From Gongronella butleri (lineage: Eukaryota; Mucoromycota; Mucoromycetes; Mucorales; Cunninghamellaceae), in contig JAIWZP010000002.1 in assembly GCA_025201375.1 (NCBI GenBank), forward strand, positions 124,001 to 188,000: a DNA stretch of 64,000 nt, in the 5' to 3' direction. The position numbers and the translations under genes are program-made. The notes below the pieces were generated by a model. That model ran no database searches. It saw nothing but the letters and a program-made list of their open reading frames with translations, and was not told the DNA's origin. This document shows positions 1 through 64,000 of the stretch, piece by piece. Each line of letters opens with the position of its first letter. Position 1 is the first letter of the stretch.

Positions 1-1430
1 AAATCATAGTGTGCGGTTTGCCAAGAGGGTTAAAACACCAAAAATGTAATAAAACATCCAATTCTTCGTTTTTAAGCGCGTCCTGCAAAGGAGTTGGCAA
101 GCTTTCGTGCTTGGTCAATTACGGCCGCTCCAGGCTCTCGTTTGAGCCCGCGGGCGTGCTTCAAGATCACGAAAACGGCGAGCAGCCGCCAGAACGAAAA
201 ATAACCAAAACCCCTGGATGACCCCCTGGCCAATTTTCAAAAATCACAAAAGGTCGCCGGATTGCCACGAAACTTGGAGGGTAACAGGATCGTACTTCCC
301 TCGTCATTTCTTACGCTGGTAAGTGTCGAGCATTGCAGGGCAGCTAGGGAGAATATCCACTTTCAAAGCATAAAAGCTCCCATTTTCAAATGGATGCCAT
401 TTGACAACGACGCGCTCTTACGGGGTTCCAAAAAAGGGGTTTCGCGCATTTCAACCGTGCGTATCCGAGGGTGCCGGTGATCATTTGAAAGACACGCTTT
501 TGCGCGATTTACAACGCGTCGAAATCCGTGTGTTTTTGAACGCGTCCAAAAGCGCGATCATCGACTATCACCAAGGCGCGGTGTGTATGCACAAGGATCG
601 TTGATTCATCCTCTCCGAGAAAATGCCAACTGTTTAGCACCAGCGCCCTTTGCCGTGAAATGAGAAGCATTTGAAAAACGCATTTTTGCCACATTCAAGC
701 CGCCGTTTCTCGAGTTCCATAGACCAGATTTCGCGGAAACTTGCCTCATTGTGGAGTACACGGCCGCGCGCAGCGTGCCTCCGTGTTTCGCAGCGATATG
801 GGGAATTGGCGTTTTCTTCCCCAAAAATCTCATCCGTCACGCGCGGCGGTAAGCCAAACGCGCCATATGGTGTTTCCTGGTAACCAGCAAGCCGATCTTC
901 ATTTTTTACGCACAGCGCTCGACGAACAACACTTCAAGAGCTCGCGCAGCAAGCCTGATGCACATCCACTCATGCCCATCGGACACTTTCGCATAAATGG
1001 CCAAAAAGTACCAATTCGAATTTTCTGGCGTTACAATGAGCCGGTTTCGTGTCAAATTTAGAATTGTCGCCCACTCGCAGAGCCTGGCCTTGGAGACAAC
1101 CTGATTTAAAAGCGACCATCTCAAGAGCGTACAAAGTCAACGGTCGGAAAACGTGAAATGAAATTACTTTTTTTTTACGCGCCGCTGACGTTCATCAAGT
1201 GACCCTCGCTCATGCGCTCCTGTTTGTTTTCAGGCTCAAGATGATACACTGGAGGCTCAAAAAAAGGCACCTTGGATTACCAGTTACTCTGATAGAGCGT
1301 CAAATAGGCAAAACAAAAAGTATTCCTTGGTAGTGCCCGCACAATCATCCATTTTCCGGTCCCCATCCGCAGTCTTTTTCCGTTCTCCTTGAAGGTACAG
1401 ACTGGGCCATGTCTCGCGGGCATGCGGTGC
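1..1430. other. Intergenic repeat-derived DNA, no gene seen
   Basis: No reading frame here has recognisable protein similarity, splice structure or coding-like composition. The stretch carries degenerate dispersed repeat sequence rich in ACGCG/CGCGT words. One part (283-604) recurs near 49.1 kb and is listed separately. Confidence 0.6.
283..604. repeat. Dispersed degenerate repeat, copy 1
   Basis: This segment matches 49094-49420 in the same orientation. Shared landmarks in order are a 'tttcttacgctg' word, 'gtcgagcattg', 'gacgacgcgctct', a 'tgatcatctgaaa'-like word, 'cgcgtc...gcgcgatcat' and 'tgcatgcacatga'-like ends. Similarity is patchy, as expected of an old dispersed repeat. No open frame is conserved between the copies, so I read it as non-coding. 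The family is not identified. Confidence 0.55.
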
Positions 1431-1564
1431 CTAGATGAGAAGCAATGCTTTTACGTTGTGCATGGATGCGCGTCGCGTGGCGCGTCGCTTTATTTTGAGT
1501 GTCAAAAGTGGTGAATGCGTGAGGTATGAATGCGGGTGAGTCAATGTTGAGACAAGATGAGGGT

Positions 1565-2256
1565 TTATGCGAATCGAACGCTCTTTCGTGTTGTCTAGTA
1601 AACAAAAATCATGCGAAAGGAAAGAATGAGGCATGGGCGATCTTTTGACCAGGTGCATTTTTTTTTCTATCATTCTTACGGCTTGTGCAGCCTTTGCCTG
1701 CTTTTCCTTTTTGTTCTTTCTGTGCTCGCGCTTCTTGGAGCGCTGCTGGTCCAAATATCTCTGTTTGGCATCCTCCAGCTTTTGCTGCCGCTTGTCCTTT
1801 TTCTGTTGCTTTTTCTCCTCTTGCGCATCGATCAATTCCTCGACAGCCATCTAAAATTTAAGAAATCGTGAGTGGATGGGCGGGCTGTTGCCAAAGGAAA
1901 CCGCAAAAACGGCATTATGGCGCATTGGCAAGCGTACCTTTTTTGCCAAGCGCTCTTCTTGCTTTTGCTCAATGCTGGAGGCAGCCTGCTCAATGATGGA
2001 CATCATATTATCCTATTTTAGAGTCAATAAAGAAAGGAAAGAGAAAAAAAAAAAAAGTCAACGTGAGCGAGATCCACGGTGATCTGTTTTCTTTTTCTTA
2101 CCTTTGTAGCATATTTTGGGTTGTCAATCTCAGAGGTGCCCTTCTTCTTTGGCTTATGACTTCGCTTTGCGACCTGCAGAGGGAATTAAAAAAAAAAAAA
2201 AAAGAGTGAGATCGTGCGTCAAAAAGAGCCATAAAACTTACTTTTTGCTTGGGCAT
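1565..2256 (-). CDS. Small basic lysine-rich protein, ribosome-biogenesis-like
   Basis: Five exons on the minus strand (2242-2256, 2102-2173, 1938-2012, 1680-1850, 1565-1594) give a 120-residue protein. It starts MPKQKVAKRSHKPKKKG, continues as a highly charged Lys/Glu/Gln helix that is probably a coiled coil, and ends KSVRFA. All exon junctions keep frame and use GT-AG. The composition resembles small nucleolar or ribosome-assembly factors of the Loc1/Alb1 kind, but I cannot assign it to a family. It is divergent from the rhomboid gene with 98 bp between start codons. The last exon is short and is the least certain part of the model; without it the frame would read through to about 1431. Confidence 0.6.
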
Positions 2257-2354
2257 AGTGTGCAAATTGAGAAGAAAAGGAAAAAAACGGCGGAGTGAAG
2301 CACGTCTCTTTTCTTTTCTCTGTTTCTTCCCGCCCCTCCTTGTCCCCTTTTTTT
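2257..2354. promoter_or_regulatory. Bidirectional promoter region
   Basis: Only 98 bp separate the start codons of the lysine-rich protein gene (minus) and the rhomboid gene (plus). Any core promoter elements for both must lie here or inside the genes. The sequence is pyrimidine-rich on the plus strand (ttcttttctctg and similar) with no clear TATA box. Confidence 0.5.
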
Positions 2355-3369
2355 ATGCTTTTGTTACTCTGTCGACGCGCGCCTATTTTGCGCAAAGCGC
2401 CTCGGTGTTCTTCTTTTACACCATTTCGCTCGTATATTCGGCCGTACTATGACCAGTCGAGTGGTCGGCGGACGACCACGTTGTCACTGGCGCAGCGCTT
2501 AGACCGGCTTGATGAGGGCAAAGTGCTGTGGGCGGTGATTGGCGTGAATGTTGGTGTTTATGGGCTCTGGCAATACGGGATCAACAACTACAAGCAATTT
2601 GGGGACGCAGGGTGCCTGCAATTCATGCTTCGGCACTTTATGAACTCGCCTGACGCGTGGGAGAACGGGCGGTGGCACACGCTGCTTTCGTCAGCCTTTT
2701 CGCACAAGGATTTGGATCATCTGGGCCTGAACATGCTCGTGTTGTATTCCATTGGGCAGGGCGTGCTGCAGGCCATTGGCAATACGCGCTTCTTGCTCTT
2801 GTACGGAGGCGCAGGCATTGCAGGGTCGCTCGCAACGCTCATGTACCGCAAATACATCCGCCCGCGCCTTGAGGGCCGCACCGCGCGAATGGACACGCCA
2901 TCCATGGGCTCCCTCGGCGCGTCCGGCTCCGTCATGGGCATCACCTCGTTTTTTGCGTGCGCATGTAAAGTGATGATATGATGGAAACCAACTCAATCGC
3001 CATGAGAAACCTTCAAAATGCTCATTTTTCTCTCTTTTTTTTCCCTTTTTCTTAGTTCCCAAGGCCACGTTTTTGGTGTTTTTCGTGATTCCCATGCCTG
3101 CCGTAGCGGTGGTCGGGTTGTTTGCCGCCTATGACGTGTACAAGGCGACGACGCTTAATGTAAAAGTCAACAAAAACAAAAAAAAAAAAAAAAGAAAAGA
3201 ACGAGAATTGTCACGCCACTTTTTTTTTCTTGCTGACCCGGCCTCTGTTTGTTTTTTTTAGCAAGGGATTGTGGACAGTGCGGCGCATATTGGCGGGATC
3301 ATGTATGGCTGTGGTTACTACTTTTTACGTGTCAAGCCGATGCTGCGAATGGGCCGCTGGCGCGTTTAA
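2355..3369 (+). CDS. PCP1: Mitochondrial rhomboid protease, PARL/Pcp1 type
   Basis: Three exons (2355-2964, 3056-3159, 3262-3369) encode about 273 residues. The N-terminus is Arg-rich and lacks acidic residues, as in a mitochondrial presequence (MLLLLCRRAPILRK). The rhomboid core is clear: WHTLLSSAFSHKDLDHLGLNM, then GASGSVMG carrying the catalytic serine, and DSAAHIGGIMYG carrying the catalytic histidine. In this family the protease cleaves inner-membrane substrates such as cytochrome c peroxidase and dynamin-like GTPases. I chose the ATG at 2355 because it starts the presequence; an in-frame ATG at 2295 lies inside the pyrimidine-rich leader. The first intron begins GTAAAG and both introns contain homopolymer runs. 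Confidence 0.9.
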
Positions 3370-3564
3370 AATTTTCAACCTGCCGTGTTTTTTTGTCCAA
3401 CCCATTTTGCCATTTCACGTGCCCCGCTTTTGGGCGGCCCAGCGGACCCAGGGGCCCCCCCAAAAAAATAAAGCTCATGACAGATTCCCCTCTTGCCCTC
3501 ATTTGGGCGCTCTTTTTATTTTTTTATTTTTTTGTTTCTTTTTCCTTTCGTTTTGTGAATACCA

Positions 3565-4774
<1,210 letters not shown>

Positions 4775-5176
4775 GAAAATCAACCGTTAGATAAAAGCCA
4801 TCGTTCTGTCATTTTTTTTTTAAAAAAAAAAGGGCCCCACCGTGAGCGACGTGACACAAAAAAACAGGCGGGGCTATAAAATTGGGTTCCCCTCTTTTCT
4901 TTTTTTTTTTCTGTTTTGCCGCTCTTCTTCTTTACCTTCGTTTTTTTTTTTTTTTTTTGCGCGCGCGCCCCCTTTTTTGTTTTCACACGCACTTTTTTAC
5001 CCCCTCCCCCTTTTGCTTGCCGCGCCTCTCCGCCACATTTTCTTCTTTTCTCACCATTGTCTTGGTAACAAGAAGCGACAACGCGGCCAATGAGGGTGGG
5101 GCCCACTCACACAACCCTTCGTTTTCTTTTTTTTTCTTTTTTATTCTTTTTCTTTCTTTTTTGTAGCTATTCCTCG

Positions 5177-8100
5177 ATGGCCCATCCGTCTTCGAGCAGC
5201 GGGAATCACTGGCTGAGCAATATTCTGCGTCCACGGTCGCAGTCTGTGACTGTTGAATCGTGTTTGAATCTTGCACAGCGTGATGCGAGCGCGTCATTGG
5301 ATGCACGGCCTGTTTTGCCGCTGCTTTCGAGTGATCAAGCATTGAGCAGTCGTTTGAAGCATTTGAAGGTGTTTTCGGAGCTATGTGCGACGTATCGGTT
5401 CACGCATCTTGAGAATGTGTTTTTCGACGTGCAAGACATCCTTGTTGGGTCGATGCCAAAAGACGCGCGGCACGCGGTGTTTGAGTTTTTGCTTGCCTGC
5501 ATCCAGGGTCAATATGCAGATCTTGGGATGGCGCGTGTGACGTTTTACAACTTTTTGCGCAGCTACCAGCTGATGGAAGATTTTGGGGACATGTATCGCG
5601 TGTTGCACGCGTTGTGCAACGGCGGGCGCGATATCTCTGGATTTGAAAAAAGCATCAACAAACTTCTGATCCAATGGCTCGAATGGACGCTCCGCCGCGT
5701 ATCCCACTACCCGCACCGCCTGCTGTTGGCATCGCATCCGCCACCCACCAAGCAACAGCGCGTGCCTAATCGCAGCAACAGCACCAGCACCACCAATAAA
5801 CCAGGCACCGCCACGGCCGCGGCCACAACGTCCACCATTGCCACGACAACGACCACGACCACCACGGTCCACACGGCATCGTCGTCCACGACGGCAGGCG
5901 CGGCTGCCAAGGCGGCTGCAGCGGCGGTGGCTGCCGGAGGACCTCCTGGATCGCCCTTTTCTTCATCAACGCGACAAGCACCTCAGCACCATCATCGCCA
6001 TCAACAAACACAAGGACAAGCAACGTCCATGACAAGCAGCACGTCGTCGACACGCACGGTGGCAAGCAGCATTCCCTTTCTCAGCGACATTTTGCACCTG
6101 TTGACCATGATCGCCAAGTTCAATTTCGCGCTTTTCGAGGAAAATCAAGTTTCCCAGATGGTGATGGCGACGCGCCAGGCGTTTTACACGTCGAATCACC
6201 CTCAGGACATCTCGACGTGCTTATCGTTTTGCGATGTCCTTGTGCGATATCGATTTGTGCCGTTACAAGCGCTTGAGCCGTTTTTGCAAATCATCTGCGG
6301 CACAGTCACGCTGCCACCACATGCCGCGTCCAAGATCTCGTATTGGCCCATCTTTCTCAACTTGCTGCGGTCGCATTGCGCACACAATGCCATTCTTACT
6401 CTATGCAATTTCCTGGACGACGCGTCGCTCGTCCCCGGATCAAGTGCCGAGAATCTGGCCGAGGGCGCCATTGTACTATTGTCGCGTGTCGCGTGGCGTG
6501 ACGCACAAACTAAGCAACTCGCAGACTCGCACAAGGTCGCCGTCGTCGTCATCCTGCTCTACTTTTTGCGCGCCATGCAAAAAGGCGCCAAAATTAACCC
6601 TGTGATCCACGCATGTATCTTGCGCGCCCTCTCCTCGCTCGTCGACCAAGGTTCGAACCCCACTGTCCCCATTGGCATCATGGAATGGGACGTCATCTGG
6701 GACATTGGTGACGCAGCCACCGCGCTCGCCCTTCGCACCATGGACGATGACGACGCCCGCCGCCCCGTCCTACGCGCCCAATTGGCTGGCCAAGTGTAAG
6801 AGCGAGAAAAAGAAAAAGGGACAAAAATAGGAGGAAAGAAAAAAGAAAGAAAGAAAAAGGCAAAAGGCGAGAAAAAATCAAGAAAAAATGGTCCAATTCA
6901 TCCCCCCTTTTTTTTTTTTCTCTCTCTTATTTCTCTCTTAGGGTGCAGCAAGAGGGAATCGACGCCGGCTACGACTTGCACTACCAACTTGGGCAATTTC
7001 TATTCAAGTTGCAAGCAATGCAAAGCAAAAAACAAGGAACCATGAGCACGCGATGGATGGACTTGCTGTATGCTCTGCGTCTGGACGTGTCTGGAGCGAT
7101 GGCATTGTCGCTGCTGGACTATTACCACGCCGAGCACCTGTTTCTCCCGTCGTCGGATCGATGGCTGGATCAATTATGGGACATGGCCACCACGTTTTAT
7201 TTGCCGTCGTCTGCGCCATTGGCGGTGCGATCGCGTGTACTAGCGATTGTGACCAATGTGTACACGGCCATCAAGGATTTTTACATGGACGACTATGTGA
7301 CGCGCATTGTGCTGCCCATGTGCGCCGGTGTGGCGGCCGAAAAGGACAAGACTTTGCGACAAGACGCCATTGATCTGCTCGTGCAATGTGCGCGTGATTG
7401 CCACAGGCCCGCGCTCTTTGACACGCTTCTGCACCTGCTTCAGGCGTGTGCCGTGTGTCACTGCAACGACGCCGCCAATCCAAAAACGACAAAAACAGCA
7501 AATACATCGTTCGGGTCCATTTCCGGCACATGCTCGCCGTCGATCCATGGCCAATGCACGGCGATCCCCGGTATCTGCGGCCTTCTCGACCTATTTGAGC
7601 AATTGCTGCACAACGATCTCGGCCACCCGCCAACTTTTTGTGCCAAAGCCTACCGCATCATCCTCGACGTTGTCCAGGAGCCCATCGGCCTCTTTTGCGC
7701 CTTTGGCGGCCCGCGCCTTATCGCCCTCGACATGCTGCTGCGCCTCCGCTGTTCCTCCAACCATCGCCTGTTTCTCATTGAAAAAGGTAAGAAAGAAAAA
7801 AAAAAAAAAGGAGCGTGAATTGACTCCCCCACTCACCTTTTTTACTATAAAATATAGTGCCGATCATGGATGATGACGACCAGTATGTTGCAGAGATCCG
7901 GCAAGAATACGAGACGCACAAGAAAAAGGTGCAGCAGCAACAGGCCGACGCGTACCCGGCAACCATCTCGTGCCCCGCACCGGCCAAGCCGCGTTTTGGC
8001 TACGCGGCGGCGTCTTTTCTATCGTATAACCCGCAGGCGGCCGACGACGACAATGAGGAAGAAGACGCCGATGCGGATGACGACGATGACGACGACGACG

Positions 8101-11100
8101 ATGAGGAGGATGACGAAGAAAAGGAGAATGACAATGAGGAAAAAGCGTCGCAAAAGTCGCACACATCGCAATCGAATCAAGAACCCGAGAACGATGGCCC
8201 ATTGGCGAAAAAGGAGGTGGTACTGGACATGAATGGACTCTTGCACGCGTACCTGTCGATCCTTTCCGAGTGCCCGAATTGGCATGTTGTGGTGTTTTTG
8301 CTGCAGCGGCTCAGTTGGCAATTGGCGACCAAGCATCTGTTTTGTGGATCGCGCAAGGGCATCCGGTTGCTGAGCCGATTGCTGGTCAAGGGCGTGACGT
8401 CGCGCCACTTTTTGAGCCAGGTGACAAACGTGCCGCCGGTGGTCAAGCGCAACGATTTCACCATTCATGCGTACCAGCTGCTGACGGTGCTCGTGTCTTA
8501 CCGCTACCTCAACAAACGTGATCAAGACGAGATTGTCTATGCGTTTTATGTTGGCATTACGCAGGTCACGCCGGCCACAAAGACATGCATTCACGCACTT
8601 GCCCTTTGTTGCCACGAATTGCCCTTGTCCATTGCCAAGATGCTGAATGAGATCCTGAGGAGGATGTCCCAGATCATTTCTGTGGGCAGCGTCGCCGTCC
8701 ACATTTTGGAATTCTTGTCGGGCCTCGCGCGCCTACCCAATTTGTATGCCAATTTCACCGGTGACATGTACAAACCCGTGTTTGCCATTGCCCTCAATTA
8801 TTTGCAACATGCACGCACTACTGCGGCCGCTGCTGCTGCCGCCTCCTCCTCGGCATCATCACCCGCTCTGTCGCCATTGTTCACGTCCATGTCGTCGCCC
8901 AATGCCAATGCCACCAATATGAATCCACCCACCAGTAGCCATCTCGACTCCCCCGGCAACAAAGACACCACCAATGCGCAGAGCCAGCCAATGGCCCAGT
9001 ACGTGCTGACCATGGCGTATTTGGTCATCACCATTTGGTTCACGGCCATTCCTCTGCGCGAACGGCGTAAACACGTGCCATTCATTGTCCAGCGCCTGTT
9101 GGCCGGTGGTCACGCTGATGAGCCCACATACACTTGCGTCGATATGCTCTCGCGCTTCACCTTTGCCGATCTGGCCCTGTCGCCCAACAAGAGCCTCGTG
9201 TCAAAGATCCTCATGGGCGACGTGCCAAACACCGATCTGGCCGCATCACAATCGTCGCTATCGTCCATGTCCGCTTCAACATCCGCAGCCATGCCGGCGC
9301 CCTCCGCACGCACCTGGGTCTATGGTTACACCTTGTTCACCCTAAAGACTGCCAAGGCCCTTGGCTGGGTCGAGGTCACCATTCGTCGCCCGTCAGGCAC
9401 CGTGTCCATGATGTGCAACATTGAAAATGCTATAAAGACAGACGACATTGACTACAAGACCTTGCCTGCGCTCCTCATGATGCAGTACCAACCCGACCTC
9501 ATGACACAGCGCCTGCTCATGCAGCACACCAATCATGACGACGACAATGAAATCGACGAACAACACCAACAAGACCGCGATGATGCCACCGCAACACCCA
9601 TTGTCGCCCCCAAACCATCGTCGTGGATGGACCAAGGCGAGGCATTGGGCATCTCGTTGCGTGGCGAGGATGACGATGACGATAACGACGACGAAAACCA
9701 CGAACATGTCAAGGAAAAGGACAATGAAAATGACAATGAAGCCTCGTTTTCTTCTACGTCGCCGGCCATGTCGCCTACAAAGGACACAGCCGCTGACCGC
9801 CCACCGTCCGCGGCCGTCGCAAAGTCGGCCGCCACCGCCACCTCGGCGCCGTCGTCCAATGCGTCATCGCCCCTGATTCTGCCTCCGGGACTCAAAACAC
9901 CGCGATTGGGCAAAACAAAGGAAACCATGGCCCAGGAAGAACGCATCCAGGCCATCTTGCGCGATATTCTGTCCGATCCTGCGCACGATCACCCGCAGCA
10001 GCAATTGCAACAGCAACAACAACAGCAGCAGTCGCAACAACAGCAGTCAGAAATCCGCAAAAGCGCCGCACCACCGCCCTTGGACCCTGCGTTCTTGTAC
10101 ATGCAGATGATCAACTACCCGGACATGGCCATGGAAGGCCTGCCGCCGTTGCCCGACGACGACGCCACGACGCGTGCCATTGGCAATCTGGACCGGATTC
10201 CCGTCGTCGATTTCCACAAGATTGGCCTCATTTACGTGCGCAAGGGCCAGACCGACGAAATCTCCATCTTGGCCAACGACCACGGATCGCCTGATTACGT
10301 GAAATTCTTGCACGGCCTGGGCACCCTCGAGCGCTTGCGCGGGCGCCAGGGCAACACGGGCGGCTTGGACAGAGCAAACGACATTGACGGCGCATACGCC
10401 TACTTTTGGAGAGACGATGTCACCGAGATGGTCTTTCACGTCGCTACCATGATGCCCACGCGCCTGGATCGCGACCCGCGCTGCAGCGGCAAAAAGCGCC
10501 ACATTGGCAACGATTTCATCACCATTGTCTATGTGGACGACGTCGACACGCCCTTTAAATTCGACACGCTGCCCGGCCAGTTCAACTTTATCAACATTAT
10601 CATCCGCCCATACTCCAAGGGATCAGGCTCCGTCAAGCCGATGCTCACGTATCCATGGATCCAGGAAAACACCTTTTTCCACGTCACCCTGCAACGCCGC
10701 GCCGACATGCCCGTCGACATTGGCCCCTTGGGCCACGGTAAACTCATCTCGGCACAGTCGCTGCCGTCCTTTATCCGGCACGTCGCCTTGCACGCCAATA
10801 TCTTTGCGCAAATCTTCCATCAGTATGGCGCAGGTGGCAAGCGCGAGCATGTGTCTCATTGGCGCGAGCGCCTCAGGCACATCCGCCGCATCAAAGACCG
10901 CTGGGCACAGCAGCAGCTTCAGCAACAACAGCAGCAGCAGCCACCGCTCCAGCAACCTTCTTCTTCGAATGCCGCACCAACAGCAGACACAATGGCCGCG
11001 TCATCTTTGGGTGGTGCTGCCGCTGCCGGCATGGAGGCAACAGGTGCTGCTGGTGGTGGTGTTGCAACAGGTGCGACGGGAGCCGCCAGTGGTGCCATAT

Positions 11101-11309
11101 CATCGGGTCCACTCATCGGCTCCGGCTCTGGTACCACGGGTAACAATGTGCTTCAGCCGTCCGCCGGTGTCGCTGGCACGTCCCTCATGGCCCAGTCCAG
11201 CGCCATCCATACCACGAGCCCCGCCTCGACCTCCAACACCCCCACACCAAACCTCATACCTCCGCAAGCCAGACTCGACCACGTTTTAAATTTCACTCGT
11301 TATACCTAG
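5177..11309 (+). CDS. TSC2: Tuberin (TSC2), Rheb GTPase-activating protein
   Basis: Three exons (5177-6795, 6942-7786, 7858-11309) give about 1,971 residues, near the length of animal tuberin. The N-terminal half is helical HEAT-like sequence, beginning MAHPSSSSG. The C-terminal RapGAP domain is unmistakable: FHKIGLIYVRKGQTDE, then KRHIGNDFITIVY, which contains the catalytic 'asparagine thumb', then QFNFINIIIRP and the RLRHIRRIKDRW region. By family knowledge it stimulates GTP hydrolysis on Rheb and so restrains TORC1. Low-complexity insertions interrupt the protein: poly-Asp/Glu around 8040-8140, poly-Gln around 9990-10045 and 10905-10945, and Ala/Ser/Thr-rich linkers. Residues at both introns keep frame. 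TSC1 is not in this window. Confidence 0.93.
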
Positions 11310-11788
11310 TTGTTCGTTTTTTTTCCTTTTTTATTTGCGTTTGTTGTCATCCTTGCATCGTCATCCCACCCCCTTGTCTTTCAAAATCACCTTCAATCCC
11401 AAATAAAAAAAATTAATTGCGTGCCTTGCCACCGGTTTTCATTCTTTTTAAGAGTCTTGCATGATGGCCGCTCTTGAAAATGAGTGTGCAGCTGCCGCAG
11501 CAAATTTTATGACTGCCTGTTACTGCAATTGTGAATGATGAATTGTATTAGGTTGAAAAAAAAAAAAAAAGTCAGTCAACCAGAGTTCGAGAAAAAAAAT
11601 GCACAAAAAAGCAAGATTTTGAAGACATCTTTTTTTTTTTTACAGTACACGAAATGTGATGTTGGTCCGCAACTTTTTCAAGCTCAATACAGTATACAAA
11701 ATCTGGCGCGCACTGTCACTTGAATCATTGGATGCCTGCAGCATCGTGCTACACTGCACAAAAAAAAAGGTCTCATTTGCGAATAATA
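11310..11788. other. 3' flank of TSC2, no gene seen
   Basis: AT-rich sequence with A- and T-runs and several tacagta-like words. An AATAAA-like word at about 11401-11406 is a candidate polyadenylation signal for TSC2. No gene or RNA was recognised. Confidence 0.5.
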
Positions 11789-13034
11789 CTGTACAAGTGG
11801 AGGTCAAAAAAAACTGGACACCCCTGGCAATTTTTTGCAAATTGGCTGTCAAGTTAATCACGTTAATCTCTTCTTCTGTATTGATCAGAAATGACTCCAA
11901 TGACATGAAATTTTGTAGTAACAATGGGTTAAAAGTATAAAAACAATTCGAAAATTATGAAGTAGCTATAGCAAGCAGATTTTGAAATAAACCAAAAAAG
12001 GGGTACCTGACGCTTCACGCGACGCGATGCGTACTCACGCGTATACAATGGTCTCTGGGGATGAATTGACATTATGAACACCATCTCCTATTTTTTCTGA
12101 GTCGAGTGCAATAGTGCTTGATTGTATACTACGAGTCAGTTTCATGTGTACATGCATCACATCGGTGCTGTGACCGATTTTGTAAATCCGCAACGTGACG
12201 CGTCACGCGTCAGACAGGTCTGGAATAGGGATTTTCATCTCTGGCACGTAATTTCAATTATTTTGCTGGCTTGAAACCACCGTGATTACAGTATTTAATT
12301 TGAAGAGCTACCGTACAATAGCCTGTTTTCGATTGGTTGCGATTTTATTAAAATTTAGAGCAGCACAAAGATCATGTTGGGGAAATCGCATCGTATGACG
12401 CGTCTGACGCGTCACAGTGTGGATTTACAGTAAATGCTCGTTATAACGGCACTCTTTATAACGGCATTTCATTGAAACTGATCGACGCCGTTATAAAAAT
12501 CACTGCAAAAAACCGTTACCGGTGTATACTCGCTCACACGTGACATTTTTGGTTACACACTGCCAAGCGAAGTATTCAAACTGTGCCGTTACAGTATAAG
12601 AATTCTGAATGCCGTTATAACGAGCATCTACTGTAAAATATCGGTCACAGCTCTAATGTGATTCATGTACCATGAAATTGGTTTACAGAGTACAATCAAG
12701 CACTATTATTGCACTCGACTCAGAAAAAAATAGGAGATGGTGTTCATAATGTCAATTCATCCCCAGAGACCATTGTATACGCGTGAGTACGCATCGCGTC
12801 GCGTGAAGCGTCAGGTACCCCTTTTTTAGTCTATGTCAAAATCTGCTTGCTATAGCTACTTCATAATTTTCGAATTGTTTTTATACTTTTAACCCATTGT
12901 TACTACAAAATTTCATGTCATTGGAGTCATTTCTGATCAATACAGAAGAAGAGATTAACGTGATTAACTTGCTTGACAGCCAATTTGCAAAAAATTGTTA
13001 GGGGTGTCCAGTTTTTTTGACTCCACTTGTACTG
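11789..13034. mobile_element. Long inverted-repeat MITE-like element (Tc1/mariner-type ends)
   Basis: The two ends are inverted copies. The left begins CTGTACAAGTGGAGGTC and the right, reverse-complemented, begins CAGTACAAGTGGAGTC; both continue AAAAAAACTGGACACCCC. A TA dinucleotide lies outside each end (11787-11788 and 13035-13036), as expected of a Tc1/mariner target site. The arms run roughly 11789-12215 and 12395-13034 around a centre of about 180 bp. There is no transposase frame, so the element is non-autonomous. The right arm is interrupted by a second element at 12428-12633. Confidence 0.75.
12428..12633. mobile_element. Nested 206-bp MITE with 24-bp terminal inverted repeats
   Basis: The left end reads CAGTAAATGCTCGTTATAAC and the right end, reverse-complemented, reads CAGTAGATGCTCGTTATAAC; the 24-bp repeats differ at one position. 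TA flanks both sides (12426-12427 and 12634-12635). Removing the insert and one TA restores the outer element's right arm, which then pairs with the left arm at about 12170-12190 (tgtgaccgat...taaatcc). Ends of this kind and a TA duplication fit pogo-like members of Tc1/mariner. It has no coding capacity. Confidence 0.8.
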
Positions 13035-13036
13035 TA

Positions 13037-16000
13037 AAGTGTGTCCTCCAGACAGGTCGCCGGCTTGGTGTGCCTCCAGAAATTGTTTTACAGCCAACTT
13101 GCCCGCCAATGAAAGGCTGCGCCACGGGATGGATTATAGCCCGTGCGCAGGGTGGGTCCGTCCGATTTTTTTTGGACTCAAAAATGCCAAAAATGTCGTA
13201 TTTGTCCTATTTTATATTTATCTCGCCATCTGCTTGGTCGAACCCGCTCAAAAATAGCTGCATCGCATTTAGCGCAAAATTTGCAACAAAATTGCTTAAA
13301 CCCCCAGCACGCTACGACCACTTTTGAAAAATTCAGGGGTCATTCAGGGGTCACACATTTCAATCTCAGAAGATGCCAAATTTGGAAAAATTGAACTCCG
13401 AGTGATCAATGCATCCCAAACGGGTAACTCCGACAATTTGCTATAGGCGGACTAAATGGCAAGTTGCCTTATCATAAGCTAAGAAAAACGCGCAAAGAGT
13501 GACGCATGAAGTACGGCGATCGACAGAGAAAAAGTGCCTACTTTGGGCATGATTTTTTGCAAAAATTTAAGGTTTGGCACTTCTAAATTACTGTAAGTGC
13601 ATGGATTGCATGGATATTTTATTTTTTATTTTTTATTTATCATATCATACTTTTTTATTTGCACATTTGTGTGTGCTGAGTGGTGGGCTGCAGCTGCCTG
13701 GTGAAATGACCGATGCAAAAAATTCAAACGAAAGCTGGCGCGCTGCAAGTCATCCCATTAGATGCTTTTTTGCCCCCTATTTGTTAGTAAAACTGAAATA
13801 AAAATCACAGGGTTTTGGGACCGTTGTCGAGTAAATTGCGCTTGAAGATTTTGATGAAAAAGTGAATTTTTTCTGCGAGTTTTAGCCATCATCCATCGAT
13901 GAAACTGGTCTCATTTGATAGAGATTCAAAGATGCTTTTGACATGTTACTGTAAAAGCACCACCGTTGGTTGTTTTCCCGGACGTCGAGGAAAGTGAGTT
14001 TGAAAATTAATCTAAAGTTTGATCGACTTTTGCAAGCGTGCAAAGTTCGTCCATCGAGAGGGCAAACAATCAGGAAGTGACACCCGTGTGCGTCCCTTTC
14101 GATCGGTGCCATTTTCAAGGTGATCTATAAAATATTTGAGAGCTCATTGTCTGGATGTGTGAAAAGGAAAAATTTTTGCATTCATCTACACAACGACTCG
14201 CTCGTCGCTACCTGGTTTGAGCGTCGTCTCAAAAAAAGAGGCGCGTCGCAGCTATCTACTATACTACAGTAATGTGAAGATTTTGGGTGACCCAACCAAG
14301 CTACCAAGGTCTGGTTTATGGTGTTTAGTTCCGTATTTGTGAACATGTGCAAGATTTCAAATTCATCTGCACAATGACCCTTTCAATCTCTGATTTTCAA
14401 TGTCTAGTTGAATAAGGCGCGGCGAAATAATGAGAATGCAAAAGTTGTTGGGAGTCAATTGAATCATGATTTGTGTTGGTCATCATTGAATTTGTGACAA
14501 TTCTTGAAAACGGCAAGTGCCTCGAAAACGGCCCGATCAACCTCTGGTTTTTTAATTTTTACTTCAAAGAGAGACGCCGAAATACTGTAGGTAGCCAAGT
14601 GGCAAAGTTTGGCGATGATCGAATCATCATTTTACCGCGAAATGATTTTTCATTAAACGCGCCACAGCCAAATTTTCCGCAATGTCGTGCTTCCCGACAA
14701 ATCACATGATCAACCTTTGGCTGCTTTTTATTTGCTTCTGAGAAGAGCGGAACATCATCCACTACTGTATATGTAAAAGTTTCGTGGCGCTGCGAAGAGT
14801 CCTTGGTGATAAAATGATTTTTTCAGATTTGAGAAACAAAAAGGTGGCTACTGTACTGTAGGTGGTAGGTCAGGTCAAAATGTACCTGGAGGGTCTCCCA
14901 CTTGAGAGGTTCAAGCTGAAACAACGATCTCAAATCCGTTTGGCAACCTACACAAGAGAGCCTTAAGAGTCATCTCTTTACTGTAGATGCATCGACCCCT
15001 TCTTTCTAATCAAATCTGCAATAAAAACTGAGGGTCGATTAGGCCGTTCTCGAGAAAATGGCGATCAAAGTCAAATTTAAAAAACATGAATTTCTCGCCC
15101 TGTTTACATCGCACACCAAGGAAACTGATCTTGTTCGACAGAGAATCAACTTCTGCATTTTTGTCGTTGTCGCTGCGAGCGTGCCGTGGAATACCTTGTT
15201 CATTGCCGAGAAAATTGGAATTGAAACATTAAATCCGGCGTCGCAAGTGTACAAAGGTTACGCATCGGCTTTTTTGCCGGGCTCAGATAAAATGACTCCC
15301 GTGCTCGTCTCTTTTTTTCCACTTGTAAGTTTTCAGTATAATCGAATACTGTAATAATTTAGCGCGCCAGGGCCGAAATTGTGAATTTCTAGAAAAATAT
15401 CGATTTTCTCGTCAACGGCCTGATCAAACCCCCCGTTTTTATCTTGTTTCCGTGAAGCAAGTATCATAAATGCACAAATGACAATACGTACAGTATGCTT
15501 TACGGAGCGGCGGGCACTCTACTGTACTGTACAGTATACTGTAGCGCGCCGTGTTGATTTTCACAAATTGAAATTTTTTACTGTAGCGATTTTGTAAGGG
15601 GGTCGGTCGGCATTTCAGGGCAGTAAATATTACTGTAGGTACTCGGATCGTCACGCCACTTACATCCTGGGTAATCATGTCTTGTTTATCTACGAAAATG
15701 ATATAAAAACCAATGGCTATCATAGTCATCTGATTTTGGCAAAAAAAAAGTGATTCGCTGGATTTTTGTCTGTTGTTTTGACAATACAGTAGGCGATTTT
15801 TGTACCTGTTGTATTATATCATATCATATCATAATATCATACTGTAGTGCGCTGCAAGTCATCTCATTAGATGCTTTGCTTTCCTTCTGTTTGTTAGAAA
15901 ATCTGTGATAAAGTGGGAGTCGGCTAAGCCGTTCTCGAGCAAATTGCCATTGTAGAAAATATCGAAAAGAGGTGCTCTCTCAGTCGTTTTCAATCGGATC

Positions 16001-16700
16001 GCGATGAAACCGGGCTTGTCTGGGAGAGATTCGAATGGAGCTTTTGACACGTGAATAAGCTCTGGTGTCGTCCTTTCCGCTGTCGAGAAAAATAAGTTAC
16101 AGTACTACTGTATATCATGGAAACTTTTTCAAATGTTTGATTTGTTTTTGCAAGCATGTAAATGTCGTTCATGGGCAAGCAAGCAATCTGAAAATGGCGC
16201 ACGAGCGTGTCTCTTTCGCACGGTATCAGCCTCACGACGATCCACAATATACCGGTATTTCGAGGTCCAGTGCTGAAACTGCAAAAAATAACGAAATTAT
16301 GGGTTCATCTGCAGATTTGCACAATGATCCAGTCGACCTCCGGGTTTTATTCTCTCATGAAACGAGGAAATCAAAAAATACGTATTTCTTCAAGTGGTGT
16401 CGCAGCTTTCAAAGCCAAAAATGGCCGCACACCTTGCCAGGCCATGCAAAAGATCTCGTCAATCGTCGATTTTTATTTTACTTTTTGAGAAGCAAGGGCC
16501 CAAAATATCCCCTACTAGCAAGTCGACATTGGGACCTTTGTGATCAAAGCAATGTACAATAGAAAAAAATTGGTAAACAGCGTATTGGCGAAAATGAAGC
16601 ATGTACAAAGAGTGCCGCCTGTCGCGTAATAAAAAAAAAGAAAGACAAGAGGCCGAATTGACGGCAAAAGCCGCCTTTCCACGGACAGACAAGGCGTATT
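13037..16700. repeat. Old dispersed repeat family, copy 1, no gene
   Basis: Much of this stretch is repeated at 38990-40700, and its first part also at 54580-54960. Shared words include 'cctccagaaat', 'cttgcccgc', 'gattttttttggactc', 'ctcgccatctgc', 'gaaaaattcaggggtca', 'ctccgagtgatcaatgcatccc' and 'ctgcaagtcatc'. There is also internal similarity (13745-14130 against 15851-16260). No reading frame is conserved among copies. It is densely sprinkled with TACTGTA and TACAGTA, plus a tatcatatca microsatellite near 15815. I see no gene. Confidence 0.65.
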
Positions 16701-16731
16701 TTTGAGCGCGCAAAGTGTAAATTGGGCGTTT

Positions 16732-17166
16732 TTATGACCTAGCCGATGGCTGGGCGTCGTGCGCGGCATGGACCCGGACGGGCAGGCTGGGGTATTGGAG
16801 ACGTCGCGCGTTTTCCGAGCGAATGACCGATCCAATAGCTATGTTGCGTATATTTGAATATATAGAAAAAGTGAGTGAAAACAGCCTTCAAAGCAAAAAT
16901 TGGGGTGCATACACATAAAAAAGCCAAACGATGCGGCCGAGCCAAGCATATACTGGCTTAGGGTGGACATGGCACCTCGCTTGCCACCGCCGTATCTGGC
17001 TCCAAAAACAAAAACAAGCGTGAGCGCCAGGGACGCGCGCCTTTTTTTGCAGACGCACGCTTTACCTCATGACGCTAATGCCACCAAAGACGAAGCCAAC
17101 GCAAAGACCGACGGTGCCGCCCATCAGGGCACCCACTTTCATTTTTTCAACGGTGGAGGGTTCCAT
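16732..17166 (-). CDS. MGR2: Mgr2/ROMO1 inner mitochondrial membrane protein
   Basis: Three exons (17066-17166, 16913-16995, 16732-16838) encode 96 residues. The core, with MKVGALMGGTVGLCVGFVFG, MSTLSQYMLGSAASFGFFM and SIGSVIRSE, matches the Mgr2/ROMO1 family, with two membrane segments carrying glycine motifs. In fungi Mgr2 couples subunits of the TIM23 complex and gates lateral release of proteins into the inner membrane; in animals ROMO1 is also linked to redox signalling. A C-terminal tail of about 25 residues after IRSE is longer than usual. The gene diverges from the RBM18-like gene across 135 bp. Confidence 0.88.
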
Positions 17167-17301
17167 GGTGAGAAAGCCAGGAAGAGAAAAGAAGTTCTAT
17201 TGCGGGACAGAGTCACACAAAAACGGGTAAAAAAAGTCCGCCATCGTCGGCGATCGCCCTTTTTTTCTTCTCTTTACTTCAAGCGTCTATGCAAAGTTGC
17301 C
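17167..17301. promoter_or_regulatory. Bidirectional promoter region
   Basis: A 135-bp gap separates the start codons of MGR2 (minus) and the RBM18-like gene (plus). It must hold core promoter sequence for both. A pyrimidine run (ctttttttcttctcttta) is present; no clear TATA box is visible. Confidence 0.45.
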
Positions 17302-18199
17302 ATGGACAACAAGGTAGCCCCTCATTTGAACCCTTTTTTTCACCTATTTATCAACAAGCATCCTCACCTTTCGCGTTATTTTGGTTTAGAAATTATACGT
17401 TGGTAATTTTGACACTTCTATCGATGAGTAAGGCCCTCTTTTTTTGCTTTTTTTTTTCTTTGCACGGCCGCTTATGCGTCAATCCCCTTTGTCGTTTCTG
17501 TCAGATATGCCCTATTGAAGCTGTTCAAGCCCTTTGGCAAGATTGTTCAGTTTGAATACATGTTTCATCTCCATGGGCCTAACAAAGGGACACCGCGAGG
17601 CTATTGCTTTTTGGAATACGGCGAAAACAAGGTACAATTGCACTTGCCCGCTGCTTTTTTATCAATTCGGCTCATTTTTGTTCTATTTTGATTGTCAGAG
17701 CTCATTGGAAGCCATCAGCGCTATGGATGGCAAGATGCTGCGAGGGCGCAAGCTGGTTGTCTCGTTTGCCAACAAGGTAAAATCGGAATTGCGGCAACCA
17801 AGCGCCGCCAGTGGCTCATTTTTTTTTTAATTGTAGAATCCTCACGCCAACAACGATACCCCACACAGCAGCAAGCGTCCGCCCTCATTAACTATGCGCA
17901 ACCAGCGCGTCAAACAGCTTGGATCGTAAGTAGACTGGATTGAGCGTCAGAGCAAAAGAAAAAAAAAGCCCATCGATGCATGAGACATTGACGCCCTTTT
18001 ATTTTTCAATAGCACGGACGCCAAGATTATGGCCATTGAAGCAAAACTTGCAAGGATGCAAAAGACGATTTCCGAAGATACCCATCAGGCGTCGTCATCG
18101 TCGTCATCGCCAACGTCGTCTGCGCCGGCCTCGCGTCCGTCATCACGCCCATCGTCGACATCGTCGTCGTCGTCATCCCAGCGATTCAAGCCATATTGA
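17302..18199 (+). CDS. RBM18: RBM18-like RNA-binding protein (single RRM)
   Basis: Six exons (17302-17313, 17390-17427, 17505-17631, 17699-17776, 17837-17925, 18013-18199) give 176 residues. One RRM spans about residues 5-85: KLYVGNFD is RNP2 and RGYCFLEY is RNP1. The helix after the domain (TDAKIMAIEAKLARMQK) matches the conserved C-terminal element of RBM18 (…KIKAIEAKLKMM), which distinguishes this family from other one-RRM proteins. The tail is Ser/Pro-rich and ends RFKPY. The function of RBM18 is poorly known; nuclear RNA binding is the reasonable inference. The 12-nt first exon is short and is the least certain part of the model. Confidence 0.8.
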
Positions 18200-18471
18200 A
18201 TGTGCTCCGCTTCAAAGCCGCGGAGGGGCGCGTCGCTCCTCGATTTTTTTGTTTTTTGTATGCATGCCACGAGCACTTTCCATTTTTGCTCCCTGTTCCT
18301 TCTTGTACAACCTTGTTTAGACCCGCTATGTCACGTAGCACCTCCCTGTTTATTGATTTTTTATTTGCAGCCCCACCTACAAAATAAAAGCAGCACCCAT
18401 TTCTCGCGCAGCTGCCCCTGATTTCCCACTTTCTTTCTCTTTTTCTCATTTTCCCCCCAAAGTTGCCCATC

Positions 18472-20136
18472 ATGGATACGCTAATTGCTTTGCTATGTAA
18501 CCCCTCTGAAAACACGAAGCGCCCGGAACGCCCTGCACAAGCGGGACCACCTTTGCGCGTCGACGAATTGAAAAAGGACAACTTTGACACCTTGCTTCGC
18601 AAGGTACAGTAACAAAAATACAGCTGGGCAAGCCAATTGGCCAAGTCTCATTTTCCTCACACGCTCCCGTTCCTCCTCCCCCCCCCAATTCCTTTTAAAA
18701 TATTGCTGTAGACGATGGCAACACAGAGCTTCATGAATGACGGCGCGACAAAGAAGCAAGTGTCGGATGTGATGGCCAAGAGTCTCAAGGGCAAGTCACA
18801 CAGTGTCAGCAACACGCGCCGCACTGTGCAGCAGATCATCGATGCTAGCATTGCGCAATCGGGGTCGCGTGATCAGCAACAGATGCTTCAATGGGTGCGT
18901 TTCTGCGTCGACACGTGTCTCAGTTATCAGGACGGCGGCGCTGCTTGCGCTTCCGCCACCACGGATGCCACGGTGCCCAATGGCGCCCCAGCAGAGCCCG
19001 TGCCGATAAAGAAGAAGCGTCAGAACAACAAACCTGCTGCGACAACACGCCACGAGGTCATTGACGACGACGATGATGATGATGATTATGCGCCGTCGGA
19101 TGTCGGTGCCTCGGATGACGACTATGTTCCTGAGCACGACGCCCAGGACAATGCGCACGCCGTGGAATCGGAAGAAGAAGAAGAAGAAGAGGCGGAAGAG
19201 GACCAGCAGGTGCCCGAGGCTAAACCCAAAAAGAAGAAGAAGCCGACATCGCGCAAACCCAAGGAACCCGACCAGCCACCCTTTGTCCTGCCCAATGCAG
19301 GCGCAAAGGCCGTCCAAGCGTACTTTACGGGCACGCATGTCGACGCCGCCTCGTCAAAGAATGGTCTTGGCAGCGGCTATTTTGCTAAATCTTACTTTTT
19401 CCCTTCAAAGGAGAGCTTCAATGTAGGCACTGGAAAAAAAAAAGAGCGCGGTGCGGAATTTGCGCGAGCGCGTTGCGTTCATACTGGGGCTTGCTCACCT
19501 TTTTTTTTTTTTTAAATCACACGCCAGGCCTTTAGCTCGGTGCTCAATTCTGCGCAAAAGACTATTGACATTTGTGTGTTCTCCATTACTGATGATGATG
19601 TGGCCGACATTTTGATTGCTGCCAAGCAGCGCAAGGTCGACGTGCGCATCATCACCGATAATCAACAAGCTGCAGGCAAGGGTGCTGATGCTGAGCGCCT
19701 GCAAAAGGACTATGGTATCCCTTACAAGACCGATAACACGTAAGATATTCCGTTTCTGCGTCAATTGCATCAATGGCGAAAGCCTGGACTCACCCAGCTA
19801 TTTTTAGAACGGGCTACATGCACAACAAATTCGCAAGTTAGTGACAAACAATGCTTCTTGCGCATTGATCCCAGACTGACTCCTTTTCACTTTGTAGTTG
19901 TCGACTCCAAGACAATGATCAATGGCAGCTTCAATTGGTCCAAGGGGTAAAAGTCAAAACGAAACGAAAACGAAAAAGAAACGAAAAAAAGTGGAAACGC
20001 GCCATTGCTCACACCAATGACTATTTTTCCATGCAGTGCCCGGTTCAAAAACCGCGAGAATATCATCGTCACCAACTTGCCTTACTGTATCAAGGAGTTC
20101 CAGGCTCAATTCGACGCCTTGTGGGCTGAATTTTAG
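18472..20136 (+). CDS. PLD6-like single-HKD phospholipase D/nuclease with long acidic N-terminus
   Basis: Six exons (18472-18603, 18712-19422, 19528-19739, 19808-19836, 19898-19946, 20037-20136) encode about 410 residues. The last 140 residues match the PLD6/Zucchini family: AQKTIDICVFSITDDDVAD, VRIITDNQQA, then GYMHNKFAIVD and MINGSFNWS (the H-x-K...D...GS-x-N catalytic motif), and NRENIIVTN. Family members act as dimers on cardiolipin or as endonucleases. Unlike PLD6 there is no N-terminal membrane segment. Instead a 260-residue extension has an unidentified helical start, poly-Asp and poly-Glu tracts, and basic blocks (KPKKKKKPTSRKPK) that look like nuclear localisation signals. A nuclear or cytosolic nuclease role is therefore as likely as lipid hydrolysis. 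Confidence 0.82.
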
Positions 20137-20456
20137 TTTTTTTTGGGGGGGTTTTTTTTTTTACTAAAATGAGCCCGATATTCGTGCGACCAAAATAATG
20201 ATTGGGACACGATCCACAAGAATATGCAAACGAGAGAAAGAGAACGAGGGTAGAAATGTATTAAAGCGCGCAACACGCGTGATACGAGCCAAAATGCGCC
20301 CAAACGCGTGAGAAATGTTCCAATGACGCGTCAAAGCGCGTCAAACACGCTTCAATGACTGTGGGGCGTGTGCCAGGCGCGGATATGCTGCGCACTGCCT
20401 TGAAAGACACGCGTCGTTATTAAGGCTATGGCCTTTTTCTTTTATTTTTGTATGAT
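20137..20456. other. Intergenic stretch rich in ACGCGT-type words
   Basis: This gap lies between the convergent PLD-like gene and the first secreted-protein gene. It holds several ACGCGT or GACGCGTC words (about 20274-20415) and a long T-run near 20136-20162. No gene was recognised. Confidence 0.5.
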
Positions 20457-21379
20457 TTAAGGGGATGTGTCAGCAGTGTAGACCCACATTGAATAAGGAG
20501 TGGTGCTTCCAAAGCCGTATTCCTGGCCATTGGTGCCTGTGTAACAATTGGAAGCGGTTGTAGTGGGCAAGCTGGACAGGCAAATGCACTCGTCGGCCGG
20601 AACCTGTTGATTGCCCACGCGGATGTTCATTGTGCCACGGAGACCAAAGTACCAGGGGTTCTCACCATTGTATGCGGGCGAATACTTGCAATAGTTGTAG
20701 CATTGTTCCGGCGTAAGCGCGTCGCCGCCATTTATATCCAAAACGGCATCAAACACGACGGCCGTGCCTTGCACGGACCTGTAATCGAGACACACGCCTG
20801 AGCCTGCGTCATAATCTGCAGGAGGGATGGTGGACGCCGACAGCGACGTCGTTGTCGTTGTGGTCGAATCAGATGTCTCTGTTTCCGTCGTTTTTTCGGT
20901 GGTGGTGGTTGTCGTGGTGTATGTGTGCGCCTGACCCTCTGTAACTGTCACAGCCGGTGCAGTGATCACGGTGCTAATAACCACAGGCACTGTCGCTGTT
21001 TCCGTGACTGTTGTGAATTCGCCGGGTCCCACAGTGCGAACAATCACCACCTCGTACTCAACGGGCATCGTCGTCTGCAGCGTCATGACTGTCTGCGAAC
21101 ACTGCATCTTGCTCATATCAATGGCAGAGGCCAATTTCTATGCGCGACAAAAAAAATTGAGAGATTGTGATCGGCAGCCTGTGCGCACGCGCCCAAGCAG
21201 TTGTGCGCGCACTCAAAATGGAGCATTACCTGGCCTACGAGATTGTACACGCCATGGCAATTGTCATCATCATCATCGTCGCCGTCATCATCATCATCAT
21301 CATCATCATCCTTTTTTTTCATGCGGCATTGCACCGCGCTAATTCCCAGAATGAGCAAAAGCCAAGCCGGCAGACGCAT
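20457..21379 (-). CDS. Secreted poly-Asp protein 1 with WSC-like domain
   Basis: Two exons (21230-21379, 20457-21137) give 276 residues. Exon 1 encodes a signal peptide (MRLPAWLLLILGISAVQC), a basic RMKKK and a poly-Asp run, ending NCHGVYNLVGQ. After a phase-0 intron, exon 2 has a helix-like start, a Thr/Val-rich stretch with a run of Thr, then a cysteine-rich domain: GVCLDYRS, ALTPEQCYNYCK, YFGLRG, ADECICLSSL and NCYTG. That cysteine spacing and the YFGL and CxC motifs resemble WSC carbohydrate-binding or cell-wall sensor domains. No C-terminal membrane segment is visible, so secretion into the wall is inferred. It is the first of four consecutive genes sharing the exon-1 design, and the only one with a globular domain. 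The family is otherwise unknown to me. Confidence 0.75.
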
Positions 21380-21932
21380 TGTCAGAATATGTGTGGATAA
21401 CCAAGCTCAGGTACGTGCGACGCGTATTTACAGGTACACAAACAGCGGGCGCGCGCTCGGACCTTTTTTAATTTTTCTAGCCGAAATGCAAATTCCTCTC
21501 GAGCATTTCATTTGCAATACCAAAAACAACCAATTCAGCGCGAATTGAACCGGAAAGTTTTTTTTTTTTTTTTCTGCATACCAGCAGAAAAAAAAAAAAA
21601 TTAACCCTGCGGACCCATTTGTTGCTCAAAAAAATCCCTTCTGTGGAACTCCATAGTGTAACGATGTGCTTCAATATCTCTCTCCCTCCCTCCCCCCTTT
21701 ATTCCCGCGTTCAATTCCGTATATATGGGTCCCGGGCATCACAATCATGCCTCTGCACAAACAGCCACCATCATTTGGGCGCGCAAAACACGCAATTGAC
21801 ACTAATTTGTGAAAACGCTAGATAAATTTATATTTCCCCTTTTTTAAAATAAACGCTCTGCTGAAAATCAATTATTATTTTGACAGGCCATTGGTCCCTT
21901 GAAACTTTATTAAAAAATGATTTATCAGAAAA

Positions 21933-22386
21933 CTACGTGGAAGTGCTGGATGACGAGGAGCTGGACGAAGACGAAGACGAAGTGGAGCTAGAAGACGAGC
22001 TGGACGAAGTGGAGCTGGACGAAGAGGACGAAGTGGAGCTGGACGAAGAGGTAGGCTCAGTGCTACTATCCGAATCGGTCGTCGCGGTCAAGCTGCTCAG
22101 AGCAGACGAGATCTTGGCGTCGAGGGCAATCAACATGGACTCGTACTTGTCCTCAACATAGGACTCAATTTCCTTTTTAACAGAAAAAAAAAGATGAATT
22201 TGCATGAAATATGCACTCTTTTTGATTTTTGGGGCTTACCTCCATGTCGCAGCAGGAATCATCCTCATCATCACCACCCTTGTCATCATCATCATCATCA
22301 TCGTGCTTCTTGCCCTTCAGGGCAGCCTGCGTCTGGAGCGCAAGCAAGGCCAAAAGAAGAAGATAAAACCAAAGGGAAGTACGCAT
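21933..22386 (-). CDS. Secreted poly-Asp protein 2 with poly-Ser tail
   Basis: Two exons (22240-22386, 21933-22172) give 128 residues. Exon 1 has a signal peptide (MRTSLWFYLLLLALLALQTQA), a basic KGKK, an Asp-rich block and SCCDME. The phase-0 intron sits at the same place as in its neighbours. Exon 2 begins with a short acidic amphipathic helix (EIESYVEDKYESMLIALDAK) and ends in an almost pure Ser/Thr tail of more than 50 residues. Such tails are usually heavily O-mannosylated in fungi. No enzymatic domain is present. A TATA-like element lies about 75 bp upstream. I do not recognise the protein. Confidence 0.68.
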
Positions 22387-22458
22387 GTTTACACAATTGC
22401 GAAAATAAGAACAATGTGGGAAGATCTGAGAGTGATTCACCAATTGACAGGTCTGAGA

Positions 22459-22464
22459 TTTATA
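22459..22464 (-). promoter_or_regulatory. TATA box of secreted protein 2
   Basis: TATAAA on the minus strand, 73 bp upstream of the start codon at 22386. The spacing fits a fungal TATA promoter with a short leader. Confidence 0.5.
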
Positions 22465-23649
22465 TCCAAAAAAAAAAAAAAAAGAAAAAAATTCAGGCAC
22501 GCGGGAATTTTTTGGCACTAGTCCTGTTCTAAAGCCCTGTGAATCTCTGAAATGAGCATTCTTGCAACCTGCACCCGTGCACGACACGAAAGTGGCATCT
22601 TAAATTTTAAATCGCTATAGAGCGGCACTCTACAGCTTGGTCAATTGATTCCTGCACGCAGGGGTAAAAGGCCTGTTTTCGTATGAAATCCCCAAAAAAA
22701 CGCCCAAAATTTGCCGTTTTTAACTCTTGCGCGTGTCGAACGATCTCAATGTTTGACCAACTGACATGGAATTGAATGTTTTCAATGTTCTTGAGAGGGT
22801 GGAATTGTGTTGTAAGGCGCGGCAATTGGACCCGCTGTCATGGAAACACGCATTTTGCGAAACAAGGGCCACGTCTGAGAATGAAACGCGTCGCGAATGC
22901 TGGGTGGTCGGCGCGCTTTCAAAAAACAGGGGCGGAGCACCACATTTTTCGGTTATTTACCACCAAGCAGTGCGGAATGTAGCTCGATCGATCTTTTTCC
23001 CCGCTTAAAAAAAAAAAAAAAAAAAAAAGAAAAGGGCACAAGCAAAGTCGGTGTTGCAATTGACATCGTGAAGAGAGTGACCAGCGCATGAGAACGTGTC
23101 GTTTGGGCCCGATGCGGAGACTCCGGCTCAATTGCTGCCAAAAGCCTGGAGAACAAATGAAAAGGGGTTAAACACTTTTTCTTTCGCCAATTTCGCGCGT
23201 GCCTGATCTGGGAGTGGCTCAATCCATTCGACTTTGGGCCGGCGAATTTCTCGACGCGGATGTGATTTCCATTCCAAAGAGCAGAATCTTCTCAGTCGAC
23301 AAGATTTTTAAAAAAAAAATGAATTGCGAGAATGAGAACCTTGCGATTCATGACAATGGGAACCAAAGTAGAAGGATTGTACTTTTTGCATCCAATTGGT
23401 GCCCTGAGAAATCGGCAACGACAATTTCGGGTCAATTTGAGCCTGTCCGAATCATAAAATCTCACATTGAAGGTGTCTTACCCGTATCTTGGCGCCCTAA
23501 ACTTGATCAGTTCAGATAATGAGCGCGTCGTCGCGTCATGCACGTGATTTACGCGCTTTACACAAGAAAGCGCGCCACGACTTGGCTTTCACGCGCAAAG
23601 AGTAAAATACAGCATTGCTGTAACTTTTATTGTAAAAATAAGTTTAAGG

Positions 23650-24589
23650 TCAAGGCTCACGGGTAGTTGTCGTGTGCGTGGTCGTGGTCGTGGTCGTGGC
23701 CGTGGTCGTGGCCGTGGTCGTGTCTGTGGTCGTGTCTGTGGTCGTGTCTGTGGTCGTGTCTGTGGTCGTGTCTGTGGTCGTGTCTGTGGTCGTGTCTGTG
23801 GTCGTGTCTGTGGTCGTGTCTGTGGTCGTGTCTGTGGTCGTGTCTGTGGTCGTTTCCGTGGTCGTTTCCGTGGTCGTGTCGCTGGTCGTGTCGGTGGTCT
23901 CATCCGTGGTCGTCGCGGTGGTCGTCGCGGTGGTCGTGTCGGTGGTCTCATCCGTCGTCGTCTCGGTGGTCGTGTCGGTGGTCTCTTCGGTGGTCGTTTC
24001 CGTGACGGTGGCGCTCCCTTCCGTGGTTGTTTCCGTGACGGTGTCGGTCCCTTCCGAGGTTGTTTCCGTGACGGTGGACGTGATGGTGTCTTCGTCGGTG
24101 AATGTGGTTGTAGAGACGGATGTGGTCGTCACTGTCACGGTCTTTGTTGCATGTTCAAGTTCGTATTTCAGCTTTCTAATGACCCATTTGAGACGATCGA
24201 TTTTCTATATCCATTGTGGGGATTAAAATAACCAAATTGAGTCAATGGCTGCATCAAAATGACGCGCTAATCAAGGCGTCATGCGAAAAAAAAAAAAAAA
24301 AAAAACAAGCATTTCATGTAAAAAGAATATCATTTACCTCGCTACATTCTTCCCAGCAATCATCGTCTTTGTCGCCATCCCGGTCATTGTCTTTGTCGCC
24401 GTCCGAATCATTGTCATCGTCGTCATCATCGTCGTCATCATCTTTGTAATATTTTTCGCCTTTTGAGGCCGCAACTCTGCGTTTGCTAGGAACGACTGAG
24501 CCTGTTGCAGCTGCAGATTCGACTTTGAGGGCCGTAGCGTTAAGAACGACGCTGAGAATCAGGACAAATAGCAGGATGGAATTGCGCAT
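23650..24589 (-). CDS. Secreted poly-Asp protein 3 with (DTTT)n tail
   Basis: Two exons (24338-24589, 23650-24204) give 268 residues. Exon 1 encodes a signal peptide (MRNSILLFVLILSVVLNATA), a KRR site that a Kex2-type protease could cut, a run of Asp, a D/N/K/G acidic region and a CWEEC motif. The phase-0 intron follows SE. Exon 2 starts with a basic amphipathic helix (RLKWVIRKLKYELEHA) and continues as Thr-rich sequence with Glu and Asp, ending in about 14 near-perfect DTTT repeats. The repeat is a 12-bp minisatellite. It is a tandem duplicate of the gene at 26125-27172. An extracellular, O-glycosylated, strongly acidic protein is inferred; the function is unknown. Confidence 0.75.
23690..23900. 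repeat. 12-bp minisatellite inside secreted protein 3
   Basis: The plus strand repeats gtcgtgtctgtg about fourteen times with little variation; shorter variants continue on both sides. It encodes DTTT on the minus strand. Because the unit is a multiple of three, all six frames stay open, so long frames on the plus strand here are by-products. Confidence 0.85.
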
Positions 24590-24639
24590 GTTAGTAAAGT
24601 TGTTGAAAAAAAAATTTTGGTGCGTCGCGCATATCATAT

Positions 24640-24646
24640 TTATATG
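24640..24646 (-). promoter_or_regulatory. TATA box of secreted protein 3
   Basis: A TATAAATA word on the minus strand lies about 50 bp upstream of the start codon. The duplicate gene has the same word at the same distance. Confidence 0.5.
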
Positions 24647-26124
24647 TTACCGGTCATTTTTTTATCGTTCCGCCGCAATACATATGGGACCTGCAATAAG
24701 AAAAAGGCTGGACGCGCTCTAGGTTATCTTTTTTTTTGATACTGGACAAGCATGGTAAAATCCGAGTAATTATTCTGAAATGTATTATGAGAATATTCGA
24801 TCTGGAATAAATTGCAAACACTCGGTTTGAAATGAAATAGTGTAGCGCCTGAAAATGAAAGCACTATAGGAGGTCTTTGGTCATGCAAAATTTAGCAATC
24901 CAGGTTCAACACAAGCCCAAAAAGAGAAAAAAATATGTATACGGCTACAAATGTACCCTGGTCTTTCTAGGCAATGCGTTTTTGTCATCGTTTGAGACCC
25001 TTGTTTCATAGCCAGGGACACAAAAAACCTATTGGTCGCGTGTATTCGGAACAATCGAGAAATCGCGGAACATTTTGGCCAATTGATTCCTGCACGCAGG
25101 AGTAAAAGGCCTGTTTTCATATGAAATCCCCCCCCAAAACAAGCTCAAAATCTCCTGTTTTTAACGCTTGCGCGTATCGAACAAGCTCAATGGCTGACCA
25201 ACTGACATGGAATTGAACGTTTTCTATGTCTTGAGAGGGTGTAATTGTGTTGTAAGACGCGGCAATTGGACCCGCTGTCATGGAAACACGCGTTTTGTGA
25301 AACAAGGGACACGTCTGAGAATGAAGCGCGTCGCGAATGCTGGGTGGTCGGCGTGTTTACAAAAAACGGGGGCGGTGCACCACATTTCTCGGTTATTTAC
25401 CACAAAGCGGTGCGGAATGTGACTCGATCGATCTTTTTCCCCGCTAAAAAAAAAAAGGGCATACAACCAAAGTCCGTGTTGCAACTAACCTCGTTAAGAA
25501 AGTGACCAGCGCATGAGAACGTGTCGCTTTGGCCTTGCACGCAGAGACTCCGACTCAATTGCTGCCAAAAGCCTGGAAAACAAATCAAAAAGGGTTAAAC
25601 ACTTTTTCTTTCGCCAATTGCGTGCGTGCCTGATCTGGGAGTAGCTCAATCCTTTGGGCCGGCGAATTTCTCGACGCGGACGTGATTTCCATTCCAAAGA
25701 GCAGAATTTCTCAATCGACAAGATTCTCAAAAAAAAAAAAAAAAAAAAAAAAAGGACTGCGAGAATGAGAGCCTTGCGATTCATGACAATGGGAACCAAA
25801 GTAGAGGGATTGTACTTTGCATCCAATTGATATCCTGAGAAATCGGCAACGACACTTTCGGGTCAGTTTGAGCTTGTCCGAAACGTAAAATCTCACCTTG
25901 AATGTGTCTTACCCGTGTCTTGGCGCCCTAAACTTCACCAGTTCAGATAAGAATGGACGCGTCGTTGCGTCTTTCACGTGATTTACGCGCTTTACAAGAA
26001 AGCGCGCCCCTTACTGGCTTTCACGCGCCAAAAGAGCAAAACACAGCATTGCTGTGAGTTTATTGTAAAATTAAGTTTACGGGAACGGGATCGTGATCGT
26101 GGTGGCGGCTGAGATCGTTTAAGT

Positions 26125-27172
26125 TTACGGCAACGGCAACGGGATCGTGACCGTGGTGACGGCTCCTGCACCGGGAGGGATGGTTAACAAGAGGTCATCC
26201 GAGAAGGTGACCGTGGTCGTGACGAGGCCCGGGATCGATACCGTGAAGACGTCCGGTCTCTCCACCGTGGTGGTGGTCGTGGTGGTCGTGGAGGTCGTGG
26301 AGGTGTCTTCATGCGTAGTCGTGCTCGTGGTCGTGGTCGTGCTCGTGCTCGTGTCCAGATCCGTGTCCGTGGTCGTGCTCGTGCTCGTGGTCGTGGTCGT
26401 GGTCGTGTCCAGATCCGTTTCCGTGACCGTGGAGGTGGTCGTTTCCGTGATGGTGCCATCATCCGTGGTCGTGGTGGTCGTTTCCGTGGTCGTGTCCAGA
26501 TCCGTTTCCGTGGTCGTTTCCGTGGTCGTTTCCGTGATAGTGCCATCATCCGTGGTCGTGGTGGTCGTTTCCGTGGTCGTGTCCAGATCCGTTTCCGTGG
26601 TCGTTTCCGTGGTCGTTTCCGTGATGGTGCCATCATCCGTGGTCGTGGTGGTCGTTTCCGTGATGGTGTCCGTGGTTGTAGAGACGGATGTAATTGGCAC
26701 GGTGGTCGTCACTGTCACGGTCTTTGCATGTTCAAGTTCAAGTTCGTGTTTCAGCTTTCTAATGACCCACTTGAGACGACCGGCCACTTTGTGAATTTTC
26801 TATATCCGTGGCGGAGATTAAAATAACCAAATTGAGTCAATGGCTGCATCAAAATGACGCGCCAATCGACGCGTCATGCAAAAAAAAAAAAAAAAGATAT
26901 ACCTCGCTACATTCTTCCCAGCAGTCATCGCCTTTGTTGCCGTCCCAGTCACTGTCTTTGTTGCCATCCGAATCATTGTCATCACCATCATCGTCATCAT
27001 CGTCATCATCGTCATCATCGTCATTGTAATACTTTTGGCCTTTTGCGGCGGCGACTCTACGTTTGATAGGGGCGATTTCGCCCGTCGCAGACGCAGATTC
27101 GACTTTGAAGGCCGTAGCACTAAGAACGACGCTGACAATCAGGACAAATAACAGGATAGAGAAGTTGCGCAT
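26125..27172 (-). CDS. Secreted poly-Asp protein 4 with Thr-rich tail
   Basis: Two exons (26903-27172, 26125-26799) give 314 residues. It is the tandem duplicate of protein 3: signal peptide MRNFSILLFVLIVSVVLSATA, IKRR site, twelve Asp in a row, acidic region, CWEEC, then the phase-0 intron. Exon 2 begins KIHKVAGRLKWVIRKLKHELELEHA and continues with longer Thr repeats of the type ETTTETDLDTTTE and TTTTDDGTITE. Its end differs from protein 3: after the Thr blocks comes a non-repetitive segment (VFTVSIPGLVTTTVTF...) ending PLPLP. So the paralogs keep exon 1 and the helix but differ in tail. Function unknown; a wall or extracellular role is inferred. Confidence 0.75.
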
Positions 27173-27222
27173 GTTGATAACGTTGTTAAAAAAACAGAGA
27201 AACCTTCAGCGCGTCGCGAATA

Positions 27223-27228
27223 TTTATA
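27223..27228 (-). promoter_or_regulatory. TATA box of secreted protein 4
   Basis: TATAAA (within CATATAAATA) on the minus strand, 51 bp upstream of the start codon at 27172, matching the duplicate gene. Confidence 0.5.
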
Positions 27229-28200
27229 TGTTGTCGGCCATTTTGTTATCGTTCCGCCGCAACATCTATGACATCTGCAATAAGAATAAGACTGGACACG
27301 CTCTAAGTTATCTTTTTTTTTCTTTACTTACGTTACTGGGAGCTTGTCAAATGTCGCAAAATCTGAGCAATTTTTCTGAAACGTATTCGAGAATAATCGA
27401 TCTGGAATAAAGTGCAAATCTCGGTTTAAAATGAAACATTGTAGCGTCTAAAAATCATAAAAGCACTCCGCGAAGTCTCGGTCTTGCTATATTTAGCAAT
27501 CCAGGTCCAACACAAGCCCAAAAAAAAAAAAAAAAAAGTACACGGCCACAAATGGACCTTTGTCTTCCTAGGTAATGCGTTTTTGCAATATTTTGAGGCG
27601 CCCGTTTCATAGCCAGGGGCATAAAAATCCATCGGTAGCGGTTTTTGGAGCAATCGAGAATAACAGATCACTTTTGACTGGACACCGTGTCTCAAAATCA
27701 ATATTAGAGAAACAGACGCGTGCCCAACGTACCGCGAATTACTTAACCTGTGGTATACCGCGTGTTGTACCAAAAAAAATGGTGAATCGACTCAAAGGGT
27801 GTCAAGATTTTAGCATTTTGAACCAGCTTTCAGTATTTTTAAGCTGCTTGCCGAGCTCTTAGAACTCATAACGGCATTCATCTACTTGAACACATCATTC
27901 CACGCCTTCTTGTTCAAAAGAGCCCAGTCTTGCGGCGCTGCGATTTCTGGATGGCGCGCGATCATCATTTTTGAAAATCACAAAATTTCCAAGGGGTACA
28001 GTCATCAATTGGAACATGGCGGGATATGAGTCCTCCAATCGCCACGCCATTCGTATACACGGTAAACACGCGTCAATCACCGCCGAATATGAGATAAAAA
28101 CTGGGGGTAAATTGACTCGTTTCAACTTAAAATGCGTTTGAGGTTTTATTTTTGTCTCAAGGACTTCTCAACGAAAAATTCCTGTAGTTCTGAGAAACAC

Positions 28201-28214
28201 ACACCATCAGAAAG
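28201..28214. repeat. Target-site duplication of the LINE (3' side)
   Basis: ACACCATCAGAAAG occurs here, immediately before the element's terminal T-run (the poly(A) tail read from the other strand), and again at 33490-33503. Confidence 0.85.
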
Positions 28215-28385
28215 TTTTTTTTTTTTGTATGATGATTAAATTTTAAGGAGATTCGTTAATCATACGGGAAAAACAGAACAATTGCTGGTCAGAGGAGGAG
28301 AGAAAAAAAAAGGAAGGGGAAAGGGCCAAATGGCCAAAAGACAGGTGTGTGGCGGTGGGGAGCGGGTGAGGGGGGGTTGGGTCAA

Positions 28386-31300
28386 CTAGCCTGTGCGGGA
28401 TGCTTCAATCAGTGGCCGGACAATGTCAAAGTGGTGTTGCCAGACGGCGAGAATCGAAGAATTGAACAAAGGGATGAGATCATCGGGGCAAAGGGAGGGG
28501 CGACGGATCCAAAAATTTATGTTGACATCCGAGAATTGTACGCCGTGCGTCCGCTGCTGCTTGGTCCATATCTCGTGCTTGGGGGGACATTCAAACAAGA
28601 AATGGAGGTCGTTTTCCAAGGGATCGGGGCAAAAACGGCAGGTGGACGTCGGGAAATCGCGATGGCGGCGTTTGTACATATGGGCGGCGGTGGGCAGGCA
28701 CTCTGTAACGAGGCGCCACCATATGGTACAGGTGTTGTGAGCGATGTCGTGGTGTCGCCAGATGCGTCTCCAATCGCAACGATCGCAATCTAGGTGCATC
28801 AGCCGACCAGGCTGCTCAATTGGGTCGTCTTGGAAGCGTGGATGGAGGGCGTGGCGTGACTTTGCTGAGCGGGACGGGCTTGGAGGAAAGGGGCGTGTGT
28901 ATGGATATCTTGCGTGTGGACGCGTCTTGCACCTAGCCTGGGGCCTGACGGAAGACTTTGAGCGTCAATTCCAGCCGGGCTTGCCAAGGGAACTTGTGGG
29001 TATCGCGCGGGGGGCCGAGGGTGGCCGCTGTGATCATGTCGACGTCGCCATAGGCGCGATGGAATACGGCACCAAAGAAAGAAAGCATAGGATCCGTCGT
29101 GTTGTCGAGGTCTTTCATAAATCGCTTGCAAAGGTGTGCTTGGAGCGCGATTTGCTGCAACGCGGGATCAATGGCGCCTAGACCTCCCTCATCCTTGGGC
29201 AGGGTGACCACATCCCACGAAGGAGTGACGCTAAAAGGCAAAAGAAGGTAGCGGGCAAGGGAGCGGATCTTTTGTAGCCATTTGAGCGGGACAGGAGTTA
29301 CGCGTACGACGTGTCAGACCTTGGATAGGATCATGCCATTGGTGACCATGCTTGCGCCGCGGATGGACATGTGGCGCATCTTGTGGATCTTGCATTGCGT
29401 GTTCACTTTGGTGGTGATATCGTCCAAAAACGCGTCCAATTGCTTGGCGCTCGAATACAGGAGGAATCCAAGGTATTTTGCAGCTTTCGGGGATTGTTTG
29501 TCATGCCATTGGGCCCCAGTGACGTGTCGAACGTGCCTCCAAGAGGTTAAAGGCTCTCCACTGAGGGAAATCATCTCCGTCTTGTGGACATTGAGTCGCG
29601 CATTTGATGCTCTTGCATATTTGTCAAAGATGGCCATGAGTGTCGTCCATTCGTCTGGTTTTTGCAGTAAAACAGCCACGTCGTCAGCATATGCCATGAC
29701 TTTGACGTGATGGTCGGAGCGAGCATTGGGACCTTTGCTGTGGCCGCGCATTGCGAAGGGTACCAATCCCTTGATGGACTGCTCATTGATGACGGTGCGG
29801 ATGAATGGTTCAATCATGAGGTTGAAGAGCAAAGGGGACAGCGGGTCACCTTGACGGAGGCCTCGAGCCTGGCGGAAAGGCGCCGCTTGGAACCCATTGA
29901 TGGACAGCGTGACATTGGTGTCGAAAAGAAGCGTTTGTAGGGTATCGATCATCTTTTTCGGGAAGCCAAATCGACGGAGCGCATCTGCCATATAATCCGA
30001 GTGTATGCGATCGTAGGCTTTTTCCTGGTCCAAGCAGGCCATGACCCAGGCGCTGCGCAAGATGATGCGTGACTTTTCGACTTGACGCTGGTGTTCCATG
30101 AGGGCCTGGGCGACCCATCCATGCGACGAAATGTGGCGACCTGCAACAAAGCCGGTTTGTGCGGGATACAGCATGCGAGTGAGAGGGTGGCGCAATCGGT
30201 CGGCCAGCATTCGCGTGAACAGCTTAGCATCGCAATTGACCATCGAGAGCGGTCGCCAGTTGCGCAGGTCCTTGGCGTCGCCCTTTTTGTATAACAAAAT
30301 CATCTTGATCTGCTGCCAAGATGAGGGAATCGCTCCATCCAAGGCATTGGACATGACACGCGAGAACAAATCGAGGGCAGCGGGGCTTTCCGCAAAGAGC
30401 CAGATATACAACTCAAAGGGGAGGCCATCCGGGCCAAGGCTCTTGCGACGGGGGGGGGGAATCCTGGATCAACTGCAAGACAAGGTCGGGTGAGGGCGGT
30501 TCAATAAGCGCTTTTTTTCTCTCCCGCTTTGAGTCTTACCGACGACGGCACCGCGGAGAGGATCTCACGCAATGCCGTCTTGTCCCTAGACTCCGGGGAG
30601 TAAAGAGACATGTAGAAGTTCCGAGCTGTTTCCACGATTTGGTCGGTTTGAGTGGCCAAAGTTCCATCTAGGCGTTGAACGGCGGCAAGGGTCTGCGACT
30701 TGTTTCTGTCTTTGATCACTTTGAAAAAGTACGCGTTGCTGCGCTCGCTTTTTCAGCCCATCGAGTGGCAGATAGCGTGATGAGACGCTCCATGTCTTTC
30801 GAGATCCATTCCTTCATTGCCTGTTGATGCGTGAGCAGTGCCGGAGTGGGTATGCGGCTCGGCATGTCGGCGAGGAGATGCTGCTCAGTCGCTTGCATGC
30901 GTTGCCAATGTCAACGACGGCGTCCAGCGATTTTGGGACCCATGTCGCGTGCGATTTTGCCAATCATGCCTTTGATATTCTCCCAAATGTCGATGATTTC
31001 GGTGGGCGACGCGTCATCTTGCCATTGGTGCTCAATGAGCATGGCCACTGCGGCCAGGCAGATTTCGGAAAACTCGGAATCGTCCAAAAGGAAAGAATTG
31101 AATCGCCATATGCCCGGGCTGTCATCGTGATGGATGACGTGACATCCATGCGCAGCAGCCGGTGATCCGTATACGTGACCAATTCGTTGGTGAGGCGCGT
31201 CGACAGCCGGTAGAGGTGAGGGGACACGAAAATATAATCAATGGTGGATGTGATGCCTCTGCGTTGGAAGGTCGGTGCGTGATCGTGCGAGGTGTCGAGC

Positions 31301-31869
31301 AAACCAGCGCCTTTGAGCCACGCAGCCAGCCGCGCGGTCCATGAGGGCATGGGGGTGGTATACAATCGGGCATTGAAGTCGCCTCCAACGATCCAATGGG
31401 TGTCATCGGCAACTGCAATGGATGAAAGAAAGGGGAGAGATGTGAAATTCTGCCAAAATTGTGCTTTTTGACTTTCGAGCCGAGCAGGGGCATATATGGA
31501 CACCACGTTGTATGATGCTGAAGCCCTGCTGTCGTGGACCAGGGCCCAGATCACTCGTTGGTCAAGTGAAATATAGGAATCGATAATAGTGAGGCGGGGG
31601 GGGTTGAGGACGACAATGGCTGTGGATTTGGTGAAAACGACCTGAACCGTGCCAAAGGAGCGCTTAAATTGTTGAACGTGACGAGGCGAGAGGTGGTGAT
31701 CCGGTCCATTATACAAATCTTGCATAAGGAGTAGATCAAGGGAGAGGAAGTTGGAGCGAAGATATTTGATGAATGCTTTATGGCGGCGGGTGCTGAGTGT
31801 GAGGGTGTTTGCGTCCTTGAAAACGCCATTGGTGTTTAAGGACGCGATGCGCAGTTGGTCCCTACTCAT
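28386..31869 (-). pseudogene. LINE ORF2: endonuclease and reverse transcriptase, broken
   Basis: The endonuclease part (30964-31869) starts MSRDQLRIASLNTNGV and shows VGGDFNARL, STIDYIFVSP and the terminal TDHRLLRMDV of APE-type endonucleases. A linker follows in shifted frames (about 30501-30898). The reverse transcriptase lies at 29314-30411 with LLYKKGDAKDLRNWRPLS, LDQEKAYDRI, GLRQGDPLSPLLFN and AYADDVAVLL. Later fragments (28933-29241 and 28386-28799) include a C-terminal finger, TCRFCPDPLENDLHFLFEC. At least four frame changes separate these blocks. The start codon overlaps the ORF1 stop in the string ATGAGTAG, a coupling typical of two-frame LINEs. Confidence 0.88.
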
Positions 31870-33376
31870 TGAAGAGTGGGGTTGGCAGTCTCTGACGAGT
31901 CTGCCTGGCCGTCAATGACCCCAATTGCGTTTCCGCCGGGTGTTGCAACGTTGTCCTCCTCCATTGGCGTGGCTGCAGAGGTCTTGGCGCGTGTGCGTCT
32001 GTCGTTTTCGTCGGATCCATCCACGTTTTTGGGGGTTTGGCCGTTTGCGACGCATTTTTCAGGCTGCTTCGCGATTTGGTCTTGCGGAAAACGCGTGTCG
32101 AGGTCGTGGGTGCGTTGTTGGAGGCGATGTTGCCACTAGGGCCTCTGTAAGAGGGGTCTCCCATAGTGCCATCCTCGTCTTCGATGATTTGGATGGAATC
32201 GTCAATTTCATTGTGGGCGTCGTCATCTCCCCCAGCAGTCACCGGCGGACGTTGCTCTGGGTCTTCCGCCAGAGGAATGTCAGGCGTCGTGGCGTGTGCG
32301 TCCCCTCCATTTCGGTCTCCGATGGGGAATTCACCTTGTCGGATGTCGATTTGGTGGTCATGGTCGTTTTTGATGGCGTGGAAGGCGAGGGTGTAGGTCG
32401 TTCCGAGGCGAGGGCCCGCTGTGGCAGCTTCCTTGGGCTTCGGATCAAGACTGGCACGCGCGTGTTCGTAATTTGCAAGTCGGATGGCGTCCTCACTGCG
32501 TTTGTCCGGGCAATTCGCTTGATAATGGCCCTTTTTTCGCATTTGAAGCATGTCACACTCTTCAGGCGTGGGCATTCAGCGCTGGTGTGATCTGTTGTGC
32601 GACAGCGGTGGCAAAGTTTTGGCACCGATCGATACCGAACTGGGGCATGCATGTCAAAGCTTGGAAGATGGATAGATCGAGTCGAAAGCGTGTAGTACGT
32701 GTATTCCCCGCGTGGGGTTGCGTCCAGGGTGACCGTGACCTAACCCTCAAAGTATTTCCCTTGCATGATTTTCTTGATCAGGACGACTCCACCATAGGGC
32801 GCGAGGTTCCTTTTGAGTCGACTCGTGAGGAAATCGTCATTGTCGCACCCGGTAAGCTGGCTCAGGGACAAAACGATTAGAACCCGCGCTTCAACATCGC
32901 CCCCCGAGGAGCCAGTCGAGTAGGCGGGCACTTGGCGGCCATTGAGCACCAAACCTTCTTGAGTCGCACGGAAGGATGTCGCTCTGTCAGCGAATTTGAC
33001 CTCAATGATCAGATTGGGGCGTTTATCCGAGCCATACTTGGATACAGGGCGGGCACAGTCGCCAACAAATGGGCCATACTTGTCCTCAATCATCTTGTAG
33101 GCCTCAGTGTGGTGCTTCAAGGGAGGATTGTCACCAAAATCGAACAAAACTGCTTCGGGTTGCAATTGATTTTGCATGTACATGGCGGCACGGTGTTTGA
33201 TCCAGGTTTTCTGATAGCTGGGATCGATAAAGATCTGCTTGGAGGAGGCTGGCGTCATGCCAGCAGCTGCTCGACAATTGAGCGACGTGGGGACGACGTG
33301 GCACGAGCCAAGGCCTCGCTTTGCCACTGTGATCCAGGATGTCTCCCCTATAGGAGGCCCGGTGTCATCGATGCCA
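31862..33376 (-). pseudogene. LINE ORF1: nucleic-acid-binding protein with CCHC knuckles, broken
   Basis: Readable text begins ETSWITVAKRGLGSCH near 33340. It runs through a conserved region and reaches two zinc knuckles, CHRCRTTDHTSAEC and CFKCEK...GHYQANC. Two lesions are visible: an in-frame TAG at 32740-32742 and a one-base loss in an A-run (about 32532-32537) inside the second knuckle. The tail is acidic and Pro/Thr-rich and ends LPTPLFNE, overlapping ORF2. The start is unclear: the ATG at about 33376 leads to an early stop unless a further indel is assumed. Confidence 0.8.
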
Positions 33377-33489
33377 TGATATCTCGAGCCGTTTGAGTAG
33401 CTAAGGTGTTTTCAGAGGAAGGAAAAAGGGGGGAAAGGTGCTAAAAGTTTACTCGAGTAATAAAAGTGAACTTTAGCGGAAAGAAAGGT

Positions 33490-33503
33490 ACACCATCAGA
33501 AAG
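33490..33503. repeat. Target-site duplication of the LINE (5' side)
   Basis: Second copy of ACACCATCAGAAAG, identical to 28201-28214, directly outside the 5' end of the element. Confidence 0.85.
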
Positions 33504-34466
33504 AGCGTGGCTCGCAACATACCTGGACATCGATGATCAATGAAAAAAGTGATTTTTTGACGTCTTTGACGCAGTGTCAAAATCATTATTATTTTTTCGA
33601 CTTGTGAGAAACCGCGTCTGTCTTCGAGTTGCATGCTCCCATTCCGACTCAAATTCACGTATGTGCAGTGTCTCTTGCTATTGGACGCGTCAGCGCGGTT
33701 CTAGCGCACGTTCCAGTCGAGTTTATCGCGTGCAAATTTGAATCAAAAATCACTTGTTGCTCATCAATGAGCTGATGGATTGCCTTCTTTTTTAACCTTT
33801 TTGCGGATTCTCTACGTGATTTACATTTTGTGCAATTTTGATGGAATTCTAGAGACCGATTTTTCATTTTTCATTTTTGGGCTCTTGCCGCGCATAAACT
33901 TTTGAATTGCAATTGTGGCACGTCTGAGGGCTTCTGGCCATGCTCATCACGTTTTACTCTAATTTGTACGTGCTCATTTCACGTTGGTACAAATTTCAGG
34001 GCTTTGTCGTGTCAGATTGGCGAGTGGCAAGTGAATTTTGCTCTAAATCATGACCGTCATGGAGCTCCTCGGGAGAAAATGGCTCAAATGATCCCGAATT
34101 TGCGAATTTGCACCCAGGGGAGGTCTGACGCATTCATTCAACCATCCCAAGTTTTATGGAAATCGGCTATTAGCGCAATGGCCGATGACAAAAAAAAAAA
34201 AAAAAAAGATAGGGTGCACTGATTTTGGCGGCCACGCTCGCTTCCATGCTTTTCTTTCTTTGGGAGGGGTTGGGGCGAGACGTGTGTGTAACATCACTGA
34301 TTCATGCAGCTGGATCCTCGTCGGAGCTGGTACCTCAAACGAGGGAGGATGGCCGCTCACTTTTTTTTTTTTTTTGTGCTCGTCGCGGCTGCGACTTCTC
34401 TTTCTCTTTTTTTCACGGCCAGCGTGTCCTTTTTCTTTGTCCGTCTCGTTTACCTCTTTTTATCTT
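33504..34466. other. Intergenic, repeat-like, no gene
   Basis: The stretch contains words shared with the palindrome near 55.6 kb, such as 'ggacgcgtcagcgcggtt' at 33695 against 55617. An A-run lies at about 34191-34207. No conserved frame is visible. The last 100 bp, with long T-runs and 'ctctttctcttttttt', are the likely promoter of the RCC1-type gene. Confidence 0.5.
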
Positions 34467-34984
34467 ATGTTTCCACCCGACGAGAACGTCACGGAATTGT
34501 CAAACGAGCCATTCCACGCGGATTTGCAATTGACGCCTGAACAATCGTTTTCTGCAAAAGAACAGCTGCCGATGTGCCCGACATTTGAGATTTACGGCGA
34601 CCCGCCGCTCCTCTTCTTCCCTCCCATCCCTTCGAGTAAGCACGCACGCTCCCGGTGTATAAGAAAAAAAGGAAAGCAATGACCCATTTCTGCTCAATTT
34701 GCAACTTTTAGAGGATGAGCCCTTTGTCCCTGCGGGCCCCGCCGAGGCGCGATGCCATGTCTATGGTAAATTAAGTGGAAAAGAAGAAAAAAAAAGTTGC
34801 CAAAACTCGATTTTTTTCTTTCACAAGGTGCGGGCGTGGGTGTGCTCAACACAATTCCAGTGGTTGATCAAGCGCGCGCCGTGTTTCTCTCGCGCCAATA
34901 CACGTACCTCCCGCTCCACGATCATCATTTCATCCGCATCGCGGCTGGTGGCAACTATTTTGCAGGTCTGACCATAGATGGCAA

Positions 34985-35026
<42 letters not shown>

Positions 35027-36454
35027 AAAGCCAAGAGGGTGGGAAGCTGACACGGATTTCTCTTCCAACAGATTCTCACCGCTGGCGAGATTAGCTCGAC
35101 GGCAGATGAACAAGACCGATTGGGTCGCCCCTGTGCTGATTTAGGCACGGCGGCATCGACGTCTGTGCAGCTTCGTATGGTTCCTGGCGAGGTCGAGCCT
35201 GTGATTCCAAGCGGCGCGCCACCGGTTCGCTTTATTCAGGTCGCGTGTGGCGACACGTTCACTGTGGCGCTGTCTGCGCAGCATCAAATCTACTTTTGGG
35301 GCCATTTCGTTGCAAACGACAAGCCCGTTGTGGGCCAAGACGCAGGCTTTTTTACCCGCCCGCAACTTTATCCTGGCATACACGACAAGCTCCAATTCCG
35401 TGCGATTGCGGCGGGTCTCCACTTTGTCGTTGCGCAGACCATGCGTGGCGAGGTGGTCACCTTTGGCAGCAATGAAACGTGGGCGCTTGGACGGCCGTCT
35501 AGTGAGATGGAAGATACGACAAAGGAAAACGCGTCTGTGCCTGGCTATGTGGTTGATCAAGAACGCAAGGCGCTGCACGGCGTGTCGATCATTGGTGCGG
35601 GCTTCCATCACGCGTTTGCCTATAGCCGCGCTACGGATCAGCTGTGGGCGTGGGGCGGCAACCTGCATCGCCAGACGGGCACTTGCGAAACGACCGATTA
35701 CGTGCTGGAGGCGTGTGTCGTGCCGCGCTTTTGGCCACCCAATACGCATCTTGTGAGCATCACGGGTGGCCGCAATCACTCACTCGCCTTGACCAACACG
35801 GGCCGCGTATATTACTTTGGCTCAGCCATTGGCTGTTTGAGTGGCATGCCTCGTGAGCATGTCGATCAGCTGCGCAACGATCAATTGTGGCTTGCCCCCG
35901 TGGACATTGGCTTGGAAAACGTGAGCAAAGTGGTGTGCGGCATTGATCACAACATGGCCATCACCCAACCCGCGTCAACCAACCCGGCAAAGCATATTCC
36001 CAAGCGCACCGTCGTCGCGTGGGGTGGCAACAATTACTTTGAGCTTGGTCTTGGCCACTGTGACGCGCAAGAAACACCCGTGGCGCTTGTGGAATCATAC
36101 AGCGTGCAAGACATCGCCATTGGCGGCCGCCAATCGTTCATCCTCGGCCATGTGTACACTTCCGTGCCCGAGAAACCCTTCCCCGTCCAAATCTGCAACC
36201 AAGACTTTGTCGACTTTTTCAATTGCGACACCCAACCCGTCCCGCGCCAGATCCTCTCGCTCACCGCCCCCCGCAAGTACAAGCCCATCATGAGCATGAC
36301 CAAGAAGCTCCCGCAAAACACAGATGCAAGCGATGCTTCATTTGTCTACGCCAGCACCACCCACTCCGCGGACGCTACTGGCAGCTCGGAACACTCCAGC
36401 GACACCATCACCGGCAATCAAAATGATGCCAATGCCTCCCAGGCGCAACTTTGA
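34467..36454 (+). CDS. RCC1-repeat (beta-propeller) protein
   Basis: Four exons (34467-34635, 34712-34765, 34828-34985, 35072-36454) give about 587 residues. Repeated blades of the RCC1 type are visible: FIRIAAGGNYFAGLTIDGKILTAG, IQVACGDTFTVALSAQHQIYFWG, FRAIAAGLHFVVAQTMRGEVVTFGSN, LVSITGGRNHSLALTNTGRVYYFGS, KVVCGIDHNMAI and VVAWGGNNYFELGLG. RCC1 itself is the Ran exchange factor (yeast Prp20/Srm1), but many proteins use the fold. Sequence between blades is divergent, and a Ser/Thr/Asn-rich tail of about 100 residues follows the last blade. I therefore assign the fold with confidence but not RanGEF activity. The third intron holds an A-run of about 37. Confidence 0.82.
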
Positions 36455-36608
36455 GCGTGCTCTCATCCAATCACATTATGATAGCAAAAAAAAAAAAAAT
36501 GCGTCAGTTTTTCTTTCTCTCTACCTCTATTTCTTTTTCTCCCCCCCCACCCCTTTTCCGACGCAAAATGCATTTAGTACGAGATCAAAAATAGGAATAA
36601 AATCATGT

Positions 36609-37318
36609 TTACTCGAAAACAGGCGACGCATTGTCATCGTGGTTGGCGTGTTGGGTATTGCGCTTCTTGGAGAATTCAAAGACGTCTGTAACAGACTCCT
36701 TGAAGCATTGGAAATTGTAGTCGATGAGGCCATGCTTTTTGAAATTGTCTTGCCGTAAAAGACAAATCAACACAAGCAAGCTAGAAAATAGGCGGAATGA
36801 GTAGCCGAACGCGTCTTTTTTGTCTTTTTTTCTCACCTGTTAACTTCTCGCATATAAAGCACATTGCCATTGTCCAGCCGGATCAAGCTGGATGCCTCGT
36901 TTTCCGTGGGTGCAGAAGAGTGCTCAACAACAGAAGGTGATTTAAGGGCGTCGTCAAGCGTTGCGGACGCGGTCAAGTCATTGGATTCCGGCGATTGGAC
37001 GACGGTCTGATCGTAATCCTCCAAGGCACGCGTGCCATTGGGCGTAGATGTCTGCGTGCGATCCGTCACTCTAATGGCAACAAGATTAAAAAAAGATGCT
37101 TATGAGTGAATTTTCAACCTCTTTGCGTCGTCATGCATACCCGTAGATGGTCTCAATGTCGATGACGACGTCAATCATGTCGCTGCACAGCTCATACGAC
37201 TGCATATCCACCGGAGAGCTGTCGGTAGCAATGTAGATCTTGGTCAGCGTGTCAAACAAATAGGCCTTGTCGATGCCCGAGTTCTAGAAAGGCGAAAATG
37301 TCAGGGTCACGCCCCTCC

Positions 37319-37354
<36 letters not shown>

Positions 37355-37561
37355 ACCAATCTCTTACCGAGCAAAGCACATTGAGCAGATTTTCCAGCAT
37401 GGGCAGCTCGCGAATGAGCTTTTGGATGATTTTACTGAAAGCCTCATAGATGGAATGGTCGTAGATGCTGGTCAAATAATAAGTCAGGTGGATGTAGTCG
37501 CATTCGGCATCTTGCAATGCATCGCTCATGCGCTGTTGCACGTCGCGCTGTGTGTCTACAT

Positions 37562-37595
<34 letters not shown>

Positions 37596-38086
37596 AAGAC
37601 GCGATGAGACACGCGTTCGCCCCTCAATTTTCTTATCCTTGCTTACCAATTTTGTAATCGTCCGAGAGTCCGTCGACCTTGTGTAAAAGTACCTCAAAGG
37701 TGATGTTGGGGTTGATCTTGTACGCGTTGGTGACAGTGTAAAAGAGGCGATTGAGGGCTTCCGTATAGTCATCCTGCGCGTCAATGACGAAAATGAGCGC
37801 GCCCACAGAGCTGAAGATGTCCAACGAGTCGTACGCAGGATCGAAAAAGTTGATCTGGCCAGGCGTGTCCCAGATCTGAAAGTCAATGAACGAGCGCCTA
37901 TGGAAATCACGCTCCGTGTCAGTCTTTTTTTTTTTTTTTTTTTTTTTTTTGGTCCGCGCCCCTGCTTACGTGACGTCTTCCTTTTGAATCTTGGTTGTGC
38001 TCTCCAGGTAGAGGGTGTCATTTGGCGGCATTTTGCCAAAGACCACGCGCTGAATGCTCGATTTGCCACTCCTGCTCGCGCAAAAT

Positions 38087-38123
<37 letters not shown>

Positions 38124-38421
38124 GACCCAGGCCCTATTTCAAGATGCCGCCTCACTGTACCTCTGTAGCCCCATCAGCAGGATTCTCGGCTTGTCGCTGA
38201 TCGTCATGTCGTCCATAATATCACTAGAACGAGTGTGAAAAAAAAAAAAAAAAAAAATGCGTCAGCACGTTTCAGCAGCAATACTTGCTATAAGTGCGCG
38301 GCACTTGCTTATGGTCCGGATCCGTGGGATGCTGAAATTCATACTAGAGAAGGACAGACGTCAGCATGAGAAAGTTTGACGACACAAAATGTGCCAATAC
38401 CGCCTCCAAGCTTACCTCCAT
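36609..38421 (-). CDS. GTR2: Rag GTPase Gtr2/RagC
   Basis: Nine exons (38416-38421, 38285-38343, 38161-38223, 37970-38071, 37647-37897, 37368-37555, 37141-37283, 36837-37070, 36609-36780) give 405 residues. The GTPase domain shows [18 protein letters not shown] (P-loop), [20 protein letters not shown] and HKVDGLSDD (the HKxD specificity motif of Rags). The C-terminal roadblock domain matches RagC ([41 protein letters not shown]). With a RagA/Gtr1 partner it recruits TORC1 to the vacuole in response to amino acids. An acidic Ser/Thr-rich insert of about 70 residues in exon 8 is unusual. The first exon holds just ATG GAG. Confidence 0.94.
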
Positions 38422-38989
38422 GATATGCGACAAATAAGAAAATAAAAAAAAAGTGGAAAAACGAGAGACCAAGAGACCAAAAAGCGGCAAGCTACCTTTT
38501 ATCAAGCACCACGCCCGAAGTTGCATTTGAAACCCCGTCAGGTTTGCTGTGCCTTTTTTTATGGTGCTGTACGAACGGCATTCAACAGGAGTTTCAAGCA
38601 GGACAAGACCAAAATGCTGGAAAACATGCTCTGTTTGTTTCACGATGCTTATTCTGTGATCATGCACCTATCCGGTTTGGCGAGGAGGGCGTTACGGCAA
38701 GCGTGAAGCGTGTCTTGCTTCTGTTTAAAAAAAAAAATCATAGAACTGTACGTACCTACAGAGCTACAGTACCAATCATTCAGCCGATCAGCCCTGCGTA
38801 TCATACTGTAATCGTGTAATGCACGAAGGCACAATTTTCTTGGTTTTGGATTTTACAGTATGATACACGCAATAACGCAAATGTGGCACGATAAGTTTGA
38901 TCGGCGGGGCATTTTCAAGATCAGTGGACGGAATCTGACGCGCGCCGTCATTTCAATGTACGCCACAGGCCCACAGCGCGTTCCGCTGC
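38422..38989. other. Upstream region of GTR2, no gene
   Basis: Contains the presumed GTR2 promoter and, further on, TACAGTA-type words and AT-rich sequence. No conserved frame was found. Confidence 0.5.
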
Positions 38990-40700
38990 ACAAAAACGTA
39001 CACCAAAAAGCGTGTTTTTAGACTTTGCCGACTTGCTGTACCTCCAGAAAAAAATTACAGCGTACTTGCCCGCAGATGAAAATGCAACACAGCTTAAATT
39101 ACCGTACGCACGGTCCAGTGCTCAAGACCAACCCGCCCGATTTTTTTTGGACTCGAAATGTCGAAAACGCCAAAAACCTCGTATTTGCACTATTTTGCAT
39201 TCTTCTCGCCATCTGCATGGTCAACTCCCGCTCAAAAATAGTGCATCGCATTAAGCGCAAAATTTGCAACAAAAAAGCTTACACCCCCAAAGTGCTACGA
39301 CCACTTTTGAAAAATTCAGGGGTCACTCAGGGGTCACATATTTCAATCTCAGAAAATGCCAAATTTGGGAAATTTCGAACTCCGAGTGATCAATGCATCC
39401 CAAACAGGTAATTCCGACCATTTGCTATTGGCAGACGAAATGCCAGGTTGCCCCAACGTAGGAAAATGCGCAATGAGTGACGCATGAACGGTGATCGACT
39501 GAGAGAAGTGCCTACTTTGGGCAAGATTTTTTTGCAAAAATTTAAGGTTTGACACTTCCAAATTATCGGTACGTAAGTACGTCGATTGCTCCATGGATTT
39601 TTTACAGTATTTTTCATTTTTTTATTTCTTGTTTTGCACACTTTACTGTACATACACGTTTTTTATTACAGTACGTAATTGTGCGCTGTGCGCTGAGTGG
39701 GCTGCAGGCCGGTCAAGAAATGATCGATGCAAAAAGTTCAAAAAACCCAAGCTATCTACTGTAATCGTGCTGCAAGTCATCTTACAGTATTACTGTAAAT
39801 GCTTTGCACCCTGTTTGTTATATAGTAAAACTGCAATACTGTACCTACTGTAAAAATCACATACAGATTTATTACTGTAGACCGGTGTCGAGCAAATCGC
39901 GCTCAAAGATTTTGATGATGAAAAAGTGAATTTTCTCTTGATCGCGTTTTAGGCTTTTAGCCATCCATCGATGAAACTGATCTCATTCGATAGAGATTCG
40001 ACAGCTGCTTACGACACGTTATTTAAAAAAAGCACTGTTGGTTGTTAGTTTTTCCGGTTGTCTCGAGGAAAGTGTGTTTGAAAATCAACAAGTCGTCGAT
40101 GTTTGATCGACTTTTGCAGGCGTGCAAAGTTCGTTCATCGGGCGAGCAAACAACCCCCCGAAAACGACACCAAGGTGGGTCTCTTTGAATCAATGCCGTT
40201 GTTTTCGCCGCGATCCACAAAATATTTCGAAACCCTGTTGTGCTAAAATTAAATGAAAATAACGGCTTTTTGGATTCATCTGCATCACGACCAAGCCGAC
40301 CTCCGGTTTTTCAAAGTTTTTAGGGAAAGAACAACGCCCCGAAATAGCCTACAGTATGATAACATGTACCAGTACCACCGGTACTACAATACGCGTCTCT
40401 TTTCACTTGTAAGTTTTCAGCATCATCGAATAATATGATAGAAATTTGACGCGCCAAAGGCCAAAGCCGAAAATTTGATTTACAGATTACAGTAATGCGA
40501 TATTACAGTATTATCGATTTTCTCGTGAACAGTTCCGATTGACCCCCGGTTTTTACTCGTTTTCTGAGAAGCAAGGTGCCAATACTCTATATCTAAAGGT
40601 ACAAATTTCAGGGCGTTTTGATCATTCGAACATGGCTTCTCATATCGAGTCATCGACCTTTTTACAGTAAAATATTACTGTACGCTTTTTCCAAGGCGCC
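38990..40700. repeat. Old dispersed repeat family, copy 2
   Basis: This copy is collinear with parts of 13037-15360: 'tgtacctccagaaa', 'cttgcccgc', 'gattttttttggactcgaaa', 'gaaaaattcaggggtca', 'ctccgagtgatcaatgcatccc', 'gctgcaagtcatc', 'aagattttgatgatgaaaaag' and 'tttgatcgacttttgca'. It carries many more TACTGTA and TACAGTA words than the other copy. No frame is conserved. Confidence 0.7.
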
Positions 40701-40983
40701 AGGGGGTCTTCTTTCTATGATATGATACTCTCTGTATCATATCATAATCGTGAAATTTCGGTCCATGGATTGCGTGCTCGTCCTTGATCATGCACGCCGA
40801 CACGCGATTAAGCACGCCTTTTCGTCGACATTATGATACAGTAATGCATCACTGTAAAAATTCAGAGATCTGGTTGACCTGGCCTCTGATCAGATTTAAA
40901 AAGAAACAAATAGTCTTTTTTTTTATTCTAAAAACCCCACAAAAAATTATGTACATTGGTGGAAGGGGGAAGGAGAGCGCTTT

Positions 40984-42776
40984 CTATTCGTCCTGATCTT
41001 GTTCATTTTCCTCTCCGTCGTCTTCATTGTCGTCGTCGTCATCCTGATGTTGGTCCTCGGGGAGGTCGTACTCGAAGGCGACGTCCCATCGGGAGCCTGG
41101 GGCGCGTGCACTGACGTACTTGATGAAGCGCATGACGCCCTCGTCGCGCAAAACGATGGACAGCTCATTGTGGCCCGCGGGTGTGGTGAGCAGTGCGCCC
41201 TCCTCATCGGCGGCCTTGTAGACGGCAGCGTCCTCCTCCTCCTCATGAGGCGCCATGTAGCACTCGTAGCCGCCAAATTCGCCGGACTCCCAATCCTCGA
41301 GGGCTTGTTTCATGCGATCACCGGTGGCAGCCATGCACAGGGTGACGTCGAGCACGCCCTGGCCGCGGGTATTGGTGGTGGCGAGCGTGTAATCGTGGCC
41401 GGGGCGGAATCTGCGCGCTTGGCCGCGGTAGCCGAGAGGAAGCAGCTGCGTGACCACGGCGAGCCAGTGGCGGAACGCTTCGCTGGCAAAATTGGCCTCC
41501 AATTCGCTAAATAGCGCCGACGACGTGTCATTGTCTTCATTGTCGTCGTTTTCCGTCTTTTTGTCATCAAGCACCATGTATCGCTGGCGATGAGGCGGAC
41601 CCTGGCACGTCCAACGGCCACGGCGGCCAATGCCATGCGGCATCATCTTGCCTTGACCAAAGCCGTCAGCCTTGTCTGCCTGGTTGATCGCTTGCTGCAG
41701 CTTGGCGGTCCATTCGGGGTTCAAAATCTCTTTGCATTGGATCACAGATTCGTCCAAGAATCGCTCGGCCATCTTTTCCATCATGGACATGTCCAGGTAT
41801 TGCGGGTGCATCCATCCCGCCAATGCCAGTAAGTCGGCCTCCTCCAGACCCTCGGTGGCATCGTCGTCCAATGGCGCGTCGTATTGTGTAAATTTATCGC
41901 TCGAGTCCACCTAGAAATAACATAAAAAAGTGAGTTTTTTTTCATTTTTTTCGGGCTTGAACTACTTGCCTCCTCCTGCAATTGCTCAAGCGACGACTTT
42001 GCAAGATCCTCGTCAGTGGCGTCTGTCGAGTAGCCCGGCTCGCCTTGTTGTGGCACATGGAACCAGCCAGAAATGGAGAGACGGGGCTTGTTTTCGGCGA
42101 CAACCTCCTCGACCGAGTGGAACGAGTGGCCGGGTTGAACGGTGAACATGACGAGCTGGTTCCATTGCGGGGGAATGATGACGGTGGGCTCCGTGGCGGG
42201 GATGCCCTTTTGGATGACGGGGTACAGCTCGAGTGCGCCGCCATCCTTGGGGTCCCAAGGGTCCTCGGGGTCTGTCAGATACAAAATGTACGAGACGCGT
42301 CGCGTGCCAATGACATCGTCGTGGTTCAGCAGGTGGCAGCTGTCATTGTAGCTGTTGATGCTCATGTCCATCTTGGAGCCCGACAATGGGCCCGAATCCG
42401 TGACCGACGACACGAAATCGCGGAATTCTTGCGAATAGATGGCATTGCGCAACTTGAACAGGTGCTCCAGCTGCGCGAGCTCGTCCTTGGGCAAGCCGTC
42501 CAGGTTGGCAAGGTCGCCGGTCTGAAAAACCTTGTAAATGTCGGTTTCCTTGACAGTGAAATGCAAGTTGCTCAGGATTTCCGCGCGCACCTTGCGCAGC
42601 AGATCGTCATTCATGAGCTGGTCAATCTTGCAATACAGATACGGCTGCGACACCTTGAAAGCATTGTGGATCTTGGCCACCGTCTGTTCTTTTAGCAGCT
42701 CCGGGTGGAAATTCACCTTTTGCGACTCGAAGCGCGACTTTTTTGTAGGGCGTTCGTCGGTGTGGGCGGGTGACAT
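40984..42776 (-). CDS. TPA1: Tpa1/OGFOD1-type prolyl 3,4-dihydroxylase
   Basis: Two exons (41970-42776, 40984-41910) encode about 577 residues. The N-terminal double-stranded beta-helix domain has the iron triad: LNHDDVIGTRRVSYILYLTDP supplies H-x-D, and GHSFHSVEEV the distal His, followed by the oxoglutarate-binding RLSISGWF. The C-terminal half matches the second, non-catalytic domain (WMHPQYLDMSMMEKMAERFLDES, RRFRPGHDYTLA). Homologs hydroxylate a proline of ribosomal protein uS12 and affect translation termination. The protein ends in an acidic Asp/Glu/Gln tail. The only frame-keeping splice has a GC donor (GAG|GCAAGT). The start at 42776 is preferred over an upstream Phe-rich in-frame ATG. 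Confidence 0.9.
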
Positions 42777-43109
42777 GGTTAAAAAAAAGTCGGTGGAAAA
42801 AAGAGAGAAAAAGAGAGAGTAAGCAGTAATAAAAGACACGTCAAATGGAAAAGAAAAAAATTTTCATGGCGTGATATGCCCTTTTTTTTTTGTGTGTGTG
42901 TCGCTGGGTGACACAAAAAGGTCCGCTCAAGAGCGCAGGGCTGCCCTTTTTTTTTTGCATGAAATATTGCTGGTCAACTTGTCTTTTACTGGCTTTTTTT
43001 TTTTCTTACCATCACATGTGAATCTCTCTTTTTTTTCCCGTTTGATGTTGACCTTGCGTAGCGCTTCAGATGATCATCGTGATCATCAGTGATCCAGGGC
43101 GCGCCCTTG

Positions 43110-43117
43110 TATATAAA
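43110..43117 (+). promoter_or_regulatory. TATA box of AT-hook gene
   Basis: TATATAAA 72 bp upstream of the ATG at 43182. Confidence 0.5.
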
Positions 43118-43181
43118 AAAAATCAGCCTCTCGTAGCTTGTTTTTGACAATTCGTCTTTTTCTTGGGTGATTTTTTTTCGT

Positions 43182-43751
43182 ATGGATGACCAATTGATAC
43201 GTCGCTTGGTGAGTCAGATGGAGATTCGTGACAGCACAATGATGGTGAAATGGCTAGACGATCAGATCGAGGCGCTTATGGCGTCGTCGGAGCATGATGG
43301 CGGCGGTCGTGCCTTTGAATCTGCGGTTTTGCCGATGCAAGGCACACATGTGGCGACCCATTGCCCGTCTACCTCTGCCGCTGCAGCCGTGGCTACACCA
43401 AAATCGCGCAAAAGGACACGCAGCAGCAACACGCGTCTTGGCTTTTGCGAGCATCCCCAGCATTACGATTATCGTCAAAGCAGCGGTGGCGATTGGCCAT
43501 CGACGGGCGCGTCAGGGTCCAGTATGGCCACGTCGGCAACACCGATCAAGGCGCACCTGCCGCGTCGCGGGCGTCCGCCCAAGGGCATGAGGGCGGCAAA
43601 CCGACAATTGGGCCTGCACGACGTCATCATGACAACCAGGCCTTTACCCAGACGCCTGGCTGCCGTCGTTGGACTGCCCAATTTGTACGTTTGTCTCACG
43701 TGCCTCAAGCGGTCGGATCAAGCTAGGCTGACCACGAAAGAGCGCCATTGA
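43182..43751 (+). CDS. Small AT-hook-containing orphan protein
   Basis: A single exon of 189 codons, beginning MDDQLIRRLVSQMEIRDS. Near residue 130 it has RRGRPPKG, the core of an AT-hook DNA-binding motif. Basic blocks (KSRKRTRSS) look like nuclear localisation signals. The C-terminus has YVCLTCLKRSD, with two cysteines but not a complete zinc finger. Middle regions are Ser/Ala/Thr-rich. A TATA box sits in the expected place. I recognise no family; a nuclear DNA-associated role is inferred only from the AT-hook. Confidence 0.6.
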   Translation: MDDQLIRRLVSQMEIRDSTMMVKWLDDQIEALMASSEHDGGGRAFESAVLPMQGTHVATHCPSTSAAAAVATPKSRKRTRSSNTRLGFCEHPQHYDYRQSSGGDWPSTGASGSSMATSATPIKAHLPRRGRPPKGMRAANRQLGLHDVIMTTRPLPRRLAAVVGLPNLYVCLTCLKRSDQARLTTKERH

Positions 43752-44265
43752 AAACTTTTCTTTTTTTTTTTTTGTCATTTTTAAGGTTTTGAAATAAAAA
43801 AAAAAAAAAGAGCATGTTCATTCAGAAAGGCGGCGATGCGCCAAGCTGTCGTGCCTGCTCCGTTCTCAGAGCGTGCACTCTCAATTGCGCAAATGTCGGA
43901 GAGCCATAAATAGAAGCAATTGTGGTGGCACAAACTCTCAAGTGCAGCCAATTGTGTCTCTACTTTTGGATCTCGATCTACTTGTCATGTTCCCAGATCC
44001 AAAAGTGGGCCAAAGGCCTACATGTCGCAGCTAAAAAAGACACGAATTAAAAACTTGTGAAAATCCATTTAATTCATTTTGCAATACAAGAGGGAGGGCA
44101 AATGCATGATCAAAATATAACCAAAATAGCGCTAAAAACAACCAGAGAGATAGAAAAAAATTGACTGACAATAAACTAAGCTGTGCAAGAAAGGTCTTGC
44201 TAGAGCTCCAAAAAGGGAGCAAAAAGATGCTTGCTGCATCTACTGCTAAACCATGGGTGGAAGAA
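43752..44265. other. 3' region between convergent genes, no gene
   Basis: Convergent downstream sequence of the AT-hook gene and the HSF gene. It holds AATAAA-like words, for example at about 43791-43798, and A/T runs. Nothing else was recognised. Confidence 0.5.
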
Positions 44266-45898
44266 TCATTGCTGGCCCCATTGATCGGGTGAAAGCTGTT
44301 GCATATGATGATCCTTTTCATTTGAATACGTCTTGCCTGACGTATCAAAAGGAAAGGGGCCAATCGTGGATTCATCCATAGGTGTGAATGGACTTGTCGC
44401 GTGTGCGGCTATGATAGCAATAAAAAAAAAAATGAATATTTGCAAAGGCATCATTTAAAGCATGAGAAGAGAACGATGCACACTTACTAAAGGGCAAAGC
44501 ATTGTGTCTAATGCGCAAAATCAGCTCACTGACCTCTATGGCAAGCAAAAATGGGGTTGGCGAGTGAGACAAAAATCAACAAACAAACAAGACTTGGATG
44601 GTCAAATATGATGAGAGCGCGCTGCACGTGGAAAAAGAAAAAAGATTTCCTCCCTCGTTTTCTTTTTTTTTTTTTTAAAAAAAAAAAAAACAACGTTTTC
44701 GCACTTCAAAGGTGGATCATTTGCCCTGACGCGTGAAACGAGGGCGTTTCATACCAGGAAAAGAAAGATGTCCATCATTCCGAAAGGCAGTCAGAAGCTG
44801 AATAAGATGATTGACGGCCTAAAGATATGCAAAAAAAAAAGGGGGGGGAAAGGAGTGAGCAAGGAGATGAGTAATGTGACCCGTGGGCAACAGGGAGGTG
44901 AGAGTTTAAAAAATTGTGTCATACGTGCTGCTGGGTCACGACGCATTTCTTGAGTTGAGCCACTTCCATGTCCAATTGCGACGAGCGATCAGTGAGAATG
45001 GTGATTTGGCGCTGCAATGCCACAAAATCATCCGTGGTGACGGGCGATCGTGCGGGTTCCAGCAAGGGCGGCAGCGATGATGATGACGGCGAGTCATTCA
45101 TGTAGTCGTTTGTAGCGCGCAAAAGATCGGGTATGGGTGGAATGGCAAAAGATGACTGAGATACCAGCGGCGGCGGACGAGCAACAGCATTGTCGGTGCC
45201 ATTGGTCATGGACACGCCACATAGCGGTGTGGGCGTCGCCTCTGCGACATCCTCTTGCTCAGGGTTACCTGATGCTCGACTGGATCGCTTCAGCTTGCGC
45301 CGGATTTTGTGCAGATTCTGCCCATTGCGATCAAAAAACAAGTGCTGAAACTCACATGACCCGTGGGGTATTTGGTCGGTATAGTTGGCAGAATCTTGCA
45401 CCTTGTGGAAGCCATAGACTAAGAAAGTGAAGGCGGATTTAAAGCTCCAGGTCTCATGGCAATTGCTAAACATGGTGTTTCCTTGGCGGATCCATGGACG
45501 AATGATGATGGAGCGCGCCCCCCGATTCATGCATTAGGCGACTTACTGTTCAATTGGCGCACAAAACTAGGCCAATTGCTATGTCGAAAATACTGAGGAA
45601 GCACGCTTTTGCAAAATTCAGGGATATCATATACGCAAAAGCGCTGGCCGCACGCCGACCAGTTGATAAGGTTCGCAATGCTGTGATTGTTGACCATTCT
45701 AAAAACCATTCAATTGAAGGTGACACCAGAGCATCAGTATGGATGAGGGGGAAGTGGGCAAAAATGAGGTTTTTTTTCGCTTTACGAGAACAATTTGGCC
45801 ACAAACGTGGGGACCGACTTTGACTCGACGCGGAAAATCATTGTTTCTTTGGGTTGTGCGACTTCGTCATTGCTGCCTCCTTGTTGGCGAGCCGACAT
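44266..45898 (-). CDS. Heat shock factor (HSF) family transcription factor
   Basis: Six exons (45786-45898, 45547-45698, 44925-45418, 44755-44818, 44488-44535, 44266-44408) give about 337 residues. The HSF DNA-binding domain is clear: VPTFVAKLFSMVNNHSIANLI, NWSACGQRFCVYD, LPQYFRHSNWPSFVRQLN and YGFHKVQD. Where most HSFs have LNM before YGFHK, this model reads LNI. A heptad region (FVALQRQITILTDRSSQLDMEVAQL) suits trimerisation, and the tail is acidic and aromatic. The 64- and 48-nt exons 4 and 5 were accepted because every phase closes. Such factors bind nGAAn arrays and drive stress genes; yeast Hsf1, Skn7 and Sfl1 are all members, and I cannot choose among them. Confidence 0.88.
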
Positions 45899-47303
45899 GA
45901 CGAAGGAAAAGGGTAAAAAGTGAAAAAGAAAAAAAAAGCTGTGTCTTTTTTTTTTTTTTGGCTTTGGGAATAAGGAAGGACGACGAGTGGACAACGGAAC
46001 AAAAAAAAAATAGGGCAAAAGGAAAAGAAAAAAAAAAAAAAGAGACGACACCGGCACTCAGCGACGACGTCGACTGCAAATTAAAAAAAAGGGCAACAAG
46101 AGAAGAAGTGTATATATCTTGTTTGTGGAATAGATAAAATTGGAGGAGCACGGTGCGAAAGAGCAAGAACAGGCGCCGGGGCACGAAAGGGAAGGGAAGG
46201 AAAAAGAGAGGGGCAGCAAAAAAAAAAAAAAAAGTTGCGTGGTCTCTTCAAAAGAAAAAGGGTCTGCCAATCTTTGGTAACACGACCCTCGCATTTGCCA
46301 GCCGGAGAACACGAACGAACGAGAAGGGCGAGAAAAAATTATGCCCCCACCCCTCCCTCTTTCTTTCTTTTCGTGTGCAACAGGCTCGCCCTAATGATAC
46401 CATGGCGAGGAGCGCTCCAATGTTTGTTTTTCTCTCTCACCTACTCTCAACGGGTCGCTCTCGGATGCTTTCGGTTTTAATTGCGAGAAAAAAGGGGTTG
46501 CGTGAAGGGGGGGGCAGAGGGAGGAAAAAAAAAAAAGAGGGCATTCCTGGTCACTTTTTTGCTATCATCCATGCGTCTGCTTTTTTCGTGCGGGAATGCT
46601 CGAGCACATCCCTTGGGGGCTTGCTTGATGCCCAAGCACACTGCACGCTAAACTTACAATACGGACAGTCCCAAAAATGGACTTGCTTTTGTCTGTTTAC
46701 GCTGCGTGAGAACCTCAATTGGTGTCACCAAGGCGGATGCACCCTTCTCTAGATGCATAAAAAGACAACTGTGGACGAAGGTTGCCTCACGCCTCACTGT
46801 TGTGCCCATGATCGAAAAAAGAAAGAATAATAAAAAGGCGTGCTGCATCGATGTTTGTCGCCACGGCAGCCATCTCGGCCCATTTTCATCTTCGCGCCAC
46901 GCTGCATAAAGGTGATTTCTCGTCCAAAGATCGAGGTAAAGTGTTTCATCCAACAGGCTCACACACGCGCGGAGTGCGGCAGAAATGCGGAACACCAATG
47001 GGTGATTGATCGCGATCCCTATCGGAGGAAAACCTTCACAGCACAGGCAAATGCCAAACGCTTTTTTCAAGCATTCATGGGCACGGCACAAGTATGATAA
47101 AAAAATTTGCCTCGTTTTGGCAAGAAAAAGAGAAAAGTGAGACTAACTTAATTTGCTCGGTGCTGCCCTTGAATTAAGCAAAGGCTTGGTTACACGGGTA
47201 GCAATATAGTATACAAACAGACAAAACCCCTCATAAAAGGCCAAGTGGCAGGTGATTGCCCTTTTGTTTCCTCCTTTTTTTTTTTGTAATTTGCAATTTG
47301 CCC
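45899..47303. other. HSF promoter side and unassigned sequence
   Basis: The first 350 bp are purine/pyrimidine-rich with many A-runs, probably the HSF promoter. From about 46380 to 47100 overlapping frames exist on both strands (for example 46654-47091 minus, 145 codons; 46153-46752 plus). None shows a recognisable domain or convincing splice pattern. The plus strand has several Cys/His codons (CHQGGC, CCIDVCRHG), which I could not fit into one gene. A real gene could be hidden here. Confidence 0.4.
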
Positions 47304-48908
47304 ATGACTGTCGAAGAATTAGAAGTTGGCTTTGTGCCTCGCAATGATGTGGAGAGCCACATTGAAGACAAGAATCACGAAGCCCTGATCGAGGTATCAT
47401 AGCGACACGCGCAAATTTTTTTTAAAAAAAGGGGGGACAAAAAGAGGCGCTCGCGCGATAAAGGTGTCAAGATGCATGTCACTGCACATTACACTGGACG
47501 CCCCTCTTGTTTCATTTATACTGTAGACGTTTAAATTCAAGGTCGAACAAAGCGGAGAAGGCAATTGTAAGTGATTGACCCGATGTTTTTCGTGACTGAC
47601 GCGTGTTTTCTCTACCCATTCTCCCATTTTTTTTTTTGTTGGGCTCACAGACAAAGAAGGCATCCATGCACCCTCTGCAGAAGCGCCCAAGCATTGGTAC
47701 TCGAAGAAATTGTCGGGCTGGGTGCATCACCATTTGATTTCCGATGATTTCAAGGTCGCTGTCGAAAAAAAGTATGGTGTCTTTGTGATCAAACGCGACA
47801 CGGGTGAATTCCACTATGAAGAGCAGCCCATTTTCACGCGTCTGGGCATGCACCTGCTCTTTGCGGGCCACTATCAGGAGAAACTTGTCAGCTCCGAGAT
47901 GATGCACAAGCTGTTTTTGCATGAAAGCCAAAAGCAGGGCATGTACTTTGACAAGCCCAAATCCGCTGTGCAGATCCCTTCGTTCGTCGAGCATTATGGC
48001 ATTGACATGTCCGAATACGAGGTGCAGGATCTGGCCAAATACGAGAATTTTAACGCGTTTTTCACACGTGCCCTGCGCGCCGATGTGCGTCCCATCGCGT
48101 CGCCTGACGACGACTCGGTGCTCGTGTCCGCCGCCGACTGCCGCATCAATGTGTACAAGACGATTGACGACGCCACAACCTTCTGGTACAGAAAAAAAAT
48201 GAGAGAGAAAAAAAACCAAGGCAAATGTCTTTACGACGCGCTTTTTTTTTAAAAAAAAAAAATGTAATATAGGATCAAGGGCAAAAACTTTACACTGTCC
48301 AACCTCCTGCGCGACAATGATCTTGCCAAAGAGCTTGCTGGTGGATCCATTGCCATCTTCCGTCTGGCACCTCAAGATGTAAGCCACCTTTTTAAACCGA
48401 AAAAAAAACGCGCTAATCATCCCGTTTTTCCGTCCTAGTATCACCGTTTCCACATCCCTTGCCAAGGCACCTTGGAGTCTATCAACGACATTGATGGCAC
48501 CTATTACACGGGTAAACCGCTTCTCAAACCCCCAGCAAAAAAAAAAAGGCTCATTTGGATGCAAAATGGATGCAATTTGTAGTGAATCCCTGCACGGTGC
48601 GCGAGGAACTCGACGTGTTTACCGAAAACAGACGCAAGGTGATGAAGATGAAGGATGTGCATGGCCGCCCCTTTGCATTGGTGGCCATTGGTGCGCTGCT
48701 CGTAGGGTCCATCGAACTGACCAATGCCAAGGAAGGTATCACGTTGAAAAAGGGCCAAGAAGCTGGTCAATTCTGCTATGGCGGCAGCACCGTCGTCGCT
48801 GTATTCCCCAAGGACACGGCACAATGGGACGATGACTTGGAAGGACACTCGAAACAGTCCTTTGAGACACTGATCAAGGTCGGCGATCGCATTGGCAAAT
48901 TTATTTAA
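47304..48908 (+). CDS. PSD: Phosphatidylserine decarboxylase
   Basis: Six exons (47304-47393, 47527-47566, 47651-48185, 48273-48378, 48439-48511, 48583-48908) encode about 389 residues. The family core is clear: [63 protein letters not shown] and [30 protein letters not shown] contains the self-cleavage site whose Ser becomes the pyruvoyl group. The Asp/His/Ser processing triad is present. The enzyme makes phosphatidylethanolamine. There is no C2 domain, presequence or membrane segment at the N-terminus, so this is closer to soluble/endosomal type-II enzymes than to mitochondrial Psd1. The 40-nt second exon is supported by phase. Confidence 0.93.
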
Positions 48909-49954
48909 CTTTTAAATAAATCAACAGCTATTTATGTCATCAAAGATTGCACGCTATGGCTCCAGGATGTCCTGGTGGGCCAGAATTGCGCAGGAATACG
49001 CCAAAAATTGATCAAGTGCGACTTTTTTCAACAGCTGGCAGATGGACTTTTTTTGGGGAATTGTCATTACACACAAATTGATGGGCAGCTCATCTTTTCT
49101 TACGCTGTGAAGCGTCGAGCATTGTACAGAAAGTTCGCGAAAAGTCAACTTTTTAAAAAAAAAATCGCATTTTGAAATGGAAAGAATTTGACGACGACGC
49201 GCTCTGGCGGGTCCCTAAAAAAAAGAGCCTCGTGCTTTTCGACCACGCCTCTTGGAAAATGCCGTTGATCATCTGAAAAACGCGTAATTGCGTATCTTAG
49301 GACGCGCCGAATATTATTTGTTTTGATCGCGTCTGAATGCGCGATCATGGCGTATTGTCAAAGCCCCGCCGAGTGCATGCACATGAAACTTTGGACGATT
49401 CTCATCAAGGGACAGTCACCTGTTCGGCTCTAGCGCTATTGGCCCATAGACACGAAAAAGAGGCTCGAACGAATGCTTTTTCGTTCATTTTGTTACAAGT
49501 TTTGCATGTGCGCTCTACGATTGTACGACGTTTTGCGCGTGAAAACTAAAAATTTGGTTGTATCGGCTTTTTTTCTATTGTTGCCAATTGCCCAATTATC
49601 TTGCAATTCAGCTCTTTATCGTTTGCCTAGCGTCAATAATGCTTGTCGTTTTTGTCCCTCCTCCTTTTGTGGCGATCTGTCGAGGACTTTTGACCTTTTT
49701 TCCGGGCTTTTTCCACGCTTTACAGTATGATAGCCAGTGATTTGGGACCAATTTGTTCTCTGCTCGTCAGCGCTCCATTTACACGACGCGGTCCATCGTC
49801 AGTCATGGCATTGGGACACTGCCTTTATAGCTACGACACTCTAGAAACATTGCTTTTAATAAAAAAAAAATGGGATCAAGGGCGAAGACAAAAAAAAAAA
49901 AAAAAAAAAGAATGGTGGTATCTGGTGCGTGTGTGTTTGTCTGTGCGGAACCCC
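48909..49954. other. Intergenic, repeat-derived, no gene
   Basis: Contains a dispersed repeat copy (listed separately) and, further on, T-rich sequence with no conserved frame. The end is the 3' flank of the ATRIP-like gene. Confidence 0.5.
49094..49420. repeat. Dispersed degenerate repeat, copy 2
   Basis: Direct-orientation relative of 283-604. Landmarks are 'tttcttacgctgtgaagcgtcgagcattg', 'gacgacgacgcgctct', 'gttgatcatctgaaaaacgcg', 'gcgcgatcat' and 'tgcatgcacatga'. Not coding. Confidence 0.55.
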
Positions 49955-52654
49955 TCATTCGTCTTTTTGGATTTTTGCTCTGAAAAAGTCGCTCAGGAGA
50001 CTCATGGCGTCTTGGACTAGAGAAACAAAATGTCAATTAGAGCCTTTTACGCATTTTTTTTTTTGCGCAATTCGTACCGTCATGGTCGGGTGGGCAATGT
50101 TTCTGGATGATTGGGTCAGCGAGCGAGACGGCTTCCAAGATTTGGTGATAATTGTCCTGGTCGTCCAGCATGAGAATGTCGGGATACTTTGTGAGGCCGA
50201 CGGTCAGCAGACAAAGCGCGCCTGTGACAAGCTCGAATCTAAGCAAAAGTTGGCCATTGTGAGTGCATTCATATTAAAAAAAGAAAGAATCTTACAGCTG
50301 TGTGTTGTATATCCGGGGATGTGGCGGGTCATTGGCTTCTTTGAAGCGACGGAGCTCATTGTTGACGATAAACAAGAGTGCCGGCAGTATGCTTTCGTGC
50401 CAGGTGGCGACAGATAAGGGCAATGTGTCGTCCTCGGCCATGATGCGCATCGTGTTGAATGCCGGCAGGCGCATGGCGTACCACTACAAAGAAAAAAAAG
50501 AAAAGAGACGCTATGAGCACCAATTGGGCGCCCTGCCTCCTTTTTTCTTTTTGAGTAATGCCTACCAATCGCTCCCAGCCTTCTCTTGGACGCGGTGTCT
50601 GTATCAGCGGTGCAAGAGGGCGAAAGAGGCATTCCTTGTGTCGTAGATCGAGTTGGTTTGATGAAGCGAGGCGCTCGGCGATGAGGAGCGCGCGTCGCGT
50701 GGCGTCGAGCGGAGTTCCTCGCTGGAGCAGTGCCTGGAACGCGTCGTGGCGCAGCACAAAGAAGAAATCGGCGAGTTCAGGCGCACGATCGCATTTTATC
50801 ATGGCCAAGAGGGTATCGAGGATAGCGGTGGTGATTTCTTTGGCCTCTGTGCCGGTGACTCCGTTTAGCAGCATGGGCGCGGTCGCCGAGTTGAGGTGAT
50901 ACTGATCCAGGCGGCGCATGATCGTGTCGTACGGCAATAATGGCAAATCACGGACCTGGCGCACCTTTGGCGACTGATCTGGGCCATCGTTGGTCTTGTG
51001 TAGCGGGTAGCGTGCCAGAGAGTCGACGAGCGTGTGTGCCAAGCTCCTTTGCGAGTCATTGTCTAGAGAGGTGAAAGGGAGGAAAATGGATGAATTCATT
51101 GACAAACAGTAAATTCATTGGGAAAATGCGTCAATCCATTGGATTTTTCCTAAACCCCCTCCCCCATTCTTACCGAGCCTGAGCTCTTGGCATAAAAAGA
51201 CGGGGAGAATGGGGTGGTCTTTGACGAGGATGGCGAGGACATGGATGGCGCGCGGCAGCATGACGTGATTTTTCGTGTCGAGAGTGGCTTGCATGTAGGC
51301 GTGCAAGATGGCGGCGGCGTGCAGGAGCGTGGATTGGATGCCGTCGATCTGTACGCGTGCAAGCGTGCTGACAAGAAGATCGGCAACAGCCGCGAGGTAG
51401 TGATCGGCTAATGTTGAGAGGCGCTTGGGCGTCAAATGCTGTTTCAATTCGGCGCCAATCGAGTCGACCAGGTCGAGCGAGATGCTCGATGCTTTGGGGT
51501 CCACGCTGGACTCGATGCACGGCAGTTTACACAGGCATGCATACAAGTTCTACACCCCAGAAAAGAAAAAAAAATGAGAAAACAAGGAACCAAGGACGAC
51601 TTTTTTTTTTTTTACCAAGCGCGTCTTTTGCTCCTCCTGTTGCTGACGCTTCAGTGTACGAACTGCTCGCTGTGCAGCCTCGTCGACGACGGGCGGCGGC
51701 GGCGGCGGTGGCGCCACTGGTGCCGGCGGTGTAAAGGTGGATGGTGCAGGCGATTGCGAGCTCTGGATGCGCAAGTTTTCCATATTGTGCGACACGGATA
51801 GACGCTGGCGTTTGACGCCAACAATGGGGGAAAATGCAGTGCGCGAGCAGGGGAACATGCCTGTAAAAAAAAAAAAATACGTGAAATAAAAAAAAAAAGG
51901 GGGGGTCAGGCACGGGCGCTAGTGATCAACGCCATCAATGCTTTTACGAGGTCTTGCAGATGACGAGATGGGGGTGGACGTGTCAGGGTCGTCAATGGTC
52001 ATGTGATCAGGCGCATGGCTGGTTGTGGACGAAGAAACAGACGCCGAATCATCTAATCGCTTTTTGAGCGTCTTGACGTCGGCACGCGCGCTTTCCAATT
52101 CTTGATTCTGTAGGCTCAGCAAAGAAATCAGCTGGTTTATACTCAAAAAAGAAAAACATACCTTGAAGGCCAGCTCCGAGATGTAGCGCCTGATATCCTC
52201 TTTTGCAGCATCGTTGGCCTGTCTTTCTTGATCGAGCTCGGTCTCTTTGCGCTCCAATCTCATCTGCAGCCCGGCAATGAGATTGGATTCCTGCCAGAGA
52301 AAAAAAAAATGGTTATTTTTTGTTGCTGCGCACCCGCGTTTTGCCCAATTTGCCTCTTTTTTTTTTTTCTGGCCTTGCCTGGTTTGTGTCTTGCGTCGGC
52401 GTGGTGATCGTGGCATGGTCCCAATTGGTGCGACTTCCTTGAGTGGGCTCGCGCACTGGAACCGCGTGAATCGTCGTGGTCGGACGCTGCTGCGCGCCGT
52501 TAAAAGGGCGTGTGTGGTTGGAAGGGGCATTGTACAGCAAATTGGTCGCAGGGAGTGAAGGCACCACAGGCTGGTGCTGCGAGTCCAAGTGCTCTAGGAA
52601 CTGCAGCACGTCTTCATTCCCAATCTCATTGAACAAATCGTCGTCGTCGTCCAT
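49955..52654 (-). CDS. ATRIP/Lcd1-like checkpoint protein
   Basis: Nine exons (52379-52654, 52162-52290, 51948-52107, 51616-51860, 51174-51549, 50566-51062, 50296-50483, 50078-50238, 49955-50016) give about 697 residues with all phases closing. The layout is that of ATRIP: an acidic N-terminus (MDDDDDLFNEIGNEDVLQFLEH) like the RPA70-binding checkpoint recruitment motif, a coiled coil (LQMRLERKETELDQERQANDAAKEDIRRY, then ELESARADVKTLKKRL), and helical HEAT-like sequence to the end. ATRIP is the obligate partner of ATR/Mec1 and brings it to RPA-coated DNA. Sequence in this family is poorly conserved, so the call rests mainly on architecture and length. Intron 1 needs a GC donor (CAG|GCAAGG). 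It is divergent from the Taf14 gene. Confidence 0.6.
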
Positions 52655-52863
52655 GAAAATTGAAAAAAAAAACAAAAAATGAAAAAAGAAACACGCTCCG
52701 CCCGCCTCCCACGCAGACGCGCCCACTCAATAAATAATGGCCGCCGCCCGCACTTTCTTTTTTCTCTTTCTCTTTTTCTTGCCTGTTTTTCACCTGTTTC
52801 TCTCTTCCTTTTTTTTTTTTTTTTTTTTACGGCGTGCCCTCTTAAGAGAGACACACGAATAAA
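52655..52863. promoter_or_regulatory. Bidirectional promoter region
   Basis: 209 bp lie between the ATRIP-like gene (minus) and the Taf14 gene (plus). The sequence has a T-run and TC-rich blocks; AATAAATAATGG at 52728-52739 is AT-rich but not a clear TATA box. Confidence 0.45.
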
Positions 52864-54176
52864 ATGGTAAGAGAAGCGCAGCGGTGTGTTGACCATACTC
52901 ATGCCACGATGTTGCCTCCCCCCTCAGGTGGAGCCAAGCCTTGATGTCAAGATTGTGTGTCAAAGCAGCGTGGTGCCTGGCGCCCAAGCAATTGATGGCC
53001 ACCCGTGGCGCAATTGGAAAATCCGCCTCGTCGCGCTCAGCAATGGCAAGGAGCAAAAGGGCAAATTGAATCAGCTGCTGGATCACGTCGAATACATCCT
53101 GCATCCCACCTTTGAGAATCCGCGCAGAGGTAAAAAAAAAAAAAAAAAAAAAAAAGCAGGCAAATCTTTTTGCGACTCATCTCTTTTTCTAGTGATGCAA
53201 AGCGAACCGTACCTGCTGTCGGAAAAGGGATGGGGCGAATTTGACATGCGCATTGTGCTGTATTTTGTGGACAATCTTGTGCCGCCCGAGGTCATCATTT
53301 TTGATCTCAACTTCCGGTCGTCCAACTTTTCCGTCACGCACAGACGCATCTTCCCCGACCCGCCACCACGCTTTGTCTCGCTCTTGTACCAGCCCATTGT
53401 CACCACCATTGTCTCGGGCGCCAATACCACGTCCAATGCCAAGCAGCGCCCGAGCCCCAAGCTGCCGCAGCATCAGCAACAGCATCCAATTCAGCCGCAG
53501 GATCCCGATGCCGTGGTCGTGTCGCCGGCATCGCACACACCGCAATCCACCACCCACCACCCCCACCACGTCACATCGCCCCAGTCGCCTCTCTCGCAGC
53601 TGGATATACCAATAGACGACCGTGACGACAAACCCACCAACATTGGCACCACAAAACGCACGCGATACGGTCGCCAGCAGCACCCACTGCAGCACCAGAC
53701 CCATCAGCAAGCCCAGCAGCAGCACGCACCGCACCACCATCATGATACCTCCACACGCTCGGCCGCCGGAAAACGACATCAAAATGACCCATTCACAGAC
53801 GATGTCTATGCAGAAACCGATCTCGCCGCCATCCACCCCATACACCACACAAAACTCGAACCAGAAACAAAACGCGCATGGGGGATCCCCCAGGACCTCG
53901 ATATCGTCGAACTAGCACGCAGACTCAGCCGCATGAATGTCGACCAAGTCGACGAGTTTCGTGCCATCTTGCGCAATGCATCGTCCGAACCAACATTTGA
54001 CGACATGGATGGTACGTGGAAAAACGAAAAAGAGCCTAGTTTATTAACAAACACATGCCTTTTTAGAGGAATTGGTCGTCGACCTCTATTCCCTTGGTGC
54101 AGACCTGCTGTCCACCATTTGGGACTTTACAGAACGATCAAAGGACCAGGATACACCCATGACAGAAACAGACTAA
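52864..54176 (+). CDS. TAF14: YEATS-domain protein, Taf14 type
   Basis: Four exons (52864-52866, 52928-53129, 53193-54011, 54067-54176) give about 377 residues. The YEATS domain at the N-terminus shows GHPWRNWKIRLVAL, VEYILHPTFENPRR and SEKGWGEFDMRIVLYF, with the His and Trp of the acyl-lysine pocket. The C-terminus (LARRLSRMNVDQVDEFRAIL, EELVVDLYSLGADLLSTIWDFTER) matches the ET/ANC1-homology module by which Taf14 binds TFIID, TFIIF, INO80 and SWI/SNF subunits. Between them lies a His/Gln/Pro-rich linker of about 150 residues. In this model the first exon is the ATG alone, spliced directly to GTGGAGCCA; upstream 5' UTR sequence would extend that exon. Confidence 0.88.
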
Positions 54177-54579
54177 AGCACCGTGCCGCTTGCCAAATCA
54201 TCCATGATTCCCCCCTTTTAAAGCATTAAATTATTCACTGTCTCGTCACATCCGTCAGTTCCCGAAAATCCAAAGGAGCCTCGCTGCAGCACAAAGGTGG
54301 TCAGAAATCGTGTATTTTTGACCTTTTATAATGAGGCATGGCTGCATTTTCGCGAATCATTGTTGTTTTGATGAAATTGTTTGTAAAAAAAGAGTAAATG
54401 GTGTAATAACTGCCGATTTTTGTCTGATGATCTCAACGGGACCACCATTTTTACTTGATTTCCAACCGAAATCTTGAATCTGTCAAACTGTGTCGTCAAC
54501 CCTGGGTCAAATAAAACCAAACTAGTTCATCAGCGCCCGAGAAAATGCACCATTACAGTAATTTTTTCATCCGCTTCGG
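54177..54579. other. 3' flank of TAF14, no gene
   Basis: AT-rich sequence without a conserved frame or RNA feature that I recognise. Confidence 0.5.
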
Positions 54580-54960
54580 CTTTTCGCGTTTTACACAACA
54601 AATACAGTGTTTGATCCTTACATTTTTAAGCTTATTGGACAAACTGATGCACGGTGTCATTTCAATCATGCAGTGCCTCGTGAGACCGCACAAAAAATTC
54701 ACAACTTGGCCTTTGTAAAACGAAAAAAAGAGTTTTCCGGCCTTTTGCAGGCTTGCTGTGCCTCCAGAAATTTTTTTAGAGCCTGTCTGCCCGCCGATAA
54801 AAGACGCAGCACAGGATAAATTATAACCTGCGCGTGGGGTGGGTCCACCCAATTTTTTTTAAACTCGAAACTACCAAAAATGTCGGATTTGTACTATTTT
54901 GCATTCATCTCACCATCTGCTTGGTCAATCCCACTCAAACATTCTGTAGGTTGCGGTTTT
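54580..54960. repeat. Old dispersed repeat family, copy 3 (partial)
   Basis: Matches the beginnings of the copies at 13037 and 38990: 'gtgcctccagaaat', 'gcccgccgataaaag', 'ggtgggtcca', 'ctcgaaactaccaaaaatgtcg', 'tttgcattcatctcaccatctgcttggtcaa'. The match stops near 54960. Confidence 0.65.
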
Positions 54961-55049
54961 TATGACTACTCTTGGATGCTGAGCAGGAAAAAATGGAGAT
55001 CGATCACATCGGACATAGCGGACGGTGCAAGCGGTAGCTCGGGACCATT

Positions 55050-56590
55050 TTCATGTTTTTTTCAATGTCCTGCCAATGAAACCACAATTCAAAGCTAGTC
55101 TGTGCACTTTTTTCGACGCTTACCGCTCTTGTCGTTCCAATGAGTCCACTCTTGCAACATTGTTGTCACTAGCTCACTACTGTAGATGGTGTGCAACGCC
55201 GATTTTCACAAAGGGCAGCTTTTTTTTCCCAAGAGGTACAGCCAAGTCCTCGAGCAGCCGCGCCATTCAGCCATATTGGTGCACGTGTGTCATTCACCGA
55301 CACCAGTCAGATAAAATCCAGGGGTGCATTGGCAGGTTTCGGCGTTCAATGAATAAAACGTCTTTTTTTTCGGCCCGACGTCAACTTGACGAGAATTGGC
55401 CGCAGCGCCCTAAAAGTAATTACATCAACAAGGCCATGTTTTGTTACCTACGTACGTGGGCATTGGTGATCAGTGAAAAAAGTAATGATATTGGTATTTT
55501 TGACACGGCTTAAGAATCATGGACTTTTTTCGACGCGAGAAAATGCGCGTCAAACGTCGCGTTAGATGCGACTATTTTTAATCAATCCATGACTCCTAAC
55601 GTTGCCCTTGTCGGTGGACGCGTCAGCGCGGTTTTATTGACGCGTTTTTGCCGCGCAATTCGCGGTTGGAATGAAATTTGAAATTGCAAATTTCTCGTCA
55701 TCCTGCAGGTCGATCCCCTTCTTTTTTGCCCTTTTCCACGGTTTGTCGGTGCACATTTTATTGCGTGCAAGTTTGGCTCAAGTCTGGCAGCCTCGTTTTT
55801 CAATTTTGGTTTGAGGGCTCCCGATGGCCAAATCAAAAATTGAAAAGTGAGTTCATTAGAATGGCGCCAAACTTGCACATAATAGAATGCACAAGGAGAA
55901 ATTGCGGAAAATGCGCAAAACAAACGACGATCATCTGATGGGTCACGAGAGATTTGCAATTTCCGATTTTATTCCAACCGCGAATTACGCGGCAAAAACG
56001 CGTTGATAAAACCGCGCTGACGCGTCCACAAGCAAGAGCGACGACAGATGTGTGGATTGATTAAGAACAGTCGCGTCCAGCACGACGTTTGACACGCTTT
56101 TTCGCGCGTCGAAAATTGGCTATGATCTTGAATCCGTGTCAAAAATGCCAAAACATTACTTTTTTTCAATGATTACCAATGTCCACGTACGCACCAAGCC
56201 ATGACCTTTCTGATGAAATAACTTTTAGGGCGCTACGGGCAAGCCTCGTTGAGTTTATCTTGCATTGAAAATTCGCAGATTTTCGCGCTTTACTCGCAAG
56301 CTGCCAAATGGACCCCTGGATTTTATCTGGCTGGTATCGGTGAATGACGTGCGTACACTATGCAGTTGAATGGCACGCTGATCTGATGACCTAAATTTAA
56401 CCATTTTGAACTCGTCGACTGTGCCCCTTGGAAAATTCGCCATTTTGAAAATCGGCATTGCGTGCCATCTAGTGACCGCAAGGCTGCAAGAGTGGACTCA
56501 TTTAAACAAAAGGTGCGAGAAGCATTAGACCAAAGAGCGCTGGCTATTTTTTGAATATGCTTTCATTTACAGCCAATTGAAAAACATGTA
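55050..56590. mobile_element. Large imperfect palindrome, foldback-type element
   Basis: The two halves are inverted copies around about 55820. Examples are 'atgagtccactcttgca' at 55140 against 'tgcaagagtggactcat' at 56486; 'cagataaaatccaggggt' at 55308 against 'acccctggattttatctg' at 56313; and 'ggacgcgtcagcgcggttttat' at 55617 against its complement at about 56015. Arms are roughly 750 bp each with many differences. There is no coding frame. It could fold into a long hairpin, as foldback or non-autonomous DNA transposons do. Confidence 0.7.
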
Positions 56591-56650
56591 TATCGACCCT
56601 AGCTGCCGCTTGCCATGTCAGTTGTGTAATCTATCTCCATGTTTTTTTCC

Positions 56651-56676
56651 GGAGCATACCACTAAACCAAGGAGCC
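56651..56676 (-). pseudogene. Half tRNA-Pro copy (5' part)
   Basis: On the minus strand this reads GGCTCCTTGGTTTAGTGGTAT and then diverges. It matches the acceptor and D-arm part of the intact tRNA at 57982 with one change, and is preceded by the same 'gttcatcgg' flank. Confidence 0.7.
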
Positions 56677-57981
56677 GCCGATGAACAACAATCCAAGAAG
56701 AAACTCAAGAGTCTTCCATGAAAATTTTGAAAAAAATCAGAAAAACATGCAAACATCATTTTATGGCTACCCGGTTGCTGTCCTGGCATGGTGCGTGCCG
56801 TGCGTGCGTTGTGGTGTCGTCTTTGCTCCCGGTTTGCAGGTTGCGCGGCCAGATTGTGTTCGAGTTTGGCCCCCAGTGCGCGGGGTTGCAATCACTTTTT
56901 TTTTTTTTTGCACGATTGAGCCGCCAGGGCGGCATCTGACACGCTGTTGACCGAGATCACCACGTCTATTCAAGTGTTTTTCTCGAATGAGACAATTTGA
57001 ACATGCAAGTAAAAAGACTTGCGTATGCGCGCTATTTCTTCCATGCAACTCGATGAGATCCTATCGAAATGGAATTAAAAGTCGATTGTATTTGGCATCT
57101 GGTCACGCTAATGCATTCCGGAACGTTTGTGCGTCAATCAACCCGGCTAGTGTCAAGGAAATGGCCTAAGCGCGATTTCCCCCCCCCCCTAGAAATACAC
57201 GCAAACTCCTGTAGTACCATTGCATGCCAATGGTGCCAGGGTGCACCTCTTATGGCCTGCGCGCCACATGGTTCAAATTAGGAACTGCTTGCCCAAGTGC
57301 ATCGGGAGATAATGTAATGTGTTTTGATTTTCCTGGTACCTCATTTCTCAAAAACAGATCATGATCACAGATCGCTGTGAAATCTTAGATTCGTAGAGTG
57401 TCAGCCTCGGCCGCCCTTTAGGGCCAATTTGGATCCAATTGAACAAGCTTTCCAGCTGGTCATTCTTTCGGCGCTATTTTCAGAACAACCCGGCTGTTTG
57501 ATCAGCACCGGCCGGCATGATCGATCCGCAAAATGTTCTTGAATGCATTATCATGAACAGACGGCAAACGCAGTTGATCTCCAATCCCATATTGCTGCTA
57601 TCTCATCGTGCTGCATCGAAGAAATAGCGCGCACATGCAAGTCGTTTTACTTGCACATGTTCAAATTGGCTAAAATTCGAGGGAAGTACCTGAATAGGCG
57701 TGGTGGTCTCGGTCAACAGCATGCCAGATGCCACCCTGGTGCCTCAATTGTGCGAAAAAAAAAAAAAGTGATTGCAACCCCGCGCACGGGGCTAAATTCG
57801 AACACAATCTGGCCGCGCTACACGCAAATCGGGAGCAAAGACAACCCCACAACGCACGCACGGCACGCACCATGCCAGGACAGCAACCGGGAAACCATAA
57901 AATGATCTTTGCATGTTTTTCTGATTTTTTCAAAATTTTCATGGAAGACTCTTGAGTTTCTTCTTGGATTGTTGTTCATCG
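56651..57981. mobile_element. Imperfect palindrome between a tRNA gene and a half tRNA
   Basis: Arms of about 650 bp are inverted around about 57315. Examples are 'caatccaagaagaaactcaagagtcttccatg' at 56689 against its complement ending at 57970; 'ctgtcctggcatggtgcgtgc' at 56779 against its complement near 57866; and 'gacttgcgtatgcgcgctatttctt' at 57017 against its complement near 57625. Each arm contains a 12-13 bp homopolymer run in corresponding positions. The right arm stops at the 5' end of tRNA-Pro. The left arm continues into a 5' half copy of the same tRNA. Confidence 0.7.
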
Positions 57982-58054
57982 GGGCTTCTTGGTTTAGTGG
58001 TATAATTCTCGCTTAGGGTGCGAGAGGTCCCGGGTTCGATTCCCGGAGAAGCCC
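57982..58054 (+). tRNA. tRNA-Pro (AGG)
   Basis: A 73-nt cloverleaf: acceptor GGGCTTC pairs with GAAGCCC; the D-arm has TGGTTTAGTGGTA (A box); the anticodon stem CTCGC/GCGAG encloses TTAGGGT with anticodon AGG at 58015-58017; the T-arm has GGTTCGATTCC (B box). No intron. Confidence 0.96.
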
Positions 58055-58057
58055 ATC

Positions 58058-58063
58058 TTTTTT
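58058..58063 (+). terminator. RNA polymerase III terminator of tRNA-Pro
   Basis: Six T residues four bases after the tRNA end, the usual Pol III stop. Confidence 0.8.
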
Positions 58064-59118
58064 GTCAATTTTTGGGTGATTTTCCAAATTTTTTTGGATT
58101 GATATTTTTTTTTGTTTTGTGTGTGTGGTGTGTGTCGTTTGGTTTTGGTTTGTGTGGAATTAGGCGTGTGTGTGTCAAGTTTGGCAGGTTTTTGCCGATT
58201 TGGTGTTGTTGGTCTTTTCTGTGTGCGTAGCGAGATTGGCAGAGCCTGCTGGATATGTTGGAAGGATGTGTCTGCGAGATTTTTTTTTTTTTTTTTTGTC
58301 GTGACAAGATGGCCATTTGCCGTTTGTCGCGTCGTGGAGCCACGTCTGTCGATTTTGGATGGCTGTGGATGGACTCTGGGCGAATGTGGAATTTCGACGT
58401 TTGTGCGGTGACGTCGCGGTGACGATGTGAGGATTTTTTGGGGGGTTCATGTTTGACTCTTTTTTTTTTTTCCAAGGCTGTCGAGGGAAGAGTTCCAGAC
58501 CTGCCTTTTTAGGCAAGTGCGACGCTTTTTTTGCTTGTGGGTTGACGATCTGCTGGCATGATTTTGGGTTTGATTGATTGGTGCTTGCTCGAGGGATCAC
58601 ACCTTGGAGGTCAACAGAATGGCACGTGCCTGCGTGTTTGCGTGTTTTTGCTGCTTCTCACACTTTTTTTGCAGCGTTTAGGCGATTGGCGGCGCCGAGG
58701 AGGCGAATGCGGTGTCTTTCGAGTTTCTGTCTTTGTGACAAGCTTGTGAAACCAACAAAGTTTGTATGCGAGAGGCCATTTTACGTCATTTTGCCTGTTT
58801 GCATTGTGTTTTATGTAGGACAAGTCTAGTTCCGGACCAAGTGGTTGAAACAAGTACACAGGGATTCGGTGTCATCCCGGTTATGGCCGCTAAAAAAAAA
58901 TGGCAGGGGGAGTTGAAAGGGGGGAGGGCGAGGCATCGCGTCATCCTTTGGGGGGCAGGGTCGATTTCGCATGAAAATGGCCACTTCTTTTTGAAACGGG
59001 TTGGAATGCGGGTGGATGCAACGTGACCCAAGCTGTGTCTCTTTTTCTTGGTCTTGGCCACTGGTGTTTTTTCCTCCTTTTTTTTTCCCCTCTTTTTCCC
59101 CCTGACTTTTTTTTTTTC
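58064..59118. other. T/G-rich intergenic region, no gene
   Basis: Unusually T- and G-rich on the plus strand (tttggttttggtttgtgtgg and similar) from about 58080 to 58760, with T-runs. No conserved frame or known RNA was recognised. The last 100 bp, with long T- and C-runs, are the likely promoter of the sterol glucosyltransferase gene. Confidence 0.5.
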
Positions 59119-62100
59119 ATGATTGACAACAACAAGCTTGGCGTGCCGGTATGCGATGCATTTTTTAGCGACGATGGCGAGCTGACATTTTAATGGTTGA
59201 ATAGGGCGCAAAGCGGCCGCACATGAGCTCGTTGCCATCGGAAATGTCGATTGAGGGGCGGCTGGACAAGGTGCAAAGCGATGAGGATGTTCTCGTGTCC
59301 GTTTTTTCGCTCGACGACATGGACACGCTGGTTGCCAGTGAGAAAAACAAACAATCAAAAAAAAAAAAAGCGCGCGCGCTGATTTTGTATCATTAGAGTA
59401 CCCGTGCTATCTTGTGCGTCTTGTCACGCTGCCAGGATGGCTGTACGTGACGCAGCGCAACATTTGTTTTTATGCGCCGCTGCCGGACCTGGAGGTATGG
59501 CCCATTTTTTGTTAAAAATGGGCTGACTTTTTTTCTTTTAGCAATTGGTGTGCAGGGCCGGCTATGTATCGAAAAAGAACCACCGGACGTCGCCTCTGAC
59601 GCATCGGTACTACATGGTGCTGCAGCGCGGTGTGTTGTCGTGGTACGACACGGCCGAGAACCAGTACGAGCCGCTGGGAAGCCTTTTACTAGACGATGTT
59701 TTGGCCGTGCGCAAGAGCCGGTCCCGCAAGCATGGATTCAAGCTGATCACGGCGCAGCAAAAGCATCTGTTTATCGCGGATTCCGACGTATCGCGCAAGG
59801 AATGGCAAGTGTTTTTCCTTTTTTGCATGAATGCATGCGGATTGGCCGTCTTTTTTTAACTCTCTGTCATATAGGGTGGATGATTTGCAGCGGAGTATGT
59901 TCATGGCCAAGCACCAGGGCAGCGCGGTGCGGATTGTGCTGCCTTTTTCGCAAATCCGGCGATTGAGCAAGAGCCGGGCGTTTGAGGTCATGGAGTACAT
60001 CAAGGTGTCGATTTGCGACGACGACCAAGACCATACCGACGACAATGATGTAAAATCCAAAATGTGATGGCCATTTTAAAAGAACCAATGGCTCACGCTT
60101 TCTTTTTTTTTGCCAGTACTTTTTCGCCTTTTTTCCCGATTTTTGCAAGGCGTACGAGACGATTGAGGCGGGCTTCAAGCGTGGACAGTCGCCTGGCAGC
60201 AGCACAAGTAGCCGAAGCAGTAGCAGCAGAGCCAGTGGTGACAGCTGGGAGTCGCAGATGGATGTGGCCGACCCAATTTCCATGCTTTCCGAGCTGTCGG
60301 CCAACCTGCTCGACTCTGAAAAGGGTCGCCCACGCTCCGCGTCTCTGCGCGCGCTCAAGCACTACGCGACGCTGCCCTTTCAAATGCACAAACAAGACCA
60401 GGACACGCCTCCATCGGTCCATTCGATGCATTTGACCACGGACATCAGCGACCAAAAGGTCCACAAGCATTTTCCCATGCTGCCAAAGGACGAGACCGTG
60501 CATGCTGGTAAAAAAGTCATCCCTCAGAAAAAAAGTGGGGGCGCTCATTTTAATCTTTTTTCAGTGTTTCGCGCGTCCGTGTGGCGCTTGCTGCCGTACT
60601 ATGGTCACCTATACCTGACCACGGGCTACGTGTGCTTTTACTCTGGCGTGCTTGCCGGTCGTCAAAAGGTGAATGGCAAAAGTTGTGAAACAACGGCCCA
60701 TTGACACGTTTTTATAGATTATGGTGCCCTTTTGCGACATTATTACCATCCGACCGCTGAAGAGCCGTGGGTATTACCTGCTGCATGGCCTGGCGCTCTT
60801 GTTCAAGGACATGGATGACGAGGTAGGATAAAATGGCCTGCACCCATAAAAAAAAATCTCATCTCATGACTTTTTTGTAGATTTACTTTGAATTCTCGTC
60901 CATTGACCAGCGCGACCAGTTTTACAACTTGCTCTGCGTGGAATGCAAGCAGCAGGCGCAGCATTCGCATAGCTCCAGTGACTCGGATTCGTACGTTTTT
61001 TTTGAAAGTGGTCAAAACTCATCTGTTCATGTTTGATAGTGATGATGCTGCTGCCGTGGCAAGCGATCATGTGCCGCCGCCCACCAACTATAGTAAATAG
61101 GAAAAAAAGAAAAAAAGAAAAAAAACGAGGGCTTAAAAGATTTCTTTTGTAGAGGGTCCACCGATTCTGCAAACACACGAAAAGCACGGGCGGCGGCCGT
61201 GGCACCGCGGACGTCCGCTGACGATCACGTGTTTGACGATTGGCTCGCGTGGCGATGTGCAGCCGTTCATTGCGCTGTGCCAGCAGCTGCAAAAGGACGG
61301 TCAAAAGTGCCGGATTGCGTCGCACAGCGAGTATCGCGCGTGGGTCGAAAGATACGGCATTGAATTCCGATCCGTGGGCGGCGATCCTGGCGCTCTCATG
61401 AAGCTGTGCATCGATCACGGCTTTTTGTCCTACTCGTTTATAAAGTCGGGTGTCAAGTTTGTAAAGAGGACCGCTCAAGCAGATTTTGCCACTTTTTTTT
61501 TTTTCTCACTGCCCATTTTTTTTTCTACTCTAGTTTTACAATTGGTTCGAGACGTTGCTCGAAACGAGCTGGGAGGCGTGCCAGGGCACCGATGTGCTGA
61601 TTGAGAGCCCCAGTGCCATGGTCGGCGTGCACATTGCCGAAAAGCTGGGTAAAAAAATATCCTTGTGTTTGGCAAAAGTACACACTCATCACCTCTGCTA
61701 TTGTACGATTTAGAAATCCCCTACTTTCGGTCCATGCCATTTCCGTGGACGCGGACGACAAAGTTCCCGCATCCATTTGCGATGCAGAATCTGGCCGGGA
61801 CGCCCGTGTACAATGACATGACGTACACGCTGATTGACACTGCGCTGTGGACGGGGACAAGCAAGGCCATCAACCGATTCCGGCGCGAGCGGCTCGGGCT
61901 GCCGGCAACGACGCTGGATCGCCTGGAAATGTGGCGCGTGCCGCATCTGTATTCGTTTTCGCCGCGTGTGCTGCCGGTGCCCAAAGACTGGCCCGATTAT
62001 GTGCACGCGACCGGGTATTGGTTCACCGACGACACCGCCATGGCCGACGCCGACCAGTGGCGCCCGCCACACACATTGCGCGCATTTCTGCACGCGTCCG

Positions 62101-62462
62101 CAAAGCCCATTGTGTACATTGGCTTTGGATCGATCCTCGTGCCGGATCCCTTGGCCATGACGCGCGTCATTGTCGATGCCATTGTCGACGCCGGCGTCAA
62201 GGCCATCATCTGCAAGGGCTGGTCCGCGCGCGTCCCCGACGACCAAAAAAGCACCAGCGACCACGACGCCCAGCAGCAACAATGCACCGAATTGCTGGAA
62301 ATGTATCCCAATCTCATTTATACCATCGATGCCGTCCCACACGACTGGCTGTTTCCACAGGTCCAGGCCGTCATCCACCACGGCGGAGCAGGCACAACCG
62401 CAGCAGGCAAGGAGAAAATGTGACAAAGCACGAGAGAGATTTTGCGGACTGACACGGCCCTC

Positions 62463-62506
<44 letters not shown>

Positions 62507-62969
62507 TATAGGGCTGAGGGCTGGAAAGCCGACCATCATAAAACCCTTTTTTGGTGACCAGCGATTCTGGGGCCAGCGCGTCGAAGAGCTGCAGGTGGGC
62601 ATCTGCATGGCCAAGCTGACAAAGGCCAAGCTGACCGAGCACTTGCGCACCGTCACGCGCCAAACGACCATGATTGAGCGTGCCAAGCGCCTGGGCGAGG
62701 CCATCCGTGCGGAAAATGGACCAAAGCAGGCCGTAGCTTGTCTGTTTCGTGACATGGCCATTGCGCGCCGCACCACCACGGCTGCTCCTGCTGCCGACGC
62801 AGACGCCGCCGACGCACCACCACAGGACAATGCGTCCACGTCATCCACGACGGATGCTCCCGCACCCACGCGCACCAATCTGACACAGGTGCTGTCGTTC
62901 CCCGCAGACCTGCTCTCGCTCTACAGCAACGTCACAAAATGGAAACCTAGTCATTTTTTGGAAAAATAA
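59119..62969 (+). CDS. ATG26: Sterol 3-beta-glucosyltransferase (Atg26/UGT80 type)
   Basis: Fourteen exons (59119-59148, 59205-59337, 59397-59494, 59542-59804, 59875-60049, 60117-60507, 60565-60668, 60718-60822, 60881-60990, 61040-61092, 61153-61460, 61534-61648, 61714-62406, 62512-62969) give about 1,011 residues. Domains in order: a first GRAM-like segment ([25 protein letters not shown]), a PH domain ([30 protein letters not shown]), a second GRAM ([26 protein letters not shown]), then the GT28/UGT fold ([62 protein letters not shown]). It transfers glucose from UDP-glucose to membrane sterols. Introns 4 (TG|GCAAGT) and 13 (G|GCAAGG) need GC donors to keep frame. The C-terminal Ala/Asp/Thr tail is low complexity. 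Confidence 0.93.
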
Positions 62970-64000
62970 ATAATAAAATTGTTGGCACCCTTCAAAAAAA
63001 AACCTGCATCGAGGGCCTCCAAAAAATTGTACAATACTGTCGCCGGCAACAAAGCAGTTTGAGCATGCGCAAAAAAAAAACCGAATTTTAGGTGCCCGCA
63101 GAATGGGGGGCTAATTGGGGATATCTGACGCGCTTGGTCGCTGAAAAATGACGCGACTCATCAAAACGGCGTGAATTTGGGATTTGCTTTGGAAATTCGC
63201 ATCGCCCACGCGTTTCCTCGGCACATATTACGTCTCTGATGATTGCTCTTGTGCAGTTTAAATTTTGAATCTCTGGCGCGCTTCATAATTGAGAAGTAGC
63301 GCGTTTCTTTAAAATTTTGGCATCAACTCAACAAAACCGCCTCGCCATCGCGATTTCTCAGTGCATTTAGCATCGCTGATGCCTGTCGGGTTTAATTTGG
63401 AGTCTCTGACCCGCTTGGTCGTCGAAAAACGGCGCGCATCAGGGTAAATCTTCCTTGCCAACCCAAGTATTTGCTGTTTTTTTTTTTTTTTTTTTTGCGA
63501 ATGATACAGCAATCAAAAAAATTGAGTCATATCCATTTTTACTGTTTTAGAACAAAATTGCAAAATGCGCCCTTCATTTCAAAGATTGCCGACTGAAATC
63601 AACTAGAGTTCCTTGGAAAATGATCAAAAAACGGGTCAAAAAACGGCCACGTCACAATGCTTGCAGAGATCACACCGCTAGCTCCAATGGGCAATGATAA
63701 AAAAACGGCCTGTCGCAATTTGAGTTTTTTTTTTTTTTGTCGTACTCTTTTGACGGGCCAGACATTGCGCTTAGCAATCTTTTTTGTCGCACTGCGCAAA
63801 TCGCACGACGCAAGGTGCTCGATTAACAACGGATGCAACAAACGCATTTTCCGAGCAAATTTCATCCTTTTTTTTTTTTTGGAAAAATTGCACTGGAAAA
63901 ATCGATGAAACACGTTGTTTTCTCGACGAGCAAGTGCATCAAGGACCCCAAACTACTTTAACGTCACAAACGAACTGCCGCCATGCGAACCGTCTTTGTG
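62970..64000. other. Intergenic, repeat-like, no gene
   Basis: Downstream of ATG26. It has an AATAAATAATAAA polyadenylation-like word at about 62965-62978, then AT-rich degenerate sequence with A/T runs. No gene was recognised. Confidence 0.5.

Follow-up and report, generated by a model that had tools for sequence, protein, structure and literature searches.

Features of the window

The window, a 64-kb stretch of the Gongronella butleri genome, carries a TSC2-like gene in its first 11 kb, two nested MITEs and two copies of a dispersed repeat, a sequence present at no fewer than 40 places (Table 1). The inverted arms of the larger MITE (11807-12096 and 12725-13018) are 96-99% complementary, and the smaller one nested within it, which we take to be pogo-like, has a paralogous empty site in locus L059. 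The initial annotation gave the MITEs of the window CAGTA ends, which of these two holds for the nested one only, as the larger has CAAGTGG tips with TACTG-TA lying outside them.

Table 1. Elements, repeat copies and word arrays in the window.
Feature	Position	Strand	Basis
TACTGTA word (CTG-TA) abutting the 1.2-kb MITE on its left	11787..11793		word list
Near-palindromic MITE of ~1.24 kb, tips CAAGTGGAG, at CTG-TA [element] TA-CTG	11794..13029		inverted arms, ends
206-bp MITE, tips CAGTARATGCTCGTTATAACGGC, nested in the 1.24-kb MITE at plain TA	12428..12633		inverted arms
TACTGTA word, right side of the 1.24-kb MITE	13030..13036		word list
Dispersed-repeat copy with many footprint words (13589, 13947, 14265, 14583, 15347)	13060..16120	+	repeat matches, consensus
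Tandem footprint TACTGTACTGTA, resembling a CNG-TA-CNG target	14849..14860		words at 14849, 14854
Four TACWGTA words in an array (TACTGTACTGTACAGTATACTGTA), three of them with shared TAs	15520..15543		word list
TATCATA cluster (TSA class) adjoining TACTGTA	15817..15846		word scan
Second repeat copy, 18 TACWGTA	38765..40843	+	word list
TACTGTACCTACTGTA, instance of the TACWGTACCTACWGTA pattern	39837..39852		word list

TACWGTA words are abundant and concentrated in repeats

Counting words across the window revealed 52 TACWGTA (23 TACAGTA and 29 TACTGTA), the two forms ranking first and second among all TANNNTA words, against a mean of 1.51 (s.d. 1.14, maximum 4) in 100 block Markov shuffles. The excess extended to the whole 33-Mb genome, with 16,213 words versus 6,355 for the reversed-word control, and to a 254-kb repeat-rich sample, with 541 versus 10.9 expected. 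The words thus exceed what composition predicts, as had been proposed, and the observation is confirmed on a scale bigger than first described. Their placement is also as annotated, dense in repeat copies and nearly absent from genes: 66 of the 79 footprint-type words in the window (CWG, TSA and CSG) fall within 11.3-16.7 and 38.7-41.0 kb, regions that contain 421 of its 1971 TA sites, and the first 11 kb, with the TSC2-like gene, has none at all. Also absent from the 64-kb window were blunt-join scars (TACAGCTGTA and three similar words).

Aligned repeat copies revealed that the words behave as 5-bp insertions at TA. Among TACWGTA aligned pairs, 424 of 1540 partners were five bases shorter and 20 of 1540 had the same length without the word, while the remaining differences, which make up most pairs in these diverged repeats, were of other sizes; two control words gave five-shorter partners in 6 of 2495 and 0 of 1580 pairs. 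Other TANNNTA words did so in 97 of 1766, part of which may be due to footprints nearby. A majority consensus 1,199 nt long, built from 31 repeat copies (the second window copy and 30 of the 44 repeat matches), contains no TACWGTA, yet the copies themselves hold 39, so that the words are derived rather than ancestral. Five-base gap events among the copies numbered 60, with 22 spanning TA to TA, namely 14 TACWGTA, 6 TATSATA, 1 TACGGTA and 1 TAAATTA.

Four presence/absence pairs had been given as examples in the initial annotation. The word at 39603 is present, but its alignment with 13620 is ambiguous because the surroundings are T-rich; 13799 and 39837 differ by 14 bases (CTGTA+CCTA+CTGTA) rather than by a single 5-bp gain; and the word at 15347 is present, but its partner at 40431 carries TATGATA close by. 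No clean empty site for 13947 exists at 40020, whereas the 31-copy consensus, ACACGTTAAAAGC, provides one.

Sister footprint classes and tandem arrays

The initial annotation was right about the CWG words but overlooked sister classes, as TATSATA resembles TACWGTA in insertion behaviour and TACSGTA resembles it in alignments. All three are palindromes with an ambiguous centre base, which is expected because 3-nt overhangs would anneal with a mismatched middle. Genome-wide, TSA footprints reach over half the CWG abundance. Because their reversed controls are commoner than the words (TACSGTA, 1,999 versus 9,577 reversed; TACCGGTA, 758 versus 2,067 reversed), the TACSGTA and TACCGGTA classes rest on the 254-kb sample and the alignments. 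For TACGTA, the partner was four bases shorter in 65 of 261 pairs and equal in length in 10, as a 4-base insertion would give, but this class is weaker since same-length control words show -4 too (TATATA, 10 of 31; AC/GT, 19 of 160). Isolated TACCTA/TAGGTA was rejected as a footprint, with a length difference of 0 in 127 of 244 pairs; CC/GG does nonetheless appear between CNGs. The overlapping locus pairs L070/L087 and L047/L085 were kept in the TACCTA/TAGGTA, TATATA, AC/GT and CC/GG analyses and in the random-side estimate given below for local hopping.

Footprints also occur in tandem, with CWG pairs spaced 5 bp apart in the same orientation 31 times and in opposite orientation 48 times, a mixture that slippage alone would not produce. 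TACWGTACWGTA was counted 1,613 times versus 12 for its reversed form, and the TACWGTACCTACWGTA pattern 170 times genome-wide (83+87) versus 0 for its reversed control.

Resident Tc1-like transposons match the footprint classes

The genome holds DD34E Tc1-like elements whose tips, CAG and CCG, are those of the footprint classes, TACWGTA pairing with the CAG-tipped families B and B2 and TACSGTA with the CCG-tipped A and D; transposases with matching ends, as anticipated, thus exist in A, B and B2. All three of these proteins, the ones scanned, carry DDE_3 and HTH_Tnp_Tc3_2 domains above curated cut-offs, and A and B have 34 residues between the second D and the E. Terminal inverted repeats (TIRs) are accompanied by TA on both sides in all nine B copies and in all but one of ten A copies, the exception (L058) having AC in place of the left TA. 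Nine B copies are 99.85-100% identical and nine A copies (CCGTGG tips) 99.26-100%, each copy having an open frame of 346-383 codons, near-identity that indicates recent movement of both families.

In a large-insert scan, filled sites with good TIRs were limited to the pogo-like MITE and families tipped with CAG or CCG. Tentative candidates for the source of single footprints at plain TA are a CTGG-tipped repeat, with CNG at 1 of 6 ends and one end only available, a pogo-like element, with CNG at 1 of 3, and the pogo-like MITE, with CNG at neither of 2. As a source of TATSATA, no TCA/TGA-tipped element appeared among recurrent tips after TA or in a short-TIR search around DDE_3 loci, and likewise none at extra Tc3_2-HTH loci. 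A TIR search at 14 DDE_3 loci (L042-L049, L052, L055, L056, L085-L087) returned none with at least 13 of 18 matching bases, and TIR hits at L082 were discarded as footprint arrays only. The mariner Transposase_1 search gave no match, nor did it in control genomes.

The B clade sits at CNG-TA-CNG

The B clade, with tips CAGTGCCC, CAGTGACC and CCGTACCC and including near-palindromic MITEs of ~1 kb, lies inside footprint arrays, a location that the initial annotation missed even though its excision reading was supported. Among the 100 of 198 rows listed, CNG-TA flanks both sides of 32 of 33 clade pairs, the exception having GTG; in the sampled loci, with the overlapping pairs L070/L087 and L047/L085 removed, 45 of 46 clade ends are at CNG, and one MITE copy (L081) has TTG on one side. 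Background TA sites have CNG on one given side in 1427 of 13,181 cases and on both sides in 185 of 13,181, the latter mostly tandem footprints, and the A family has it at 1 of 20 ends and on both sides in 0 of 9 copies. A second footprint lies further out at 34 of 66 clade ends, and TSA footprints directly flank 0 of 33 pairs, both among the listed pairs.

Probable excision scars as proposed self-made targets

Taken at sequence level, TACWGTA words are very probably excision scars of Sleeping-Beauty-type Tc1-like elements, with a B clade that would prefer CNG-TA-CNG and enlarge its own target. Such an element inserts at TA, resident copies having TA on both sides, and when it leaves, the cut made by its transposase in the non-transferred strand would fall three bases in from each tip, a staggered cut that is expected from known Tc1/mariner chemistry and would leave CAG 3' overhangs on both flanks. 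Overhang bases one and three would pair and repair of the middle mismatch could settle on either base, so that TACAGTA and TACTGTA would both result; both are seen. By the same rule CCG-tipped elements would leave TACSGTA. Scars would have accumulated by the thousands, in the window chiefly in non-coding repeats, and the DNA of the window, in this one assembly, can be read as the record of past excisions that had been proposed. Within the one assembly, none of the words, insertions at TA though they are, could be matched to an individual excised copy, and no locus showed the empty, filled and footprint states together.

The B clade and its ~1-kb MITEs would prefer to integrate at CNG-TA-CNG, which has the look of two tips abutting one TA, the unoccupied site then being TACNGTACNGTA. 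Tandem footprints would provide most such sites, and each excision would add a unit and so a bigger target. We consider it rather likely that the B-type clade targets the scars of its own kind, its excisions making landing sites in non-coding arrays that would shield genes.

A different account assigns the outer CNG-TA to the B-clade element itself, with true ends CNGTACAGTGCCC, the outer TA as target duplication and no footprint preference. It would explain why 32 of the 33 listed pairs have CNG on either side and why 78 of 86 CNG rows (among the 100 of 198 listed) have an outer TA, and an element so built would likewise leave TACWGTA when excised. The N varies, however (CTG 50, CAG 29, CGG 6 and CCG 1 in these 86 rows), although autonomous B copies are nearly identical; the outer TA is missing in 8 of the 86 rows and lost (CA) on one side in 2 of 9 B copies (L061, L066); and in the nine B copies every one of the 18 outer ends had the inner TA, although TA was no condition of the reading. 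We judge this account improbable.

Local hopping, in which reinsertion beside an element's own scar would leave scars on both sides without sequence preference, is unlikely too, if slightly less so. Arrays around elements and the frequent second footprint further out agree with it, but with three to four footprints placed on random sides of a site, 12-25% of elements should have none on one side, against 1 of 33 seen; certain flanking CNGs lack the outer TA (TTCTG, TCCTG) and are thus not TA-bounded footprints; and TSA footprints, for all their genome-wide abundance, flank none of the listed pairs. That the words are microsatellites, a conserved binding motif or a product of compositional bias is scarcely credible: short tandem arrays occur and AT-rich repeats are where the words gather, but the shuffle excess, the word-free consensus, the -5 length differences, the mixed array orientation and a flank that offers CWG no slippage template all speak against it.

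Relation to known systems and significance

Scars of excision accord with what the literature describes for Sleeping Beauty, whose typical footprint is named as TAC(A/T)GTA (PMC3432063), as the initial annotation had stated for CAG-ended elements, and whose 3-nt 3' overhangs are repaired by end joining (PMC7827188), so that word, TA site and expected overhang are shared. Excision there is engineered, whereas G. butleri has thousands of natural words in several classes and tandem arrays. Sleeping Beauty, ZB and Bari are described in PMC7913693 as favouring AT-palindromes ATATATAT, a pattern that the B clade does not follow, sitting at CNG-TA-CNG instead. The DDE_3 and HTH_Tnp_Tc3_2 domains, DD34E spacing, TIRs and TA duplication are those of Tc1-like DD34E members of Tc1/mariner. 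Fungal Tc1-like elements with MITEs are also known from Fusarium (impala and mimp); the open-access titles and abstract openings searched mention no comparable footprint build-up there.

If scar targeting is true, it would be a natural self-reinforcing target system and safe-harbour strategy, footprints as transposon targets being absent from the titles and abstract openings of the open-access literature searched, and a possible path to a site-preferring transposon tool. The genome can be read as an archive of cut-and-paste events that are usually invisible, in which footprint classes can be paired with both resident and vanished transposon families.

Putative footprint words behave as insertions at TA

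The genome searched comprised 33.0 Mb in 110 contigs (window, C23:124001-188000). An open frame of 1150 aa in the window (7857-11309) matches, end to end and at 100% identity, a protein from the Mucoromycete Gongronella butleri (Cunninghamellaceae), which is therefore most likely the host. TACWGTA (W = A/T), which the initial annotation had read as a likely transposon excision footprint, occurs 52 times in the window, whereas 100 block Markov shuffles gave 1.51 on average and never more than 4, and is concentrated in two copies of one dispersed repeat present at at least 40 genome places. Genome-wide counts revealed 16,213 TACWGTA and 9,529 TATSATA (S = C/G) versus 6,355 and 1,031 for the same words written backwards, our composition control; this control counts against TACSGTA (1,999 versus 9,577), a class that rests on alignments and on a 254-kb sample. 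In that sample, weighted to repeats and transposon loci and compared with 15 blockwise Markov simulations, the top three excess classes among TA-NNN-TA words were TACWGTA (541 versus 10.9 expected), TATSATA (245 versus 16.5) and TACSGTA (43 versus 7.8).

Across 31 copies of the repeat there are 39 TACWGTA words, yet their majority consensus contains none. We measured the aligned stretch around each word in relatives 72-97% identical, with overlapping loci removed, which revealed that among 1540 TACWGTA pairs the relative was 5 bp shorter in 424 and 10 bp shorter in 133, kept the word in 134 and had equal length without it in 20, the remainder showing other length differences, as usual for diverged repeats. 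The 5-bp shortening was seen in 104 of 572 TATSATA pairs (equal length in 41) and 50 of 153 TACSGTA pairs (equal in 4), compared with 6 of 2495 for the control word AATTTTT, 0 of 1580 for GCAAAAT and 97 of 1766 for other TANNNTA words (equal in 427).

Resident transposons and predicted scars

Searching the genome for DDE_3 returned 74 matches. Open frames of 346-383 codons are found in all A, B and B2 copies, with DDE_3 and HTH_Tnp_Tc3_2 domains in these three families and DD34E in A and B; the longest frame in one D copy is 211 codons. A and B have likely moved recently, and a tenth A copy (L058) has lost its left TA. The CTGG repeat begins TA-CTGGATTTGTCC at six sites and is known from this one end only. 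Five of its six copies (L049, L050, L051, L052, L053, L054) lie within ~2 kb of a contig end; contigs may break in the repeat, or it may be subtelomeric.

Elements and other features (CNG, ends with CNG outside the flanking TA)
Feature	Position or length	Tips	Description	CNG
Family A	1625-1632 bp	CCGTGGCTCTC	nine copies with both ends, 99.26-100% identical	1/20
Family B	1333-1334 bp	CAGTGCCCGGAC	nine copies, 99.85-100% identical	25/26 (B tips including MITEs)
Family B2		CAGTGACMGGAC	two copies, 99.85% identical	5/5
Family D		CCGTACCCTA	three copies with both ends, 69-77% identical	7/7
Other clade tips		CAGTGCCCTCC		4/4
Other clade tips		CAGTGCCCTA		4/4
CTGG repeat	at least 2.0 kb		compared pairs 99.8-99.9% identical; DDE_3 frame ~336 codons (312 in one copy)	1/6
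DDE_1 element		CAGTAGG	internal stops	1/3
Pogo-like MITE				0/2
Open frame	7857-11309		1150 aa
1.24-kb MITE	11794-13029		CTG-TA left, TA-CTG right
Nested MITE	12428-12633		at plain TA; paralogous empty site exists
TATSATA examples	13638-13649, 15817-15841, 40716-40746
Tandem duplicated segments	22637-27660		75-86% identical, with short-period repeats having open frames
TACWGTACCTACWGTA	39837-39852
~1-kb near-palindromic element	55312-56325	AAATCCAGGGGT	between TA dinucleotides
Inverted repeat pair	56656-58003		86% identical; one arm overlaps 5' part of tRNA-Pro (57982-58055)

Sleeping Beauty is described as leaving 3-nt 3' overhangs together with footprints of the same sequence as those overhangs (PMC7827188), the footprint being TAC(A/T)GTA (PMC3432063). 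Under a pairing rule of our own derivation, a tip XYZ would leave such overhangs on both flanks with X opposite Z and Y opposite Y, and clean joining would be expected only where the first and third bases are complementary, the Y mismatch being resolved to Y or its complement. CAG/CTG tips would then yield TACWGTA, CCG/CGG tips TACSGTA and TCA/TGA tips TATSATA, which coincide with the three word classes in largest excess in the 254-kb sample. CCG overhangs paired out of register would give TACCGGTA, found 15 times in that sample versus 0.4 expected and showing no enrichment genome-wide (758 versus 2,067 reversed). TATSATA behaves as a further class of insertions at TA; searches of this genome for its source revealed no transposon carrying TCA/TGA tips, and these words are possibly scars of a vanished family. 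TACWGTACCTACWGTA occurs at 170 genome places (reversed control, 0). CC occurs as an insert between CNG footprints, an isolated TACCTA looks ancestral, and TACWGTACCTACWGTA may represent a scar that CCG-tipped elements left and that was then trimmed.

Clade elements lie between flanking CNG triplets

The clade comprises B, B2, D and related tips plus ~1-kb near-palindromic MITEs. Those at L013, L015, L030, L037 and the 1.24-kb MITE of the window are near-palindromic over much of their length, with related bodies and differing tips. CNG lay outside 45 of 46 clade ends at compared loci, and stood both 5' of the left TA and 3' of the right TA in 9/9 B copies, 2/2 B2 copies, 3/3 D copies with both ends, and at L084, L089 and L094. 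Scanning the entire genome for the end pattern located 198 TACAGTGCCC ends versus 46 for the reversed control; among 100 of these examined, 32 of 33 complete pairs (four being B copies already counted in the nine) had CNG on both sides. As background, of 13,181 TAs, 1427 have CNG immediately 5' and 185 have it on both sides; 129 of those 185 sites have both outer TAs, making them tandem footprints.

N varies among copies that are nearly identical, and the outer TA is not always present; the CNG flank is therefore unlikely to belong to the element. If local hopping were the only process at work, bare sides would be expected more often than we observed. Tandem TACWGTACWGTA occurs 1,613 times in the genome versus 12 reversed, and CWG pairs spaced 5 bp apart in the sequence sample have 31 same and 48 opposite orientations, a mixture that argues for independent events rather than slippage; TSA pairs are mostly of the same orientation (24 versus 15 opposite), such that slippage may contribute to that class. 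The commonest single inserts X in CNG-TA-X-TA-CNG were CAG/CTG (63), CC/GG (16) and TCA/TGA (10). In the one assembly searched, no site turned up in all three states (empty, filled, footprint). The clade likely integrates preferentially at CNG-TA-CNG. Insertion there would create a CNG-TA-CAG junction, again a site of the CNG-TA-CNG type (the copy at L061 abuts another B tip directly), and excision would lengthen the array by one unit.
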